Assembly (NCBI RefSeq): GCF_010728325.1
Contig: NZ_AP022570.1
Location: 2,666,001-2,730,000 of the forward strand
DNA from: Mycolicibacterium poriferae
GTDB lineage: Bacteria > Actinomycetota > Actinomycetes > Mycobacteriales > Mycobacteriaceae
Reading direction: 5' to 3'
DNA length: 64,000 nt
A program made the position numbers and the translations under genes. The notes beneath the pieces were generated by a model. It had not been told where the DNA came from and ran no database searches. It worked only from the letters and a program-made list of their open reading frames with translations. Positions 1-64,000 of this stretch are shown here, in pieces. Every line of letters starts with the position of its first letter. The first letter of the stretch is position 1.

Positions 1-482
1 GTGACATCGCCGCGGCCGTGCTGCTGGCCACCTGGGTGCCGATGTTCGCCGCGTTCTCGGCGCTGCTGATCTTCGCCGACGACGGCGGGGTCCGGGTCTT
101 CACCGTCATCGTCACCGTCGTGTTCGCCGACATCGGTGGTTACGTCGCCGGGGTGCTGTTCGGCCGGCATCTCATGGTCCCGGCGATCAGCCCGAAGAAG
201 TCGTGGGAGGGGTTGGGCGGCTCGCTGCTGTTCGGTATCGGCGCCGCGGTGGTGACCGTCACGTTCCTGCTCGACAAGCCCGCCTGGGTCGGTGTGCCGC
301 TCGGGCTGATGTTGGTGATCACCGGAGTTCTCGGCGATCTGGTCGAGTCTCAGGTCAAGCGCGACCTGGGGATCAAGGACATGGGAACGCTGCTGCCGGG
401 CCACGGCGGGCTGATGGACCGCATCGATGCGATGCTGCCCTCGGCAGTCGCCGGCTGGGCCGTGCTGACTCTGCTGGCCTGA
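1..482 (+). CDS. cdsA: Phosphatidate cytidylyltransferase, 3' part
   Basis: This is the C-terminal part of the integral membrane enzyme that makes CDP-diacylglycerol from phosphatidate and CTP, the precursor of PI, PG and cardiolipin. The 5' end lies outside the window; the open frame begins at base 3. Several hydrophobic segments are visible, and the CDP-alcohol cytidylyltransferase signature is complete near the C-terminus: SQVKRDLGIKDMG followed by LLPGHGGLMDRID. The neighbouring rlmN 54 bases downstream in the same direction is the usual mycobacterial order. Confidence 0.95.
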   Translation, partial: DIAAAVLLATWVPMFAAFSALLIFADDGGVRVFTVIVTVVFADIGGYVAGVLFGRHLMVPAISPKKSWEGLGGSLLFGIGAAVVTVTFLLDKPAWVGVPLGLMLVITGVLGDLVESQVKRDLGIKDMGTLLPGHGGLMDRIDAMLPSAVAGWAVLTLLA

Positions 483-536
483 CCCGGCTCTGACCGAACG
501 GCCCGCAACCGCAGGAGTGCGATACTGGACTACGTC

Positions 537-1631
537 ATGTCCAAATCCCTGCCGCTCGTCTTCGACCCTCCCCGCCGCGCGATGCCGCCGAGGCACTTCG
601 CCGACCTCGACGACGCCGCCCGGGCCGCGGCGGTCGCCGACCTGGGACTGCCGGCGTTCCGTGGAAAACAGCTGGCCAACCAGTACTTCAACCGGCTCAT
701 CGCCGATCCGGCGGAGATGACGGATCTGCCCGCCGGAGTCCGTGACCAGCTGGGCGAGGCGCTGTTCCCGCCGCTGCTGAAGCCGCTGCGCGAGATCGAA
801 TGCGACGCGGGGGAGACCCGCAAGGTTCTGTGGCGCGCCGTCGACGCCACGACGTTCGAGTCGGTGCTGATGCGATACCCGGACCGCAACACGGTGTGTA
901 TCTCGTCGCAGGCGGGCTGCGGAATGGCCTGCCCGTTCTGCGCGACCGGACAGGGTGGACTCAAGCGCAATCTGTCGACGGCCGAGATCCTCGAGCAGGT
1001 CCGCGCGGCCGGCGCCGAGCTGCGCCACCGGGACGCGCGCCTGTCGAACATCGTGTTCATGGGCATGGGGGAGCCGCTGGCCAACTACAGCCGGGTGCTG
1101 GCTGCGGTGCGGCGCATCATCGCGGCGCCACCCGGCGGCTTCGGGATCTCCGCGCGGTCGGTGACGGTATCGACGGTCGGGCTGGCACCGGCGATCCGCA
1201 AGCTCGCCGACGAGCGGCTCAATGTCACGCTGGCGTTGTCGCTGCATGCGCCCGACGACGAGCTCCGCGACACGTTGGTGCCGGTCAACAACCGGTGGAA
1301 GGTCAGCGAGGTTCTCGATGCCGCGCGCTACTACGCCGATGTCACCGGTCGCCGGGTGTCCATCGAATACGCGTTGATCCGCGACGTCAACGACCAGCCG
1401 TGGCGGGCCGATCTGCTAGGCAAGCGCCTGCACGGCGCGCTCGGGGCCCTCGCTCACGTCAACCTGATCCCGCTCAACCCCACCCCGGGCAGCGAATGGG
1501 ACGCCAGTCCCAAACCCGTCGAACGTGAATTCGTCCGGCGGGTGCGCGAGCGGGGTGTGTCCTGCACCGTGCGCGACACCCGCGGTCGCGAGATCGCGGC
1601 CGCGTGCGGGCAGCTCGCCGCTCAGGGCTGA
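537..1631 (+). CDS. rlmN: 23S rRNA (adenine2503-C2)-methyltransferase RlmN
   Basis: Radical-SAM enzyme that methylates C2 of A2503 in 23S rRNA, and C2 of A37 in some tRNAs, through a methyl-cysteine intermediate. The 364 residues match the family length. The [4Fe-4S]/SAM motif CGMACPFC gives C128, C132 and C135. The second conserved pair, C121 (in VCISSQAGC) and C343 (in [11 protein letters not shown]), corresponds to the methyl carrier and its partner in E. coli RlmN. The GMGEP motif of radical-SAM proteins is also present. The ATG at 537 is the first start compatible with the family N-terminus. Confidence 0.97.
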
Positions 1632-1670
1632 CGCCGCACCGTCAGGCGTTCCGGCGTCGCGATGGGCTTG

Positions 1671-4600
1671 TCAGCTCAACGGATAGTCCACCACGGTCGC
1701 CACCGGCCCCTGCGCCGCGAGGCCGGATGCCGCTTCGATCCACTGGCCGGTGACGATCATCGTCAGGTTGGGCAGATTCACCACGTAGTCGCCGTAGGTG
1801 CGTAGGTAGGGATCGCCGACGTAGATGGCGCCGCCGTAGTCGGGTAGCAGATTCTGCACGACCGTGCTCGATTCCGAGTCTTTGACCTGGACCGAACTGT
1901 TGTACAGCACGGAGGCCTCGATCTCGAGCTGCAGTCCGATGAATACGCCGGCCTTCTCCTTGAGCTTGATTCCCCCGCCGGCTGCCCAGCTCGCAGACTC
2001 CGTCTTGGTGGTGGTGATGGTGTAGTAGTACGAGTTCGTCTGCGAGCCCAGATTGACTTGCTGCTGAACGGGTCCCGATGTCGGCGCGTTGTAGTACGTA
2101 TCGCCGGTGACGTTGATTCCGCATCCACCGGGCATCGCATCGCCATACCCCGGAGTGCACGCCACGTCGACCGCCGCGGACGCAAGATTCGGGGTGTTGG
2201 TGACGTCCATCCGCCCGGGCGTCGAGTACGGATAGATCAGGTACATGATTCCGGTGTCCCGGTCTGCGTCGTCACCGATGCATCCCGCGGTCTGGCAGGT
2301 GACCAGCGGTGCGCTGCCTCCGTTGAAGACCTTGAGCTCCGCTTTGATGTCGATTCCCGTCGAATTCGTCCACGTCACGTACGCTTCCTGGTCCACGAAG
2401 ACGTTGTAGTCGACCTCGATGTCGATCCTTTCGAACGGTTGCAGGACGAAGCCTTTCGTCGGGGAGTCGTCGCCTTCGTATTCGCCGGTGATGTTGCTCA
2501 GCGTCTGCGCGTACGGCGAGAGGTTGATGATCTGGATTGTCTGAGAGCTGATGGCTCGGCCGGCGAACACGATGTTCGGCAGAACTTGGAAGGCCTTCAG
2601 CTGATCCCGCACGTAGCCTCCGATGATGCCGAAGAGCGACCTCGGTTTGGCTACGGGCGCCGGGAGGGGTGCCGCGATGTCGGGTGTCGTCACAAAGCCC
2701 ACGGTGTCCGTCTCCGGAGGCGTGGGTGTTGAATTCGAGTCGGGATACGGGTGCGGACCTGTCCCGATCTCCCAGTCGACGGTGGTGTAGGTGACCGCGA
2801 CCGGGTTTCCGTTCTCATCGATGACGCCCGACGGGGCCAGACTGACGTATTCGACGTCGGGAATCGTGATCGTGACACCCGAATTGGTCAGCGTCATGGT
2901 GACGTAGTCGTGGTACTGCGGGTACTGCACGTAGATCTGACCGTAGCTTCCCGGCGGCACGTCCAGGTCGACCTGTGTTTCGGTGGTGAAGCCGTCGCTC
3001 CAGCTGTGGCCGTACTTCTGTTGCACCAACGCGCCGATCTCCGTCTGGAAAGCCAACGGGCCGAGCGAGAAGTTCAACGAGGTGCCGGCGACGATCTTGA
3101 GGTTTTCCTCGACACCGCTGGTCTTGGTGACCTCGTGGACGACCTTGTACCTGTTGGTGGAGATCACCGTTCCGTCGTTGAACAGGCTGTTGCCGACCTG
3201 CTTGGGTGCGCTGAGCCGAACCCGCTCGTCGACGACTTCCTGAGTGCAGGTGCCCGAAACCTTGCACAGCGCCGCGGCCACGAGTGCTTGGCCGACGGGA
3301 TCGGTGCTGTCGATGGTGACCACCGTGCCGGCCTCAGGTAGGAGAACCAACGTTTCGCGCAGTGAGATGAGCGAGGGACCGTTGATGGATTCCGGGGTCT
3401 CGAAGATGACGGTCTGGATCCTGCTGTTCGTCGTCGTCGCGACAGCGCCGCCCGCCTCGACGTCGACACTGACGGTTGTGGAACCGTCCGACCACGTCAT
3501 CGTGCCCGCGTAGGTCCAGTCGTCGTCGTGGTAGCTGTTGCCCTGATAGAACGCGAGCTCGACCTGGCGGGCGTTGTCGAGGACGAACCCTTGCTGTGGG
3601 CCGTAGGTCAGCGGAAGCTTGGTGTCGAGGTCGGACAGCGTCACCGCCCTGCCGGTCAGGTTGAGCACGGTGACTTCGTTGCGGACCCAGGGGAGATAGA
3701 TCTCGCCGGTTGGGTTGCAGACGTCGTCGCGGCACGCGCCAGGGGGGACGGGGTCGGCGCGGATGCCGAGGATCAGGCCGCCGAGCTCGGTGAGCAGTGT
3801 CCCAACGGGTTTCAGCAGAGTGTGCACGGCCAGAGCCAACCGGCCGAATGGACCGCTCGGATTCGCCGGCTCCGGTGCCGCGCCCGGAGCCAACACCGGG
3901 GTGAGGATGGCTTGCTCGGCCTTCTTCTCCCGCTGCGTGCCGGCCGCCGGCACCCGGTCTGCCGGGGTCGCCGCAGTGTCGGTCACCAGTGCGGGCACAT
4001 CCGGTGTCTCCGTCGCCGAAGATTCTGCGACGGTGTCGACGTCGGCATTGACGGTGGTTTCTGCAGAAACGTCCGCCGATGCGGGAGGCGCCAAGGGGTG
4101 GTCGGCGACTTTTTCGGCGCGCCAACGCCTGTCATCGCCCTGCTCGGTGTCGATGTCGTCGGTGGACGAGGTGCTGCCCGGCGGCCCGGGGTCGGAGGCC
4201 GTCTGCTCGTGTTCTGCATCGGGCTGCTGAGACGTCGAGTCGTCCGCAACGTCGGCTGCCGCATCGTCTGTCTCGTCCGCGGAGGCGTCGGCCGACTCCA
4301 TCACATCGTGGTCGGCGGAGGATTCCGGCGTGGGCGCGCTCGGAGTGCCGGTGTCGCCGGCGTCGTCGAGGTCATCGGTGGGCTCCGACGAATCCTCAGT
4401 CAGTGACTCAGCGTCGCGCTGACTCTCCGGGTCGTCCTCCCGGCGTGATGACAGGTGGGCGCCACGCTGCTGGCCTGGGGTGGAGGCATCGTCGCGGTCG
4501 GAGGAAACTGTATGTCGCGCAGTCGATCCGCTCGCGCGACCCTCGGATGCCGAGCTCGACTCCGAGGAGGCCGACGAGGCGCCGTCCGGTCCGTCGTCTG

Positions 4601-4760
4601 CGTACGCGACGCCGGCCCCGCCGACGAGAGCCGCACCGATGCCCACCGTGATCGCCCCCGCGCCCAGCCAGGCACAGGGTTCGATCCGCGATGTTCGGTC
4701 CCGCGGCCGGGTCCCGGTGGTCGCCCTACTGCTCTGCCGACGTCGTGCCCGAGCTGACAT
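1671..4760 (-). CDS. Large exported protein with acidic stalk and duplicated aerolysin-like beta modules
   Basis: A 1029-residue protein I cannot name. Residues about 23-56 look like a long mycobacterial signal peptide (hydrophobic GAGAITVGIGAALVGGAG, then AYADD as a cleavage region). Residues about 57-290 are a low-complexity Ser/Asp/Glu/Thr stalk. The rest is beta-rich and internally duplicated. A first module has NLTGRAVTLSDL and GFVLDNARQVEL (about residue 366) and recurs as NLSPYAQTLSNI and GFVLQPFERIDI (about 742). A second segment rich in alternating Ser/Thr (about 530-610, around TNRYKVVHEVTKTSGVEENL) recurs at about 907-990 (TNSYYYTITTTKTESASW). Such strands recall aerolysin/ETX-MTX2 stems; that resemblance is my inference. 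Cys pairs in both copies could form disulfides. It lies convergent to rlmN. Confidence 0.7.
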   Translation of the reverse strand: MSARARRRQSSRATTGTRPRDRTSRIEPCAWLGAGAITVGIGAALVGGAGVAYADDGPDGASSASSESSSASEGRASGSTARHTVSSDRDDASTPGQQRGAHLSSRREDDPESQRDAESLTEDSSEPTDDLDDAGDTGTPSAPTPESSADHDVMESADASADETDDAAADVADDSTSQQPDAEHEQTASDPGPPGSTSSTDDIDTEQGDDRRWRAEKVADHPLAPPASADVSAETTVNADVDTVAESSATETPDVPALVTDTAATPADRVPAAGTQREKKAEQAILTPVLAPGAAPEPANPSGPFGRLALAVHTLLKPVGTLLTELGGLILGIRADPVPPGACRDDVCNPTGEIYLPWVRNEVTVLNLTGRAVTLSDLDTKLPLTYGPQQGFVLDNARQVELAFYQGNSYHDDDWTYAGTMTWSDGSTTVSVDVEAGGAVATTTNSRIQTVIFETPESINGPSLISLRETLVLLPEAGTVVTIDSTDPVGQALVAAALCKVSGTCTQEVVDERVRLSAPKQVGNSLFNDGTVISTNRYKVVHEVTKTSGVEENLKIVAGTSLNFSLGPLAFQTEIGALVQQKYGHSWSDGFTTETQVDLDVPPGSYGQIYVQYPQYHDYVTMTLTNSGVTITIPDVEYVSLAPSGVIDENGNPVAVTYTTVDWEIGTGPHPYPDSNSTPTPPETDTVGFVTTPDIAAPLPAPVAKPRSLFGIIGGYVRDQLKAFQVLPNIVFAGRAISSQTIQIINLSPYAQTLSNITGEYEGDDSPTKGFVLQPFERIDIEVDYNVFVDQEAYVTWTNSTGIDIKAELKVFNGGSAPLVTCQTAGCIGDDADRDTGIMYLIYPYSTPGRMDVTNTPNLASAAVDVACTPGYGDAMPGGCGINVTGDTYYNAPTSGPVQQQVNLGSQTNSYYYTITTTKTESASWAAGGGIKLKEKAGVFIGLQLEIEASVLYNSSVQVKDSESSTVVQNLLPDYGGAIYVGDPYLRTYGDYVVNLPNLTMIVTGQWIEAASGLAAQGPVATVVDYPLS

Positions 4761-5056
4761 CGAGGACCTCTTCTCACGAGGGTATGCACCAGCAAAGCCG
4801 GAAAGCGCCGAAATGCGCAGCTTTTTCTACCACACCCCGGCGACTGTCGGTGCCCCGGAATCCATGCCCGTGCGTTGTTGGTGAATTCGGCCATTGACGT
4901 TGATGGCCAGTTGATCCCAGAGAAGGCACGGGTCAGAAGCGTGGTGCTCCACAACCCAGGTCAGCGTCACTTCTCCGGAGTGCTGCACGCCGCACCTGCC
5001 GGTAACCTTGGCAAATATTGACGTTCACCAACAGTTTGGCTTCGTACAACCGCAGG
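4761..5056. other. Intergenic region upstream of the large exported protein
   Basis: About 300 bases without a supported gene. It must hold the promoter of the 1029-aa protein on the minus strand and the end of the SnoaL operon arriving from the right. The word ATTGACGTT occurs twice, near 4894 and 5018, and GCCAT-N8-ATGGC is a short inverted repeat near 4892. I see no convincing terminator and no RNA gene. Confidence 0.4.
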
Positions 5057-5491
5057 TCATCCGCCGGTGGGCGGATTGACGAACCAGATGTTGTCCTCGC
5101 GCAGTGCGCGGCTGCGCCAGCCGTCGTCGGTGCGCACCAGCTCGTGGTGGTAGTAGCCACCGCATCTGCTCTGCTCGGCCATCCCGGGCAGGAGCATCGG
5201 GTTGTAGAACATCGCCCGCACCGTGGCAGTGTCACCGCCGGGATGGATGTCACAGTCGATGTTGGTGATGTAGTGCATGCTCCACGGGACGGAGCCGAAA
5301 CCCGCCGACAACCAGTCAGCGACCTCGTCGCGCAGACCGGCGGCCGCGCCCGCTGACGAGTAGTCGATGTACGCGTCGTCGGTGAACACCGAGCGGTACA
5401 GTTCCCAGTCCTTGGTATCGACGGCCCGCGCGTATCGGTACAGCAACGCCCTGATCTGCAGTTCGTCGTCCACGCGCGCGACATCCGTCAT
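5057..5491 (-). CDS. SnoaL/NTF2-like protein (nuclear transport factor 2 fold), second copy
   Basis: A 144-residue protein of the SnoaL-like / NTF2 fold, a family of small cone-shaped isomerases, dehydratases and hydroxylase partners. The segment ALLYRYARAVDTKDWELYRS followed by FTDDAYIDYS is the typical first helix pair and strand. HYITNIDCDI and GGYYHHELVRTDDGWRSRAL are the later strands. The ATG at 5491 overlaps the stop of the upstream copy as TGATG, so translation is probably coupled. Last gene of the aldehyde dehydrogenase operon. Substrate unknown. Confidence 0.85.
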   Translation of the reverse strand: MTDVARVDDELQIRALLYRYARAVDTKDWELYRSVFTDDAYIDYSSAGAAAGLRDEVADWLSAGFGSVPWSMHYITNIDCDIHPGGDTATVRAMFYNPMLLPGMAEQSRCGGYYHHELVRTDDGWRSRALREDNIWFVNPPTGG

Positions 5492-5901
5492 CAGACCACC
5501 TCCAGTCGCAGCTCGCGGATGCGCCAGCCGACCGCCGTTCTGACGACCTCGTCGTACCAACGGCCGTGGAAGAACGTCATGTCCGAGGCGCCGGGCAGGC
5601 GCACCGCGTTGAACCACATCGCCACGACGTGAGCACTGTCTCCCGAAATCGTGGCCTCGACGTTGGTGAGGTAGTGCATGCCGACCGACAAGGATGCCTG
5701 CTGCTGTTCCAGATACTCCACCGCGTCGTCGATGCCGCCGGTGAAGAGTCCTGCAGCGGAGTAGTCCACGTGCCCGTCGTCGGTGAACGTTGCGCGGTAG
5801 GCGCCCCAGTCCTTGAGGTCGACGGCATAGCAGTACCGGGTCAGCAGGCCCTCGAGGTGCACCTCGTCGCTCAGCCGTTGCCGATATCCAGCGACATTCA
5901 T
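5491..5901 (-). CDS. SnoaL/NTF2-like protein, first copy
   Basis: A 136-residue NTF2-fold protein clearly paralogous to the next gene: LLTRYCYAVDLKDWGAYRAT and FTDDGHVDYSAAG match the downstream copy nearly position for position, as does HYLTNVEATI. Its ATG overlaps the aldehyde dehydrogenase stop as ATGA, so three genes (aldehyde dehydrogenase and two SnoaL-like proteins) form one operon. Two diverged copies side by side suggest a heterodimer or two related dehydration/isomerisation steps; this is inference. Confidence 0.85.
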   Translation of the reverse strand: MNVAGYRQRLSDEVHLEGLLTRYCYAVDLKDWGAYRATFTDDGHVDYSAAGLFTGGIDDAVEYLEQQQASLSVGMHYLTNVEATISGDSAHVVAMWFNAVRLPGASDMTFFHGRWYDEVVRTAVGWRIRELRLEVV

Positions 5902-7382
5902 TCAGGCATGCCGATGGTTTTGGCGTCGAGGTACTCCTTGTAGCCTTCTTCGCCGTTGCGGTAGCCCAGTCCGCTCTGTTTGGTGCCGCCGAAGGGGCTG
6001 CCGATGCCGAAGTGGCTCTTGCCGTTGATGGTGACGTTGCCGGTGCGCATGCGACAGGCGATGGCGAAGGCGCGGTCGACGTCGGCGCTGCTGACCTCGC
6101 CGGACAGGCCGTAGATGGTGTTGTTGGCGATCGCGACGGCGTCGTCGTCGGTGTCATAGGGCGTCACGGTGAGCACCGGACCGAAGATCTCTTCCTGTGC
6201 GATCACCGAGTCCGGGTCGACGTCGGCGAGCAGGGTCGGCTGGGTGTAATAGCCCACAGGCAGGTTCTGCGGGATGCCGCCGCCGGTGATCAGGCGCGCA
6301 CCGGCCTCGACGCCGCTGCGGATCAGTCCGAGCACTTTCTGGCGCTGGGTCTCGCTGATCTGGGGGCCCTGCATGGTGCCCGGCGTCCACGGGTCGCCGA
6401 CCGGGAAGTTCTCCATCATGGTCTTGAGGATCTCGATGCCTTCGTCGTAGCGGCTGCGCGGCAACAGGATCCGGCTGGGCAGGATGCAGCTCTGGCCCGA
6501 CATGACACAGGCCATCATCGCCGCCATCGGCAACGCGGCGTTGAAGTCGGCGTCGTCGAGGACGATGTGGGCGCTCTTGCCGCCGAGCTCGAGCAGCGTC
6601 TTCTTCACCGTCGCAGCCCCGGCGGCCAGGATCGCGCGCCCGGTGGCGGTCGAGCCGGTGAAGGTGATCATGTCCACGCGCGGGTCCGCCGACAGCGCCG
6701 CACCGACCTCGTTGGCGTTGGAGGTGACCACGTTGAACACCCCGGCGGGAATGTCGGTCTCCTCGGCGACGATGCGCCCGTATTCGCTGCCCGACCACGG
6801 GGTCAGCTGGGCGGGTTTGAGGACCACGGTGTTGCCGGCCATCAGCGCGGGCACCGTCTCGGCGATGTTGAGGTAGAACGGCACGTTCCACGGGGTGATC
6901 GCGCCGACCACGCCGACCGGTTCGTAGTGGATCTTGCGCCGGGCCGGGCCCAGCGCGGTCTCGTGCACGCCGTTGTCGACCAGATAGTCGAAGTTCTTGC
7001 CGTGCTCGGCCCAGTGGGTGACTTCGGCGATCGGGCTCTCGATCTGGCTGCCGGTGACCGTGACCGGGCAGCCGACCTCGGTGATCAGGATCCGGCGCAG
7101 CCGCTCTTTGTCGCGTTCCAGCGCCTGCGCCAGCTGGGTCAGGCAGTGGTAACGAAAGTCCAGGTCACGCGACCAGTCGGTGGTGTCAAAGGCGCGCCGT
7201 GCCGCACCGACCGCGCGTCCCATGTCCTCGACCGTGCCGTCGGTGGCCTGACCGGCGACCTGCTCGCTGGCCGGGTGGATGACATCGAAAGTGGCACCGC
7301 CGGCGGTCGACTGCAGTTCACCGTCGATGAGCATGCGTGGTTCGCCGGCCAGCACACCGGTCTCGGTCTCAGCTGTCGTCAT
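5898..7382 (-). CDS. NAD(P)-dependent aldehyde dehydrogenase
   Basis: A 494-residue ALDH superfamily enzyme that oxidises an aldehyde to a carboxylate in the cytosol. Seen: Rossmann region GVVGAITPWNVPF, lysine in VVLKPAQLTPWS, glycine motif FTGSTATGRAI, general-base glutamate in LELGGKSAH, catalytic cysteine in MSGQSCILPSR, and the C-terminal EIFGPVLTV and SPFGGTKQSGLG. I chose the ATG at 7382 rather than an upstream codon because the TAAAGC -10-like element of operator B ends 8 bases before it, which would give a leaderless transcript. First gene of a three-gene operon. Confidence 0.93.
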   Translation of the reverse strand: MTTAETETGVLAGEPRMLIDGELQSTAGGATFDVIHPASEQVAGQATDGTVEDMGRAVGAARRAFDTTDWSRDLDFRYHCLTQLAQALERDKERLRRILITEVGCPVTVTGSQIESPIAEVTHWAEHGKNFDYLVDNGVHETALGPARRKIHYEPVGVVGAITPWNVPFYLNIAETVPALMAGNTVVLKPAQLTPWSGSEYGRIVAEETDIPAGVFNVVTSNANEVGAALSADPRVDMITFTGSTATGRAILAAGAATVKKTLLELGGKSAHIVLDDADFNAALPMAAMMACVMSGQSCILPSRILLPRSRYDEGIEILKTMMENFPVGDPWTPGTMQGPQISETQRQKVLGLIRSGVEAGARLITGGGIPQNLPVGYYTQPTLLADVDPDSVIAQEEIFGPVLTVTPYDTDDDAVAIANNTIYGLSGEVSSADVDRAFAIACRMRTGNVTINGKSHFGIGSPFGGTKQSGLGYRNGEEGYKEYLDAKTIGMPE

Positions 7383-7392
7383 GACAGTCAGC

Positions 7393-7418
7393 TTTACAAG
7401 AAATCGCCCGAGTGTCAC
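7393..7418 (-). promoter_or_regulatory. Island operator B (TTTACA-N14-TGTCAC)
   Basis: 26-bp imperfect palindrome in front of the aldehyde dehydrogenase operon. Read on the minus strand it is GTGACA, 16 bases, TAAAGC, so it also looks like a -35/-10 pair whose -10 ends 8 bases before the ATG at 7382. One of eight island copies with identical arm spacing. Confidence 0.7.
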
Positions 7419-7447
7419 GCGTTCGTGACGACCGGGCCGAGCCGCTG

Positions 7448-7993
7448 TCAGCCGGTCTTGATGCCCACCGCGTGCCGCAGCTGCGCCAGGAACTGGTCGT
7501 CATCGTCGCTGCGCACGATGTAGTGCGACACCGCCACACGGATGGCCGTCGCCGCCTTGACGGCGCCGTTGGGGCCCGGAAGCAGCTTCTCCAGCTGGGC
7601 GCGCATGTCCGGAATGATGTGTCCCAGCCGCGCGATCACGACCTCGGGCTCGATATCGACGACTCGAACCCCGGAGTAGGAGCGCTGATAGGCGACGATG
7701 AACTGCATCGCGGCATCGACGCGCTCGTTGCCGCGCAGACCGGCGGTGGCCTTCGCGATGCCGGTTTCGAACATTTCCCGCTCATAGATCCCGAACGCTT
7801 CGAGCAGGGCCGCCTTGTCGGCGAACCACCGATACAGCGTGGGGCGTGACACCCCGGCCTGCAGGGCCACCTCGGACAGGCTGAGCTTGGTCTGACCGTG
7901 ACGGCCCAGCACTTCGGCCGTCGCGGCCAGGATGCGGTTTCTCGTCGAGGTGTCCTCGGCGAGTTCGGGGCGCTCGGATGCTGGGTGGTTCAC
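7448..7993 (-). CDS. TetR-family repressor 1 of the catabolic island
   Basis: A 181-residue TetR/AcrR-type regulator. The N-terminal HTH is clear: RILAATAEVLGRHG, LSLSEVALQAGVSRPTLYRW. The body is helical ligand-binding domain. It is closely similar to the second TetR at 12879-13454, including the recognition helix (SRPTLYRWF against SRPTLYRYF) and DIEPEVVIAR against DVEPDQVIRR, so both probably read the same operator. GTG start at 7993; operator A lies 14 bases upstream, suggesting autoregulation. Transcribed toward the aldehyde dehydrogenase operon. Confidence 0.92.
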   Translation of the reverse strand: MNHPASERPELAEDTSTRNRILAATAEVLGRHGQTKLSLSEVALQAGVSRPTLYRWFADKAALLEAFGIYEREMFETGIAKATAGLRGNERVDAAMQFIVAYQRSYSGVRVVDIEPEVVIARLGHIIPDMRAQLEKLLPGPNGAVKAATAIRVAVSHYIVRSDDDDQFLAQLRHAVGIKTG

Positions 7994-8006
7994 GTACCTG
8001 GCCTGT

Positions 8007-8032
8007 CTTACGGGTTCGACAACGATCGTAAA
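8007..8032. promoter_or_regulatory. Island operator A (CTTACG-N14-CGTAAA)
   Basis: Diverged member of the island palindrome family with the same 14-base spacing but C/G in place of A/T at the inner arm position, 14 bases upstream of the GTG start of TetR 1. Likely the autoregulatory site. Confidence 0.55.
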
Positions 8033-8075
8033 GCGTCCCGTCGGTACAGACCGACGGCACGCCCGGCAATGTCGG

Positions 8076-9224
8076 TCACAACGACTTCCTGAGCAGCGCC
8101 ACAGTCTCGAGGTCAGCCAGCGCCGCCAGGCTGCGGTCCACGCCCTTGAGGGCGATGTCCTCGGCTTGCATGCCGCCCATCCCCGCCGTGATCAGCGCCG
8201 CCACATACGGATACAGCGCAGCCTGGCGGTAGCGATCCCACAGATCGTCTCGGTCGAGCTCCGGTCCGCCGCCGGCGGACAGCGCGCCCCGATAGACATC
8301 CAGCAGCTCGCGCTGCGTGGCCTGGCGGTCCGCGGCCGTCATCGACGTCACCAACGTGTAGGCCAGCTCGCGGCTGGGGTGACCGCGACGCACAGCCTGC
8401 CAGTCCAGCAGCCCGGCCCGGCCGGCGCGGAAGTACACGTTTCCCGGGTGGGCGTCACCGTGCATGACGGCGTGCGGCCCGCGGTCGACGAGTGCGGCCA
8501 GTGCGCGATAGTTCTCGTTGATGAAGCGGCCGCGCTCCAGCGGCAGTTCGGTGCGCTGCGCCATCCGCTGCGCGGAGGTCCTCAGCAGCGGCGCGGTGAG
8601 CAGTGAGGCGCTGTCCGCCGACGCGGAGTACACCCAGCCCAGCGGACCGGTACCGGCCGCCTGCGGCAGTCGACCCCAGAACGTCCGGTGCAGCTGAGCC
8701 AACAGCTCGACCACCAGGGCGGCCCGGTCGGGATCGATCGGGTGCAGCGTGTCGGGGAATTCACACGGGGGTGCGCAGGGGTCCGCCAGGTCTTCGAGCA
8801 CCAGGACGAACCGGCCCGTCCACGGGTCGAAGGCGGAGCCGTACGACGTCGGCACCCCGGTCAGCTCGGGCGCCAGCTGGCGGTAGAAACGGGTCTCGGT
8901 GTCGGCGAGGTTGCCGAGTTCACCCATCAGCCGGGTGGCGACCGTCTCGGCCGCCATCTTGACGAACACGGACGCGGGGACGTCGTCGCCGGTCAGCGTG
9001 AGCCGCGCCCGCGAGGATGTCCCGGCATCACCGTCGATCACCTCGACCGAAGCCACGGGCCGCCCGATCAGTCGCGCCAACGCTGCCGCGTCGAGATCGG
9101 CAACGGTGCGGGGCGTCCGGCGCAGGCGCCCGATCGCCGCGTCGGTCCCGATCCGCCGCATACCGCGGCCCAGATGTGCTGCCAACCCGAGGGCGGGGGC
9201 CACCCGATCGTCGATGATGGACAC
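8076..9224 (-). CDS. Aminoglycoside phosphotransferase-like kinase (APH/ChoK fold)
   Basis: A 382-residue kinase-like protein. The catalytic Brenner motif is present as HGDAHPGNVYF, and the metal-binding aspartate as LLDWQAV, followed by RELAYTLVTSM. In mycobacteria such proteins near acyl-CoA dehydrogenases and CoA transferases are usually annotated as phosphotransferases of unknown substrate, not resistance enzymes; that is the likely case here. GTG start at 9224 is supported by AGGAGG six bases upstream. Divergent from the CoA transferase, with operator C between them. Confidence 0.85.
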   Translation of the reverse strand: MSIIDDRVAPALGLAAHLGRGMRRIGTDAAIGRLRRTPRTVADLDAAALARLIGRPVASVEVIDGDAGTSSRARLTLTGDDVPASVFVKMAAETVATRLMGELGNLADTETRFYRQLAPELTGVPTSYGSAFDPWTGRFVLVLEDLADPCAPPCEFPDTLHPIDPDRAALVVELLAQLHRTFWGRLPQAAGTGPLGWVYSASADSASLLTAPLLRTSAQRMAQRTELPLERGRFINENYRALAALVDRGPHAVMHGDAHPGNVYFRAGRAGLLDWQAVRRGHPSRELAYTLVTSMTAADRQATQRELLDVYRGALSAGGGPELDRDDLWDRYRQAALYPYVAALITAGMGGMQAEDIALKGVDRSLAALADLETVALLRKSL

Positions 9225-9261
9225 CGCGGGCCTCCTAGGCTCGAGCTGCAGCCCTCACAGG

Positions 9262-9287
9262 GTTACAAAGAGTCGGTCGTTTGTAAA
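9262..9287 (+). promoter_or_regulatory. Island operator C (GTTACA-N14-TGTAAA), most symmetric copy
   Basis: Nearly perfect palindrome between the divergent kinase and CoA transferase genes. Read toward the CoA transferase it gives GTTACA, 16 bases, TAAAGT, with a short leader containing AAGGGGAG before the ATG at 9310. It is the only copy in this orientation, matching the only strongly placed plus-strand target of that polarity. Confidence 0.7.
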
Positions 9288-9309
9288 GTGCCGAGAAGGG
9301 GAGTGGTGC

Positions 9310-10494
9310 ATGGCGGGTCCGTTGGAGGGGCTGCGTGTCATCGAGCTGGGCGTATGGGTCGCCGGCCCGGCCGCCGGAGGGATTCTGGCGGACTGGGGTG
9401 CCGACGTGATCAAGATCGAGCCGCCTGCGGGTGATCCGGCCCGGACATTCGGCCGCATGCTCGGGATCCCGCCGCACGATCGTCAGCACGAGAGCCCGCC
9501 CTTCGAAATGGACAACCGCGGAAAGCGCAGCGTCGTACTGGATCTCACCACCGACGACGGTAGAGCACACGCCTTGGACCTGCTCACCGATGCCGACGTG
9601 TTCATCACCAACATCCGCACCGGTGCGTTGCGGCGCATCGGGCTGGACTTCGAGTCCCTGACCGCGGCCAACCCCCGGCTGGTGTACGGGTTGATCACCG
9701 GATACGGCAACGACGGGCCGGATGCCGACCGCCCCGCATACGACGTGGCCGCGTTCTGGGCACGGGCGGGCCTGGCGCATCTGTTGACCCGGCCCGGGGA
9801 CACCCCGCCTTTTCAGCGCGGCGGTATGGGAGACCATTCGGTCGGGATGACCCTGGCCGGGGCGGTCTGCGCCGCCCTCGTCGCCCGTACCCGTACGGGC
9901 GCCGGCCAGCTGGTCTCGACGTCGCTGTACCGCCAAGGTGCCTACACCGTGAGCTTCGACCTCACGACGTTTCTGATCAGCGGCCAGCCCATCGCGATCG
10001 GACAGCGCGAAACGATGGGCAACCCGTGCATGAACAACTACACCGCCGGGGACGGCCGCCGGTTCTGGCTGGTGGGGTTACAAGGGGATCGGCACTGGCC
10101 GGCGTTGTGCGCCGCCGTGGGCCGGCCGGAGTGGCTGGTCGACGAACGCTATGCGACGGCCCGTGCCCGGGCAGTCAACGCGGCCGGCTTGGTCGCCGAA
10201 CTCGATGCCGTGTTCGCTGCCAAACCGCTCGACGAGTGGGCCGAAGCCTTTGGCGCGCAACCGGAACTGTTCTGGTCGCCCATCAACTCGATGGAAGACG
10301 TGGTGGCTGACGAGCAGTTCCACGCCGGCGGTGGAGTCGTGTACGTGCCCGCCCAGGACGGCTCGAGCGTCCCGATGGTCGCCACACCTGCCGACTTCTC
10401 GGCGACCCCGTGCGACGTGCGCGGGTGCGCACCGGCGCTGGGCGAGCACACCGAGGGCGTACTGGCCGACAAGCGCACGAATCACGCCCGCTAA
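9310..10494 (+). CDS. Family III CoA transferase (CaiB/BaiF type)
   Basis: A 394-residue CaiB/BaiF-type enzyme that moves CoA between acyl groups, probably to activate the carboxylic acid formed by this pathway. Seen: N-terminal GLRVIELGVWVAGPAAGG, ADVIKIEPPAGDPAR, NRGKRSVVLDL, the region GGMGDHSVGMTLAGAV where the family's catalytic aspartate lies, and RTRTGAGQLVSTSL. The ATG at 9310 follows AAGGGGAG. The stop TAA at 10492-10494 is created by the IS insertion: the two TA bases are the target duplication and the last A belongs to the element; the empty site would end in TAG. Confidence 0.93.
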   Translation: MAGPLEGLRVIELGVWVAGPAAGGILADWGADVIKIEPPAGDPARTFGRMLGIPPHDRQHESPPFEMDNRGKRSVVLDLTTDDGRAHALDLLTDADVFITNIRTGALRRIGLDFESLTAANPRLVYGLITGYGNDGPDADRPAYDVAAFWARAGLAHLLTRPGDTPPFQRGGMGDHSVGMTLAGAVCAALVARTRTGAGQLVSTSLYRQGAYTVSFDLTTFLISGQPIAIGQRETMGNPCMNNYTAGDGRRFWLVGLQGDRHWPALCAAVGRPEWLVDERYATARARAVNAAGLVAELDAVFAAKPLDEWAEAFGAQPELFWSPINSMEDVVADEQFHAGGGVVYVPAQDGSSVPMVATPADFSATPCDVRGCAPALGEHTEGVLADKRTNHAR

Positions 10495-11327
10495 AGCGTG
10501 TCGAACAACTGGCTGCGGTCGAGTCTTCGGAGTAGTAGGGCGATTTGGCTGAGGTAGACGAAGCCTTCGTGCGAGGCGAGGGTGGTTTCGTAGTGGCGGT
10601 CGATGCGGCGGCAGTGGTTGATCCAACCGTTTGTGCGTTCGACCACCCAGCGTCGCGGTTGGACGATGAAGCCGTGTCCTGGCTTGGGTCCGGAGACCAC
10701 CTCAACGGTGACACCAGCCTTGGCCGCAGCGGCGGCGACGGTCTGACCGGTGTAGCCCTTATCCACCCACACGTGACTGATGGTTGGCACGATCCGCTTC
10801 GCCTTGCGGAGCAGCTTCGGGAATGCTGCCCGGTCCTGCACGTCGGCTTCGGTGACGACGGCGGCGACCAGCGCACCGGCTGAGTCGACGAGCACATGCC
10901 GTTTGACGCCGTCGACCTTCTTTGCCCCGTCGAATCCGCGCGGTCCGGCCACCGGGGACGCCTTGACGCTGGAGGAATCAACGACGGCTGCGGTGGGTCG
11001 TCTGCGGCGGCCGGAGCGAGTACGGACCTCGCCGCGGGCCGCGGTCAGGATTCGCGCCCATGTGCCGTTGCGGCACCAGAGCAGAGAGTGTTTGTGCGCC
11101 GCTGACCACGACACGGTGAAGTCGTGCGGCAGATGTCGCCAGGCGCATCCGGTGCGCAGCACGTACAAGATGGCGTCGAGGTACTCGCGCCACCGCTGCG
11201 GTGGGCAGGGCCGCCCACCTTTGGGATGTTTCGGGACGAGGAAGCGGGCGATGCGCGCCCACGCGGTGTCGGACAGATCGGAGCGGTACCGGCGGCGCCG
11301 ATCAGGTTTCGGGTCACATGACCACAA
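10491..11327 (-). CDS. IS5-family DDE transposase
   Basis: A 278-residue transposase of the IS5 superfamily (IS427-like). Start region RSDLSDTAWARIARFL is the typical DUF4096-like N-terminus. The catalytic triad is visible as AAVVDSSSVKA (first Asp), HVWVDKGYTG (second Asp) and RWVVERTNGW (Glu), with the conserved RGFDGAKKVDGVKRH between. The frame reads through the left inverted repeat and stops at TAG formed by target bases, so the stop codon is supplied by the YTAR insertion site. The gene appears intact. Confidence 0.93.
   Translation of the reverse strand: MWSCDPKPDRRRRYRSDLSDTAWARIARFLVPKHPKGGRPCPPQRWREYLDAILYVLRTGCAWRHLPHDFTVSWSAAHKHSLLWCRNGTWARILTAARGEVRTRSGRRRRPTAAVVDSSSVKASPVAGPRGFDGAKKVDGVKRHVLVDSAGALVAAVVTEADVQDRAAFPKLLRKAKRIVPTISHVWVDKGYTGQTVAAAAAKAGVTVEVVSGPKPGHGFIVQPRRWVVERTNGWINHCRRIDRHYETTLASHEGFVYLSQIALLLRRLDRSQLFDTL
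10494..10510 (+). repeat. Left terminal inverted repeat of the IS5-type element
   Basis: 17 bases AAGCGTGTCGAACAACT, identical to the reverse complement of 12863-12879. Confidence 0.93.
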
Positions 11328-11402
11328 ATCGTCATCACGGGTACCGACACGACTGCGCTGGCCAGCGCAACTTGTCAGCCAGTCATGAGACGCTCAATGG
11401 TG

Positions 11403-12820
11403 ATGGCGCGCCACACCACGTTCCGGCTCTGTCTCGACCCCACGGTCGAGCAGTGTGAGGTGCTGGCCCGTCATGCCGGGGCGTCGCGGTTCGCGTTCAA
11501 CCAATGCCTACGGCTGGTGAAAACCTCGCTCACCCACCGCAAAACCGACCCGGACATCGAGGTGCCGTGGACGGGGTTTGATCTGATCAACACCTTCAAT
11601 GCGTGGAAGAAAACCGAGGCCGCCGGCCGGGTATTCGCTGTCGGTGCCCGCGGCGAGACTGAGGTGCGGGTGACCGGTTTGGCGTGGCGGGGCCAGGTGT
11701 GTCAGCAGGTGTTCGAGGAAGCCGCTGTCGACCTCGGTAGAGGGTTGGCGGCATGGTCTGATTCACGGTCGGGCAAGCGCAAAGGCCGCCGCGCCGGGTT
11801 CCCACGGTTCAAGAAGAAAACCGGCGACATCCCGTCGTTTCGGCTGCGCAACAAGCACCCCAAGGGCAAACCCGCCGCGATCCGTATCGGCGACAACGAC
11901 CGGCCCCGCTGCCCGGCATTGGTGCTGTTGCGGTGCATGACGACACCCGCCGGCTGCGGCGCATGCTGGGCAAGGGACGGGCGAAGATCCTCTTCGCCAC
12001 GATCAGTCATCGCGGGGGCCGGTGGTGGATCTCACTCAATATCGAGGCCGCCGATCTGCACCCAGCCCATCAGCACCCCGTCCGCCCCGACGACGGCGGC
12101 TGGGTAGGGGTGGATCGCGGCCTGTCGGCGTTCCTGGTCGCCGCCACTGCAGACGGCAGCGAGGTCGCCCGCATCGATGACGCGCCCAAGGCGCTGGCCA
12201 CCGGTCTCAAGCAGCAGCGGCGGTTGTCGAAGTCGTTGTCACGCAAGAAGAAAGGATCACGAAACCGCAAGGATGCCGCGGCCCGGCTGGGACGGCATCA
12301 CCATCGTGTCGCCAACGTGCGCCGCCATTTCCTGCACCAGGTATCGGGCCAGCTGGTCAAGACCCACGACCGGATTGTCATCGAAAACCTCAACGTGACC
12401 GGAATGCTGCGCAACCATCGGCTGGCCCGCGCCATCTCCGACGCCAGCTGGTCGGAGTTCGCGCGGCTGTTGCGGTACAAGCAGGCGTGGCGGGCCGGGC
12501 AGCTCATCGAAGCCGACCGGTGGTATCCATCGACCCGTCTGTGCCCTGAGTGCGGGGACATCGACAGTTCGATGACCTTGGCGGATCGGGTGTTCACCTG
12601 CGGATGCGGGCATACCGCCGACAGAGACGCCAACGCCGCGCGGAATCTGGCCCGCTGGGGCCAGGGCCAGCACGACACCTCAACCGATCCCCGGACCCCC
12701 AAGCAACGGGGCCGGGCCACCAAAGCCCGCCGACGGGACGGCGCTGGCCAACACCCTCGTGTTGGCGAAACCAGCCCGAATGACGCGGGAACCGACGTTC
12801 ACACCGCACCCGCGGCCTGA
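11403..12820 (+). pseudogene. tnpB: TnpB (RuvC-like RNA-guided nuclease family), frameshifted
   Basis: TnpB/OrfB-type passenger broken by a frameshift near 11905-11912. The N-terminal part reads from 11403 (FRLCLDPTVEQCEVLARHAG) to IRIGDNDRPR; the rest continues in another frame as LPGIGAVAVHDDTRRL. The residues lost at the junction suggest a small deletion. RuvC residues are all kept: GVDRGLS, IENLNVTGML, DRDANAARNLAR, as is the four-cysteine finger CPECG ... FTCGCG. It is divergent from the DDE transposase, with 75 bases between. A guide RNA, if any, would lie between 12700 and the right end. A sequencing error cannot be excluded. Confidence 0.85.
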
Positions 12821-12862
12821 ACCAACGGACGCCCGAGAAGGGCGGTGCCGAACACTCAACAG

Positions 12863-12879
12863 AGTTGTTCGACACGCTT
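12863..12879 (-). repeat. Right terminal inverted repeat of the IS5-type element
   Basis: 17 bases, the exact complement of the left end at 10494-10510; followed by the TA target duplicate. Confidence 0.93.
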
Positions 12880-13454
12880 TAGGAGCACCGGCCGTCCGCG
12901 TCTGAGACAGCGTGGCGTGGTGGCGGGGCGAATTGCGTGACACGTGCGGCATGTCGAAGCTGCGCGAGGAAATCGGCGCTGTCGTCGCTGTGAACCAGGT
13001 ACTGCGAAATCGCCAACCGCACCGCCGTCGCGGCCGACAGTCCGGAATCGGGCCCGGTGCACAATCGCTGCAGCCGCTCACGCATCAGCGGAATGATCCG
13101 GGCGACCCGCCTGATCACCTGGTCGGGTTCGACGTCGACCATCCGCAGGCCGGGATAGGACAACTGGTAGCGCACGATCACCTGCAGCGCGGCGTCGAGT
13201 TTCTGGGCGGCGGGCACGGCGGCGGTGGCCTCGGCGATGGCCCGCTCGTACAGATGGCGTTCCCACACCGCGAAATCGTCGAGCAGGACTTGCTTGTCGG
13301 AGAAATAGCGATACAGCGTGGGGCGGGACACCCTTGCCGCGGCCGCGACGTCCGACAGCGACAGCTTGGTGGTGCCGTTGCGTCCCAGCACCTCTGCGGT
13401 CGCGGCCAGGATCCGCTGGCGAGTCGAGCTGTGCTCGTCGGCAAGGTCCGACAT
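12879..13454 (-). CDS. TetR-family repressor 2 of the catabolic island
   Basis: A 191-residue TetR regulator, paralogous to TetR 1. HTH: RILAATAEVLGRNG, LSLSDVAAAARVSRPTLYRYF. The next block LRMVDVEPDQVIRRVARIIP matches TetR 1 well, so the ligands may also be related. Two ATG codons are possible (13460 and 13454). I prefer 13454 because the TAAAGT of operator D ends 6 bases upstream, fitting a leaderless transcript. The stop TAA includes two bases of the IS target duplication and one base of the IS; the empty site would give TAG. Divergent from the ferredoxin gene. Confidence 0.92.
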   Translation of the reverse strand: MSDLADEHSSTRQRILAATAEVLGRNGTTKLSLSDVAAAARVSRPTLYRYFSDKQVLLDDFAVWERHLYERAIAEATAAVPAAQKLDAALQVIVRYQLSYPGLRMVDVEPDQVIRRVARIIPLMRERLQRLCTGPDSGLSAATAVRLAISQYLVHSDDSADFLAQLRHAARVTQFAPPPRHAVSDADGRCS

Positions 13455-13462
13455 TGGCATAC

Positions 13463-13488
13463 TTTACAAAATTAGCCAGCAATGTCAC
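13463..13488 (-). promoter_or_regulatory. Island operator D (TTTACA-N14-TGTCAC)
   Basis: Between TetR 2 and the divergent ferredoxin. On the minus strand it reads GTGACA, 16 bases, TAAAGT, which ends 6 bases before the preferred ATG of TetR 2. It could control both genes. Confidence 0.7.
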
Positions 13489-13520
13489 GCTGTTTCGGTG
13501 CAGGTCCACCCGGAGCAATC

Positions 13521-13712
13521 GTGAGGATCGACGTCGTTCTGTCCCGGTGTACGGGCCACGGCATCTGCGAGACGATCGCCGAGGACGTCTTCGAGGTCCA
13601 GGATGACGGGACCGTGGTCATTAGCGGTGCCGAGCGACCCGAATCCGACCGCGACCGGATGATCCGCGCGGTCACCCAATGCCCGGCCGCTGCACTGCGG
13701 CTGATCGACTGA
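13521..13712 (+). CDS. 3Fe-4S ferredoxin, P450 redox partner type
   Basis: A 63-residue ferredoxin that passes electrons to a cytochrome P450. The cluster motif is RCTGHGICETIAEDVF with the last ligand in QCPAAAL, so the second cysteine position of a 4Fe-4S motif is histidine (CxxHxxC ... CP), as in many mycobacterial P450 ferredoxins with a 3Fe-4S cluster. GTG start at 13521; starting further upstream would add residues unlike the family. The only P450 nearby is at 16305-17534, so it is the likely partner. Operator D lies 33 bases upstream. Confidence 0.92.
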   Translation: MRIDVVLSRCTGHGICETIAEDVFEVQDDGTVVISGAERPESDRDRMIRAVTQCPAAALRLID

Positions 13713-13759
13713 ACCGCGGCCGGTAGAGTGCGCGGGCAGTCGTCGCGAGGCGGAAACCG

Positions 13760-14617
13760 CTACGAGGAACGCGTTTTCGCGGATTCCTCCCTCGGTGGAC
13801 GGGGGCGCACGAGCACTGACTGCTGGATGGCGCCCACCGGTCCGCTCTCGTCGAACAGCGTGCCTGATGTCACCCCGATGCCGTCGGGGCCGTAGCTCGT
13901 CTCGGCGCGGATGCCGATCCACTCGCCGTCGGGCTCGCGGTGGATGTGCACCACCAGATCAGTGTTGAGAAAGGTCCACCTGCGGATGTCGAGCTTGGCG
14001 CCGATGCCGTTGGCGTCGTCGGCGACCGCGAACAGCCGCTCGAGCGCAGTCATCGTCTCACCCTTGACGAGATCGACCTCGGGGCGGAGCCACGACTCGC
14101 CCGGGCCCTGGTTCAGGGGCGGGGTGAGCCAGCGCCAATCCAGGCTGTGCACGTAGTTGCGCTCCCAGTCTTTCTTCATGTCTCGGCCGCGCGCTTGCGA
14201 CAAGGGCCGCAGCGGCTCGACGGGGGCGTGGGTGATCGCGGCCGTGTCCAGAGTCTGCAGCCGCCAGCCGCTGGCCCGGGCGACCGGCCGTGGCGATCCG
14301 TCGGGCCCCACCGCGAGCAGCTCGGCCCCGATCAGTTCGATCTGTGTTCCGGAGCGCTCGCGGGTGGCCCGCACCCACAGATCTCCGTCCGCCGGCACCG
14401 GGCCGAGCAGGTCGACCAGTACCCGGCTGAGCCGGGTGTCGTCGCGGGGGGCACACCGCTGCAGTGCGCGGACCAGCAGCGCGGACACCGGGGCCGCGTG
14501 CTGGATCGCGGCTGACCAGGTGGAGCGAACCAGATCGGTCGCCACGAAGTGCTCGCCGTAGCTGTCGGCGTCGTCGATCTTCACGTAATAGGAGTCGGAC
14601 ATGCGGGAATCGGGCAT
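13760..14617 (-). CDS. Acyl-CoA thioesterase, TesB-like double hotdog
   Basis: A 285-residue thioesterase-superfamily protein that would hydrolyse an acyl-CoA to acid and CoA. The N-terminal half (DSYGEHFVATDLVRSTWS, HAAPVSALLVRALQRCAP, RLSRVLVDLLGPVP) and the C-terminal half (DIRRWTFLNTDLVVHIHREP, GEWIGIRAETSYGPDGIG, GTLFDESGPVGAIQQSVLVR) are the two hotdog units. ATG at 14617 lies seven bases after the SMP-30 stop with GAGGA upstream, so the two genes form an operon. Confidence 0.85.
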   Translation of the reverse strand: MPDSRMSDSYYVKIDDADSYGEHFVATDLVRSTWSAAIQHAAPVSALLVRALQRCAPRDDTRLSRVLVDLLGPVPADGDLWVRATRERSGTQIELIGAELLAVGPDGSPRPVARASGWRLQTLDTAAITHAPVEPLRPLSQARGRDMKKDWERNYVHSLDWRWLTPPLNQGPGESWLRPEVDLVKGETMTALERLFAVADDANGIGAKLDIRRWTFLNTDLVVHIHREPDGEWIGIRAETSYGPDGIGVTSGTLFDESGPVGAIQQSVLVRPRPPREESAKTRSS

Positions 14618-14624
14618 CGGGTCC

Positions 14625-15509
14625 TCAGCTGCACCTGGCGGCGGGCACGTCGACGGTCACCGCGTCCAAGCGGGACAGCTTCGTCCCGCGCAGCCGCTCC
14701 GGGTAGGCGTCGGTGGCGGACAGCAGGAACAGGGTGCGGCCATCGGGTCCGCCCAGCGTGCACGCGATGGCGGTGCGGTCGCCGATGTCGATCCGATCGC
14801 TGACCGAATACCCGGTCCCGGTGGTTACGATCCGTTCGAAGCGGTGGGCGAGTGTCATCGCCGTCCACACCCCGCCCTTGTCGTCGACGCAGATGCCGTC
14901 CGGGGGGCCGGCCAAGCCTTCGGCGACAACCGTTCTGTCCGAGAGACTTCCGTCGTCATCGATGGCGAACGCAGAAAGTCTGCGTGCCGTGGACTCGGCG
15001 ACGATCAGCCTCGAATGGTCGCTGGTGATGGCCATGCCGTTGGGGAAGTCGAGATCGCGGGCCACGACGGTGGCGCGCCGGCCGGGTTCCCGGTCGGGGT
15101 CGATCCGCACGATCACCCCGCCCGATCGGGCCTGGGAGCCGACATAGGCGCAGCCGTAGCGGTCGATGACCATGTCGCCGAGCGGGGCGGGAGCCAGCTC
15201 CGCCACGTCGGCGACCACCGCGACCGTGTCGCCGTCGTAGCTCAGCACCTGCCGGTCCTCGGTGGACACGATCAGCAGGGTGCCGTCGGGGCGGAAGCCG
15301 AGCCCGGAGGGTGCATGTCCCGGCAACTCCAGAGTGCTCATCTCGCCGTGCAGGGTCACCGTGTGCACGGCCTCGCCGAGCATGTCCGAGAACCACACGA
15401 GCCCCTCGAACCACCGCGGACCCTCGCCGAAGCAGAACCCTGAGGCAAGCGGGGCGGGCCCCGTCGCGGCGGCTTCGAGGTCGAGGCCGACCCCTACTTT
15501 ACAAAACAC
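14625..15509 (-). CDS. SMP-30/gluconolactonase-family hydrolase
   Basis: Six-bladed beta-propeller metal hydrolase, typically a lactonase. Metal-site motifs are visible: GEGPRWFEGLVWFSDM (Glu), DFPNGMAIT (Asn) and DGICVDDKGGVW (Asp). With a BVMO in the adjacent operon, opening of a lactone is a natural role (inference). The start is unclear: there is no in-frame ATG or GTG between operator E and the conserved region. The nearest candidate is the GTG at 15509, inside the operator; another is upstream at 15605. About 294 residues with the GTG. Operon with the thioesterase. Confidence 0.82.
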   Translation of the reverse strand: MFCKVGVGLDLEAAATGPAPLASGFCFGEGPRWFEGLVWFSDMLGEAVHTVTLHGEMSTLELPGHAPSGLGFRPDGTLLIVSTEDRQVLSYDGDTVAVVADVAELAPAPLGDMVIDRYGCAYVGSQARSGGVIVRIDPDREPGRRATVVARDLDFPNGMAITSDHSRLIVAESTARRLSAFAIDDDGSLSDRTVVAEGLAGPPDGICVDDKGGVWTAMTLAHRFERIVTTGTGYSVSDRIDIGDRTAIACTLGGPDGRTLFLLSATDAYPERLRGTKLSRLDAVTVDVPAARCS

Positions 15510-15523
15510 CTCACAAGTGTCAC
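15498..15523. promoter_or_regulatory. Island operator E (TTTACA-N14-TGTCAC)
   Basis: Between SMP-30/thioesterase (minus) and the seven-gene P450-BVMO operon (plus). On the minus strand it reads GTGACA, 16 bases, TAAAGT. Since no start codon follows closely on the minus strand, its main target may be the divergent operon. Confidence 0.7.
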
Positions 15524-15603
15524 GCTCGCTGGGTGCAGCTGTCAACCCGCCGTGGGGCAGCCACGGGCGAAGGGACACCTCCGATGGGGATTGCGCCGTG
15601 GCC

Positions 15604-16308
15604 ATGAAGACCTACCACCGCCACGCCCTGCTCTACCTGCACGAGACCATCGATCTCGGGTCCGCAGGCAGCGAGCGCTTTGTCACGGAGTTCGACGAGG
15701 TCTACCACCCGATGATGGGTGACCTCGGGGCCCGGCTGTTCGCGCTGTGGGAAACCACCCCCTACAACGGGCACTGGCCACAGGTCACGGTCATCTGGGA
15801 GATCGACGCGTTCGCCGACTACGCCCGCATCGGTCGTGCCCAGGCCCGCGGTGGCAGCCATGCCGCGGCAGCGGCACAGTGGTCGATGTTCCTGCGCGAC
15901 AGCGGTGCTCGCGGGGAGGGTCGAATCATGTACGCAGGGCGCAGCAACCGGACGCTGGCTCAGTTGCAGGCCGACAACGTCACGGCGGGCCTGGTGATCC
16001 AGGAGATCATGCAGACCAAGCCGGGACGGCAGGACGACTACATCCGCGAACTGGAACGACTCTACGTTCCGTGGTCGGAATCGACCGGCAAAACGTGGCT
16101 GGGCTCGTTCATCACGACCTTTCGTTTCAACGAGGTGATCCACTACTGGGCGCTGGAAGGGGACTGGGACTGTTTCGAGAACCACTACCCGTCGTGGAAA
16201 GAGCATCCACCCGCTGAGATCGTCACCTGGATGAGCGTCGCGCCCGCGCTGCGTGACGGGTGGGAGGACTCCATCCTGGCCGCGCTGCCTCCTTCCCCGC
16301 TGCGATGA
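15604..16308 (+). CDS. NIPSNAP/Dabb-like two-domain protein, function unknown
   Basis: A 234-residue protein, first gene of the P450-BVMO operon. Two halves look like repeated ferredoxin-like dimeric alpha/beta barrels: the first begins MKTYHRHALLYLHETIDLG, the second AGLVIQEIMQTKPGRQDDYI, each followed by an amphipathic helix and a strand with Trp/Tyr. That is the pattern of NIPSNAP-like proteins; the assignment is tentative. ATG at 15604 chosen over GTG 15598. Its stop overlaps the P450 ATG as ATGA. Confidence 0.6.
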   Translation: MKTYHRHALLYLHETIDLGSAGSERFVTEFDEVYHPMMGDLGARLFALWETTPYNGHWPQVTVIWEIDAFADYARIGRAQARGGSHAAAAAQWSMFLRDSGARGEGRIMYAGRSNRTLAQLQADNVTAGLVIQEIMQTKPGRQDDYIRELERLYVPWSESTGKTWLGSFITTFRFNEVIHYWALEGDWDCFENHYPSWKEHPPAEIVTWMSVAPALRDGWEDSILAALPPSPLR

Positions 16309-17534
16309 CCGCGACACAGACCGTCGGGGACTACGACCCGTTCGACCCTGCGGTGATGGCCGACCCGATGCCCTACTACCGGCGGCTTCGTGACCACGAT
16401 CCCGTCCACTACCTGCAGAAGTGGGACGCCTACGCGCTGTCGCGGTTCGCCGACATCTGGCACGTGCTGGAGATCAACGACGGAACATTCGTCGCGTCCG
16501 AGGGAACCCTGCCCGCCGCGACGGTGCTGGCCCGCCACAACGACGGGCCGGTGCCCGATCCGCCGTTGCACCCCATGCCGTTCCACGCCAACTTCGATGC
16601 ACCCGTCTACGACGAGGTGCGCCGGTGCACCGCCGCACCGTTCCGGCCCAAGGCCGTCGGCACGCTCGCCGAGCGGATCCGGGCACTGGCCAACGAACGC
16701 CTCGATGAGTTGCTGCCGCTCGGACGATTCGACCTCACCCAGGACTACGGCGGAATCGCCGCGGCCTCGGTGGTCTGTCAACTGCTCGGCCTGCCCACCG
16801 AACTGGCGGCCGACGTTCTCGCCACCGTCAATGCAGGAAGCCTGGCCCAGCCCGGCCAGGGAGTCGAGGTGGCCCAGGCGCGACCCGGCTATCTGGACTA
16901 TCTGACACCGGTGGTGGCGCACCGGCGTGCGGCTACCGACACGGGCGCGTTGCCGATCGTGGACAACCTGCTGGCCTACCGGCTGCCCGACGGCTCGGCG
17001 CTGTCGGACACCGAAGCCGCCGTGCAGCTGCTCGGAGTGTTCATCGGGGGCACCGAAACCGTACCCAAGATCGTCGCGCACGGACTGTGGGAGCTGTCGC
17101 GGCACCCGGCCCAGTTGGCCGCGGTGTGTGCAGACCTCGAGGCCAACGTGCCGGTCGCCCGCGAGGAGATGATCCGCTTTTGTGCCCCCGCCCAGTGGTT
17201 CGCCCGAACCCTGCGCCGGCCGTTCACGTTGCACGACACCACGATGCGGCCAGGCCAGCGGATCATTTCCCTGCTGGCTTCGGCCAGCCGGGACGAACGC
17301 GAGTATCCCGAAGCGGACAGCTTCATCTGGGACCGCCCGATTCCACGGCTGCTGGCCTTCGGGCGCGGACAGCACTTCTGTCTCGGCGCGCACCTCGCGC
17401 GCCTGGAGATCACCATCCTGGTGACCGAATGGCTCAGGCGGGTAGATCATTTCGCCATCGACGAGGCTGCGGCGTCGCGGCCGCCCTCGAGCTTCCAATG
17501 GGGTTGGAACAGTCTCCCGGTCGAGGTCTGCTGA
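16305..17534 (+). CDS. Cytochrome P450 monooxygenase
   Basis: A 409-residue soluble bacterial P450. Heme-binding loop FGRGQHFCLGAHLAR, I-helix GVFIGGTETVPKIV (the usual acid-alcohol pair appears as GGTET), and ExxR as EEMIRF. It probably introduces a hydroxyl group into the pathway substrate using electrons from the ferredoxin at 13521. Starts with ATGA overlap to the previous gene and is followed one base later by the alcohol dehydrogenase. No reductase gene is present in the window. Confidence 0.95.
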   Translation: MTATQTVGDYDPFDPAVMADPMPYYRRLRDHDPVHYLQKWDAYALSRFADIWHVLEINDGTFVASEGTLPAATVLARHNDGPVPDPPLHPMPFHANFDAPVYDEVRRCTAAPFRPKAVGTLAERIRALANERLDELLPLGRFDLTQDYGGIAAASVVCQLLGLPTELAADVLATVNAGSLAQPGQGVEVAQARPGYLDYLTPVVAHRRAATDTGALPIVDNLLAYRLPDGSALSDTEAAVQLLGVFIGGTETVPKIVAHGLWELSRHPAQLAAVCADLEANVPVAREEMIRFCAPAQWFARTLRRPFTLHDTTMRPGQRIISLLASASRDEREYPEADSFIWDRPIPRLLAFGRGQHFCLGAHLARLEITILVTEWLRRVDHFAIDEAAASRPPSSFQWGWNSLPVEVC

Positions 17535-17535
17535 C

Positions 17536-18504
17536 ATGTGGTCATATCGGTTGGTGGCGCCGTACACCTTCGAACGCTCCGAGGTGCCGGCCCGCTCGCC
17601 GGAATCGCTGGGGGACAGGCAGGTGCTGCTGCGCTTTCTGGCCGCCGGCATCTGCGGCAGTGACCTACCCGGATTCCGGGGAACGCAAGGAAGAGTCCCG
17701 GGGGACACCGGCCGATGCGCCGCCGAGAAAGAGGGCTTCCCGATCCACGAGGTGGTCGGTGAGGTGCTGGCCAGTCGCCACCCCGAACATCACGCCGGGG
17801 ACCGGGTGGTCGGCTGGGCCTCGGGATTCGACGGGCTGATGGAACAGGTCGTCGCCGACGGAGACGGACTGGCGTCCTACGATCAGGCTCTGCGCCCCGA
17901 ACACGCCGTCGCCCTGCAGCCGTTGGCGTGTGTGCTCTATGCCGTCGAGCAGTTGCCCGACCTGACCGGGCGGCACGTGGCGGTCCTCGGTCAGGGGTCG
18001 ATCGGGCTGCTGTTCTCCTACGTCGCCAAGGCGGCGGGTGCCGCACACGTCACCGGTGTCGATCCGGTCGACCGCACCGACATCGGCCCGGTCTTCGGCG
18101 TGGACACCGTGGTGCGCGCACCCAGCGACCGGTGGGTGTGTCACCTGCCGGCGCAGGACAAGCCCGACATCGTCATCGAAGCGGTGGGCCATCAGGTCGC
18201 GACTCTGTCGCATGCGATCGAGGCCGCCGCAACCGGCGGCACCGTCTTCTATTTCGGTGTCCCCGACGACGACTGCTATCCGGTGAGCATGCGCACCATG
18301 TTGCGCAACAACCTCACGCTGAGGTCGGGGGTGACGTTGGAACGCCGGCGAGTGCTACGCAAGGCCGGCGAGTTCGTGCGGTCGCACACCGGGCTGCTGG
18401 ACCGCTATGTCACCCACACGTTCGGCATCGACCAGGTGCAGGCTGCTTTCGACCTGGCCTGCCGCCCGGTTCCCGGCCGGGCCAAGAGCGCGATCGTGGC
18501 CTGA
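17536..18504 (+). CDS. Zinc-type medium-chain alcohol dehydrogenase
   Basis: A 322-residue MDR-superfamily dehydrogenase. Catalytic-zinc residues are visible in GICGSDLPGF (Cys) and PIHEVVGEV (His-Glu). The lobe with four structural-zinc cysteines is missing, so it is a short variant. Rossmann motif VAVLGQGSIGLLFSYVAKAAG. It would oxidise the hydroxyl made by the P450 or the hydroxy acid after ring opening. ATG one base after the P450 stop. Confidence 0.88.
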   Translation: MWSYRLVAPYTFERSEVPARSPESLGDRQVLLRFLAAGICGSDLPGFRGTQGRVPGDTGRCAAEKEGFPIHEVVGEVLASRHPEHHAGDRVVGWASGFDGLMEQVVADGDGLASYDQALRPEHAVALQPLACVLYAVEQLPDLTGRHVAVLGQGSIGLLFSYVAKAAGAAHVTGVDPVDRTDIGPVFGVDTVVRAPSDRWVCHLPAQDKPDIVIEAVGHQVATLSHAIEAAATGGTVFYFGVPDDDCYPVSMRTMLRNNLTLRSGVTLERRRVLRKAGEFVRSHTGLLDRYVTHTFGIDQVQAAFDLACRPVPGRAKSAIVA

Positions 18505-18505
18505 T

Positions 18506-19294
18506 ATGACCGAGATGACCCCACTCGCCGCCGCACTCGCCGCCAACCGCCAGGTGTGGGGTGGCTGGGTGGTAGGTCCCACCACCGCCGGCCCGCAGAC
18601 ATTCGCCCAGACCGGCTACGACTACGTCGGATTCGACATCCAGCACGGCTACCTCAGCGACGCCGACGTGGCTGTGCTGCTGCGCGGCCTCGAACACGTC
18701 GGCATCGGCACCGTGGTGCGGATGGCTTCACCGGCCTCCGCGCCGATCGGGCGGGTGCTCGACGCGGGCGCCGACGGTGTGATCGTCCCGATGGTCGAAA
18801 ATGCCCGGCAGGCCGCCGAAGCAGTGGCCGCCACCCGGTACGCACCCCGTGGTGTGCGCAGCTTCGGCCCGCTGCGTGCCGATCTCGGTGTCGACCCGGC
18901 TGCGCTGCAGGCGAGGGTGTCGGTGTTCGCGATGGTCGAGACCGCCGCCGGCGCCGCCGCCATCGACGAGATCTGTGCAGTCGACGGTCTGACCGGCATC
19001 TACATCGGGCCCGCGGACCTCGCGATCTCGCAGGGTTACGCACCAGATCAGGCCTGGAACGAACCACGGGTCCGGGACACCATGACGGCGATCCATCACG
19101 CCGCCACCGCGGCGGGTCTGATCAGCGGCGTACACGCCGGTACTGGTTCGCTCGGAAAACAGCTGGCGGAAAAGGGGTTCCGAATGATCACGCTGGCCTC
19201 GGAGTCGCAGGCGCTGCGCCGCGGAGCCGCCGCACATCTGGCCGAGGCCACCGACCGGGCACCGGAGCGCAACTCCGGCAACGCCTATCAGTAG
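18506..19294 (+). CDS. HpcH/HpaI-type aldolase
   Basis: A 262-residue class II pyruvate aldolase-like protein. Family blocks: FDIQHGYLSDADV, GADGVIVPMVENARQA, FAMVETAAG, GLTGIYIGPADLAIS and GVHAGTG. The metal Glu in MVET and the GPADL motif are kept. It would cleave a hydroxy-oxo acid or acyl-CoA into two smaller units late in the pathway. One-base gap after the dehydrogenase. Confidence 0.92.
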   Translation: MTEMTPLAAALAANRQVWGGWVVGPTTAGPQTFAQTGYDYVGFDIQHGYLSDADVAVLLRGLEHVGIGTVVRMASPASAPIGRVLDAGADGVIVPMVENARQAAEAVAATRYAPRGVRSFGPLRADLGVDPAALQARVSVFAMVETAAGAAAIDEICAVDGLTGIYIGPADLAISQGYAPDQAWNEPRVRDTMTAIHHAATAAGLISGVHAGTGSLGKQLAEKGFRMITLASESQALRRGAAAHLAEATDRAPERNSGNAYQ

Positions 19295-19304
19295 AGAGGT
19301 GAAC

Positions 19305-20036
19305 ATGGCAGACCGTCGTGTCGCGCTGGTCACCGGAGCGGCCCGGGGTCAAGGCGCCGCTATCGCGGCCAGGTTGGTGGCCGACGGCTTCTGCGTGGCC
19401 GCCTGCGATCGACTCGTCGACGAGGTGCAGGCCACCGCCGACACGCTGGACCCGCGGCGGGCGTTGGCTGTGCCACTGGACGTCACCTCCGCAGACCAGT
19501 GGCAGACGGCGGTGACCACCACCGTGGCCCGGTTCGGTGCGTTGACCACGTTGGTGAACAACGCCGGGGTGTTGCACCGCGCCTCGCTCAGCGAGGAGAC
19601 CGCGGCCGCATTCGAGGGCAGCTGGCGGGTCAACTGTCTGGGTCCGTTCCTCGGCATCCAGGCTGCGCTGCCGCATCTGCGGGAGGCCGACGGCGCCTCC
19701 ATCGTCAACACCTGCAGCACCGGAGCGATCCGGCCGTTTCCCCACCACAGCGCCTACGGATCGTCGAAATGGGCCCTGCGGGGTCTCACACAGGTCGCCG
19801 CCGTCGAACTCGCTGCGGCGGGAATCCGCGTCAACGCAGTCTTCCCGGGGCCGGTGGACACTCCCATGCTGGATGACGCCACCCAAGCCCGGCTGGCTGC
19901 GCACGCCCTGATGGGCCGTATCGGCCGACCGGTGGACATCGCCGATGCGGTCGCCTTCCTGGTCTCCGAGCACGCCTCGTTCATCACCGGATCAGAACTC
20001 ACCGTCGACGGTGGGCAGAGTCTGCAGATTGGATGA
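19305..20036 (+). CDS. Short-chain dehydrogenase/reductase
   Basis: A 243-residue classical SDR. Cofactor motif TGAARGQGAAIA, NNAG in TLVNNAGVLHR, catalytic Ser in NTCSTGAIRP and YxxxK as YGSSK, PGPVDTPM near the end. Probably acts on an alcohol/ketone pair of the same pathway. The ATG at 19305 is preceded by AGAGAGG; a GTG six bases earlier is also possible. Confidence 0.93.
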   Translation: MADRRVALVTGAARGQGAAIAARLVADGFCVAACDRLVDEVQATADTLDPRRALAVPLDVTSADQWQTAVTTTVARFGALTTLVNNAGVLHRASLSEETAAAFEGSWRVNCLGPFLGIQAALPHLREADGASIVNTCSTGAIRPFPHHSAYGSSKWALRGLTQVAAVELAAAGIRVNAVFPGPVDTPMLDDATQARLAAHALMGRIGRPVDIADAVAFLVSEHASFITGSELTVDGGQSLQIG

Positions 20037-20043
20037 CGACCGT

Positions 20044-21552
20044 ATGGCGAAGAATCTGTCCATAGGCATCATCGGCGCCGGTCCCGGGGGCCTGGCGCTG
20101 GGAATCTTTCTGCGCAAGGCAGGCTTCGACGACTTCACCATCTTCGACCGCGAGGACGGCGTCGGCGGTACGTGGCGCATCAACACCTACCCGGGCCTGG
20201 CCTGCGACGTGAAATCGCACCTGTACTCGTACTCGTTCGACCTCAACGCACAGTGGTCGCGGATGTGGTCCGGGCAGGCGGAGATCCTGCAGTACTTCGA
20301 GCGGTGCGCGCACCGTCACCGGTTGGCCGACCATCTGGTGCTGAACACCGAGATCGTGTCTGCACGCTGGGAGCCCGAGCACCATACCTGGCGGCTGCAG
20401 ACGGCGACCGGTGACGAGCACACCTTCGACATCGTCGTCTCGGCGGTCGGGATGTTCACCCGACCGGTGATGCCCGATCTGGTCGAGGAAGAGCCGTTCA
20501 CCGGCACGATCATGCACACCGCCCGTTGGGATCACTCCGTCGACCTGCGAGGGGCCAGGGTCGCGGTCCTGGGCACGGGATCGACTGCGGCGCAACTGGT
20601 GCCCGAGGTCGCCAGACAGGCAGCCCGGGTCTACTCGGTCCAGCGGTCACCGACATGGGTGCTGCCCAAACCCGACCGGGCCTACACCGAGCGGGAGAAG
20701 TGGCTGTTCGCCCACGTCCCGCTGGCGAAAAAGATCTACCGAACCCGGTTGTGGCTGCGCAGCGAATCGAACATCGCTGTCATCGAAAACGGCAGCGACA
20801 AGACCCAGGAGTTCCGGGGCGTCGCCCTGCGCGCACTGGACACTGCCGTCGCCGACGAGGACCTGCGGCGCCGATTGACCCCGCAGCACCCGTTCGGCTG
20901 CAAGCGCCTCGTGTTCGCCACCGACTACCTCCAGACGCTCGCCCAACCCCACGTCCGGGTCGTCTCCAGTCCCGCCCGCGCCCTGCGTGCGAGATCGCTG
21001 GTGACCGAGGACGGTACCGAACTGGACGTCGACGTCGTGCTGTGCGCGACGGGATACGCCGCCGCGGACTACCTGGGGCAACTCGAGGTCCGCGGAGCTG
21101 ACGGAGCGGCGCTGAGTCAGGTCTGGCGCAACGGGGCGTTCGCCTACCTGGGCATGGCGGTTCCGGGCTTTCCCAACTTCTTCATGCTCTACGGACCCAA
21201 CACCAACGTGGGGTCCAACAGCGTCATCTTCATGCTCGAAGCCCAGGCGCGCTACGTGGTGCGTGCGCTGAAACACCTGCGCCGCAGGAACTTCACCTAC
21301 ATCGAGGTGCGCGCCGACGTGGTGGCGAAGTTCCTGGCAAAAATCGACACATGGATGCAGGGCACCGTGTGGCTGACTCGGTGCAGCAACTATTTCCGGG
21401 CCGCCAACGGCCGCGTCGTCACCCAATGGCCGCGCAGTGCGCGCGACTTCTGGCTCCGGACGAGGTGGTTCCGTCCCGCCGACTACACCTTCGAGGCGCC
21501 CGCCGCCCGCCCCGTCATCGAGGTGGGCGCCCAGAGCACAGGACAGAGGTAG
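20044..21552 (+). CDS. Flavin monooxygenase, Baeyer-Villiger type
   Basis: A 502-residue FAD/NADPH enzyme. The type I BVMO fingerprint FxGxxxHxxxW is exact: FTGTIMHTARWD. Two dinucleotide motifs flank it, GAGPGG near residue 11 for FAD and GTGSTA for NADPH, plus GGTWRINTYPGLACD and ATGYAAADYLG. It should insert oxygen next to a ketone to give an ester or lactone. In the same operon as the P450, dehydrogenases and an esterase, which is the classical alicyclic-ketone layout. Eight bases after the SDR. Confidence 0.95.
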   Translation: MAKNLSIGIIGAGPGGLALGIFLRKAGFDDFTIFDREDGVGGTWRINTYPGLACDVKSHLYSYSFDLNAQWSRMWSGQAEILQYFERCAHRHRLADHLVLNTEIVSARWEPEHHTWRLQTATGDEHTFDIVVSAVGMFTRPVMPDLVEEEPFTGTIMHTARWDHSVDLRGARVAVLGTGSTAAQLVPEVARQAARVYSVQRSPTWVLPKPDRAYTEREKWLFAHVPLAKKIYRTRLWLRSESNIAVIENGSDKTQEFRGVALRALDTAVADEDLRRRLTPQHPFGCKRLVFATDYLQTLAQPHVRVVSSPARALRARSLVTEDGTELDVDVVLCATGYAAADYLGQLEVRGADGAALSQVWRNGAFAYLGMAVPGFPNFFMLYGPNTNVGSNSVIFMLEAQARYVVRALKHLRRRNFTYIEVRADVVAKFLAKIDTWMQGTVWLTRCSNYFRAANGRVVTQWPRSARDFWLRTRWFRPADYTFEAPAARPVIEVGAQSTGQR

Positions 21553-21557
21553 CTTCG

Positions 21558-22505
21558 GTGATACCCCCGCATGCGCCAAGCGACGACATCGGCAGACGAC
21601 TCGACCCTGCGCTCCAACACCTGGCCGGCACCCGCATCGACCTGTCCCCGGCCGTCCTGGGGGCGGTGCGGGACTCGCTGAACCAGCGGCGGGCCGAGGC
21701 CGCGCCGACCGTCGACGATGTCGGCGTCGAGATCGAGCAGCGCGACATCCGGCTTTCGGCAGACCAGTCGGTACACGTCCGGATCTACCGAGGGGCACCG
21801 GCACCGTCGCCCGCGCTGCTCTACTTCCATTCGGGCGCCTTTGTGCTCGGCAACCTCGACACCGATCACCGCCAGTGCGTGGAGTTCGCCAGACGGGGTC
21901 GGTGCACCGTGGTCTCGGCCGAATACCGACTGGCTCCTGAGCATCCGTTCCCCGCCGCAGCCGACGACGCGCTGGCGATCCTGCGGTGGGCGGTCGACTC
22001 GGCCGCGGAGGTCGGTCTCGACACCGCCGCGCTGGCCGTCGGCGGCAGCAGCGCCGGCGCGTCGCTGGCCGCGCGGCTCGCACAGTGCGCCGCCGCCGGC
22101 GAGGCCCCGCCGGTGGTGTTCCAGCTGTTGCACCAACCCGTGCTCGACGACCGGCCCTCACCGTCGAAGGAGGCGTTCACCACCACACCGGGTTTCGACG
22201 CCGACGCGGTGGGGTGGATGTGGCGGCACTACCTCGCCGATACGCCGCCGTCGGCAGACGCCGCCCCTGCACGGGTCGAGGAGCTGGCCGGTCTGGCGCC
22301 GGCGTTGATCACCTGTGCGGAGCTCGATCCGCTGCGCGACGAGGCCGTCGACTACGCGCTCCGCCTCATGTGGGCCGGTGTGCGCACCGAGCTGCACGTC
22401 TTCGCCGGCACATGCCACGGCTTCGATTCACTATCGCCCGAGTGGGAGGTCAGCACGCAGCTGTTCGCGCTCCAGGGGTCGGCCCTGCGGCGCGCCTTCT
22501 GGTGA
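21558..22505 (+). CDS. Alpha/beta hydrolase, hormone-sensitive-lipase family
   Basis: A 315-residue esterase with the HSL core. Nucleophile GGSSAGAS (GxSxG), acid in ELDPLRDE, histidine in CHGFDS, and EYRLAPEHPFPAAADD. The oxyanion motif, usually HGGGF, reads FHSGAF here, an unusual substitution that may alter substrate choice. GTG start at 21558, five bases after the BVMO stop. It likely opens the lactone or ester made by the BVMO. Last gene of the operon. Confidence 0.92.
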   Translation: MIPPHAPSDDIGRRLDPALQHLAGTRIDLSPAVLGAVRDSLNQRRAEAAPTVDDVGVEIEQRDIRLSADQSVHVRIYRGAPAPSPALLYFHSGAFVLGNLDTDHRQCVEFARRGRCTVVSAEYRLAPEHPFPAAADDALAILRWAVDSAAEVGLDTAALAVGGSSAGASLAARLAQCAAAGEAPPVVFQLLHQPVLDDRPSPSKEAFTTTPGFDADAVGWMWRHYLADTPPSADAAPARVEELAGLAPALITCAELDPLRDEAVDYALRLMWAGVRTELHVFAGTCHGFDSLSPEWEVSTQLFALQGSALRRAFW

Positions 22506-22536
22506 TCGGGGGTGTTCCGGCCGCGGCCCGGCTTCG

Positions 22537-23004
22537 TCATCCCAACTCGCGGGCTACCGCGGCATGATAGGCGTCGATGTTGGCCGGGTTGACGGTGCGA
22601 AAGAAGCCGTCGGGCAACGGATGATCTCTGTACGCCTCGATCGTCATCGTGCGACGGAACAGAGTGATGTTCTCCCCGGGACGGCTGAACTCGTACTGGA
22701 CCGTGATGCGCCCCGGCATACCGCCGTCGCCGTCACTGTCGTGGCCCAAATTGCCGACCGAGGTGAACATCCACAGCTTCGGACGGGTCGCCATCGCCAG
22801 ATGCCAGGTGAAGATGCGGTTTCCGTCCGGACCCGTCTCGGTCCACGTGTCGCCCACCTCCAGCGGAAGCTTCTCGGGCACGCGGCCGACGTGCGCGCTG
22901 CCGGGGTAGGTCTTCGGCCAATTGGCCGGATTGGTCACGAAGTCGTAGATCTGTTCGGGCGGCTGGGTGAACGCCGTTTCCGACGTCGTCGTCACGATCC
23001 CCAC
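22537..23004 (-). CDS. SRPBCC/polyketide cyclase-like protein
   Basis: A 155-residue START-like (SRPBCC) protein with a hydrophobic ligand cavity: PPEQIYDFVTNPANWPKTYPG at the N-terminus (written here without its full run), VGDTWTETGPDGNRI, TVQYEFSRPGENITLF and the long C-terminal helix. Role unknown; may bind or cyclise a pathway intermediate. GTG at 23004 preferred because GGAG precedes it; GTG at 22995 is possible. Divergent from the acyl-CoA dehydrogenase across operator F. Confidence 0.8.
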   Translation of the reverse strand: MGIVTTTSETAFTQPPEQIYDFVTNPANWPKTYPGSAHVGRVPEKLPLEVGDTWTETGPDGNRIFTWHLAMATRPKLWMFTSVGNLGHDSDGDGGMPGRITVQYEFSRPGENITLFRRTMTIEAYRDHPLPDGFFRTVNPANIDAYHAAVARELG

Positions 23005-23052
23005 TGTGCTCCGTCCTGCGCCGTGGCCCGCTGAGGTGCGAACCCCCCAAGC

Positions 23053-23078
23053 TTTACAAAATATCGAGTCGATGTCAC
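23053..23078 (-). promoter_or_regulatory. Island operator F (TTTACA-N14-TGTCAC)
   Basis: Between the SRPBCC gene and the divergent acyl-CoA dehydrogenase. On the minus strand it reads GTGACA, 16 bases, TAAAGC. Confidence 0.7.
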
Positions 23079-23114
23079 GCTTCGATGGATGTGACAGGGA
23101 AGGGAGCGCCAGCG

Positions 23115-24271
23115 GTGGACTTCTCCGAAGTAGTGCTCTGCGATGAGGATCGGTTGTTCCAGACCGAACTGGGGCTTTCCTTGCCGATGTGGTCACCGCC
23201 GACGTGATCAGCCGCGATCGCCAGACCGGGGACAACTTCGACGAGGGTGTCCACCTGGCCCTGGGCGCCGCGGGATACCTCGAGCGGGATTGGCTCCCGG
23301 AGAGCCAGGGCGGGTTCAGCGCGGTCCAACGCCGGATCTGGGAGCTCGAGATCGGGCGGGCCCACACGCCGTGGTTCCATTGGGGCACGACGGCGATGGT
23401 GGCGAACGCCGTGCACGACTTCGGCTCCGACGAACTGCGCGACGAGGTGTTGGCCAAGACGCTGTCCGGGCACTACCGATTGTGCCTGGGATTCACCGAA
23501 CCCGAGGGCGGCTCCGACGTCGCGACCTGTAAGACCCGCGCGGTGCGTGACGGTGACGGCTGGGTCATCAACGGATCCAAGATGTTCACCTCCAATGCCC
23601 ACCATGCGCATTACGTGTTCCTGCTGACGAACACCAACCCGGGCGCCCCCAAGCATCAGAGCCTGACGATGTTCCTGGTGCCCCTCGACGCCGCCGGGGT
23701 CGACATCCAACCGATCCGCACCGTGGACGGGGACCGCACCAACATCACGTTCTACAGCGACGTGCGCGTGCCGGACCGGTACCGCCTCGGCGACGTGGAC
23801 GGCGGCTGGACGGTGCTGCGCACGGCTCTGGATGCCGAGCACGGCACCGGCGAACGTGACGAGAGCGGGCTGCAGAAGATCGCCACCATGACCGAGCATG
23901 CGCTGTTGCTCGCCGAGGGCCTCGATGCTGTCGCCGGCTCAGGGGCCACCTCGGTCGTGGGTGAGGACTCGGTGGCCTACCGGCTGGGTCGCAGCGTGGC
24001 CCGCATGGAAGCCGCGCTCAGCACGCCGGGCATGTACGGCCGCGTCGCAATCGCCACGGCGTTGCGGGAGCTCAGCCCAGAGCTGATGGATGTGCAGGGC
24101 GCCTCCGGCGGCCTCGCCTCGGCCGACCTCGACGCGCAGTACCTGTTCCGTCTGGGAGTGCCGATGGGAATCTACGGTGGCACGTTGGAGGTCTTTCGCA
24201 ACATGATCGCTCAACATGCGCTCGGCCTGGGGAGGCCCGCCTACGCCCCCGCTGCGGCCGGACGCTCCTAG
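23115..24271 (+). CDS. Acyl-CoA dehydrogenase, with a frameshift near the 5' end
   Basis: FAD-dependent acyl-CoA dehydrogenase. The main frame (from 23189) shows LGFTEPEGGSDVATCK, GWVINGSKMFTSNA and GVPMGIYGGTLEVFRNMIAQ. The N-terminal helix is encoded in another frame starting at GTG 23115 behind AGGGAG (VDFSEVVLCDEDRLFQTELG) and joins the main frame only if one base is added near the GGGG at 23171-23174. So either one G was lost in a G run (mutation or sequencing error), or translation starts at ATG 23189 and gives a 360-residue protein without the first helices. Stop codon overlaps that of the convergent luciferase-like gene in CTAG. Confidence 0.82.
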
Positions 24272-25209
24272 AGTTGCGGGAGCTGTGGAATCACCTCGGT
24301 GGACAGCAGCTCCAGGGTCTGTTCCGAGCATCGGTCGTGGGTGAACAACACGAGCTGGCCGAAACCCAGCTCGATCAGTTCGCCCAGCCGGTCCACCACG
24401 GCGGACGCTGTGCCGACCAGTCCCGCCTCCCGGAGGCCGAAACCCGGATCACCGAAACGCTTCTCGGCAACCTCCCGCACTCGGGGCAGCGCGGCTTCAT
24501 CGGGTGCGAGCGCCATCACGGCCTCCACCGAGAGCACGATGCTGTCGGGATCTCGGCCGATGTCCTGGCAGATCGCTCGCAGGGCGGCGAGCTTGGCCTC
24601 GATGTCACCCAGCGCGTAGGTCGGCACATTCCACACGTCGGCGTAGCGCGCCACCAGCGGCAGGGTGAACTTCTCGCCGACCCCTCCGACGACGATCGGG
24701 GGATGCGGCTGCTGTGTCGGCCCGGGCTTGATGGGCATATCGGAGACGGCGAAGTGCTCCCCGGTGAAGTGGATGCGCTCTTCTCTGAACGCCTGGTGCA
24801 GAATCTGCAGCGTTTCTCCCAGCTGGGCCGACCGGGCGGCGAACGTGCCCCAGGGCAGACCGGCCCGTCGGTGTTCGTCTTCGATCGATCCGCTGCCGAT
24901 GCCCAGCGACAGGCGCCCGCCCGAGATGTGGTCGAGGGTCGTCACCATCTTTGCCAGCATGACCGGATGGCGAAACTGGTTGCACAGCACCATGTGTCCG
25001 ATTCGGAGGCGGTCGGTGCGGGCGAGCAGCGCGGTGGCCAGGGTCCACGCCTCCAGTGATGGGTAATCGGGCATACCGGGAGCGAAAAGGTGGTCGTAGA
25101 GCCACACCGAGTCGATGCCGGAGTCCTCGCACCGGCGGGCACGGCGTTCGACGTCCTCGTAGGGCAGGCCCATGTGGGGCAGATAGATCCCGATCTCGGG
25201 CCTGGCCAT
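24268..25209 (-). CDS. LLM-class F420-dependent oxidoreductase 1
   Basis: A 313-residue luciferase-like TIM-barrel protein, probably using coenzyme F420. Family blocks: IGIYLPHMGLPYEDVERRAR, LLARTDRLRIGHMVLCNQFR, ISGGRLSLGIGSGSIEDEH and IVVGGVGEKFTLPLVARYAD. ATG at 25209 with AAAGGGG upstream; the extra 24 codons upstream are not family-like. Convergent with the acyl-CoA dehydrogenase and divergent from the second LLM gene. Confidence 0.9.
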   Translation of the reverse strand: MARPEIGIYLPHMGLPYEDVERRARRCEDSGIDSVWLYDHLFAPGMPDYPSLEAWTLATALLARTDRLRIGHMVLCNQFRHPVMLAKMVTTLDHISGGRLSLGIGSGSIEDEHRRAGLPWGTFAARSAQLGETLQILHQAFREERIHFTGEHFAVSDMPIKPGPTQQPHPPIVVGGVGEKFTLPLVARYADVWNVPTYALGDIEAKLAALRAICQDIGRDPDSIVLSVEAVMALAPDEAALPRVREVAEKRFGDPGFGLREAGLVGTASAVVDRLGELIELGFGQLVLFTHDRCSEQTLELLSTEVIPQLPQL

Positions 25210-25273
25210 CGGTGTCGCCCACCCCTTTCGTCGGTCGTGGTGCTGTACATCGCACTGCGCGCATGGTAACGAC

Positions 25274-25290
25274 ATTCTCACTGATAGAGA
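25274..25290. promoter_or_regulatory. Inverted repeat TTCTC-N7-GAGAA between two LLM genes
   Basis: 17-bp perfect inverted repeat, core ACTGATA, in the 129-base divergent region. It resembles half of a tetO operator, so a TetR-type site is possible. It is unlike the island operator. Confidence 0.4.
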
Positions 25291-25338
25291 AGAGTGTTAT
25301 CCCGCGGGTGCCCGCATGACCGCCGAGGAGGCCTGGCA

Positions 25339-26259
25339 GTGAAGTTCGCCATCACCCATCCGATGCACAGCCACCCGTACAACCCGGAGCTGGTGACCGG
25401 GGCGGGAATAGCCCGGGTCGCCGCGGCCGCCGAGACGGCCGGGTTCGACGGGTTCGGCTTCACCGATCACCCCGCTCCCAGCCAGCGGTGGCTCGAGTCC
25501 GGCGGGCACGACGCACTCGACCCCTTCGTCGCGATGGGTTTCGCGGCCGCACACACCACCACGCTGCGGCTGATCCCCAACATCGTCGTGCTGCCGTACC
25601 GCAACCCGTTCATCGTGGCCAAGGCCGGTGCGACGCTGGACCTGGTGTCCGGCGGTCGGTTCACCCTCGCCGTCGGCGTCGGCTATCTCAAGCGGGAGTT
25701 CGCCGCCCTCGGAGTCGATTTCGACGACCGGGCCGCATTGTTCGAGGAATCCCTGCACGTGATCCGCGACATCTGGACCACCGACGACGTCACCGTCGAC
25801 GGGAAGCATTTCACGGCGCAGGGGATCACCGCCCACCCTCGGCCGGTGAGTGTCCCGCACCCGCCGATCTGGATCGGCGGCAACACCGCGGCCGCGCGGA
25901 CCCGGGTGGCCGCGCACGGCCAGGGCTGGTGCCCCTTCCGCGCGCCCGCGATGCTGGCGCAAACCGCGCGTACCGCTGCACTGGAGTCGCCGGCCGACCT
26001 CGCCGCCGGCATCGGCGACCTACGACGCCGCCTGGAGGAGGCGGGCCGCGACCCGTCGACGGTCGATGTCACCTTCACCAACCACGCGGGCGGTACCCCC
26101 GGTGCCGACGATTTCGATGCCGACGCGTTCCTCGAGGGAGTCGCTCAGCTCACCGAGCTCGGCGTGACGTGGGTCCAGGTCGGTGTGCCCGGAGACAGCC
26201 TGGCGCACGCCCTGGAGGCGATCGAGCAGTTCGGCACCGACGTCATCGCCCGCCGGTGA
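25339..26259 (+). CDS. LLM-class F420-dependent oxidoreductase 2
   Basis: A 306-residue luciferase-like oxidoreductase. KFAITHPMHSHPYNPELVTG at the start, LIPNIVVLPYRNPFIVAKAG, SGGRFTLAVGVGYLKREF and PPIWIGGNTAAARTRVA are typical. GTG at 25339, after GAGGAGGCC. Distinct from the first LLM protein, so the two probably act on different substrates. Substrate unknown. Confidence 0.9.
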   Translation: MKFAITHPMHSHPYNPELVTGAGIARVAAAAETAGFDGFGFTDHPAPSQRWLESGGHDALDPFVAMGFAAAHTTTLRLIPNIVVLPYRNPFIVAKAGATLDLVSGGRFTLAVGVGYLKREFAALGVDFDDRAALFEESLHVIRDIWTTDDVTVDGKHFTAQGITAHPRPVSVPHPPIWIGGNTAAARTRVAAHGQGWCPFRAPAMLAQTARTAALESPADLAAGIGDLRRRLEEAGRDPSTVDVTFTNHAGGTPGADDFDADAFLEGVAQLTELGVTWVQVGVPGDSLAHALEAIEQFGTDVIARR

Positions 26260-26274
26260 GCCCGGCCGTCGCGC

Positions 26275-27294
26275 TCACGAACCAGAGAGCCGAACCAGTG
26301 TCTTGCCGATGTTCACACCGGTGAACAAGCCGTTGAGTGCGTCGACGCAGGATCCGATGCCCTCGAAGATGTGCTCGCGGTGCACCAACAGCCCCTGCTC
26401 CTCCCACCGGCGCAGCGCGGCGAAGGCCTCGTCGAAGCGGCCCCACTCGTCGAGCGCATTGAACCCCTGCATCAGTGCCGTCTTGGCGAGCAGGTTGACG
26501 TAGTTGGCCGGTCCCGGGTGCTCACCGGTCAGATAGCTGGAGATCACCCCGCACAACACGACTCGCGCCTTGGGTGCCAGGCGCCCGAGCACGGCGTCCA
26601 GAATGGGGCCGCCCACGTTGTCGAAGTAGACGTCGACCCCCTTGGGGCAGTGCGTCTTCAGCGCCGAGGGCAGGTCGTCCTCGCGGTAGTCGATGCACGC
26701 GTCGAACCCGAAATCCTGCACCACCGCCCGGCACTTGTGTGCACCGCCGGCGATGCCCACCACCCGCGCTCCGGCGATCTTGGCGATCTGACCGGCCACC
26801 GAGCCGGTGGCGCCGGCCGCCGCGGAAACCACGACCGTCTCCCCGGCTCCGGGGCGTCCGATGCCCGTCATACCGAAGTATGCGGTGGCGCCGGTCGGCC
26901 CGTAGATCGACATCACCGCACGCTGGTCGACCTGATCGCCCGGGCCGGGCACGGGCGTCGTGAACAGGTCGTCACGCACGAGCGCGTACTCCTGGAAGCC
27001 GGTCAGTGTCGTCACGATGTCGCCGACAGAGTAGGCGTCGCAGCGTGTTTCGATGACTTCGCCGATACCGGCAGCGCGGATGACCTCGCCGAGCCCGACC
27101 GGCGGCAGGTAGCCGGGCTGATCGTCCAGCCACGTCCGGGCGGCGGCGTCGATCCCGACGTAGGTGGTGCGTACCAACGCCTCACCGTCGGCGGGACGAG
27201 GTGCCGCCGTGGTCACCAGCTCGGTGTCACCGGGCGCGACCAGCCCCCGGGGACGGCGGCGCAACAGGATCTGGCGATTCGTCAGCGTCGACAC
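26275..27294 (-). CDS. NADPH-dependent MDR reductase (quinone oxidoreductase / prostaglandin reductase type)
   Basis: A 339-residue zinc-free MDR protein. NADPH motif VVVSAAAGATGSVAGQIAK is the hallmark of the leukotriene/prostaglandin reductase branch; also GVDVYFDNVGGPILDAVL and VNLLAKTALMQGF. It probably reduces or oxidises an alpha,beta double bond of an enone or enoyl-type compound. Stands alone on the minus strand, 65 bases after the fadE-like gene. Confidence 0.88.
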   Translation of the reverse strand: MSTLTNRQILLRRRPRGLVAPGDTELVTTAAPRPADGEALVRTTYVGIDAAARTWLDDQPGYLPPVGLGEVIRAAGIGEVIETRCDAYSVGDIVTTLTGFQEYALVRDDLFTTPVPGPGDQVDQRAVMSIYGPTGATAYFGMTGIGRPGAGETVVVSAAAGATGSVAGQIAKIAGARVVGIAGGAHKCRAVVQDFGFDACIDYREDDLPSALKTHCPKGVDVYFDNVGGPILDAVLGRLAPKARVVLCGVISSYLTGEHPGPANYVNLLAKTALMQGFNALDEWGRFDEAFAALRRWEEQGLLVHREHIFEGIGSCVDALNGLFTGVNIGKTLVRLSGS

Positions 27295-27359
27295 CAGCCG
27301 AACCTACGGCATCGCTGCCGACCGACGAAGTGCTTCTGTCCGAGAGTTCACGCCCACGA

Positions 27360-29204
27360 TCAGAATGCGGCCTCGGGCAGGTCCATCAGCTCGGTGTCGA
27401 CCGCGTCGACGATGGTGCGCAGCGCGGTCAGCGGCGGCAGCATGTTCGCCGTGAAAAACGCCGCGGTGGCGATCTTGCCCTCGTAGAACGCTGCGTCGGC
27501 GCGGCCGGGATCGGCCTCGAGCGCGGTGTGTGCGATGCGCGCCTGCTCGAGCAACCGCCAGCCGATCAACAGGTCGCCGACAGCCAGAAGCAGCCGCACC
27601 GAGACCAATCCCACCTTGTAGATCTCGCCTGGCTGCTCCGAGGCGCCCAGCAGGTAACCGGTGACGGTGCCGATCATCGCCTGAACGTCCTGCAGCGCGG
27701 TCGCCAGCAGGGCGGCCTGCGGCTTGAGGCGCCCGTCGCAGGCCTGGACCGTGTGGGCGATCTGGGCGGCGACATGGGCCAGCGCCTCGCCGCGGTCGCG
27801 GGCCACCTTGCGGAAGAAGAAGTCCATCGCCTGGATCGCCGTGGTGCCCTCGTAGAGCGAATCGATCTTGGCATCGCGGATGTACTGCTCGATCGGGTAG
27901 TCCTGCAAGAAACCGGATCCGCCCAGCGTCTGCAGCGATTCGGTCAGCATCTCGTAGGCCCGTTCGGAACCCACCCCTTTGACGATGGGCAGCAGCAAGT
28001 CGTCGACCCGGTGGGCCATGTCCGCGTCGGCGCCGGAAACATGCTGCGCCACATCGCTGTTCTGGTGGGCGGCAGCGTACATGTACAACGCTCGAAGTCC
28101 CTCGGCATACGACTTCTGGGTCATCAGCGAGCGGCGGACATCGGGGTGACGGATGATGGGCACCCTCGGCGCGGTCTTGTCGGTCATCTGGGTCAGATCG
28201 GCGCCCTGCACACGCTCCTTGGCGTACGCCAGCGCGTTGAGGTATCCGGTGGACAGCGTGCCGGCGGCCTTGACGCCGATCGTCATGCGCGCGTGCTCGA
28301 TGACGGTGAACATCTGCGCTATCCCGCGGTGCACGTCGCCGACCAGATAGCCGACCGCGGGCCTGTCGTGCACGCCGAAGCTGAGCTCACACGTCGGCGA
28401 AGCCTTGAGGCCCATCTTGTGCTCCAGTCCGGTGGCGTACACCCCGTTGCGCTCACCGATCTCGAGGGTCTGCGGATCGAAGAGGAACTTGGGCACGTAG
28501 AACAGACTCAACCCCTTCGTGCCCGGCCCGGCGCCCTCAGGGCGCGCGAGCACGAGGTGGAAGATGTTCTCTGCGGTGTCGCCGACGTCGCCGCCCGAGA
28601 TGAATCGCTTGACGCCCTCGATATGCCATGTTCCGTCGGGTTGGGCGATGGCCTTGGCGCGTCCGGCGCCGACATCGGAACCGGCGTCCGGCTCGGTCAG
28701 CACCATGGTGGCCGCCCAGCCCCGCTCCAGGCCTTCGGCCGCCCACCGGCGCTGCTGTTCGTTACCCTCGGCGGCGAGGGCGTGCGCCATCGCGGGGCCG
28801 AGCGCGTAGAAGAAGCCCACCGACGGATTGGCGCACAGCAGCATCTCGTTGATGGCCCAGGCCAAGGCTGCAGGCGCCGGAAGCCCACCGATCTCCTCGG
28901 CGATGCCGACCCGCCACCAGTCGGACTCCTTGACCGCGGCCACCGTGCGCGTGATCTCTTCGGACACCGAGATCGCATGGGTGGTGGGGTCGAAGGTCGG
29001 CGGATGGCGGTCGGCGTCGGCGAACGACGCTGCGATCGGGCCCTGTGCGAGGCGGGCCGCTTCGTCGAGCATGGTGCGCGCGGTGTCGGTGTCCAGGTCC
29101 CCGTAGCCGCCGCCGGCCAGGACGTCGCCCAGCGACAGCACCTCGAAAAGGTTGAACCCGATGTCCCGCACATTGGCGATGTAGTGGCTCGACGCGTGTG
29201 TCAT
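27360..29204 (-). CDS. FadE5-like acyl-CoA dehydrogenase
   Basis: A 614-residue long-form acyl-CoA dehydrogenase with a C-terminal extension, like mycobacterial FadE5. N-terminal [15 protein letters not shown] matches that family. Other marks: [68 protein letters not shown] with the base Glu in [10 protein letters not shown]. FadE5-type enzymes accept a broad range of acyl chain lengths. Upstream sits a perfect palindrome at 29258-29279. Confidence 0.93.
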
Positions 29205-29257
29205 AGCCCGGAGTGTGGCCGTCCAGCAAAGACGTACGCAACCGTAACCTGCGCAGA

Positions 29258-29279
29258 CCTACGGTGACGCAACCGTAGG
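29258..29279. promoter_or_regulatory. Perfect palindrome CCTACGGT-N6-ACCGTAGG upstream of the fadE5-like gene
   Basis: 8-bp perfect arms, 54 bases before the start of the acyl-CoA dehydrogenase. A second partial site (CGCAACCGTAACC) lies about 30 bases closer to the gene; CGCAACCGTA occurs in both. Very likely a regulator operator distinct from the island one. Confidence 0.6.
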
Positions 29280-29287
29280 GTGCGAGG

Positions 29288-29989
29288 TCACCGAGGCATG
29301 TGATACCGGTCACGCCCCTGCGGCAGCTCGGCCTGCACGACGGCGCGATCGGCATCGAAGCTCACCATCGATGCGATCGGCGAACTCTCGGGCAGGGGGG
29401 CCTCGTAGCTCCACGCCACGTCGGGGACGACCATGTCACCGACCACCGCGCTCCAATAGGTCGCCCACCCCTTGTAGTTGCAGTATGTCGAGGTGTCCGA
29501 GCGCCGGAGGACGTCGGTACGCACGGCGTCGACGCTGACGTACAGCCGGGGTGCCAGCGATGTCTCGAACACGATCGTGGTGTCTGCGGTGTCGACCACG
29601 GTGACCCCGAGGATCTCCACGCGCAGCCGTCGGCGGGTGGGTCGGCAATCGATGCGGTGGTACGGGTTGGGCGGGTAGTGCACCAACGGGCGGCCCTCCT
29701 CGAGCCAGGTGTCCACCGCCGTCCACGGCACCGACACGAACCCGGGTGCCTCGAGAACCGGGGTGGTGGGGAGCTCGGTGACGTCCTCGGCGGCGAACGC
29801 ATAGCTCAGCGGATGGCCGCGCCGGTGCACCATCAATGCGCCCTCGGTGTCGATCAGGGTGCGGTCTCCGAGCACGGCCTGGATCCGGCGGGGGTGTGGC
29901 TCGACGTAGACCAGGTCGCCCTCGACGGTGGGGTTGAAGGTGCCCGCCCGGTCGTTGCCCAGCGGCCCGGTCCCCGCGGTGAGACTCAT
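29288..29989 (-). CDS. DUF427 protein, two domains
   Basis: A 233-residue protein with two DUF427 units, small beta-barrel domains of unknown activity. The second has the family pattern: DVLRRSDTSTYCNYKGWATY followed by DVAWSYEAPLPES. ATG at 29989 is the first in-frame start after operator G. Divergent from the WS/DGAT gene. No function can be given. Confidence 0.85.
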   Translation of the reverse strand: MSLTAGTGPLGNDRAGTFNPTVEGDLVYVEPHPRRIQAVLGDRTLIDTEGALMVHRRGHPLSYAFAAEDVTELPTTPVLEAPGFVSVPWTAVDTWLEEGRPLVHYPPNPYHRIDCRPTRRRLRVEILGVTVVDTADTTIVFETSLAPRLYVSVDAVRTDVLRRSDTSTYCNYKGWATYWSAVVGDMVVPDVAWSYEAPLPESSPIASMVSFDADRAVVQAELPQGRDRYHMPR

Positions 29990-30073
29990 CGGATACGCCC
30001 CGGGCCACGGTGTTTCGTCCAGCGGGTCATGGCCGGCGCCTTGGTGCCCGTTCCGCGGCGAACATGTCGCCAG

Positions 30074-30099
30074 CTTACAAAATCGGTAGCAGATGTCAC
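30074..30099 (-). promoter_or_regulatory. Island operator G (CTTACA-N14-TGTCAC)
   Basis: Between the DUF427 gene and the divergent WS/DGAT gene. On the minus strand it reads GTGACA, 16 bases, TAAGCT. Confidence 0.65.
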
Positions 30100-30242
30100 G
30101 AGGGCCGCCCGGGCTCGGGGCGCGGGCCGGCGTCGAACGCCCCGACACGCGGTGACGGATCGGCGGGAACGTCACATCCGGGAGGCGAAACACGGTGCAA
30201 TGGGTACCCGGAGGCGGCATCGACACGACGAACGGGGGATGG

Positions 30243-31673
30243 GTGAAGCGGCTCAACGGTGTGGACGCGATGATGCTCTACGGTGAGACGCCGGAAGTTC
30301 ACATGCACACCCTCAAGATCGGTGTGCTCGATGTGTCGGCGCTGCCCGGCTACGACTTCGAGATGTTCCGCAGGCTGGCGGCACCGCGCCTCCACGCGCT
30401 TGCGCCACTGCGCTGCCAACTGGTCGACATCCCCATGAAGTTCCACCACCCGATGTGGGTGCAGAACGCCGAGATCGATCTGGACTATCACGTCCGCCGC
30501 GCCCACGTCGCCGCTCCGGGTGGGCGCCGCGAACTCGATGAGTTGATCGGTGACATCGCCGGGACCCCGCTGGACCGTGACCATCCACTCTGGGTCATGT
30601 ATGTCGCGGAGGGGCTCGCGGACAACCGGATCGCCGTCATCCACAAGGTGCATCACGTTCTGGCAGACGGGATGGCGTCGGCCAACCAGATGGCGATGGC
30701 CATCCAGTCGGAACAGCCTGAGGTCGGTGGGGAGCTCGGCGACGCGCCGCCCGACTCCCGTTCGGCGGCAAACCTGCTCCGCGCCGCCGGCCGTGATCAC
30801 CTGCACCAGTTGGCCCGGTTGCCCGGGCTGGTCGGCGAGACGGTCGCCGGCATAGCGCGCGTGCGCAGGCGGGCCCGGGAGCGCGGTGTGCAACCTGACC
30901 TGGCGCGCAACTTCGCGCCCCCGCAGACCTTCCTCAACCACGTCGTTTCCCCGGGACGGCGGTTCGCGACCGCGCCGCTCGCGCTCGACGACGTCAAGCA
31001 GACCGCCAAACACCTCGGCGTCACCCTCAACGACATCGTGCTGGCCACGGCTGCCGGGGCGCTGCGGGAACTGCAGCTGCGCTACGACGGGGCAGCGGGC
31101 TCGCCGCTGATCGCCGGGGTGCCGGTGAGCTACAACCCGTCTCCGCATCGCTTGATGGGCAACGAATTCACCTACATGACACCGTCGTTGCCGGTGCACA
31201 TCGCCGACCCGCTCGAGCGGGTGCAGCTGACCGCGACTGCGACGGCCATCGCCAAGGAGAACCACCGGTTGCTCGGACCGACGCTGCTGCCGTCATGGTT
31301 GACCTACCTGCCGCCCGCCACGACCCCGAGCGTGTTCCGCACCCAGGCGCGCCGGCTGGAGTCGGCGATGGTGATGAACCTGACCATCTCCAACGTGCCC
31401 GGCCCGCGGGAACGGGGCTTCATCGAGGGCGCCGTCGTCGACGAGATCTACTCCGTCGGTCCGATCGTGGCCGGGAGCGGGATGAACATCACGGTGTGGA
31501 GCTACGTCGACCAGCTCTCGCTGTCGGTACTGACCGACGACCGCACCCTCGGGGACCCCCATGAAGCGACCGACGCGCTGATGAACGCCTTCGCCGAAAT
31601 CCGTGCGGCAGCCGGACTGTCCGCCGACCTCACGCCGGTGGCGGCCGCCATGCCGGTCGCGCCCGCCCGCTGA
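30243..31673 (+). CDS. WS/DGAT acyltransferase (wax ester/triacylglycerol synthase)
   Basis: A 476-residue enzyme that transfers acyl-CoA to long-chain alcohols or diacylglycerol, forming storage lipids. The active site HHxxxDG is present as HKVHHVLADGMAS. The N-terminus KRLNGVDAMMLYGETPEVHM is standard, so I placed the start at GTG 30243, behind GGGGGA, rather than at 30195. PLD-type and C-terminal NVPGPRE blocks are kept. Presence in the island suggests acyl products are routed to storage lipid. Confidence 0.92.
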   Translation: MKRLNGVDAMMLYGETPEVHMHTLKIGVLDVSALPGYDFEMFRRLAAPRLHALAPLRCQLVDIPMKFHHPMWVQNAEIDLDYHVRRAHVAAPGGRRELDELIGDIAGTPLDRDHPLWVMYVAEGLADNRIAVIHKVHHVLADGMASANQMAMAIQSEQPEVGGELGDAPPDSRSAANLLRAAGRDHLHQLARLPGLVGETVAGIARVRRRARERGVQPDLARNFAPPQTFLNHVVSPGRRFATAPLALDDVKQTAKHLGVTLNDIVLATAAGALRELQLRYDGAAGSPLIAGVPVSYNPSPHRLMGNEFTYMTPSLPVHIADPLERVQLTATATAIAKENHRLLGPTLLPSWLTYLPPATTPSVFRTQARRLESAMVMNLTISNVPGPRERGFIEGAVVDEIYSVGPIVAGSGMNITVWSYVDQLSLSVLTDDRTLGDPHEATDALMNAFAEIRAAAGLSADLTPVAAAMPVAPAR

Positions 31674-31734
31674 CGATCTCGCGCCCGACGATCTCGCGCG
31701 CGGATGATCTCGCGCGCGGATGATCTCGCGGAAA
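31672..31734. repeat. Tandem repeat right after the WS/DGAT stop
   Basis: About four units of 15-16 bases, GACGATCTCGCGCCC then GATGATCTCGCGCGCG types, starting inside the TGA stop codon. No gene is read through it. Confidence 0.8.
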
Positions 31735-31800
31735 CGGCTGGCGGGAGTACTGTTTCGGTGCCGGTGCGTCGGCACGCCCACTGCCGATGCCCGCAGGCAC

Positions 31801-31826
31801 TTTACAGATCTTGCTCAAAGTGTCAC
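31801..31826. promoter_or_regulatory. Island operator H (TTTACA-N14-TGTCAC)
   Basis: 80 bases upstream of the unknown gene at 31906. No gene starts on its minus side, which argues that the element is an operator rather than only a directional promoter. Right edge of the regulon. Confidence 0.65.
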
Positions 31827-31905
31827 CCTATCCTGGGTGCCGAGCGATGCGCGCCCGACGGTGGCGCGAGGACGACCTCGGCTCTGGCTCTCTGGGAGGC
31901 AACCG

Positions 31906-32502
31906 GTGACCGCACGCACTTTCGACGTCGACGACCTCCGAGCACACGTGCACAAGGGGCCCGGCGTGCGGACGACAGGGGAGAAGCTGCTCACCTACGA
32001 CCTCGCCGTTCTCGCCGGCGACGTCGCTACCGTCGTGACGGCCGCCGGCGGTTGGCTCTGTGATCGGGTTCGAGCCGGCTGGCGTGTCACGGTCCTCACT
32101 CCGGCTGCCGTCGACACCACCGCGCTGACCATCCTCGGAGTGGACTGGGCGCCCGGAACCAATCTCAGCGAGCTGCCGGGCGGGCACCACCCCACCGCGG
32201 TGGCGGTCGACGCCCGATTGCTGGCCGCGTGCGCGTCCACCCGCAGTGCCCTGCTGGGAGTTCTCGACGGTGCCCGCACCGAGGTCACCGTATGGGGCGA
32301 ATCGCCGTCACTCGAGGCGGGCCGGCGGTTCCACCGGGTACATCACCGTCTCAGCGCCGCCGCTCGGGCGTTCAAATCCCACGCGGTCCAGGCCTGCGGC
32401 GGATCGGCAGACCTGTCAGTCGAAGAGTTCCACAGCATCGCGCTCTGGTATCCCCCCGACGGCACCGACCTCGCTCCTGTCGGCCCGCCCGCCGTCACCT
32501 GA
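31906..32502 (+). CDS. Conserved hypothetical protein under island operator H
   Basis: A 198-residue protein I do not recognise. GTG start with GGGAGG eight bases upstream. No signal peptide or membrane segment. The middle (DRVRAGWRVTVLTPAAVDTT, then LTILGVDWAPG) looks like an alpha/beta fold, and the C-terminal part is helical with HRVHHRLSAAARAF. It has its own copy of the island operator, so it probably serves the same pathway. Confidence 0.7.
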   Translation: MTARTFDVDDLRAHVHKGPGVRTTGEKLLTYDLAVLAGDVATVVTAAGGWLCDRVRAGWRVTVLTPAAVDTTALTILGVDWAPGTNLSELPGGHHPTAVAVDARLLAACASTRSALLGVLDGARTEVTVWGESPSLEAGRRFHRVHHRLSAAARAFKSHAVQACGGSADLSVEEFHSIALWYPPDGTDLAPVGPPAVT

Positions 32503-32513
32503 AAAGGGCCGGA

Positions 32514-32768
32514 CTACCGCGTCTCGCGGTTGCGGCCGACGTACCAGCTGCGCGCCACGACGCCCAGCACCAGCGCGGCGAAGCCGACGAGGAACCAGTC
32601 CTCGACGCGACCCACGTGATTGCCGTGCATCATGAGCAGCAGGAACGCCGCGCCGAGCAGGCCGCCGAGCTGGATGACGCGGGGGTTCTCTTTCGACCAT
32701 CCCCACTCCGCCGACGGCACTTCCTCGACGTCGACGCCGGTGTGACGCTCCACCTCGGTGCTTGCCAC
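32514..32768 (-). CDS. Small membrane protein, DUF2631 (Rv2876-like)
   Basis: An 84-residue protein with a conserved N-terminus ([20 protein letters not shown]) and two hydrophobic segments (about residues 32-48 and 58-74). It matches the mycobacterial DUF2631 family, which in M. tuberculosis lies beside mpt70. It therefore marks the right border of the catabolic island. Function unknown. Confidence 0.85.
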
Positions 32769-32820
32769 GGCTGCTCCTCACGGTCGGCGGCATGTCTGTG
32801 AAGGCCATTCTGACACAGCT

Positions 32821-32842
32821 CTACTACACCCCGCCGTAGTAG
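32821..32842. promoter_or_regulatory. Inverted repeat CTACTAC-N8-GTAGTAG in a divergent promoter
   Basis: Perfect 7-bp arms in the 112 bases between the DUF2631 gene and the divergent SDR gene. Candidate operator for one or both. Confidence 0.4.
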
Positions 32843-32880
32843 CCCGCCGGCACACCGCGCTCGCAGTAGGCTCGCCGGTC

Positions 32881-33729
32881 ATGGATATCCAGCAGGCTCG
32901 TGGCCTGCTCGAGGACAGGGTCGTCTTCATCACCGGAGCCGCCCGCGGGCAGGGCCGGGCGCACGCGGTCCGTTTCGCCGAGGAAGGCGCCGACGTCATC
33001 GCCGTCGACCTGTGCGCACAGCTCGACAGCGTCGCCTACCCCATGGCCACCCCGGAAGACCTCGAGGAAACCGTGCGATTGGTCGAGAAGACCGGACGCC
33101 GCATCGTCGCCGAGCAGGGTGACGTCCGCGACCGCGATCGGCTGGCCGCGGTGGTGCAGCGCGGTCTCGACGAGTTCGGCCGACTCGACTTCGTGCTGGC
33201 CAACGCCGGAATCCTGCCCGCGGCCGGGGCGGGCGGAGCATCGCTCACCGCATTCACCGACGCGATCGCGGTCATGCTCACCGGCGTCTACTACACCATC
33301 GATGCCGCCCTGCCGGCGCTGTTGAGCAACCCCGACGGTGGTGCGGTCGTGATCACCAGCTCAGCGGCGGGCTTCACTTCCGTGAGCACGGAATTCGGCA
33401 CGATGAGCCACGGCGCGGCTGGGTACACCGCCGCCAAGCACGGCGTCATCGGGGTGATGCGCCATTTCGCCCGCTCGCTGGCGGAGAAGAACATCCGGGT
33501 CAACTCCGTGCACCCCGGGGGCGTGGCTACCCCGATGGTCCTCAATGAGGCAATGGCCGAGTGGGTCGGGCACCATCCGTCTTTCAGCGACGCCCAGCAG
33601 CCGCTGCTGCGGTTACCGATGATGGAACCCGGCGACATCAGCGACGCCATGGTCTATCTGTGTGGACCGGCCGGTCGCTACCTGACCGGGGTGGCGCTGC
33701 CGGTGGACGCCGGCCAGACGCTGAAGTAG
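32881..33729 (+). CDS. SDR oxidoreductase of the mycofactocin-coupled type
   Basis: A 282-residue SDR with FITGAARGQGRAHAVRFAEE, IAVDLCAQLDS, VLANAGILP, ITSSAAG and YTAAK. The GAARGQGRAHA motif together with the extra insertion after DLC is typical of mycofactocin-linked SDRs with non-exchangeable NAD; no mycofactocin gene is in the window. The ATG at 32881 fits the family. Substrate unknown. Confidence 0.88.
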   Translation: MDIQQARGLLEDRVVFITGAARGQGRAHAVRFAEEGADVIAVDLCAQLDSVAYPMATPEDLEETVRLVEKTGRRIVAEQGDVRDRDRLAAVVQRGLDEFGRLDFVLANAGILPAAGAGGASLTAFTDAIAVMLTGVYYTIDAALPALLSNPDGGAVVITSSAAGFTSVSTEFGTMSHGAAGYTAAKHGVIGVMRHFARSLAEKNIRVNSVHPGGVATPMVLNEAMAEWVGHHPSFSDAQQPLLRLPMMEPGDISDAMVYLCGPAGRYLTGVALPVDAGQTLK

Positions 33730-33733
33730 CGGA

Positions 33734-33833
33734 CTACTTCTTCGTACCTCCGCTACTTCTTCACTGCCTCGTACCTCCGCTACTTCTTTACTGCCTCGTA
33801 CCTCCGCTACCTCTTTACTGCTTCGTACCTCCG
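33734..33833. repeat. 27-bp tandem repeat over the photolyase stop codon
   Basis: One 19-base partial and three full 27-base units (starting 33734, 33753, 33780, 33807). The last unit encodes the photolyase C-terminus RRYEAVKR and each unit carries a TAG in frame, so the units read RRYEAVKK-stop again and again beyond the real stop. Confidence 0.88.
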
Positions 33834-35150
33834 CAGGGCCTCCTCGCGTTCCCGCTTGTGGTCCACCATCGGCTCCGGGTACCCGTCGGGGCGCTCCCCG
33901 TCGAGGTTGTGCACGTCGCCGTCGAACTCGGCCAGCTCGGATACCCAGCGGCGGATGTAATCCCCGGAGGGGTCGAACTTCTTGCCCTGCGTCGTCGGGT
34001 TGAACACCCGGAAGTAGGGCGCCGCATCGGTGCCGCACCCCGCGGCCCACTGCCAGCCGTGCTGGTTGTTGGCCATGTCGCCGTCCACCAGCTGTTCGAG
34101 GAACCACCGCGCCCCCCACTGCCACGGCAGGTGCAGGTCCTTGACCAGAAACGACGCCACGATCATTCGTACGCGGTTGTGCATGAAACCGCTCTGGGCC
34201 AACTGCCGCATCCCGGCGTCGACGATCGGAAAACCTGTCCGGCCCTCTTTCCACGCCTCGTAGGCCTCTGTGGCCTCGCGGCCTTCATCGACCTCGATCG
34301 CGTCGAACGCCTCGTTCCAGTTCCACCAGACACTGCGCGGCCACTCGTAGAGCACCGACGCGTAGAAGTCGCGAAACGCGAGCTCTCTGAGATAAGCCTG
34401 CGCACCTTTACCGCTGCCCAGGTCGGCAGCCAGAGTCCTGGGGTGCACCGTGCCGAATTTCAAATGTGCCGACATGCGGCTGCTCGCATCGAGATCAGGG
34501 CGGTTGCGGTCGTCGGCGTACCCGTCGAGCCCGTCGCGCAGGAACGTCTTCCATTGCTTCCTTGCCGCCGACTCGCCCGCCGGCAGCTCCAATTCGACAC
34601 CGTCGTCGGGGATGTCGGACAGTCCCGGCTTTCCGGTCACCTCGGCCGGGTCGATCCACCGCGCCGACGACTTCGTCGACTGCGCCGGCTTGCGCCAGCC
34701 GTGTCTGCGCCACGCCTCATAGAACGGTGTGAAGACCTTGTAGGGCGTGCCGTCGTCCTTGGTCACCCGCCCGGGAGACACCAGATAGGGCGAGCCGGTG
34801 GCGACCAGGTCGACGTCACCCAACGCCTCTCGAACCTGCTCGTCGCGGCGTCGGCCGTAGGGAGAGAAGTCCTCGGACACATGCACCGAATCGGCGCCGA
34901 CCTTCTTGGCCAGCGCCGGGATGCGAGTCTTCGGGTCACCGCGCGTCACCAGCAACCGTCCGTCGAGCCGTTCGTGCAGATCGCGCAGCGCGTCGTAGAG
35001 GTACTGCATCCGGCGCGGCCCGGCAGACGCCTTCAGCGCGGGATCCAGGACGTAGCACGCGAGCACGTCGTCGGCGCTGTCGGCAGCAGCGAGCAACGCC
35101 GGATGATCGGACAGCCGCAGATCGCGGCGAAACCACAACACAGCGGGCAT
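33807..35150 (-). CDS. phr: Deoxyribodipyrimidine photolyase
   Basis: A 447-residue class I photolyase/cryptochrome-family protein that repairs cyclobutane pyrimidine dimers with light. N-terminal photolyase fold (AVLWFRRDLRLSDHPALLAA), FAD-binding helical domain with ARKQWKTFLR, SSRMSAHLKFGTVHPRTL, ELAFRDFYASVL, WKEGRTGFPIVDAGMRQL, HNRVRMIVASFLVKDLHLPW and DGDMANNQHGWQW. ATG at 35150 chosen over an upstream codon because the family begins MPxVLWFRRDLR. The stop codon is part of a 27-bp tandem repeat. Confidence 0.94.
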   Translation of the reverse strand: MPAVLWFRRDLRLSDHPALLAAADSADDVLACYVLDPALKASAGPRRMQYLYDALRDLHERLDGRLLVTRGDPKTRIPALAKKVGADSVHVSEDFSPYGRRRDEQVREALGDVDLVATGSPYLVSPGRVTKDDGTPYKVFTPFYEAWRRHGWRKPAQSTKSSARWIDPAEVTGKPGLSDIPDDGVELELPAGESAARKQWKTFLRDGLDGYADDRNRPDLDASSRMSAHLKFGTVHPRTLAADLGSGKGAQAYLRELAFRDFYASVLYEWPRSVWWNWNEAFDAIEVDEGREATEAYEAWKEGRTGFPIVDAGMRQLAQSGFMHNRVRMIVASFLVKDLHLPWQWGARWFLEQLVDGDMANNQHGWQWAAGCGTDAAPYFRVFNPTTQGKKFDPSGDYIRRWVSELAEFDGDVHNLDGERPDGYPEPMVDHKREREEALRRYEAVKR

Positions 35151-35328
35151 GACATTGATGCTGCCCGCGATGTCCGCTGAAGAAACCAAGTACTACGACT
35201 CCGTAAGAAGTCGAGGAGCGTTCCCTGCAGCGGCGCTGCCCCGATTCGTCGACCTGGGGTCCGACGTGGCCGGATCCCCGGGTGCTCGCCGTCCGACAGA
35301 CCCGCACACGGCCTGCCACAATGCCTGC

Positions 35329-36252
35329 ATGACCGCCGGGCCCGTCGACCGCTATCCCCGCGACATGATCGGGTACGGGCCGCACCCACCGGATCCGCAC
35401 TGGCCCGGCGGCGCCAGGATCGCGGTGCAGTTCGTACTCAACTACGAAGAGGGCGCCGAGAACAGCGTCCTGCACGGTGACCCGGCCTCGGAGACATTTC
35501 TTTCTGAAATCATTGCCGCGCAGCCCTTCCCGAACCGCCACATGAGCATGGAATCACTCTACGAGTACGGTTCGCGAGCCGGGTTGTGGCGGGTGCTGCG
35601 CGCGTTCGACCGGCGCGGGCTTCCGCTGACCGTCTTCGGGGTGGCCATGGCACTCGCCCGTAACCCCGAGGCCGTGGCGGCGTTCACCGCCCGGGGTGAC
35701 GAGATCGCCTGCCACGGCCTGCGCTGGATCAGCTACCAACTGGTCGAGCCGAATGTCGAACGGGCACACCTGAGCGAAGCCGTGCGCCTGATGACCGACC
35801 TCACCGGCGCCGCCCCGCTGGGCTGGTACACCGGCCGGGACTCACCGCAGACCCGTCGGCTGGTCGTCGAGCACGGTGGTTTCGTCTACGACTCGGACTC
35901 CTACGCCGACGACCTGCCGTACTGGACGCAGGTCGCGGGTGCCGACCACCTGGTGGTTCCGTATGCGCTCGACACCAACGACATGCGCTTCGCGATTGCG
36001 GGCGGATTCCCCAGCGGTGACCAGTTCTTCGCTCACCTGCGCGACGCCTTCGACGTGCTCTACGCCGAGGGTCAGGCAGGTTCGCCGAAAATGCTGTCGG
36101 TCGGGCTGCATTGCCGGTTGGCCGGCCGACCCGCCCGCACCGCAGCCCTGGAAAGGTTCCTCGACCACGTGCAGTCCCACGACGACGTGTGGGTCGCGCG
36201 CCGCATCGACATCGCCCGGCACTGGATCGAGCACTTCCCGCCCAGAAAGTGA
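35329..36252 (+). CDS. puuE: Polysaccharide-deacetylase-fold allantoinase (PuuE type)
   Basis: A 307-residue NodB-fold protein. The opening YPRDMIGYGPHPPDPHWPGG and VQFVLNYEEGAENSVLHGD, then MSMESLYEYGSRAG, are hallmarks of PuuE, the metal-independent allantoinase that opens allantoin to allantoate in purine-nitrogen use. EIACHGLRWI keeps the family histidine. No other ureide gene lies nearby. ATG at 35329. Divergent from photolyase. A related deacetylase-fold hydrolase remains possible. Confidence 0.8.
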   Translation: MTAGPVDRYPRDMIGYGPHPPDPHWPGGARIAVQFVLNYEEGAENSVLHGDPASETFLSEIIAAQPFPNRHMSMESLYEYGSRAGLWRVLRAFDRRGLPLTVFGVAMALARNPEAVAAFTARGDEIACHGLRWISYQLVEPNVERAHLSEAVRLMTDLTGAAPLGWYTGRDSPQTRRLVVEHGGFVYDSDSYADDLPYWTQVAGADHLVVPYALDTNDMRFAIAGGFPSGDQFFAHLRDAFDVLYAEGQAGSPKMLSVGLHCRLAGRPARTAALERFLDHVQSHDDVWVARRIDIARHWIEHFPPRK

Positions 36253-36280
36253 GCACCGCTGGGGTCCGCTCGGTCACACA

Positions 36281-36862
36281 TCACATGGGCGGCATCAGCA
36301 CCGTGTCGATCAGGTAGACGGTCGCGTTCGCGGTCTGCACGCCGCCGCAGATCACCGACGCGTCGTTGACCATGAGCTCATTCGGATGCCCGGTGACGGT
36401 GACGTCGCCGCCCTGCACGGTGGTGTGGGTGCCGACGACCTGGTCCGGAGCGGCGCGACCCGGCACCACGTGGTAGGTCAAGACGTTGGTCAGCAGCGGA
36501 GCGTCGGTGGCGAGCTTGTCGATGGTCGCCTGGTCGATCTTGGCGAACGCCGCGTCCGTCGGTGCGAACACGGTGAACTCACCGCCGTCGAGTGTCTCGA
36601 CCAGATTCACCTCCGGGTTGAGCTGCCCGGAAACAGCTTTGGTCAGAGTGGTGAGGAGCGGATTGTTCGATGCGGCGACCGTGAGGGGCGCTGGAGCCAT
36701 GCCCTGGACTGAGCCCGGCCCCTCTGGAACCTGCTCGACATAGGCCGCGCACCCCGGCCCCGTCGGTTGTGCTCCGGCGGTCGTCGCCGTCGTCAAAGAC
36801 ATTCCGATCGCGGCAGCAGCCGCCAATCCCGTTGCGGCGAAGTTCTTCCCGTTGATCCTCAT
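36281..36862 (-). CDS. Secreted fasciclin-domain protein, MPT70-like
   Basis: A 193-residue exported protein, the same length as M. tuberculosis MPT70. Signal peptide MRINGKNFAATGLAAAAAIG with cleavage near AGAQP. One FAS1 domain: [18 protein letters not shown] (H1-type), TYHVVPG (H2-type), GGVQTANATVYLIDTVLMP. FAS1 domains mediate adhesion. The ATG at 36862 lies 38 bases from a candidate SigK-type promoter. Paralogous to the next gene. Confidence 0.92.
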   Translation of the reverse strand: MRINGKNFAATGLAAAAAIGMSLTTATTAGAQPTGPGCAAYVEQVPEGPGSVQGMAPAPLTVAASNNPLLTTLTKAVSGQLNPEVNLVETLDGGEFTVFAPTDAAFAKIDQATIDKLATDAPLLTNVLTYHVVPGRAAPDQVVGTHTTVQGGDVTVTGHPNELMVNDASVICGGVQTANATVYLIDTVLMPPM

Positions 36863-36900
36863 GATGTCGATCTCCTTGTTTCCGGGGATGGTCGTACACC

Positions 36901-36931
36901 TATTCTTCGGAGCCGCAGGGAATATGGATGG
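36901..36931 (-). promoter_or_regulatory. Candidate SigK-type promoter of the MPT70-like gene
   Basis: CCATCC, 16 bases, CGAAGAATA on the minus strand. CCATCC also precedes the MPT83-like gene (37794-37799). In M. tuberculosis mpt70/mpt83 are SigK targets with a CCATCC-type -35; recalled, not checked. Confidence 0.4.
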
Positions 36932-36979
36932 GGTTGACAGGCAACAGATTTGAGGTGTTTCCCGCCTCAAACCGCGAAT

Positions 36980-37007
36980 CCCCCCGCCCGGTGACACGGG
37001 CGGAGGG
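36980..37007 (-). terminator. Hairpin terminator of the MPT83-like gene
   Basis: 11-bp stem with one mismatch (CCCCCCGCCCG / CGGGCGGAGGG) and loop GTGACA, 23 bases past the stop. No U tract, as is common in mycobacteria. Confidence 0.65.
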
Positions 37008-37029
37008 ATCCGAGGGGTACGTCGGCCGA

Positions 37030-37710
37030 TCAGCTGGCCGGCGGCATCAGCACAGTGTCGATCATGTAGACGACGGCGTTGGAGGTCTTGACGCCACCGC
37101 ACACCAGGCCGGCGTCGTTGACCATGAGGTCGTCGCCCTCACCGGTCACGTTCAGCGTCGCGCCCTGGACGGTCTCATGCTCGCCGGGCACCTGATCCGG
37201 GGCGGCCTGGCCCGGCACCACGTGGTAGGTCAGGATGCTCGTCAGCAGATCGGAATCGGTCTTGAGCGTCTCGATGGTCGCCGGATCGAGCTTGGCGAAG
37301 GCGTCGTCGGTCGGCGCGAACACGGTGAACTCGCCACCGTCGAGCGTCTCGACCAGGTTCACATCAGGGTTGAGCTGACCCGACAGCGCCTGGGTCAGCG
37401 TGGTGAGCATCGGATTGTTGGACGCCGCCACGGTCACCGGCGCGGAAGCCATCCCCGTCACTGAACCCGGGCCGGTGGGCACCTGCTCCGCATAGGCCGC
37501 GCAGCCGCTGCCGATGAGATTCGCCGCCGGATCGGCCATCGCGCTGGTGGTCGGGGCCATCGATGTGGTCGTCTCCGCCGCAGCCGACGTCGTCGTGGTG
37601 GTCGCGTCGGTCGCTTCGGTCGAGCTGTCGCTCGAACAGGCGGCCACCCCGAGCATCGCGGCGGCGGCAACGCCCACGGCGGCAACCGACTTACGGTTCA
37701 CGGTGATCAT
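37030..37710 (-). CDS. Fasciclin-domain lipoprotein, MPT83-like
   Basis: A 226-residue lipoprotein. Lipobox GVAACSS with a short hydrophobic signal, then a Thr/Ser/Ala linker ([18 protein letters not shown]), then one FAS1 domain with [25 protein letters not shown] and [22 protein letters not shown] at 37710 preferred to GTG 37713 because GGGAAG then sits six bases upstream. The dipZ gene that separates mpt83 and mpt70 in M. tuberculosis is absent here. Confidence 0.92.
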
Positions 37711-37898
37711 CACTTTCTTCCCTTCACGTCGTCATTGACGGACTCTCTGCCCGCGCTGTGCTGACACGGGTGATTCATCGCCGGTGGCCGATTGGATGGG
37801 TCATGATCCGAGACGTCAGATTCACGTCACAGATACGCGTCTGCCGTCGCAGGCGAGCGGGGGAGTGGCCACCGCCGCCGACACGGCACAATGAAGCC

Positions 37899-39098
37899 GT
37901 GACGGTGACCGGTGATTCCCCGAGGGACAGGATCCGGGTGCTGCTGCTGGGCAGCACCGGCTCGATCGGCACCCAGGCGCTCGACGTGATCGCCGCCAAC
38001 CCGGATCGGTTCGAGGTCGTCGGGCTGGCCGCAGGCGGTGGCAACGCCGAGCTGCTCGCCAGGCAGCGGGCTGAGACCGGGGTGACGAACATCGCGGTGG
38101 CCGATCCGGCCGCCGCGGAGCGCCTCGGAGGTGTGCCGTACAGCGGGCCGCGCGCAGTGACCCGGCTGATCGAGGAGACCGCCGCAGGGCCCGGCGTCGA
38201 CGTGGTGCTCAATGCGCTCGTCGGGGCGCTCGGTCTGGAACCGACGCTCGCGGCGCTGGCCACCGGAGCACGCCTGGCGCTGGCCAACAAGGAGTCCCTG
38301 GTGGCCGGCGGACCGCTGGTGCTCAAGGCGGCCCGTCCAGGTCAGATCGTGCCCGTCGATTCCGAGCATTCCGCGTTGGCGCAGTGCCTGCGCGGAGGTG
38401 CCGCCGACGAGGTCGCCAAGCTGGTCCTGACCGCCTCCGGTGGTCCGTTCCGCGGCTGGAGCGCTGACCAGCTCCACAACGTCACCCCCGAGCAGGCCGG
38501 CAGCCATCCCACCTGGTCGATGGGGCCGATGAACACCCTCAACTCCGCATCCCTGGTGAACAAGGGCCTCGAGCTGATCGAGACACACCTGCTGTTCGGC
38601 GTCGACTACGACCGCATCGAGGTCGTCGTGCATCCGCAGTCCATCGTGCATTCGATGGTGACGTTCACCGACGGCTCGACGCTGGCACAGGCCAGCCCGC
38701 CCGACATGAAGTTGCCGATCGCGTTGGCGCTCGGCTGGCCGTCCCGGGTCGCCGCAGCCGCGCCGGCCTGCGACTTCAGCACCGCAGCGCGCTGGGACTT
38801 CGAGCCGCTCGACGACGCAGTTTTTCCCGCCGTGGAGCTGGCCCGGGCGGCCGGCAGAGGTGGCGGCTGCCTGCCTGCGGTCTACAACGCAGCCAACGAA
38901 GAGGCCGCGGAGGCCTTCCTCGCCGGACGCATCCCGTTCCCGGCGATCGTGGGCACGGTGGCGCAGGTCGTGCGCGCTGCCGACCAGTGGGCGGCCGAAC
39001 CAGCTACCGTGGATGAGGTGCTCGACGCGCAGGACTGGGCCCGCGACCGGGCGCGGCGCGTCGTCGAGCACGACCACGCGGGTACTGCAAGGAGATAG
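37899..39098 (+). CDS. dxr: 1-deoxy-D-xylulose 5-phosphate reductoisomerase
   Basis: A 399-residue enzyme of the MEP isoprenoid pathway, making 2-C-methylerythritol 4-phosphate with NADPH. NADPH motif [25 protein letters not shown], metal and substrate residues in [38 protein letters not shown] and [13 protein letters not shown] at 37899 fits the family N-terminus. Divergent from the MPT83-like gene and followed by rip1 and ispG, the conserved mycobacterial arrangement. Confidence 0.97.
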
Positions 39099-39113
39099 GG
39101 AACTGGCCGCCTC

Positions 39114-40355
39114 ATGATGTTCGCGATCGGCGTCGTGCTCTTCGCACTCGCCATCCTGCTGTCGGTGGCGCTGCACGAATGCGGCCACATGTGGGTGGCC
39201 CGCGCCACCGGGATGAAGGTGCGCCGCTACTTCGTCGGTTTCGGCCCCACCCTGTGGTCCACCCGCCGAGCCAACAAGCTCGGCGACACCGAGTACGGCG
39301 TCAAGGCGGTTCCGCTCGGCGGTTTCTGCGACATCGCCGGCATGACGTCGGTCGAGGAACTGGCACCCGACGAGCGCCCCTACGCGATGTACCGGCAGAA
39401 GACCTGGAAGCGCGTCGCCGTGCTCGCCGCCGGCCCCGGGATGAACTTCGTCATCGGGTTCGTGCTGATCTACGCCATCGCCATCATCTGGGGGCTGCCG
39501 AACCTGAATCAGCCGACCACCGCCATGGTGGGCGAGACCTCCTGCGTGAAGTCCGAGGTCAGCCAGGGTGAGCTGGGGGACTGCCTGGTGTCGAGCCCGG
39601 CCGCTGCCGCCGGCATCCGAGCCGGTGACGTCGTGGTCGCGGTCGGTGACACCCCGGTGGCGAACTTCGACGAGTTGGTCGCGGCGGTCCGGCCGCTGAA
39701 CGGGCCCACCGAATTCACCGTGCAGCGCGACCAGGACGGCCGCACCGAGGAGTTCACCACCACCGTCGACGTCACCCCGAGCCAGCGTTACGTGGCTGCA
39801 GACTCGGCCGACGCCGCGCCGGTACCCACCGACGTCGGCACGATCGGGGTGACGGCCGCAATTTTCGGGCCCACCCAGTACAACCCGCTGGCCGCGGTGC
39901 CCGCCACCTTCGCATTCACCGGTGATCTCGCCGTCGAACTGGGCAAGGCGCTGGCCAAGATCCCCACCAAGGTCGGGGCGCTCGTCGATTCCATCGGCGG
40001 TGGCGAACGTGATCCCGAAACCCCGATCAGCGTCGTCGGCGCCAGCATCATCGGCGGTGACACCGTCGATCAGGGATTGTGGGTGGCGTTCTGGTTCTTC
40101 CTGGCACAGCTGAACTTTGTGCTGGGTGCGGTGAACCTGATCCCGCTGCTGCCGTTCGACGGCGGCCACATCGCGATCGCGGTGTTCGAGAAGCTGCGCA
40201 ACCTGTTCCGGTCCGCGCGTGGCATGGTGGCCGCCGCCCCGGTGAATTATCTGAAGTTGATGCCGGCCACCTACGTCGTCCTGGTCGTGGTGGCCGGATA
40301 CATGTTGTTGACGGTCACCGCCGACTTCGTCAACCCGATCAGACCCTTCCAGTAG
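39114..40355 (+). CDS. rip1: Site-2 protease / RseP-type zinc metalloprotease
   Basis: A 413-residue membrane protease that cleaves anti-sigma factors within the membrane. Zinc motif ALHECGHMW in the first transmembrane segment, third ligand in [10 protein letters not shown] near the end. One PDZ domain in the middle ([18 protein letters not shown]). [11 protein letters not shown] and the four hydrophobic helices are in place. Two adjacent ATGs at 39114 and 39117; GGAGAT-like sequence precedes. Fits Rip1 (Rv2869c) by position and length. Confidence 0.95.
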
Positions 40356-40362
40356 GAGAACG

Positions 40363-41517
40363 ATGACCTCCATAGGTCTGGGCATGCCGGCGCCGCCGGC
40401 ACCTGTTTTGGCCCCCCGTCGCACCACCCGTCAGCTGATGGTCCGCGATGTCGGGGTCGGCAGCGAGCACCCCATCTCGGTGCAGTCGATGTGCACCACC
40501 AAGACTCACGACATCAACTCGACGCTGCAGCAGATCGCCGAGCTGACCGCGTCGGGTTGCGACATCGTCCGCGTGGCGTGTCCGCGCCAGGAGGATGCCG
40601 ACGCGCTTCCGACGATTGCCAAGAAGTCGCAGATCCCCGTGATCGCCGACATCCACTTCCAGCCGAAGTACATCTTCGCCGCGATCGACGCCGGGTGCGC
40701 CGCGGTGCGGGTCAACCCGGGCAACATCAAGGAATTCGACGGCCGGGTCAAGGAAGTCGCCAAGGCGGCGGCGTCCGCCGGTATCCCGATCCGCATCGGC
40801 GTCAACGCCGGATCGCTGGACAAGCGCTTCATGGAGAAGTACGGCAAGGCCACCCCCGAGGCGCTCGTCGAATCGGCGCTCTGGGAGGCGTCACTGTTCG
40901 AGGAGCACGGCTACGGCGATATCAAGATCAGTGTCAAGCACAACGACCCCGTCGTCATGGTCGCGGCCTACGAGCAGCTCGCCGAGCAGTGCGACTATCC
41001 GCTGCACCTCGGCGTGACCGAGGCGGGTCCGGCCTTCCAGGGCACCATCAAGTCGGCGGTCGCGTTCGGTGCTCTGCTGTCCCGGGGCATCGGTGACACC
41101 ATCCGGGTCTCGTTGTCCGCGCCGCCGGCCGAAGAGGTCAAGGTGGGCATCCAGATCCTGGAATCGCTGAACCTGCGGCCCCGGTCCCTGGAGATCGTCT
41201 CCTGCCCGTCGTGCGGGCGGGCCCAGGTCGACGTCTACACCTTGGCCAACGAGGTCACCGCCGGCCTCGAGGGCATGGAGGTGCCGCTGCGGGTCGCAGT
41301 GATGGGCTGCGTCGTCAACGGTCCGGGCGAGGCTCGAGAAGCCGACCTCGGTGTGGCCTCGGGCAACGGCAAAGGTCAGATCTTCGTCAAGGGCGAGGTC
41401 ATCAAGACCGTTCCTGAGGCGCAGATCGTGGAGACGTTGATCGAAGAGGCGCTGCGAATCGCGGAAGAACGCGGTTTGGAGGATGCCAGCGGTTCACCGG
41501 TTGTGACCGTAAGCTAG
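40363..41517 (+). CDS. ispG: 4-hydroxy-3-methylbut-2-enyl diphosphate synthase
   Basis: A 384-residue [4Fe-4S] enzyme of the MEP pathway (GcpE). Signature blocks: [43 protein letters not shown] (cluster Cys) and [17 protein letters not shown]. Located seven bases after rip1 behind GGAG, so it is in one operon with dxr and rip1. Confidence 0.97.
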
Positions 41518-41575
41518 ACCACAGGCCCCCCGCGTGCGGGTCGGCTGCTCAGGATTTGTCGCAGAAAGAGTCCAG

Positions 41576-42430
41576 ATGTCGGCTCCTCCGCTTTTCCGTC
41601 TCGTCGACGAGCGAAGGGTGTCGGTGGCGCGCGACATCATCGCGGTCCGCGACGTCCTCGACTCCGACCCTGTGGCTGCATGCATGGTCGCCTCCCGCGT
41701 CGCCGAGCACGGCATCGAGCCGTCGGCCATCGGCGGGGAACTCTGGACGCGGCGCCGGGCCACCGAGTCGCTCTGTTACGCCGGCGCCAATCTGATTCCG
41801 CTGCGGGGCGCGCTGAGTGATCTCAACGCGTTCGCCGACAAGGCCATGAGCAGTCCGCGCCGGTGCTCGTCACTGGTCGGACGCGCAGAACTGGTGCTGC
41901 CCATGTGGCAGCGACTCGAGCAGGTGTGGGGGCCGGCGCGCGATGTGCGGTCCCATCAACCCCTGATGGCGCTGAACACCGCCCCCGCCTGCGCGATCGA
42001 CCCCGCAGTGCGGCCGGTGCGGATGGAGGAACTCGACGCCTACCTCGTCGCCGCCGTCGACATGTTCATCGGTGAGGTCGGCATCGACCCCCGCCTGGGC
42101 GACGGTGGCCGCGGTTACCGCCGGCGCGTCGCCTCGCTGATCGCCGCGGGACGGGCCTGGGCACGCTTCGAGCGTGGGCAGGTGGTGTTCAAGGCGGAGG
42201 TCGGTTCGCAGTCACCGGCGGTTGGCCAGATCCAGGGCGTCTGGGTGCACCCGGACCGGCGGGGCCGCGGCCTGGGTACCGCGGGGACGGCCGCGCTGGC
42301 CGCTGCGGTGGTCGCCGGTGGGCGCATCGCCAGCCTGTACGTCAACAGCTTCAACACCGTGGCGCGGGCGACCTACGCGCGCATCGGTTTCGCCGAGGTC
42401 GGCTCATTCGCGACAGTGCTGCTGGACTGA
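41576..42430 (+). CDS. GNAT acetyltransferase with DUF4081 N-terminus (Rv2867c-like)
   Basis: A 284-residue protein: an N-terminal DUF4081-like domain (RDVLDSDPVAACMVASRVAE, GANLIPLRG) and a C-terminal GNAT domain with acetyl-CoA loop VHPDRRGRGLGTAG and FNTVARATYARIGF. Position after ispG and length fit the mycobacterial gene. Acceptor unknown. A degenerate 27-bp duplication begins at its stop codon. Confidence 0.9.
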   Translation: MSAPPLFRLVDERRVSVARDIIAVRDVLDSDPVAACMVASRVAEHGIEPSAIGGELWTRRRATESLCYAGANLIPLRGALSDLNAFADKAMSSPRRCSSLVGRAELVLPMWQRLEQVWGPARDVRSHQPLMALNTAPACAIDPAVRPVRMEELDAYLVAAVDMFIGEVGIDPRLGDGGRGYRRRVASLIAAGRAWARFERGQVVFKAEVGSQSPAVGQIQGVWVHPDRRGRGLGTAGTAALAAAVVAGGRIASLYVNSFNTVARATYARIGFAEVGSFATVLLD

Positions 42431-42480
42431 CGTTGCTGCATTGACCTGTTGGGCTGACGCTGCTGGGTTGGCGTTCTGGG
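42427..42480. repeat. Two degenerate 27-bp repeats at the GNAT stop codon
   Basis: Units 42427-42453 and 42454-42480 share about 20 of 27 bases, both beginning CTGACG; the first contains the TGA stop. Confidence 0.6.
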
Positions 42481-42565
42481 ACGTCGCGCGCATGCCGACT
42501 GCGTTGATCGATTGATCGTGCTGGATCGGCCTTGGCGCACGGCATGACACGTACGCTTGCTGTCC

Positions 42566-43243
42566 ATGACCGAGGACATGGCCGGGCACGAGGCCGGTGC
42601 TGAACGCAGAGCCATCGCCGATGCCTTGGTGTGCGCGCTGGACCGTCGCCACGAGATCCTCGACGCCGTGGTCGCCTCGGAGGACTACGACGCCGCGATC
42701 GACGCCATCGCCGATCTGCTCGACACTTCCGCTCCGGCGGCCGAAGCTGTGCTGAGGTTGTCGTTCGATCGGCTCACCAAGGTCTCACGCAGCCGCATCG
42801 CCGCTGAATTGCAGGACCTGAGCAGTCAGTCGGCGATCTTCACCCCGCCCGAGCCTCCCGGCGGGCGGGCCCGGCGGCTGATGTTGCGGCCGTTCACCGC
42901 GGAGGAGGACCGCGACATCTTCGCGGCCCGCACCGAGGACATCCGTCTCGCAGGCGATGGCACGCAGGTTCCGGCCGGCGACCTCGGCGACGAAATCGAC
43001 CGGGCGGTGGCGCGTTTCGCCGCCGAAGAGGCCGCATGGCTGGTGGCCGAGGTGGGTTCGGCCAAAGTCGGCATGGTGTTCGGTGAGCTCGCCGACGGCG
43101 AGGTCGACGTCCGGATCTGGATTCACCCGGCGCATCGCAAGCAGGGCTATGGCACCGCCGCGCTGCGCGCGTCCCGGTCGGAGATGGCGGCGTATTTTCC
43201 GGCGGCACCGCTGGTGGTGCGGGCGGCGGCCGCCGGCGCGTAG
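42566..43243 (+). CDS. GyrA-like coiled segment fused to a GNAT domain
   Basis: A 225-residue protein. Residues about 10-85 (RRAIADALVCALDRRHEILD and LRLSFDRLTKVSRSRIAAEL) resemble the helical dimer region of DNA gyrase subunit A. The rest is a GNAT domain (RPFTAEEDRDIFAARTEDI, VRIWIHPAHRKQGYGTAAL). The similarity to GyrA is by pattern only. ATG at 42566. Substrate unknown; it could be a self-standing acetyltransferase that borrowed a dimer module. Followed by a 617-base repeat region. Confidence 0.75.
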   Translation: MTEDMAGHEAGAERRAIADALVCALDRRHEILDAVVASEDYDAAIDAIADLLDTSAPAAEAVLRLSFDRLTKVSRSRIAAELQDLSSQSAIFTPPEPPGGRARRLMLRPFTAEEDRDIFAARTEDIRLAGDGTQVPAGDLGDEIDRAVARFAAEEAAWLVAEVGSAKVGMVFGELADGEVDVRIWIHPAHRKQGYGTAALRASRSEMAAYFPAAPLVVRAAAAGA

Positions 43244-43336
43244 CGGGCCCGGAAGGTTGCCGCTGGCCGCGGGCCGCGACAGCGGGCCGGAGGGCGGGCG
43301 CGAGCCGCGACAGCGGCCCGGAGGGCGGGCGCGAGC

Positions 43337-43382
43337 GTACGGTTTCTGACAGAAATTGGCCGATATTCGTCAGAAACCGTAC
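43337..43382. repeat. 46-bp palindromic element, copy 1
   Basis: Perfect 14-base arms GTACGGTTTCTGAC / GTCAGAAACCGTAC around an 18-base, itself nearly symmetric centre. Identical to 43561-43606. Confidence 0.88.
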
Positions 43383-43560
43383 TTTCGCGGGCTGCCGGCC
43401 GCAGGCCGCCGGCCGCGGGCAAGGGGGCGACGGGCCGGGGGCGACGGGCCGATGGGCCGGGGTGACGGGGGCGACGGGCCCGGAGGGCGGGCGCGAGCCG
43501 CGACAGCGGCCCGGAGGGCGGGCGCGAGCCGCGACAGCGGCCCGGAGGGCGGGCGCGAGC

Positions 43561-43606
43561 GTACGGTTTCTGACAGAAATTGGCCGATATTCGTCAGAAA
43601 CCGTAC
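43561..43606. repeat. 46-bp palindromic element, copy 2
   Basis: Identical to 43337-43382, 224 bases later, with the same flanks. Confidence 0.88.
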
Positions 43607-43860
43607 TTTCGCGGGCTGCCGGCCGCAGGCCGCCGGCCGCGGGCCGCCGGCCGCGGGCAAGGGGGCGACGGGCCGGGGGCGACGGGCCTGGGGTGACGGG
43701 GCTGCCGGCCGCAGGCGCCGGGCCGGGTCAAGGGGTGACGGGGGTGACGGGGGCTGACCGTCGGCGCATCGCCCGCTCGCGCGGGCGGAATCGCAGGCGA
43801 CACGTGCGTCTCGGCGTGCCTGCACCGAAACCGGATCGTTATTTCTTAACATTCGTCTCA

Positions 43861-45675
43861 ATGGCCACATTGATCTCATCCGTAACACGCGCTGTCGCGC
43901 TGATGTCCGCCGTCGCGACCGTGGCCGCGCTGAGTGCATGCACCCCCCGTCCCGACGGGCCCGAACCGGTCGCCGAGCGGTTCTTCCTCGCCCTGGCCGA
44001 GGGGGACACCTCGTCGGCCAGCGAGTTCGCCGACCGGCCCGAACTGGCCCGCGCCGCGCTCAACGAGGCATGGGCGGGTCTGCAGGCCACCGGCTTGGAC
44101 GCGCAGATCCTGAGCTCCAAGTACGCCGAGGACACCGGCAGCATCGCCTACCGCTACACCTGGCACCTGCCCAAGGACCGGACCTGGAGCTACGACGGCC
44201 AGCTGAACATGATCCGAGACGACGGACGGTGGCAGGTACGTTGGAGCGCCACCGACATCCACCCTCGGCTGGGCGAGAACCAGACCTTCGCCCTGCGCGC
44301 CGACGACCCACCGCGCGCCTCGGTCCACGAGCGCAGCGGCACGAACGTGCTGGTGCCCGGCTACCGCTACCACTTCGCGCTGGACGCCCAGCAGGCCGGC
44401 AGCGCACTGATGCCCACCGCCCGCGTCGTCGCCGATGTGCTGCGCCGGTTCGACAACACCCTCGATGCCCAGCGCCTGGCCGAGCAGTCCAGTTCGATCA
44501 AGGGGCCGCTGAGCCTGATCACGCTGCGCAAGGCCGACCACGACGAGGTCGTCGGAGCCCTGGCCGCCCTGCCCGGGGTGGTCATCACGCCGCAGCCCGA
44601 GATGGTGCCCACCGACGAGGATTTCGCGCCCACCCTGATCAACGAGATCAAGAAGACGGTGACCGATGACCTGGATGGGACGCCGGGCTGGCGCGTCGTC
44701 ACGGTCAACCAGAACGGCGCCGACGTCGACGTGCTGCACGAGGTGCGCGGTGACCCGGCGCCGTCGGTCAGCATCAGCCTGGACCGATCGGTGCAGGAGG
44801 CGGCGCAGAACGCCGTCGACATCACCGGTAAGCAGGCGATGATCGTCGTGATCCGACCCTCCACCGGCGAAATCCTGGCCGTGGCGCAGAACGAGGCCGC
44901 CGACCGGGAGGGCCCGATCGCCACGATGGGCCTCTACCCGCCGGGGTCGACGTTCAAGATCGTCACCGCGGGTGCGGCCATCGAGCGCGATATGGCGACC
45001 CCCAACACGCTGCTGGGATGTCCCGGGCGGATGGACATCGGCCATCGCAGCGTGCCCAACTACGGCGGCTTCGACCTCGGCACCGTGCCGATGTCCCGGG
45101 CCTTCGCCAGTTCCTGCAACACCACGTTCGCCGAACTGGCCAGCCGGATGCCGCCGCGCGGGCTCACCCAGGCCGCCGCCCAGTACGGCATCGGACCCGA
45201 CTACCGCATCGCCGGGCTTCCCACGGTCAGCGGGTCGGTGCCCCCCACGGTGAATCTCACCGAGCGCACCGAGGACGGTTTCGGTCAGGGCAAAGTGGTG
45301 GCCAGCCCGTTCGGAATGGCGCTGGCGGCGGCGACGGTGGCGGCCGGGCACACCCCGGTGCCCAAGCTCATCGACGGCCGGGAGACCGAGATCACCGGGG
45401 ACCGCGCCCAGATTCCGGCCGAGGTCGTGGAAAGCCTGCGGCCGATGATGCGGCTGGTGGTGACCAACGGGACCGCCGAAGATCTCCAGGGCGCCGGTGA
45501 CGTGCGCGGAAAGACCGGTGAAGCGGAGTTCGCCGGCGGCTCCCACTCGTGGTTCACCGGATATCGCGGGGACATGGCGTTCTCGGCGTTGATCGTCGGC
45601 GGTGGCAGCTCGGAGTACGCGGTGCGCATGCTCAAGGGCATGCTCGACGCCCTCCCGCCCGATTTCCTGGCCTGA
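43861..45675 (+). CDS. Penicillin-binding lipoprotein, class B type (Rv2864c-like)
   Basis: A 604-residue exported transpeptidase for cell-wall cross-linking. Signal peptide with lipobox LSACTP, then a MecA-N/NTF2-like domain (residues about 25-140), a dimerisation domain, and the transpeptidase with its three motifs: STFK in PGSTFKIVTAG, SCN in ASSCNTTF, and KTG in RGKTGEAEF. ATG at 43861 follows the repeat region; upstream frame is low-complexity. Next gene 21 bases downstream. Confidence 0.95.
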   Translation: MATLISSVTRAVALMSAVATVAALSACTPRPDGPEPVAERFFLALAEGDTSSASEFADRPELARAALNEAWAGLQATGLDAQILSSKYAEDTGSIAYRYTWHLPKDRTWSYDGQLNMIRDDGRWQVRWSATDIHPRLGENQTFALRADDPPRASVHERSGTNVLVPGYRYHFALDAQQAGSALMPTARVVADVLRRFDNTLDAQRLAEQSSSIKGPLSLITLRKADHDEVVGALAALPGVVITPQPEMVPTDEDFAPTLINEIKKTVTDDLDGTPGWRVVTVNQNGADVDVLHEVRGDPAPSVSISLDRSVQEAAQNAVDITGKQAMIVVIRPSTGEILAVAQNEAADREGPIATMGLYPPGSTFKIVTAGAAIERDMATPNTLLGCPGRMDIGHRSVPNYGGFDLGTVPMSRAFASSCNTTFAELASRMPPRGLTQAAAQYGIGPDYRIAGLPTVSGSVPPTVNLTERTEDGFGQGKVVASPFGMALAAATVAAGHTPVPKLIDGRETEITGDRAQIPAEVVESLRPMMRLVVTNGTAEDLQGAGDVRGKTGEAEFAGGSHSWFTGYRGDMAFSALIVGGGSSEYAVRMLKGMLDALPPDFLA

Positions 45676-45696
45676 CGGCGGTACCGTGGAAGGGCC

Positions 45697-46338
45697 ATGA
45701 CCGACATCAACCACGGCAGATCCCACCGCGTCGCCGACGCGTCGTTGGTGCGCGCTCCGGCGGACGCGGTCGAGATGAGGATCTCCGACGCCGACCGCAA
45801 CGGCACGCTGCGCCGACTGCACAACGCGGTGGCCCTCGGACTCATCGACATCGACGAGTTCGAGGAACGCTCGGCGATGGTGTCGCGTGCCCGACTGCGG
45901 TCGGAGTTGGACACCCTGGTAGGGGACCTGCCCGGACCGGGGGCGATCGTCACCTCGGCGGCCGACCGCGTCGAGTTGCGCGGTGTGCTGGGCTCGCTGA
46001 GCCGTCAGGGCGAGTGGATCGTGCCGACCCGGCTGGCGCTGCACCGCCGGATGGGCTCGGTCGACCTAGACCTGACCCGCGCCCGATTCGCCGGTCCCAT
46101 CGTGGTGATCGAGTTGGATCTGGTGTTCGGTGGGCTCGAACTGCGACTTCCCGACGGGGCGAGTGCCTCCATCGACGATGTCGAGGTCAACGTCGGCCGC
46201 GCCCACGATCACCGCAAAGACGCCCCCGCCGAGGGGAAGCCGCACGTCATCCTCACCGGCAAGGTGGTCTGCGGTTCGGTCGACGTGCGGGGTCCCCGAA
46301 AGGGCTGGCGCCGCAACCGGTTCGCCCGCACTACCTGA
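45697..46338 (+). CDS. DUF1707 domain protein with LiaF-like C-terminus
   Basis: A 213-residue cytoplasmic-looking protein. DUF1707 at residues about 25-75 (MRISDADRNGTLRRLHNAVA, then GLIDIDEFEERSAMVSRA). The C-terminal half is a beta-rich repeat like the cell-wall-stress LiaF/DUF2154 domain (VELRGVLGSLSRQGEW, GSVDLDLTRARF). No membrane segment. Likely a stress-linked adaptor; function unknown. Convergent with the sulfotransferase, overlapping it by eight bases. Confidence 0.82.
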   Translation: MTDINHGRSHRVADASLVRAPADAVEMRISDADRNGTLRRLHNAVALGLIDIDEFEERSAMVSRARLRSELDTLVGDLPGPGAIVTSAADRVELRGVLGSLSRQGEWIVPTRLALHRRMGSVDLDLTRARFAGPIVVIELDLVFGGLELRLPDGASASIDDVEVNVGRAHDHRKDAPAEGKPHVILTGKVVCGSVDVRGPRKGWRRNRFARTT

Positions 46339-47503
46339 GCGGTTCGTCGGCCACGCCGTAGCGCTCCTGGTATCGGCGCACCCGTTCCCGCACCTCGCCG
46401 GCGTCGAGACCGGTGTCGGCCCACCGGTAGCGCGCGCCGCCGTGATCGCCGGGATGCGCGGCCAGGTGTTCACGCATCCGGGTTTCGTTGGCGCAGTCCA
46501 GTTCTCGGCCCATCGCCGTGTACAGCGTGCGGACAGTGGCCAGCGGGTCACGCATGAAGTCGGCGAAGTGCACGTCGATGACCTGGCTTTCGGGCAGCAC
46601 ACCGGAATCACGCATCTCGGTGGCCCGTTCCAGCCCGACGACGATCTCTTCGCAGGACTGGGCGGCGCAGTCGGTGATCGAGGATTCGTCGGAGGCCAGC
46701 CGGCGCAGATGATGGGTCAGCGCGCTGATCGAGGAGATCACGTTGAGGGGGTCGCGATGGGTCTGCACGATCAGGGCGTCCGGATACTCGGCGATGAGCG
46801 CGTCGAGATGCCACAGATGCGCCGGCGACTTCAGCAGCCACTGGCCGCCGACCGCGGACTGCAGATGCTGCAGGAACATCCGGTGGTACCGGTAGGCGGG
46901 GCCATGGTCGGCGTCGTAGAGCAGCCACCGGTAGTAGTCGGGCAGGCGGTACTGCACCGAGAAGATCATGCTGGTGAATTGGCCGGCGGTCATGCGCACG
47001 CATTCCTGGCCCACTCGGGCCCCCATCGGGTGGTGCACGAGCAGGCCTGGCACGATCTGCTCGGACATCTCGATGGCGGCCTGGGTCGCGGCGATGCGGG
47101 GGTCGGTCTCGTACTCCCTCGGATCGGGGAGTGGATGCGGGTTGTCCACCTCCCAGGTCAGCGGCGCCCGCAGTGCAGGGTCGGTGGCTAGCAGATCGAA
47201 CAGGATGGTGGTGCCGGTGCGGGGCTGTCCCACGATGACGATGGGTCGCTCGACCGGTGCGGCGGCGACCTCGGGGTGAGTCCCGCGCCAGGCAGTGATC
47301 TGGAGGCGGTGGGTCAGCGCCCGCACGAGGTCGGCGGAGGCGATCTCGACCCCGAGCGCGTTGAGTCTGGCCTGGTTGATCAGACCGTCGCACACCCGGT
47401 CCAGCCCCTCGCGCCAGCTGTCCTCCCCGAAGTCATCACAACCCGCGGCGTGGCAGGCCTGCTCGATCAGGTCGGCAGGGCGGAAGCGTGCCGCCGCGCT
47501 CAC
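46331..47503 (-). CDS. Sulfotransferase family protein
   Basis: A 390-residue PAPS-dependent sulfotransferase-like protein of the large mycobacterial family. The 5'-phosphosulfate loop is IVIVGQPRTGTTILFDLLA; the 3'-phosphate block is VQTHRDPLNVISSISAL; VHFADFMRDPLATVRTLY lies near the end. Acceptor unknown. GTG at 47503 overlaps the stop of the DUF1214 gene, so the two are co-transcribed. Confidence 0.9.
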   Translation of the reverse strand: MSAAARFRPADLIEQACHAAGCDDFGEDSWREGLDRVCDGLINQARLNALGVEIASADLVRALTHRLQITAWRGTHPEVAAAPVERPIVIVGQPRTGTTILFDLLATDPALRAPLTWEVDNPHPLPDPREYETDPRIAATQAAIEMSEQIVPGLLVHHPMGARVGQECVRMTAGQFTSMIFSVQYRLPDYYRWLLYDADHGPAYRYHRMFLQHLQSAVGGQWLLKSPAHLWHLDALIAEYPDALIVQTHRDPLNVISSISALTHHLRRLASDESSITDCAAQSCEEIVVGLERATEMRDSGVLPESQVIDVHFADFMRDPLATVRTLYTAMGRELDCANETRMREHLAAHPGDHGGARYRWADTGLDAGEVRERVRRYQERYGVADEPLR

Positions 47504-48594
47504 GACGCGTCGCCTCGGTGCCGGACCGACGTGTGCACCGTCGGAGGCGCCGGGTTGTCCAGCCAGCGCAGGATCACGAAGCCGCGGCTCCGGCCGCCGG
47601 TGTCCAGCCAGTGTCCGTGTCCGAAGTCCTCGGCGCCGATCGCGATCCGCACCGCGCCGGACCGATCCGGTGCCACGCCCTTGTTGGTGACAGAGCTGTG
47701 CCGGTGGCGTGGCTCGAGGCACTCGTGCCAGACGTTTTCCAGCGTGACGTTCCAGAACCGGGTCTGCGGCGGAGTGAACTCCAGCACCAACGATTGATCC
47801 GGGGCCAGCGCGAACGAGCCGATCATGTAGAGGTTGTCGGGCGTCGTGTCGGCGGCGCCGAGTTCGGCGGCCTCAGCGGTGACCAGGCGGTTGGGCTGAG
47901 CCAGCAGCTCGGGCATCACCGTGCGGTGCAGGGTGGCGAGCTTGACCATCGTCCACGCCATCGCAGTGAACGCCTCGCCGGTGGCCGCATCCGAGGCCGG
48001 CTGCAGCGCCTCCGGGTCCAGGCAGTCGATCGCCATGATGGCCGTCGACTCCGACCACCTGTCGGCGATGTACTCGCGCACCACGACCGCGGAGGCGTCG
48101 TCGGGAATCGCAACCCACTGCGCGGTGCCGAGTTCGTCTGCGGCCGGTCGGGTGGACGAAAGCAGCAGCTCGAAGGATCCACCCACGCAGTGCAGGTCAC
48201 GGTCACCGAGATAGGCGGCCATCCGGCGCGGCGTCAGACCGGTGCCGGCGAGTACCTGGAAACCCAGATAGGAAGTGGTGCCGCGGGTTCCGCTGATCCG
48301 GTATGTCCGGTCGCCGCGGATCGCGGCCAGCAGGTAACGCCCGTCGGGGTTGGGTCCGCCGATCATCCGGGTGGGCGTGCACATGTCGAAGAACAGCGGA
48401 CGCTGCGGGTCGGCCTCCACGGACAGTTCGGTGCACAGTGCACTCACCTTGGCCAGCACCCGCAGCCCTTCGAGCAGTTCACGTTCGTCGGCTGCATCGT
48501 CGACCACCGTCGCGGTCAGGTCCGCCAGCATCTGACGGACGAATTCCCACCCGGCGAGCGCCGCGGCGCCCACATCGTTGCTTTCTGCATCCAC
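47500..48594 (-). CDS. DUF1214-type protein
   Basis: A 364-residue protein. The C-terminal half has the DUF1214 look: SFALAPDQSLVLEF, FWNVTLENVWHECLEP, NKGVAPDRSGAVRIAIG and HWLDTGGRSRGFVILRWLD. Partners of this family are often near sulfotransferases or TetR genes; the activity is unknown. GTG at 48594 is preferred: the palindrome 48597-48611 lies between this codon and the divergent TetR start. ATGs at 48612 and 48615 would make it overlap the TetR gene. Confidence 0.7.
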   Translation of the reverse strand: MDAESNDVGAAALAGWEFVRQMLADLTATVVDDAADERELLEGLRVLAKVSALCTELSVEADPQRPLFFDMCTPTRMIGGPNPDGRYLLAAIRGDRTYRISGTRGTTSYLGFQVLAGTGLTPRRMAAYLGDRDLHCVGGSFELLLSSTRPAADELGTAQWVAIPDDASAVVVREYIADRWSESTAIMAIDCLDPEALQPASDAATGEAFTAMAWTMVKLATLHRTVMPELLAQPNRLVTAEAAELGAADTTPDNLYMIGSFALAPDQSLVLEFTPPQTRFWNVTLENVWHECLEPRHRHSSVTNKGVAPDRSGAVRIAIGAEDFGHGHWLDTGGRSRGFVILRWLDNPAPPTVHTSVRHRGDAS

Positions 48595-48596
48595 AG

Positions 48597-48611
48597 TGAG
48601 ACATAGTCTCA
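48597..48611. promoter_or_regulatory. Operator TGAGAC-ATA-GTCTCA between TetR 3 and the DUF1214 gene
   Basis: Perfect 15-bp palindrome filling almost all the space between two divergent start codons (48594 and 48614). Very likely the TetR 3 binding site. Confidence 0.7.
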
Positions 48612-48613
48612 TC

Positions 48614-49216
48614 ATGGACGTCGTCTCGAGTCGTGATTCGCGTGAAAGCCTGACCGTGCGCAAGCAGCGCGCGACCAAGGCGCGGATTGCGGAGGCCGCG
48701 GCGCGCGCCGTCGCCGACCACGGGCTCGCCGGCGCGACGGTGGAACAGATCGCCGCAGCCGCCGAGGTGGGCCGAGCGACGTTCTTCCGCTACTTCTCGG
48801 CCAAGGAAGACGCGGTCGCCGAGGGGATGACCACCCGGTGGCTCGACGTGATCACCGCCGCCCTGGCCACCCAGCCCCCCGACCTGACCGCCGACGCCGC
48901 GGTACGCGGCGCGTTCGACGACCTCGGCGACGGGTTCGCGGCCATCAGTGACCAGGTGCGCGAACTGGCCGCGCTGACCCGGTCGTCGCCGGTGTTCAGC
49001 GCCTGGACGCTGCAGATCTACCTGCGCTACGAAGCCGCGATCGCCGAGCTGGTGACCCCGCGGTTCACCGACCTGGTGCCAGATGACCCACGCCCGCGGT
49101 TGTTGGGGGCGTTGGCTATGGCTTCGGTCCGGGTCGCGCTCGACGACTGGCTCGTCCACGGTGGGTCACTGCCGGCGCGGGTGCGCTCGGCGCTGGCGTC
49201 GATCACGGTGGCGTGA
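48614..49216 (+). CDS. TetR-family repressor 3
   Basis: A 200-residue TetR regulator with HTH RKQRATKARIAEAAARAVAD, GATVEQIAAAAEVGRATFFR, YFSAKEDAVAEG. It is of a different subgroup from the two island TetRs (GRATFFRYF instead of SRPTLYRYF). Divergent from the DUF1214-sulfotransferase operon, which it probably controls through the palindrome at 48597. Its stop codon begins a tandem repeat. Confidence 0.92.
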   Translation: MDVVSSRDSRESLTVRKQRATKARIAEAAARAVADHGLAGATVEQIAAAAEVGRATFFRYFSAKEDAVAEGMTTRWLDVITAALATQPPDLTADAAVRGAFDDLGDGFAAISDQVRELAALTRSSPVFSAWTLQIYLRYEAAIAELVTPRFTDLVPDDPRPRLLGALAMASVRVALDDWLVHGGSLPARVRSALASITVA

Positions 49217-49350
49217 GCCGACAGTCTCACTCGGTGGCGTGAGCCACCTGTCCGGCCGGGGTGGCGTGAGCCACCAGTCTCACTTGGTGGCGTGAGCCAC
49301 CTGTCCGGCCGGGGTGGCGTGAGCCGCCAGTCTCACTTGGTGGCGTGAGC
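49207..49350. repeat. Alternating 26/27-bp tandem repeat at the TetR 3 stop
   Basis: Six copies of GGTGGCGTGAGCC, spaced 26-27 bases, in A-B-A-B-A-B order (A contains CAGTCTCACT, B contains CTGTCCGGCC). The first includes the TGA stop. Copies followed by ACC form a 6-bp hairpin with a GTGA loop and may terminate both convergent genes. Confidence 0.88.
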
Positions 49351-49358
49351 CGTCGGTG

Positions 49359-49745
49359 TCAGCGCGGGTCGAGTACCGCGAAGCTCAATGTGGCGCGCGC
49401 CGCCAGGCGGTCCCGCGCCGCGTCGGTGACGTCGACGGCGATGATCGACAGCCGTCGCCCCGCTCGCACCACGGTGGCCTCGGCCCGGGCGGGACCCTCC
49501 AGGATGGGCGCCAGGAAATGGATCGTCATGTCGGCGGTCGTCACGTCCTGACCGGGCCCGACGTGACGGTCGGCGAGACGACCAGCGGCGATGTCGATCA
49601 GCGTGGCCACCAGCCCACCCTGTAGCGCACCTCGCCGGTTGACCAGATCGGGACGGTTGTCCAATTCGATCACCAGGCGCTCGTCGGATTCCTCGACGTC
49701 TCGGAAGTCCAGCTGTGCGAACAAGTGCCCGGGGGTGACCTGCAT
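49359..49745 (-). CDS. PaaI-like hotdog thioesterase
   Basis: A 128-residue single-hotdog thioesterase-like protein. NRRGALQGGLVATLIDIAAG is the family helix and active loop region; TADMTIHFLAPILEGPARAE the next strands. Substrate unknown. ATG at 49745, 22 bases from the divergent mapB. Confidence 0.85.
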   Translation of the reverse strand: MQVTPGHLFAQLDFRDVEESDERLVIELDNRPDLVNRRGALQGGLVATLIDIAAGRLADRHVGPGQDVTTADMTIHFLAPILEGPARAEATVVRAGRRLSIIAVDVTDAARDRLAARATLSFAVLDPR

Positions 49746-49767
49746 GCCGGAACGCTAGCATTGCTAC

Positions 49768-50625
49768 ATGTCTGTACGCAGTGCCCTCCGCCCCGGTGAG
49801 GTGTCGCCGACGCTGCCGGTGCCACGGTCGATCGAGCGCCCCGAGTACGTGGGCAAGGCGACCGCACGGGAGGGCAGCGAACCGTGGGTGCAGACCCCCG
49901 AGGTGATCGAGAAGATGAGGGTCGCCGGGCGCATCGCCGCCGGTGCGCTCGCCGAGGCGGGCAAGGCGGTCGCGCCGGGGGTCACCACCGACCACCTGGA
50001 CCGGGTCGCCCACGAGTACATGGTCGATCACGGCGCGTATCCCTCGACACTGGGATACAAGGGTTATCCGAAGTCCTGCTGCACGTCGCTGAACGAGATC
50101 ATCTGCCACGGCATCCCCGACTCGACCGTCATCGAGGACGGTGACATCGTCAACATCGACGTCACCGCCTACATCGACGGCGTGCACGGGGACACCAATG
50201 CGACGTTCCTGGCCGGCAACGTCAGCGAGGAGCACCGGCTGCTGGTCGAACGGACCCACGAAGCCACCCTGCGTGCCATCAAGGCGGTCAAACCCGGTCG
50301 GGCGCTGTCGGTGGTCGGTCGCGTGATCGAGGCCTACGCGAACCGCTTCGGCTACAACGTGGTTCGCGACTTCACCGGGCACGGCATCGGTACGACTTTC
50401 CACAACGGCCTGGTGGTGCTGCACTACGACCAGCCGTCGGTGCAGACGGTGCTCGAACCCGGCATGACGTTCACCATCGAACCGATGATCAACCTCGGCG
50501 AGCTCGACTACGAGATCTGGGATGACGACTGGACGGTCGCCACCAAGGACAAGAAGTGGACCGCGCAGTTCGAGCACACCCTGGTCGTCACCGACTCCGG
50601 CGCGGAGATCCTGACCCAGCTGTGA
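49768..50625 (+). CDS. mapB: Methionine aminopeptidase, type I
   Basis: A 285-residue metalloprotease that removes the initiator Met. Metal ligands in [19 protein letters not shown] (two Asp), GHGIGTTFH (His), TIEPMINLG (Glu) and QFEHTLVVT (Glu). The N-terminal extension with a proline-rich stretch ([20 protein letters not shown]) matches mycobacterial MetAP1c. Length equals that of the M. tuberculosis protein as I recall it. Confidence 0.96.
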
Positions 50626-50645
50626 GGCATCGGTAGCCTGGGTCC

Positions 50646-51308
50646 ATGATCCGGCACGCGGTGGGCGCGGCGATGGCGGTGGTCGTCCTGACGGGGTGCG
50701 GGCAGGCGGTGACCGGCACACCGACGTGGCCCGGCGCCCGTCTCGAGCGAGCTGTGCTGACCGCCGCGGATTTTCCCGTTGGTGTGCGCTTCGAGCGGAT
50801 CAACCGCGACCCGGGCCAGGGGGACGGCGCAGGCGCGCCGCCGCCGATGCTGTCCACGCCGGAGGGCTGCACCGACGGGATGACTCGCGACATCGCCGAC
50901 ACCGCGGAACGGGGGCCCGGCAGTGCTGCGGAGTACGTCGTCGACTATGACGGTGCGCGCCTGGTGATCACGGTGCTCACGTGGTCGCTGGATCTGGACC
51001 GGCTGGCAGCCACTGCCGAACGGTGTGCGACGTACAAGACGTTCTTCGACGCGTCGGATCCGGGGATTCCCATGACCACGACGCGGCTGGACACCCCCCG
51101 ACCGCAGGCACTGGTGTACGAGCAGACCATGCACCTGGCGGGGGCGGAGCGCAGCGTGTTCTTCTCGTTCGAGAATGTGGGCTCGATGGCGGTGTTCGGG
51201 ATCGCCTTCCCGACCCCGGATCCCACGATCGACGTCAAAGCCACGCTGCCGCAGACGTTTTTGGAGGTCATGGCCAAGCAGGCCGACAAGGCCGCGCAGG
51301 CCGCATGA
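50646..51308 (+). CDS. Putative lipoprotein of unknown function
   Basis: A 220-residue exported protein. Short signal peptide with lipobox VLTGCG, then a soluble domain with LTAADFPVGVRFERI, CTDGMTRDIADTAERG and AERCATYKTFFD that resembles DUF5642/PknH-sensor-like domains; similarity is weak. Four cysteines could form disulfides. ATG 20 bases after mapB. Confidence 0.75.
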   Translation: MIRHAVGAAMAVVVLTGCGQAVTGTPTWPGARLERAVLTAADFPVGVRFERINRDPGQGDGAGAPPPMLSTPEGCTDGMTRDIADTAERGPGSAAEYVVDYDGARLVITVLTWSLDLDRLAATAERCATYKTFFDASDPGIPMTTTRLDTPRPQALVYEQTMHLAGAERSVFFSFENVGSMAVFGIAFPTPDPTIDVKATLPQTFLEVMAKQADKAAQAA

Positions 51309-51371
51309 CTGCGCCCATCAAGAGCGGTGAAAGCTGCCCGCTGACAGCGCTGCTGGCTGTAGCGTGACGCA

Positions 51372-51935
51372 ATGCCCTCTCCCATGGTGACCGTCGACGG
51401 CTTCGGCGTGCCCGTGGAGGTGGCGGGCCCCGAGAAGGGTTCGGTCGTGGTGGTGCTCGGTGCCGCGCATCAGGCCCCGGCGGCCTACGACCCGGTCTGT
51501 CAGCGGTTGCACACCGCGTCGCTGCGCACCGTGGTGATCGGGCCGGATCCGCGGCTGACCGGCAAGTCGGTGGTCGGCATCCTGGACTCGCTCGATGTGC
51601 GCTGGGCGCTGCTGGTGGGTGACCGGCTGGGCGGTGAGCTGGCCTGGGAGCTGGCCGCCACCCGGCTCGACCGGTTCATCGGGCTGGTGGCCGTCGACCG
51701 CGGACATCCGCGGGTGGCCGACCCGGCCGGGGTCATCCGCGACGAGCACTGCCCGCCGGTGGAGCTGAACACCACGGTTCTGGTCAGTACCAAAGCCGCC
51801 CGCGCCATGGCGGTGGCCAGCCAGCGCTTCGTCTACGGCGAGTACCGGATCGTGGACCTGCTCGGCCGGCGCAACGCGGCCGAATCGACGGCCCAATTGG
51901 CGACCGAGATCGTCATGCGTACGAGCACGTGGTGA
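51372..51935 (+). CDS. Degenerate alpha/beta hydrolase-like protein
   Basis: A 187-residue protein shorter than the usual alpha/beta hydrolase. The nucleophile elbow GxSxG reads VGDRLGGELAWEL, so Asp replaces the serine, and no clear catalytic histidine remains. It is therefore probably not a serine hydrolase; a binding or scaffold role is possible. Transcribed alone, convergent with the NAGGN operon. Confidence 0.6.
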   Translation: MPSPMVTVDGFGVPVEVAGPEKGSVVVVLGAAHQAPAAYDPVCQRLHTASLRTVVIGPDPRLTGKSVVGILDSLDVRWALLVGDRLGGELAWELAATRLDRFIGLVAVDRGHPRVADPAGVIRDEHCPPVELNTTVLVSTKAARAMAVASQRFVYGEYRIVDLLGRRNAAESTAQLATEIVMRTSTW

Positions 51936-51939
51936 TGTT

Positions 51940-53736
51940 CTACCGCAGCTGATCTCTGGTGCGGGCCGCCTCGTCCGGGGTCCAGGCCTGCGGCAATCCC
52001 GGCTGATTCGGAAACAGGAAGTCCACGAATGCTTTTGCGGTGGGCTGCGGCTCGTGGTTGGCCAACCCGGGTCGTTCGTTGGCCTCGATGAAGACGTAGT
52101 CGGGCGAGGTGACGTCCGGTACCAGCAGGTCGATGCCGGTCACGGGAATGCCGATCGCGGCGGCCGCGGTGACGGCCACCGCGCGCAGGTCCGGATGCAC
52201 GATCGCGGTGACGTCGTGAATGGTTCCGCCCTGGTGCAGGTTCGCGGTGCGACGCACACGCAGACGCTCACCCTCGGGCAGTACGTCGTCGAACGACCAG
52301 CCCGCCTCGGTGACCGTCGCCTCGGTCACGGCATCCATCGGGATGACCGACTCGCCGCCTGTCGCGGCGGCCCGGCGGCGGCTCTGTGCCTCGATCAGCT
52401 CACGGATGGTGTGCCGGCCTGTGCCGGTGACTTCGGCCGGGCGACGCAGTGCCGCGGCGACCACCTTGCCGTCGATGACGACAAGCCGCAGGTCGTCGCC
52501 CTCGGCGCGCTGTTCGATGAGCACCTCGGGGTACTGCTCGCGGGCCCGCGCCAGCGCCGCGTCCAGTTCCCCGGAGTCGGTGACCCCGACCGTGATGCCT
52601 TTGCCCTGCTCGCCGCGGGTGGGTTTGACGACGACGTCGCCCACCTCGGCCAGGAAGTCGTGGTCGGCCTGGTCGAAGGTCGCCAGCCGGCCACGCGGGA
52701 CGGCGATACCGGCCTCGGACACGATGCGCCGGGTGAGTCGCTTGTCGTCGCACCGGCTCATCGCGACGGCGGAGGTGTACTCGGACAACGACTCCCGCGT
52801 GATGACGCTGCGTCCACCGTGCGACATCTTCATCTCGCCGGCCTCGGCGTCGATCACCTCCACCCAGATGCCGCGGCGGATGGCCTCGTCGGCGATGATC
52901 CGGGCGTAGGGGTTGAGGTCGTCGACCGTTTCCGGGGGATGGGTGAACAGCGGCTCGTTGATGGCGTTCTTGCGTTTGACCGCCATGACGGGGACCCGGG
53001 TGAATCCCAGCTTCTCGTACAGCGCGATCGCGGCGCCGTTGTCGTGGGCCACCGACAGGTCCATGTAGGCCCGGCCACGTGTGCGGTACAGCTCGGCCAG
53101 GGCGAGGGTCAGCGCCGCGCCCACCCCGGGCAGCGGTGCCGCCGGGTCGACCGCCAGCGTCCACAGGCTCGAGCCGTTCTCCGGGTCGCTGAACAGCGCC
53201 ACGTGGTCTACGCCGGTCACAGTGCCGAGAACGGCGCCGTCGTCGGTGACCGCGATCAGATAGTCCACCGCATCCCGATGTAAGTGGTTGTCCCAGATGA
53301 CGTCGACGGGGGCGGGCACCATTCCGCACCGGACGTAGACGCGGTTCATCTCGTCGGCTTCCTCACGGCTGCGCAGCGCGCGGATCGTGAATCCGCGCTG
53401 CGTCGGTGCGGTGTCGTCGTCGTCGGTGAAACGTAGCCGGTAGGTGTGGCTGGGATCGATGAACAGCTCGGCCGGGGCGCGGGAGACCAGCACATGCGGC
53501 TCTCGGGCATAGATGCAGATGTCGCGTCGCCCCTTGGCCTCCTCGCGCAGCACGTCGGCGAGGTTCTCCGGGTCCGCGAACGTCTGGCCGAAAATCAGCC
53601 GCCCCCAACCGAGTTCAAGAACCACGTCCTCGGACATCGACTCGACCAGCTCCGGCGGCGAGGCCTGGTGCAGCGACAGCGTGATCGCCTCGGTCTGCTC
53701 ACCGGTCGGCTCGGCACGGGGGTCGAGTGTGCTCAT
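51940..53736 (-). CDS. ngg: N-acetylglutaminylglutamine synthetase (GNAT + ATP-grasp)
   Basis: A 598-residue two-domain enzyme. Residues about 100-285 form a GNAT acetyltransferase (TLAVDPAAPLPGVGAALTLA, SVAHDNGAAIALYEKLGF); residues about 290-585 an ATP-grasp ligase (VVVKPTRGEQGKGITVGV, VLIEQRAEGDDLRLVV, DYVFIEANERPGLANHE). Such a fusion makes the dipeptide N-acetylglutaminylglutamine, the precursor of the osmolyte NAGGN. ATG at 53736 overlaps the upstream amidotransferase stop as ATGA. Confidence 0.88.
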   Translation of the reverse strand: MSTLDPRAEPTGEQTEAITLSLHQASPPELVESMSEDVVLELGWGRLIFGQTFADPENLADVLREEAKGRRDICIYAREPHVLVSRAPAELFIDPSHTYRLRFTDDDDTAPTQRGFTIRALRSREEADEMNRVYVRCGMVPAPVDVIWDNHLHRDAVDYLIAVTDDGAVLGTVTGVDHVALFSDPENGSSLWTLAVDPAAPLPGVGAALTLALAELYRTRGRAYMDLSVAHDNGAAIALYEKLGFTRVPVMAVKRKNAINEPLFTHPPETVDDLNPYARIIADEAIRRGIWVEVIDAEAGEMKMSHGGRSVITRESLSEYTSAVAMSRCDDKRLTRRIVSEAGIAVPRGRLATFDQADHDFLAEVGDVVVKPTRGEQGKGITVGVTDSGELDAALARAREQYPEVLIEQRAEGDDLRLVVIDGKVVAAALRRPAEVTGTGRHTIRELIEAQSRRRAAATGGESVIPMDAVTEATVTEAGWSFDDVLPEGERLRVRRTANLHQGGTIHDVTAIVHPDLRAVAVTAAAAIGIPVTGIDLLVPDVTSPDYVFIEANERPGLANHEPQPTAKAFVDFLFPNQPGLPQAWTPDEAARTRDQLR

Positions 53737-55538
53737 GCGGCCGGGCCCCGGATGCCGTGCTTCTGCAGCCACAGCTCCAGCAGCGCGATCTGCCAGAGCT
53801 CGTTGCCCCTCAGCGGGGTCAGCCGGCCGTTGGGGTCGGCCAGCAGCTGCTCGACGGCTTCGGGCCGGAACAGTCCGCGTTCCTTGGCCTCCGGGGCGTA
53901 GAGAGCGTCGCGGACCAGGTCCAGGTACGGCCCTTCGAGGTGGGTCAGTGCGGGCACCGGAAAATACCCCTTGGGCCGGTCGATCACGTCGGCGGGGATC
54001 ACGCGCCGGGCGGCCTGTTTGAGCACACCCTTGCCCTCGTGGGCGGTCTTGTACTGGGGCGGACACGTGGCGGCCAACTCGACCAGGTCGTGGTCGAGGA
54101 ACGGTACCCGGCCTTCCAGGCCCCAGGCCATCGTCATGTTGTCGACCCGCTTGACCGGGTCGTCGACCAGCATCACGGTGGTGTCCAGGCGCAGCGCGCG
54201 GTCGACCCCGGTTGCCGCGCCGATCCGCGCGAAGTGTTCGGCGACGAACCGCTCGCTGGGATCGTCTTCGGTGGCCACGGCCGCAGACACCAGTTTGGCG
54301 TACGCCGACTGGTCGCGGTCGAAGAAGGCCGCGCGGTAGCTGGCGACCGAACCTTCGACCGAGGCTGCCGACGGCTCGCCCATCGGCGGATACCAGTGGT
54401 ACCCGGCGAAGACCTCGTCGGCGCCCTGGCCGGACTGCACCACCTTGACGTGTTTGGCGACCTCCTGGCTGAGGAGATAGAAGGCCACGCAGTCATGGCT
54501 GACCATCGGTTCGCTCATCGCGCCGATCGCGCCGTCGAGGGCGGGCAGCATGCGGTCGGTGCCGATCCGGATCTGGTGATGATCGGTGTCGAACCGTTTG
54601 GCGATGATGTCGGAGTAGCGGAACTCGTCGCCCTCGACGCCGCCGACAGACTCGAAGCCGATGGAGAACGTCTTGAGTCCGTGCTGGCCGGCTTCGGCGA
54701 GCAACCCGACGATCAGGCTGGAGTCCACCCCGCCCGACAGCAGGCAGCCCACCGGGACGTCGGCGACCAGGCGCCGCTCCACCGCCACCCGCAGCGAGTG
54801 CAGAACCGCGTCCTCCCAGTCGCGTTCGGACCAGTCGGCACGTTCGTCACACCGGGTGAAGTCGGGCTCCCAGTAGACCTTCGTGGTCCGCGTGCCGTCG
54901 GGTTCGATCACCATCAGCGACGCCGGCGGCAGCTTGCCGACGCCGCGCAGGATCGTCCGTGGCGGCGGCACCACCGAATGGAAGGTCATGTAGTGGTGCA
55001 GCGCGACCTGGTCGATCCGGGTGTCGATGTCCCCGCCGGCCAGCAGCGCGGGCAGCGACGACGCGAACCGGATCCGGTCGGCGTTCTCGCTGATGTAGAG
55101 CGGCTTGATACCGAGGCGGTCGCGGCCGAGCAGCACTCGACCGCTGTCGCGTTCGACGATGGCGAAGGCGTACATGCCCTTGAGGTGGTCGACGAATTTG
55201 TCGCCCCAGTGGTGGTAGCCCTTGAGCAGCACCTCGGTGTCGCTGTGCGAGAAGAACCGGTAGCCGTGGCTCATCAGTTCGTCGCGCAACTGCTCGTAGT
55301 TGTAGATGCAGCCGTTCCAGGCGATCGACAGCCCGAGTTCGGAGTCGACCATGGGCTGCGCGCCGGCCTCGGTGAGGTCGATGATCTTCAGTCGGCGATG
55401 CCCGAGGGCGACCCGGCCCTGGGACCACACGCCGGCGGCGTCGGGTCCGCGCGGGACCATGACTTGGGCCATCGCGGAGACGGCACCGATATCCGGGGTT
55501 CTTCCGTCGAGGCGTACCTCGCCGGTGGCTCCACACAC
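53733..55538 (-). CDS. asnO: N-acetylglutaminylglutamine amidotransferase (asparagine synthase-like)
   Basis: A 601-residue enzyme that amidates the dipeptide to NAGGN, an osmoprotectant. Cys2 nucleophile (MCGATGEV), glutaminase residues in PRGPDAAGVW and WNGCIYNYEQLRDEL, and the PP-loop CLLSGGVDSSLIVGLL of the synthetase domain. FLDHDLVELAATCPPQYKTA near the end is typical of this branch. Operon with ngg. Confidence 0.9.
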   Translation of the reverse strand: MCGATGEVRLDGRTPDIGAVSAMAQVMVPRGPDAAGVWSQGRVALGHRRLKIIDLTEAGAQPMVDSELGLSIAWNGCIYNYEQLRDELMSHGYRFFSHSDTEVLLKGYHHWGDKFVDHLKGMYAFAIVERDSGRVLLGRDRLGIKPLYISENADRIRFASSLPALLAGGDIDTRIDQVALHHYMTFHSVVPPPRTILRGVGKLPPASLMVIEPDGTRTTKVYWEPDFTRCDERADWSERDWEDAVLHSLRVAVERRLVADVPVGCLLSGGVDSSLIVGLLAEAGQHGLKTFSIGFESVGGVEGDEFRYSDIIAKRFDTDHHQIRIGTDRMLPALDGAIGAMSEPMVSHDCVAFYLLSQEVAKHVKVVQSGQGADEVFAGYHWYPPMGEPSAASVEGSVASYRAAFFDRDQSAYAKLVSAAVATEDDPSERFVAEHFARIGAATGVDRALRLDTTVMLVDDPVKRVDNMTMAWGLEGRVPFLDHDLVELAATCPPQYKTAHEGKGVLKQAARRVIPADVIDRPKGYFPVPALTHLEGPYLDLVRDALYAPEAKERGLFRPEAVEQLLADPNGRLTPLRGNELWQIALLELWLQKHGIRGPAA

Positions 55539-55851
55539 CTGTTCGACCCTACTCTGTGTCGGCTGACATCGACGCCGTTGTCGGCGGCCCTGGTTGCGGC
55601 CCGCATCGGCAACGGAATATTTACCCTAGGGGAACTCCGCCAAACCGGCGCAGCGACGTCGGGTTGGCGATCCTGGTCACTCGGCGGGGTGTGCAGCTTG
55701 CTTTCGGCCCATATGATTTGAAAAGGTCTGCTGTCCTACCTTTCGGCGGCGGATATCCGGTGAATACCGGCGATGACGATCCCGCGGCGGGTAGCCAATG
55801 GTTGACTTGCCAGCACAGACAACCGTGTCGACGGCGTGGCGAGGAGAAGTG
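55539..55851. other. Divergent intergenic region between the NAGGN operon and glnA4
   Basis: 313 bases holding the promoters of two divergent operons. I found no clear GlnR box, riboswitch or RNA gene. It contains AT-richer words (GGAATATTTACC near 55614; CATATGATTTGAAAAGG near 55711) that could be part of promoters. Confidence 0.4.
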
Positions 55852-57219
55852 ATGGGTGCACAAAAAGGCATGCTGACGCAGGCCGAACTGGAGCAGTTGG
55901 TTGCTGCGGGCGACATCGACACGGTGATCGTGGCCTTCACCGACATGCAGGGCCGGCTCACCGGCAAGCGGGTCTCGGCGCGGCTGTTCGTCGACGACGT
56001 CGCCGAGCACGGCGCCGAATGCTGCAACTACCTGCTGGCCGTCGACGTCGACATGAACACCGTCGACGGCTACGCCATCTCCAGCTGGGAGACCGGCTAC
56101 GGCGACATGGTGATGACCCCCGACTTCAGCACACTGCGGCTGCTGCCGTGGATTCCCGGCAGCGCGTTGGTGATGGCGGATCTGTCCTGGACTGACGGCA
56201 AGCCCGTCAAGCAGGCGCCGCGCAGCATCCTCAACCGCCAGATGGACCGTCTCGCCGAGCGGGGGTTGGTCCCCTACATCGGCACCGAACTCGAGTTCAT
56301 GGTGTTCGACGACGCATTCCGTGACGCCTGGAAAGCCGACTACCGCGGCCTGACGCCGGCCACCGACTACAACGTGGACTACCAGATGCTGGCCTCCACC
56401 CGCATGGAGCCGTTGCTGCGCGACATCCGCCTCGGCATGGACGGCGCGGGCATGTACTGCGAAGGGGTGAAGGGGGAGTGCAACCTCGGGCAGCAGGAGA
56501 TCGCCTTCCGCTACGACCACGCATTGGTCACCTGCGACAACCACACCATCTACAAGAACGGCGCCAAAGAGATCGCCGATCAACACGGCAAGAGCCTGAC
56601 CTTCATGGCCAAGTTCGACGAGCGTGAAGGCAACAGCTGCCACATCCACATCTCGCTGCGCGGCACCGACGGCTCCGCCGTGTTCGCCGACGACAGCGAC
56701 CCGCTGGGAATGTCGGCGATGTTCCGCAGCTTCGTGGCCGGCCAACTGGCCACCTTGCGCGAGCTGACCTTGTTCTACGCCCCGAACATCAACTCCTACA
56801 AGCGATTCGTCGACGGCAGCTTCGCGCCCACCGCGATCGCCTGGGGCCTGGACAACCGCACGTGCGCACTGCGGGTGGTCGGCCACGGCCAGGGCATGCG
56901 CATGGAGTGCCGCGCCCCGGGTGGAGACGTCAACCAGTACCTGGCCACCGCGGCGCTGATCGCCGGCGGCCTGCACGGCATCGAGCAGGGGCTCGAGCTG
57001 CCCGATGCCACCGACGGCAACGCCTACACCAGCGGCGCCGACCGGCTGCCCACCACGATGAGCGAGGCCGCCGAACTGTTCGACAAATCCGAGATCGCTC
57101 GCGCCGCATTCGGAGACGACGTCGTCGACCACTACCTGAACTATGCACGTGTCGAGCTGGCGGACTTCAACGCCGCCGTGACCGATTGGGAAAGGAGGCG
57201 CTGTTTTGAACGGCTCTGA
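55852..57219 (+). CDS. glnA4: Glutamine synthetase-like protein GlnA4 (gamma-glutamylation of amines)
   Basis: A 455-residue GS-fold ligase. GTELEFMVFDDAF and GECNLGQQEIAFRY hold the metal glutamates, NSCHIHISLRG the nucleotide site, and NRTCALRVVGHG with MECRAPGGDVNQYLA the Arg-Glu region. GlnA4-type proteins in actinomycetes join glutamate to an amine such as ethanolamine rather than to ammonia (family knowledge). ATG at 55852 with GAGGAG. Operon with the next three genes, which fit a gamma-glutamyl route. Confidence 0.9.
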   Translation: MGAQKGMLTQAELEQLVAAGDIDTVIVAFTDMQGRLTGKRVSARLFVDDVAEHGAECCNYLLAVDVDMNTVDGYAISSWETGYGDMVMTPDFSTLRLLPWIPGSALVMADLSWTDGKPVKQAPRSILNRQMDRLAERGLVPYIGTELEFMVFDDAFRDAWKADYRGLTPATDYNVDYQMLASTRMEPLLRDIRLGMDGAGMYCEGVKGECNLGQQEIAFRYDHALVTCDNHTIYKNGAKEIADQHGKSLTFMAKFDEREGNSCHIHISLRGTDGSAVFADDSDPLGMSAMFRSFVAGQLATLRELTLFYAPNINSYKRFVDGSFAPTAIAWGLDNRTCALRVVGHGQGMRMECRAPGGDVNQYLATAALIAGGLHGIEQGLELPDATDGNAYTSGADRLPTTMSEAAELFDKSEIARAAFGDDVVDHYLNYARVELADFNAAVTDWERRRCFERL

Positions 57220-57991
57220 CCTCGAATACCGCCGCAGGCCCGCGATCGGGCTGACCACCTATCTGCAGCAGGCCCAGACCGGGGTGTGGGATGTGCGGGC
57301 CAGTTTCCTGCCGGCCATCTACTTCGAAGGGGTCGGGCTCGCCGGTGGCATGTCGGTGCTGCTGCCGCCCCAACCGGTGGACGCGGCGGCCGCCGATGCG
57401 CTGCTCGACGGCCTCGACGGGCTGATCATCACCGGCGGCCGTGACGTCGACCCCGGCGCCTACGGCAGCCCACGGCATCCCGCCACCGACGAACCCGCCG
57501 ACGACAGCCGCATCCGCGACGACTTCGAGTTCGCCCTGCTGCACGCGGCGCTGCGCCGCGGGATGCCGGTGCTGGGAATCTGCCGGGGCGCTCAGGTGCT
57601 CAACGTCGCGCTCGGCGGCACACTGCACCAGCACCTGCCCGATGTGGTGGGCCACAGCCGCCATCAACAGGGCAACGCGGTGTTCTCCACGTCCGCGATC
57701 ACCACCGTCGCGGGCACCCGGGTGCAGGCCCTGGTCGGCGCCACCACCGACGCGCAGTGCTACCACCACCAGGCCATCGACCGACTCGGCGACGGGCTGA
57801 TCGTCAGCGCCTCGGACACCGACGGCGTGATCGAGGCCGTGGAGACAGACCCGCGCCGCTACCCGGAGCACTGGGTGGTGGCCGTGCAGTGGCATCCCGA
57901 GGAGCGGCTCGACGACCTGCGGCTGTTCGCCGGTCTGGTGCAGGCCTCGTCGGCGTACGGGCAGCGAAAAACGCAGAAGGTGAGTGCATGA
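57206..57991 (+). CDS. Class I glutamine amidotransferase-like hydrolase (PuuD type)
   Basis: A 261-residue gamma-glutamyl hydrolase of the PuuD/Rv2859c family. Triad: Cys in LGICRGAQVLNV, His-Glu in VAVQWHPEE, and QCYHHQAIDRLG. It would split gamma-glutamyl intermediates back to glutamate plus product. TTG start at 57206 is set by AAAGGAGG eight to nine bases upstream; the gene overlaps glnA4 by 14 bases. Confidence 0.9.
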   Translation: MNGSDLEYRRRPAIGLTTYLQQAQTGVWDVRASFLPAIYFEGVGLAGGMSVLLPPQPVDAAAADALLDGLDGLIITGGRDVDPGAYGSPRHPATDEPADDSRIRDDFEFALLHAALRRGMPVLGICRGAQVLNVALGGTLHQHLPDVVGHSRHQQGNAVFSTSAITTVAGTRVQALVGATTDAQCYHHQAIDRLGDGLIVSASDTDGVIEAVETDPRRYPEHWVVAVQWHPEERLDDLRLFAGLVQASSAYGQRKTQKVSA

Positions 57992-59364
57992 CGACCTGTG
58001 AGGTGATCAACCCGGCGACCGAGGAGCTGCTGCGCACCGTCGAGCTCACCGACACCGCCGGCGTCGACGACGCGGTCGCCCGCGCACAGTCGGCTCAGCG
58101 GAAGTGGGCCCGGCTGGCACCGGCCGAGCGGGCGGGCGCACTGCGGGATTTCGCGGCCGCCGTCGACGCCCACGTCGAGGAGCTGGCCGCCCTCGAGGTC
58201 GCCAACTCCGGTCATCCGATCGGTTCGGCGCGGTGGGAGGCCGGGCACGTCCGCGACGTGCTGCAGTTCTATGCGGGTGCGCCGGAACGACTGTCCGGCA
58301 AGCAGATTCCGGTGGCCGGTGGGCTGGACGTGACGTTCAACGAGCCGCTCGGCGTGGTCGGGATCATCACCCCGTGGAACTTCCCGATGACCATCGCGGC
58401 GTGGGGCTTCGCTCCCGCGCTGGCCGCCGGCAACGCGGTGCTGGTGAAGCCCGCCGAGTGGACTCCGCTGACCACGCTGCGGCTCGGCGAACTCGCCCTC
58501 GAAGCCGGTCTGCCGGCCGACCTGCTGTGCGTGCTGCCGGGCGCGGGCGAGGTGGTGGGGGAGCGTTTCGTCACCCATCCCGACGTCCGCAAGATCGTCT
58601 TCACCGGCTCCACCGAGGTGGGCACCCGGGTGATGGCGGGCGCCGCCGCGCACGTCAAGCGGGTGACGCTGGAGCTGGGCGGCAAGAGCGCCAACATCGT
58701 CTTCGACGATTGCGATCTGGAACGCGCCGCGGCGACAGCACCCTACGGGGTGTTCGACAACGCCGGTCAGGATTGCTGTGCGCGCAGCCGTATCCTGGTG
58801 CAGCGCAACGTCTACGACCGCTTCATGGAGCTGCTCGAACCGGCGGTCAAGGGTGTCGCCGTGGGTGACCCGAACGCCGAGGACACCGAGATGGGCCCGC
58901 TGGTGTCCAAGACGCACTGGAGCTCGGTCGCCTCATATGTGCCCGACGACGCCCCTGTCGCGTTCCGCGGTTCGGCGCCGCAGGGGCCCGGCTTCTGGTT
59001 CCCCCCGACGGTGCTCACGCCACAGCGCGGCGACCGATCCGTCACCGAGGAGATCTTCGGCCCGGTCGTCGCCGTCCTGCCTTTCGACGACGAGGCCGAC
59101 GCCGTGGGGCTGGCCAACGACACCGCCTACGGGTTGTCCGGCTCGATCTGGACAGACAACCTGTCGCGGGCACTGCGGGTGTCGCGCGCGGTCGAGGCCG
59201 GCAATCTGTCGGTCAACTCGCACTCGTCGGTGCGATACAACACCCCGTTCGGCGGTTTCAAGGCCTCCGGACTGGGCCGGGAGCTCGGTCCCGACGCCCC
59301 GCTGTCGTTCACCGAGACCAAGAACGTCTTCATCGCTGTTCAGACAGAGCAGGAGGCTCACTGA
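57988..59364 (+). CDS. aldC: Aldehyde dehydrogenase (AldC-like)
   Basis: A 458-residue ALDH. GVVGIITPWNFPMTIAAWGF, FTGSTEVGTRVM, LELGGKSANIVF and the catalytic region NAGQDCCARSRILVQ, plus EEIFGPVVAVLPF and TPFGGFKASGLGREL. In the operon it would oxidise the aldehyde of a gamma-glutamylated amino aldehyde. ATG overlaps the previous stop as ATGA. Confidence 0.93.
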   Translation: MTTCEVINPATEELLRTVELTDTAGVDDAVARAQSAQRKWARLAPAERAGALRDFAAAVDAHVEELAALEVANSGHPIGSARWEAGHVRDVLQFYAGAPERLSGKQIPVAGGLDVTFNEPLGVVGIITPWNFPMTIAAWGFAPALAAGNAVLVKPAEWTPLTTLRLGELALEAGLPADLLCVLPGAGEVVGERFVTHPDVRKIVFTGSTEVGTRVMAGAAAHVKRVTLELGGKSANIVFDDCDLERAAATAPYGVFDNAGQDCCARSRILVQRNVYDRFMELLEPAVKGVAVGDPNAEDTEMGPLVSKTHWSSVASYVPDDAPVAFRGSAPQGPGFWFPPTVLTPQRGDRSVTEEIFGPVVAVLPFDDEADAVGLANDTAYGLSGSIWTDNLSRALRVSRAVEAGNLSVNSHSSVRYNTPFGGFKASGLGRELGPDAPLSFTETKNVFIAVQTEQEAH

Positions 59365-60137
59365 TGGATCTGACCCAACGCCTCGCCGGCAAGGTCGCCG
59401 TCGTCACCGGCGGCGCCAGCGGAATCGGCCTGGCGAGCGTGCGCCGGCTGCACGCCGAGGGCGCCACCATCGTCATCGGTGACATCGACCCCGCGACCGG
59501 CAAGGACGTCGCCGATGAGGTCGAAGGCACCTTCGTGCCGGTCGACGTCGCCGACGAAGTCGCCGTCGACACGCTGTTCGACACCGCGGCCAAGACCTAC
59601 GGGTCGGTGGACATCGCGTTCAACAACGCCGGAATCTCGCCGCCCGACGACGACCTCATCGAGAACACCGGGCTCGAGGCGTGGCAGCGGGTGCAGGACG
59701 TCAACCTCAAATCGGTGTTCCTGTGCTGCAAGGCGGCGCTGCGCCACATGGTGCCCCAGCAGAAGGGATCGATCATCAACACCGCGTCGTTCGTCGCGGT
59801 GATGGGTTCGGCCACGTCGCAGATCTCCTACACCGCCTCCAAAGGTGGGGTGCTGGCGATGTCGCGTGAGCTCGGCGTGCAGTACGCGCGCCAGGGCATC
59901 CGGGTCAACGCACTGTGCCCGGGGCCGGTCAACACACCGCTGCTCAAGGAGCTGTTCGCCAAGGACCCCGAGCGCGCCGCGCGCCGTCTGGTGCACGTTC
60001 CGGTCGGCCGTTTCGCCGAGCCGGAAGAACTGGCCGCGGCGGTCGCGTTCCTGGCCAGCGACGACGCATCCTTCATCACCGGCTCGTCGTTCCTGGTCGA
60101 CGGCGGCATCAGCTCCGCCTACGTGACGCCGCTGTAG
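59364..60137 (+). CDS. Short-chain dehydrogenase (Rv2857c-like)
   Basis: A 257-residue SDR. VTGGASGIGLASVRRLHAEG, DIAFNNAGISPPDDD, YTASKGGVLAMSRELG and CPGPVNTPLL. Presumably oxidises the alcohol intermediate (for example of gamma-glutamylethanolamide) before aldC; inference from context. Start overlaps aldC stop as TGATG. Confidence 0.92.
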   Translation: MDLTQRLAGKVAVVTGGASGIGLASVRRLHAEGATIVIGDIDPATGKDVADEVEGTFVPVDVADEVAVDTLFDTAAKTYGSVDIAFNNAGISPPDDDLIENTGLEAWQRVQDVNLKSVFLCCKAALRHMVPQQKGSIINTASFVAVMGSATSQISYTASKGGVLAMSRELGVQYARQGIRVNALCPGPVNTPLLKELFAKDPERAARRLVHVPVGRFAEPEELAAAVAFLASDDASFITGSSFLVDGGISSAYVTPL

Positions 60138-60150
60138 TCCACCTGCACCG

Positions 60151-60882
60151 ATGGCCGCCGAACCGGGCTCGCCCGAGCGCACCGACGCCAGCGACGCGCT
60201 GCTGCGTCCGGTGCGGCCACTCAACGCGTTCGAGGACACGGTGTCGCGGCTGCTGCAGACGATCCGGCTCGGGCTGCTGCAGCCGGGGGAGTCGTTACCG
60301 CCGGAGCGGGACCTCGCTGCCCGGCTCGGGGTCAGTCGGGACACGCTGCGGGAGGCCATCAAGTCGCTGGCCGAGGCCGGGTATCTGGTGTCGCGGCGCG
60401 GGCGCTACGGCGGCACGTTCCTGGCCGATGAGCTGCCCGCCCCGACCGGGGACGCCGCTCGGCCCACCCGTGCCGACATCGACGACACCATGCGGCTGCG
60501 CGAGATCCTCGAAGTCGGCGCCGCGCGGATGGCTGCGGGCCGGACACTGACCGCCACCGAGCGTCAGGCGTTGTCGGGCCGGCTGGCCGACGTCCGCGGG
60601 GCCGACGGCGCCGACTACCGCCGCCTGGATTCACGGTTGCATCTGGCGATCGCCGAGGCGGCGGGAGTGCCGTCGCTGGTCCCACTGGTGGCGCAGAACC
60701 GGATGCGGCTCAACGAACTGCTCGACCACATCCCGCTGCTGGCCCGCAACATCGCCCATTCCGACGAGCAGCATGACGCGATCGTCGCGGCGATCCTGGC
60801 CGGCGACGCCGACACAGCGGCCGAGACCATGGCCGCGCACGTCCGGGGTTCGGCCACGCTGCTGCACGGCTTCCTGGACTGA
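60151..60882 (+). CDS. GntR-family regulator with FCD domain
   Basis: A 243-residue FadR-type GntR regulator. Winged helix residues about 30-95 (GESLPPERDLAARLGVSRDT, LREAIKSLAEAGYLVSRRG) and a C-terminal FCD helical ligand domain with metal-type histidines (SRLHLAIAEAAG, SDEQHDAIVAAILAGD). It follows the SDR by 13 bases and so is likely the operon's own regulator. Confidence 0.92.
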   Translation: MAAEPGSPERTDASDALLRPVRPLNAFEDTVSRLLQTIRLGLLQPGESLPPERDLAARLGVSRDTLREAIKSLAEAGYLVSRRGRYGGTFLADELPAPTGDAARPTRADIDDTMRLREILEVGAARMAAGRTLTATERQALSGRLADVRGADGADYRRLDSRLHLAIAEAAGVPSLVPLVAQNRMRLNELLDHIPLLARNIAHSDEQHDAIVAAILAGDADTAAETMAAHVRGSATLLHGFLD

Positions 60883-60970
60883 CGTGCGCGGCGAGCGCGC
60901 GGGTCTGCACATCGACACGCCGCGCAGGCTGGCATTTTGCGCGCGCTCGTCGGGGACTAGATTTGCAGGG

Positions 60971-61291
60971 ATGGAGGACGAAGGGCTGGTCGAGCGGGCG
61001 TCCTCGGCGCTGGCCGAGGTCGACACCACCGGCTGGGCGCAGCGCTTCGACCTGGTCTCGGACCCGCACCGGTTGGAAATCCTGTTGTGCCTGCACCGCT
61101 CGCCCGGGATCTGTGTCAGCGACCTGGCCGCGGCGCTGAGCCGTTCGGAGAACGCGGTGTCGCAGGCCCTGCGGGTGCTACGTCAGCAGGGCTGGGTCAC
61201 CAACACCCGCGCCGGGCGCTCGGTCACCTACCGGCTCGAGGACGACACCGTGCACGACCTGCTGCACTGGATCGGCGCGCGACACGGCTAA
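60971..61291 (+). CDS. ArsR/SmtB-family metal sensor
   Basis: A 106-residue winged-helix repressor. LVSDPHRLEILLCLHRSPGI, CVSDLAAALSRSENAVSQAL, RVLRQQGWVTNTRAGRSVTY. The last helix DDTVHDLLHWIGARHG is rich in Asp and His, like the alpha5 metal site of nickel/cobalt sensors (NmtR, KmtR). With cbiMNQ nearby a Co/Ni sensor is likely. ATG at 60971. The stop overlaps the convergent redoxin stop. Confidence 0.85.
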   Translation: MEDEGLVERASSALAEVDTTGWAQRFDLVSDPHRLEILLCLHRSPGICVSDLAAALSRSENAVSQALRVLRQQGWVTNTRAGRSVTYRLEDDTVHDLLHWIGARHG

Positions 61292-61842
61292 CTGCCTGCA
61301 CCGAATCGTGCGGCCAGTCCGATGATCTCGTCGACCGACCACTGGTCGTCGGCGTGGGCGCCGTACTTCGCGGCGAGCAATACGCCCTGCGGGGAGATCA
61401 GGAAGTCGGCCGGCTTGCCCAGATGATCCTCGCCGGGGCCCATTCCGGCGCGCAGCGAGCGCTGTTGCCGGACGCCTCGCGCCGCGGCCCACCAGGCGCT
61501 CGGATGCAGCACCGAGGCCAGCGACGACTCCACACCGAACTGTCTGTACAGCGTCTTCTCGGGGTCCGCGACGACGGCGAAGGGCAGATCCGCCTGGTAT
61601 TCGCGCAGCGATTCGGCCGTCGAGTGGAACATCACCACCTCCGAGACGCCTGCCGCGACGATCTCATCGTGCCGCCGGGCCAGGGAGCGCACATGGAGGT
61701 GACAGATGGGACAGCCGGCGAACCGGCGGAACTGTAGGTGCACCAGGTGATCGGAATCGGGTACCGACACGGTGGTGCCGGTGATGGTGTCGAGCCTGCG
61801 TGCGGTGATGTCGTCGCCGACCTTCAGCGGTGTTTTCGGCAT
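61288..61842 (-). CDS. AhpC/TSA-type redoxin
   Basis: A 184-residue thioredoxin-fold protein. The active motif is RRFAGCPICHLHVRSL, a CPxC pair in place of the single peroxidatic Cys of AhpC. VVADPEKTLYRQFGVESSLA matches peroxiredoxin-like proteins. No signal peptide with the ATG at 61842. It may be a peroxidase or thiol reductase. Confidence 0.82.
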   Translation of the reverse strand: MPKTPLKVGDDITARRLDTITGTTVSVPDSDHLVHLQFRRFAGCPICHLHVRSLARRHDEIVAAGVSEVVMFHSTAESLREYQADLPFAVVADPEKTLYRQFGVESSLASVLHPSAWWAAARGVRQQRSLRAGMGPGEDHLGKPADFLISPQGVLLAAKYGAHADDQWSVDEIIGLAARFGAGS

Positions 61843-61918
61843 GGTCGCAGTACACCACGGCACACCGACAACTTCCGGTGGTGTTTCGAGGCCGGTCGGG
61901 GTGGGGAACGTGACCACC

Positions 61919-62470
61919 ATGACGCGCCGCACCACCGTCGTTGCACTGTTGTCGGTAGCCGCGCTCGGGGTGGCCGGCTGCGCACTGGACAACCGTGGAT
62001 CCGAGACGCCGTCCACCACGGCGACCCCACCGCCCCCGCCGGCGGCATTCGGCGGACAGGCGCCCACCCCGCCCCCGTCGAACGACCGCATCCTCCCGGT
62101 TGGCTCCCGATGGCTGGAGATCGACGACGTCGACGGATTGGGCACGATCGTCGTCGACGGGGTCGGTCGTACGGTGTACGCCTCGTCCTCGGACGGCCCC
62201 GAGCAGTCGACCTGTTACGGAGCCTGCGCCGACACCTGGCTGCCGTTGCTGGCCGACGGAGATCCGGCAGGCGGCATCGGCATCCAAGTGTCCGAGGTCG
62301 GGACCTTGGCGCGCCGCGACGGCAGTCAGCAGGTCACCTACCAGGGGCGCCCGCTCTACTGGTACGCCGGTGACGACATGCCCGGGCAGATCAACGGCCA
62401 CGGAATCGAGCTCTTCGGTGCGGAGTGGTTCGTGGTGACTCCGGACGGAGGCCGGGCGTCGGTCGAATGA
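61919..62470 (+). CDS. Lipoprotein with secreted repeat (PF03640-like)
   Basis: A 183-residue lipoprotein. Signal peptide ends at lipobox VAGCAL; then a Pro/Thr-rich linker; then two repeats of the secreted-repeat family: VDGVGRTVYASSSDGPEQST with CYGACADTWLPLLAD, and TYQGRPLYWYAGDDMPGQIN. Family members bind redox cofactors or are of unknown role. ATG at 61919. Followed by a strong hairpin. Confidence 0.88.
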   Translation: MTRRTTVVALLSVAALGVAGCALDNRGSETPSTTATPPPPPAAFGGQAPTPPPSNDRILPVGSRWLEIDDVDGLGTIVVDGVGRTVYASSSDGPEQSTCYGACADTWLPLLADGDPAGGIGIQVSEVGTLARRDGSQQVTYQGRPLYWYAGDDMPGQINGHGIELFGAEWFVVTPDGGRASVE

Positions 62471-62488
62471 CGGCCCGACGGCGTGGTG

Positions 62489-62512
62489 CGGCCTGCCCGG
62501 ACGGGCAGGCCG
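62489..62512 (+). terminator. Hairpin terminator after the lipoprotein gene
   Basis: Perfect 10-bp stem CGGCCTGCCC / GGGCAGGCCG with a GGAC loop, 19 bases past the stop. No U tract. Confidence 0.7.
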
Positions 62513-62590
62513 GCGCTGGTCATCTGATCAGCTAGACAGGTGTTCAGATGGGGGAATAGGGTGCAGGGTGTGAACGAGCAGTTCCTCGCC

Positions 62591-63274
62591 ATGCACATGA
62601 GCGACGGTATCGTCAACGCCCCGATCTCCCTGCTCTTCGTCGGGATCGCCGTGCTGGCGCTCGGTGTCTGCGCCTACCGCGCCCGCACCGAGCTGGACGA
62701 GCGGACCGTGCCCCTGGCGGGTCTGGTGGCGGCGTTCATCTTCGCGGTCCAGATGGTCAACTTCCCGATCCTGCCCGGCGTCAGCGGGCACCTGCTCGGC
62801 GGCGCGCTCGCCGCGATCCTGGTAGGCCCCTTCACCGGTGCACTGTGTGTCGCCGTCGTGCTCATCGTGCAGGCGCTGCTGTTCGCTGACGGCGGCGTGA
62901 CAGCGCTGGGAACCAACATCGTCAACATGGCCGTCATCGGCGTAGCGGCCGGGTACGGAACGGCGGTGCTGGTCTACCGGCTGCTCCGCCGCCGGGGCGC
63001 GGTCGGTGTGCCAGCGGTCGGGGCCCTCTCGTTCGTCGCCGCGGTTGTCGGGACCGTCTGTGCTGCCATGGGTTTCGTGCTCGAGTATGCCCTCGGCGGT
63101 GCTGCCACGACGTCGCTCGGAACAGTGGGGACCTACATGTTCGGCACCCACGTGCTGATCGGGATCGGAGAGGGAATCATCACCGCGCTGACCGTGATGG
63201 CCGTGGTCCGGGCCCGTCCCGACCTGGTCTACCTGCTGCGCACCAACCCGGCGGCAGTGGGGGCGAACGCATGA
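62591..63274 (+). CDS. cbiM: Cobalt/nickel ECF transporter S component CbiM
   Basis: A 227-residue membrane protein with about six hydrophobic helices. The start at ATG 62591 gives N-terminal MHMSDGIVNAP: in CbiM/NikM the Met-His N-terminus binds the metal, so the true start should be here even though GTG 62570 would lengthen the frame. QMVNFPILPGVSGHLLGGAL holds the other metal histidine. Forms a Co or Ni importer with the two next genes and an ATPase beyond the window. Confidence 0.9.
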   Translation: MHMSDGIVNAPISLLFVGIAVLALGVCAYRARTELDERTVPLAGLVAAFIFAVQMVNFPILPGVSGHLLGGALAAILVGPFTGALCVAVVLIVQALLFADGGVTALGTNIVNMAVIGVAAGYGTAVLVYRLLRRRGAVGVPAVGALSFVAAVVGTVCAAMGFVLEYALGGAATTSLGTVGTYMFGTHVLIGIGEGIITALTVMAVVRARPDLVYLLRTNPAAVGANA

Positions 63275-63639
63275 CCGAGACGACGCAGCGGCGCTGGTGG
63301 TTCTGGATCGGGTTCGGAGTCATCACCCTGCTCATCGCCGGGGGTGTGTCCTATCTGGCCAGTTCGGACCCCGACGGCCTGGATTCGGCCACACTGCAGG
63401 GCTGCGAGGTGGTCGAGTCCGCCGACGGTGAGGAACTGCAGGGCGACTGCATCGCCCAGCATGCCGAAGAACACAGCCTGGCCGGCTCCCCGCTGGCCGA
63501 CTACGCGCTGGGTGGGCAGGACGGCACCGGCGGGCTGGCGGGAATCGTCGGCGTGGTGGTGACCGTGTTGGTGGCCGGCGTGCTCTTCTGGTTCATCGCG
63601 CGTTCGCGGGGCAGGGCGCCGACCCAGTCCGGGGACTGA
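63271..63639 (+). CDS. cbiN: CbiN-like PDGLE-domain protein
   Basis: A 122-residue small membrane protein with one N-terminal and one C-terminal transmembrane helix. The PDGLE signature is seen as SSDPDGLDSAT. It helps CbiM to load metal. ATG overlaps the cbiM stop as ATGA. Confidence 0.88.
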   Translation: MTETTQRRWWFWIGFGVITLLIAGGVSYLASSDPDGLDSATLQGCEVVESADGEELQGDCIAQHAEEHSLAGSPLADYALGGQDGTGGLAGIVGVVVTVLVAGVLFWFIARSRGRAPTQSGD

Positions 63640-63640
63640 C

Positions 63641-64000
63641 GTGGGAGGCGGCCACTCGCACCCGCTCTACCGCGACGGTGACTCGCCCGTGCACCGGCTG
63701 CCGGGCGAGGTCAAGATCGTCTGTCTGGTGGTGTTCGTGCTGGCGGTGGTGGCCACGCCCCGAGAGTTGTTCTGGCCCTTCGGGTTGTTCGCCCTGATCC
63801 TGCTGGCCACCTGGTGGGTGGCCCGGATCCCGCTGCGCTGGATGCTGCCCCGGATGCTGATCGAGGTGCCCTTCGTGGTGCTGGCGGTGCTGTTGCCGTT
63901 CGCCGAAGGTGGCGAACGCGTTACGGTGGCGGGGGTGGAGCTGTCGGTGGTCGGGCTGTACGCCGCATGGGGAATCGTGGCGAAGGGCACCCTCGGGGTT
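63641..64000 (+). CDS. cbiQ: CbiQ, ECF transporter transmembrane subunit, 5' part
   Basis: The first 120 residues of the energy-coupling transmembrane protein. GTG at 63641, one base after cbiN. VHRLPGEVKIVCLVVFVL, then LLATWWVARIPLRWML and further hydrophobic helices. The frame is open to the window end; the ATPase gene cbiO should follow outside. Confidence 0.88.
   Translation, partial: MGGGHSHPLYRDGDSPVHRLPGEVKIVCLVVFVLAVVATPRELFWPFGLFALILLATWWVARIPLRWMLPRMLIEVPFVVLAVLLPFAEGGERVTVAGVELSVVGLYAAWGIVAKGTLGV

Follow-up and report, generated by a model that had tools for sequence, protein, structure and literature searches.

The question raised by this locus is whether a long inverted repeat, recurring among catabolic genes in a 64,000-nucleotide stretch of the Mycolicibacterium poriferae genome (hereafter the window), is the operator of a single TetR-family regulon. 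A first-pass annotation had counted eight copies of TTTACA-N14-TGTCAC or close variants, all intergenic, and proposed that two TetRs use them to control about 20 genes. Comparison between genomes supports this interpretation, with its size corrected to approximately 22 genes and seven sites (Table 1), and we put the probability of a local TetR-family repressor regulon at roughly 80%; the sites, their geometry, conservation, linkage to the regulator and start distances at two genes are computed, and binding, repression, inducer and substrate are what we infer.

Table 1. Putative operators and genes of the window (positions counted from its first nucleotide).
Feature	Position	Strand	Context
Small ORF without Pfam match	4933-5484	-	probable ALDH operon
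SnoaL-like gene	5491-5901	-	probable ALDH operon
Aldehyde dehydrogenase (Aldedh; ALDH)	5898..7382	-	
Operator 1, 32-bp form (core 7393-7418)	7390..7421	-	directly upstream of ALDH
TetR1, widespread paralogue (TetR_N)	7448..7993	-	
Reported eighth copy, CTTACG-N14-CGTAAA	8007..8032	-	probable -10 (TACGAT) of TetR1 promoter
APH/EcKL-type phosphotransferase	8076..9224	-	followed by TetR1 after 82 nt, same strand
Operator 2, near-symmetric GTTACA-N14-TGTAAA	9262..9287	+	between APH (-) and CaiB (+)
CoA-transferase family III (CaiB)	9310..10494	+	
TetR2, paralogue in subset of species (TetR_N)	12879..13460	-	
Operator 3	13460..13491	-	upstream of TetR2 (ATG 13454 or 13460) and divergent ferredoxin
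Small ferredoxin (Fer4)	13521..13712	+	
Acyl-CoA thioesterase-like	13760-14617	-	
SMP-30/gluconolactonase-like (SGL)	14625..15491, start not fixed	-	
Operator 4	15495..15526	-	between SMP-30/lactonase-like gene (SGL) and NIPSNAP-P450 operon
NIPSNAP-P450 operon	15604..22505	+	
SRPBCC/polyketide-cyclase-like gene, weak match	22537..23004	-	
Operator 5	23050..23081	-	between SRPBCC/cyclase-like gene and acyl-CoA dehydrogenase
Acyl-CoA dehydrogenase	23189..24271	+	
Curcumin/quinone-reductase-like	26275-27294	-	same strand as DUF427 gene
ACAD	27360-29204	-	after DUF427 gene, same strand
DUF427 gene	29288..29989	-	
Operator 6, weaker copy	30074..30099	-	between DUF427 gene and WS/DGAT gene
WS/DGAT acyltransferase	30195..31673	+	
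Operator 7	31798..31829	-	upstream of orphan gene
198-aa orphan protein	31906..32502	+	often adjoins operator in relatives

Exact copies of TTTACA-N14-TGTCAC are found at 7393, 13463, 15498, 23053 and 31801, with single changes at 30074 (CTTACA) and, on the other strand, at 9262 (TTTACA-N14-TGTAAC). Each arm extends 3 bp beyond this core (AGC/GCT), and the full element is a 32-bp imperfect palindrome, AGCGTGACAcTT-N8-TTTTGTAAAGCT, to which the arms of operator 5 are a perfect match. When three mismatches were allowed, a scan of the window returned 15 matches against 13.2 expected, which is not above chance, so the significance of the motif stems from its near-exact copies. The constant 14-base spacer is borne out in 80 named loci, where it is 14 bp in 154 exact sites (73 loci) and 15 bp in one; approximately 60 permutations of the arms gave no match in the same loci. 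Six of the copies are clearly intergenic; that at 15498 is so only if SGL starts to its left, the SGL open frame extending to 15605, past the site, and no long frame was found to have a start codon within 80 nt. The first-pass annotation mentions neither the AGC/GCT extensions, nor the constant spacing from two start codons, nor how close to symmetric the CaiB/APH site is.

A scan of the 5.93-Mb genome with NTTACA-N14-TGTCAC returned six exact matches, all six inside the window, as the regulon hypothesis had anticipated. The 32-bp form with up to three mismatches gave five matches genome-wide, all in the window (two for the reversed control); a one-mismatch match at 4535014 was rejected as an operator, as it sits within a long open frame. 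Across a sample of 148 genomes of the genus, 123 encode a TetR1/2 homologue (E <= 1e-12) and 117 carry the operator; GTGACA-N14-TGTAAA is present in 117 of the 123 genomes with a homologue versus none of the 25 without (Fisher p = 5e-23), with the reversed pattern matching in 9/148. Outside the genus the operator is at background level (5/263 genomes versus 9/263 for the control). An exact site is missing from six of the homologue-bearing genomes. G026 carries, close to its TetR, two sites that differ by one base; inspection by eye showed ATTACA-N14-TGTAAT at CaiB-APH in L223 and a degenerate pair in L225; and no site was seen in the approximately 3.5 kb around the TetR gene of L224, L226 and L227. 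The switch and the repressor thus occur together in most of the sampled species, which looks like a real control circuit.

Individual copies are conserved in their gene contexts. A site is present in 53 of 54 orthologous CaiB-APH gaps (operator 2), and in the eight orthologous gaps examined for operator 6, 10–12 of the 12 arm bases are kept in seven and 9 in the eighth. For operator 7, a site of the same type lies between the DUF427 and orphan genes in five relatives; the -10 side of the M. poriferae copy (31801) faces no gene. In 20 stretches picked for having sites, the modules are shuffled between genomes and the sites recur at the same modules.

The reported copy at 8007 is not supported as a member of this set: the innermost base of both arms differs, and a matrix built from the sites of 195 relatives misses it. 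TACGAT is found at this position in 22 of 58 orthologous APH-TetR1 gaps, both arms being kept in 11, and TACCAT replaces it in seven of 18 gaps inspected. TANNNT is one form of the mycobacterial -10, and 8007 is probably the -10 box of the promoter of TetR1 itself, although it may be a weak, clade-specific operator.

Read in one direction, the operator resembles a promoter, and the proposal that it coincides with -35 and -10 elements is supported at two genes and not at a third. The ALDH start codon is 9–10 nt from the site in 30/30 exact cases (in the window, ATG 7382 is 10 nt from the TGTAAA of operator 1), and that of TetR2 is 9 nt away in at least 52 of 56. Judged by sequence positions, with the -10 of a leaderless mRNA taken to end approximately 6–8 nt before the ATG/GTG that is +1, the ALDH (30/30) and TetR2 (at least 52/56) arrangements fit; SGL starts lie at varying distance (8 nt in 12/46; in a further 12/46 no in-frame ATG/GTG was found) and are not fixed. 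Most -10 elements read TAAAGC and lack the final T of TANNNT. With the ALDH and TetR2 start codons mostly 9–10 nt away, the operator probably overlaps the core promoter of leaderless mRNAs at these genes.

The same geometry, together with the single orientation common to six of the seven window sites, could be explained if the element were no repressor site and served solely as a conserved promoter (-35 GTGACA, -10 TAAAG) read by a sigma factor. We consider this improbable, since the conserved AGC and GCT flanks lengthen the dyad, symmetric TTTACA-N14-TGTAAA versions exist at CaiB/APH, exact sites are confined to this cluster within the genome, and the element co-occurs tightly with one TetR family. 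A bolder reading, which we hold tentatively and at somewhat short of even odds, is that the half-sites double as promoter elements whose identity encodes direction (GTGACA as -35, TGTAAAG as -10), with the near-symmetric TTTACA-N14-TGTAAA at the divergent CaiB/APH pair; repressor site and promoter would then be one 32-bp object, a composite switch carried along as operons were reshuffled across the genus.

Known TetR systems offer partial parallels. The operators of KstR and KstR2 are short palindromes; that of TtgR has TTTACA...TGTAA-type arms, and the long operator of QacR is taken by two dimers, but TtgR and QacR control efflux genes, whereas the sites described here have a spacing of 14 and lie at catabolic genes. 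CamR of Pseudomonas, a TetR-family repressor of a P450/ferredoxin/ADH/Baeyer-Villiger pathway (the cam operon), is alike in regulator family and pathway type, and differs in phylum and gene set. Mce3R (PDB:9b7y) is the best PDB sequence match to both window TetRs (E 3.9e-10 and 1.9e-6), and its 25-bp sites are likewise asymmetric (PMC11667970); it is, however, a double TetR with a non-palindromic operator, in contrast to the single TetRs and imperfect palindrome of this locus. According to the accessible part of PMC6593523, KstR and KstR2 are mycobacterial repressors of the TetR family whose sites recur over genes of steroid catabolism, and KstR2 responds to a pathway intermediate; the present system is alike in having repeated TetR sites over catabolic genes, and its gene content is different.

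Closer in content is the motif X regulon of phytosterol-induced genes, under an Rv0767c-type TetR, which in the portions available of PMC6593523 and PMC4482099 likewise places several operons, with P450, ALDH and SDR genes among them, under a mycobacterial TetR; in PMC6593523, ADH and several TetRs beside a palindromic motif are also described. That our site belongs to this regulon is less probable still. The Rv0768-family ALDH of M. poriferae lies elsewhere in the genome (951 bits), the window ALDH being related and below the family cut-off (600 of 775 bits). The TetR beside the Rv0768-family gene is not an orthologue of either window TetR (TetR1, 21% identity, E 3.6; TetR2, 35% identity across 51 residues); its best upstream palindrome is TGGACA-N2-TGTCCA, and no GTGACA-N14-TGTAAA with at least 10 of 12 arm bases occurs in the 20 kb around that ALDH. 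Compared through its orthologue's neighbourhood in M. poriferae, and as far as the accessible source text goes, the motif X/Rv0767c regulon appears to be a different one.

The two window TetRs are paralogues, as had been noted, with 58% identity and VSRPTLYR common to the recognition region; both carry the TetR_N helix-turn-helix (48.6 and 51.9 bits, cut-off 24). An AlphaFold model of TetR1 (all helical, moderate confidence, pLDDT 76) predicts the TetR-type fold with a C-terminal ligand domain, with FasR and Rv0078 as top structural matches (TM approximately 0.6). It is plausible that both proteins bind the operator, given their shared recognition motif and the TetR paralogues of 50–51% identity in L061 and L072, which carry the site directly upstream. 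Least probable of all is an obligate TetR1–TetR2 heterodimer mirrored in unequal half-sites: both paralogues are present in M. poriferae and GTGACA/TTTACA is the commonest half-site pair at N14 (154/257), but symmetric TTTACA/TTTACA sites exist (42/257) and, of the 58 genomes of the genus that encode only one homologue, 52 keep the unequal site, so one regulator suffices and a heterodimer is not needed.

The genes adjoining the operators point to oxidative catabolism. The operon at 15604..22505 encodes a NIPSNAP-like protein (below the Pfam cut-off), a cytochrome P450 (closest PDB match CYP130), a Zn-ADH, an HpcH/HpaI aldolase, an SDR, a Baeyer-Villiger-type FMO (with cyclohexanone, steroid and phenylacetone monooxygenases among its matches) and an alpha/beta hydrolase. 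Of 1991 homologues of the P450, 120 were listed and none of these has an informative name; one recorded for M. smegmatis shares 79% identity. The orphan protein matches no Pfam family, and its PDB matches are no better than E 0.29. Scanning the window for Rfam families and tRNAs gave no hits.

In the mechanism we propose, TetR1, and probably also TetR2, would bind AGCGTGACAcTT-N8-TTTTGTAAAGCT at seven places; the half-sites are 20 bp apart (approximately two helical turns), a distance suggestive of a pair of dimers on each site. At ALDH and TetR2 the operator would occupy the core promoter (-35 GTGACA, N16, -10 TAAAGY) of leaderless mRNAs, and repressor binding would therefore exclude RNA polymerase, although the TetR may act as an activator. 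A pathway intermediate (a CoA thioester, perhaps, or a cyclic compound in oxidised form) would release the repressor and turn on the approximately 22 genes that would degrade a hydrophobic substrate oxidatively, among them P450/ferredoxin, ADH, Baeyer-Villiger FMO, esterase, lactonase, aldolase, ALDH, CoA-transferase and acyl-CoA dehydrogenase.

No description of the operator motif or gene cluster was found in the accessible parts of the open-access literature and, within that scope, this is a genus-wide and apparently unstudied circuit of a well-known type. For mycobacterial researchers it provides a putative, apparently unassigned regulon with a testable operator, regulator and approximately 22 genes, shared by the majority of the species sampled in the genus. 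The inducer could be sought with a simple reporter, and the length and rigidity of the site, with its tie to a single TetR family, allow members of the regulon to be recognised by sequence in other species.

The first-pass annotation assigned to this block a single TetR regulon governed by eight copies of TTTACA-N14-TGTCAC (GTGACA-N14-TGTAAA on the other strand). The regulon stands, and is conserved in the genus, on the evidence of the sites, their geometry, their conservation and their linkage to the regulators. Scanning the window recovered seven of the copies, five of them exact (at 7393, 13463, 15498, 23053 and 31801) and the others each altered at a single base (30074, and 9262 on the other strand); the eighth, 8007, was not upheld. 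Allowing three mismatches gave 15 window matches against 13.2 expected, which is chance level; what carries the case is the near-exact copies, together with evidence from outside the window. A genome-wide scan (5,929,171 bases), as had been proposed, placed all six exact matches to NTTACA-N14-TGTCAC inside the window, as were all five matches to a longer 32-bp form with at most three mismatches (two for a reversed-motif control). A scoring matrix built from 195 sites of relatives, with the window left out and a near-identical strain (L110) included, ranked 15498 and 7393 top, followed by 23053, 13463, 31801, 9262 and 30074; none of 20 Markov-simulated windows exceeded the 6-bit reporting limit. 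In the window, neither the Rfam nor the tRNA scan gave a match.

For comparison across species, the best 80 of 408 named TetR1 loci were examined, 1.49 Mb in all; 154 exact sites were spread over 73 of them, with 42 one-off sites besides. The arms were separated by 14 bases in 154 cases and by 15 in one, with none at other values from 8 to 20, whilst about 60 arm permutations yielded zero sites in these loci. Extended outwards, the consensus reads AGCGTGACAcTT-N8-TTTTGTAAAGCT; over its 32 bp it forms an imperfect palindrome whose arms are AGCGTGACA and AGCTTTACA. Half-site pairs at N14 (n = 257) included 154 GTGACA/TTTACA, 42 TTTACA/TTTACA and one GTGACA/GTGACA, compared with a mean of 1.6 pairs at eight other spacings. 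Most symmetric TTTACA/TTTACA sites (37/42) lie at a divergent pair of CoA-transferase family III (CaiB) and phosphotransferase-type (APH) genes, and 53 of 54 CaiB–APH gaps carry a site.

Individual sites differ in standing. The frame of the SMP-30/gluconolactonase-like (SGL) gene continues through 15498 as far as 15605, so this site is intergenic only if the SGL start is left of 15498. The weak site 30074 retains 10–12 of 12 arm bases in seven of eight orthologous gaps inspected; the eighth retains 9/12, attainable by chance. The −10 side of 31801 points into a gene-free stretch. The same TCTGTAAA-type site lies between the orphan gene and DUF427 in five relatives' loci (L203, L206, L207, L208 and L209), so in the present genome the WS/DGAT gene was probably inserted between the two. 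As to 8007, TACGAT occurs in 22 of 58 orthologous gaps and both arms are kept in 11, TACCAT occurs in 7 of a subset of 18 gaps, and genome-wide the loose palindrome TTACR-N14-YGTAA is hardly commoner than its control (5 places vs 3). In the clade to which this genome belongs, 8007 may still be a weak operator variant.

In an evenly drawn sample of 148 genomes of the genus, the exact site was present in 117 (reversed control, 9), and a TetR2 query found a homologue at E ≤ 1e-12 in 123. Matched genome by genome (20 of the 25 negatives listed, the other five by subtraction), the site was present in 117/123 genomes with a homologue vs 0/25 without (Fisher p = 5e-23, only a guide, as the genomes are non-independent through kinship). 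It was found in all 65 genomes with at least two homologues and in 52/58 with one. Among the six exceptions, G026 carries, near its TetR gene, two sites that depart from the pattern by one base. Inspection by eye showed ATTACA-N14-TGTAAT in the APH–CaiB gap of G066 and a degenerate pair in G094, but no site in about 3.5 kb surrounding the TetR genes of G087, G102 and G108. In an order-level sample the site occurred in 33/35 same-genus and 5/263 other genomes (control, 9 of those 263).

The two TetR paralogues, claimed to have nearly the same recognition helix, are 58% identical and do share VSRPTLYR in the recognition region; TetR2 has only remote further matches in this Mycobacterium/Mycolicibacterium genome (E 8.5e-9 at best). 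Single-copy homologues in the fetched loci are mostly nearer TetR1, with TetR2-like ones in a subset. Among the best 80 of 408 loci, the closest named one is that of Mycobacterium sp. PO1, whose TetR1 is 99% identical; M. xanthum follows at 90%. Other paralogues, 50–52% identical to TetR1, occur in other genomes (L061, L072 and L076); in the first two the operator precedes the matched stretch by 12 nt and 32 nt, respectively, and in L076 it lies about 325 bp beyond the end of that stretch. We infer that both TetR1 and TetR2 bind the operator, presumably as two dimers per site, and would repress by promoter occlusion.

The suggestion that operator and −35/−10 coincide finds partial support. Following an exact site, the in-frame start codon of the aldehyde dehydrogenase (ALDH) gene lies 9 or 10 nt past TGTAAA in 30/30 cases and that of TetR2 at 9 nt in at least 52/56 (in the window, 10 nt for ALDH and 8 or 2 nt for TetR2). 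If GTGACA is taken as −35 and, 16 bp on, TAAAG as −10, some 7 nt remain before the ATG, which would be a leaderless-promoter layout; leaderless mRNAs are described as common in mycobacteria in the part of PMC4633059 consulted. The SGL distance, on the other hand, is not fixed, being 8 nt in 12/46, with no in-frame ATG/GTG in the stretch examined in another 12/46. The final base of most −10 elements is C; the usual consensus has T at this position.

Counting same-strand genes behind a site, with operon limits inferred, the putative regulon comprises ~22 genes, against the predicted 20 or so. In 20 stretches of other genomes, selected for having sites, many modules return in altered order with sites between them. 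The nearest PDB match of the P450 is CYP130, and the Baeyer-Villiger-type monooxygenase (FMO) matches cyclohexanone, steroid and phenylacetone monooxygenases, among others. Such a gene set would suit the oxidative attack on a hydrophobic substrate, cyclic or branched, with a pathway intermediate perhaps acting as inducer; camphor breakdown offers a parallel.

Modules and other features of the block
Feature	Position	Remarks
ALDH + two small genes		behind site
Probable exported protein	1671-4760	behind ALDH operon; 1029 aa, first third rich in Asp, Ser, Ala, Thr; no Pfam or NCBIfam match
APH-TetR1		behind site
TetR1	7448-7993	TetR_N
CaiB		behind site
Mobile unit	10491-12882	perfect 20-bp inverted repeats; IS5/DUF4096-type DDE transposase + TnpB (OrfB_IS605, Cas12f1-like, over two overlapping frames); ends overlap stop codons of CaiB and TetR2; second copy, 91% identical, at G000:C1:2782241-2784646 (present genome)
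TetR2	12879-13460	behind site; TetR_N
Ferredoxin		behind site
SGL + thioesterase		behind site
Acyl-CoA dehydrogenase	23189 (frame opens late)	behind site; likely N-terminus in another frame, 23116-23190 (by eye)
NIPSNAP-P450-ADH-HpaI-SDR-FMO-hydrolase		behind site
Cyclase-like gene		behind site
DUF427		behind site
WS/DGAT		behind site
Orphan gene	31906-32502	behind site; 198 aa, without a hit in Pfam, PDB hits no better than E 0.29; recurs by DUF427, WS/DGAT, NIPSNAP or CaiB genes, operator nearby, in many fetched loci

Known systems appear to differ from this one. According to the portion of PMC6593523 consulted, motif X, ascribed to an Rv0767c-type TetR, marks 14 operons of Mycobacterium sp. 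VKM Ac-1817D, and phytosterol induces 12 of these >3-fold. The Rv0768-family ALDH of the present genome is located outside this block; upstream of the neighbouring TetR gene is the palindrome TGGACA-N2-TGTCCA, unlike the present operator, of which the 20 kb there holds no copy. This palindrome may be motif X. The present operator might conceivably overlap one of the motifs that PMC4482099, in the part seen, reports as logos for 30 conserved mycobacterial TetRs. Mce3R, the closest PDB sequence to the TetRs, differs in being a double TetR whose sites are non-palindromic (PMC11667970, in part); the sections seen of PMC10312376 and PMC10834601 have no bearing on the cluster. Three genomes carry many exact sites (G091, 18; G136, 9; G357, 10), and given these numbers the regulon may be larger there.
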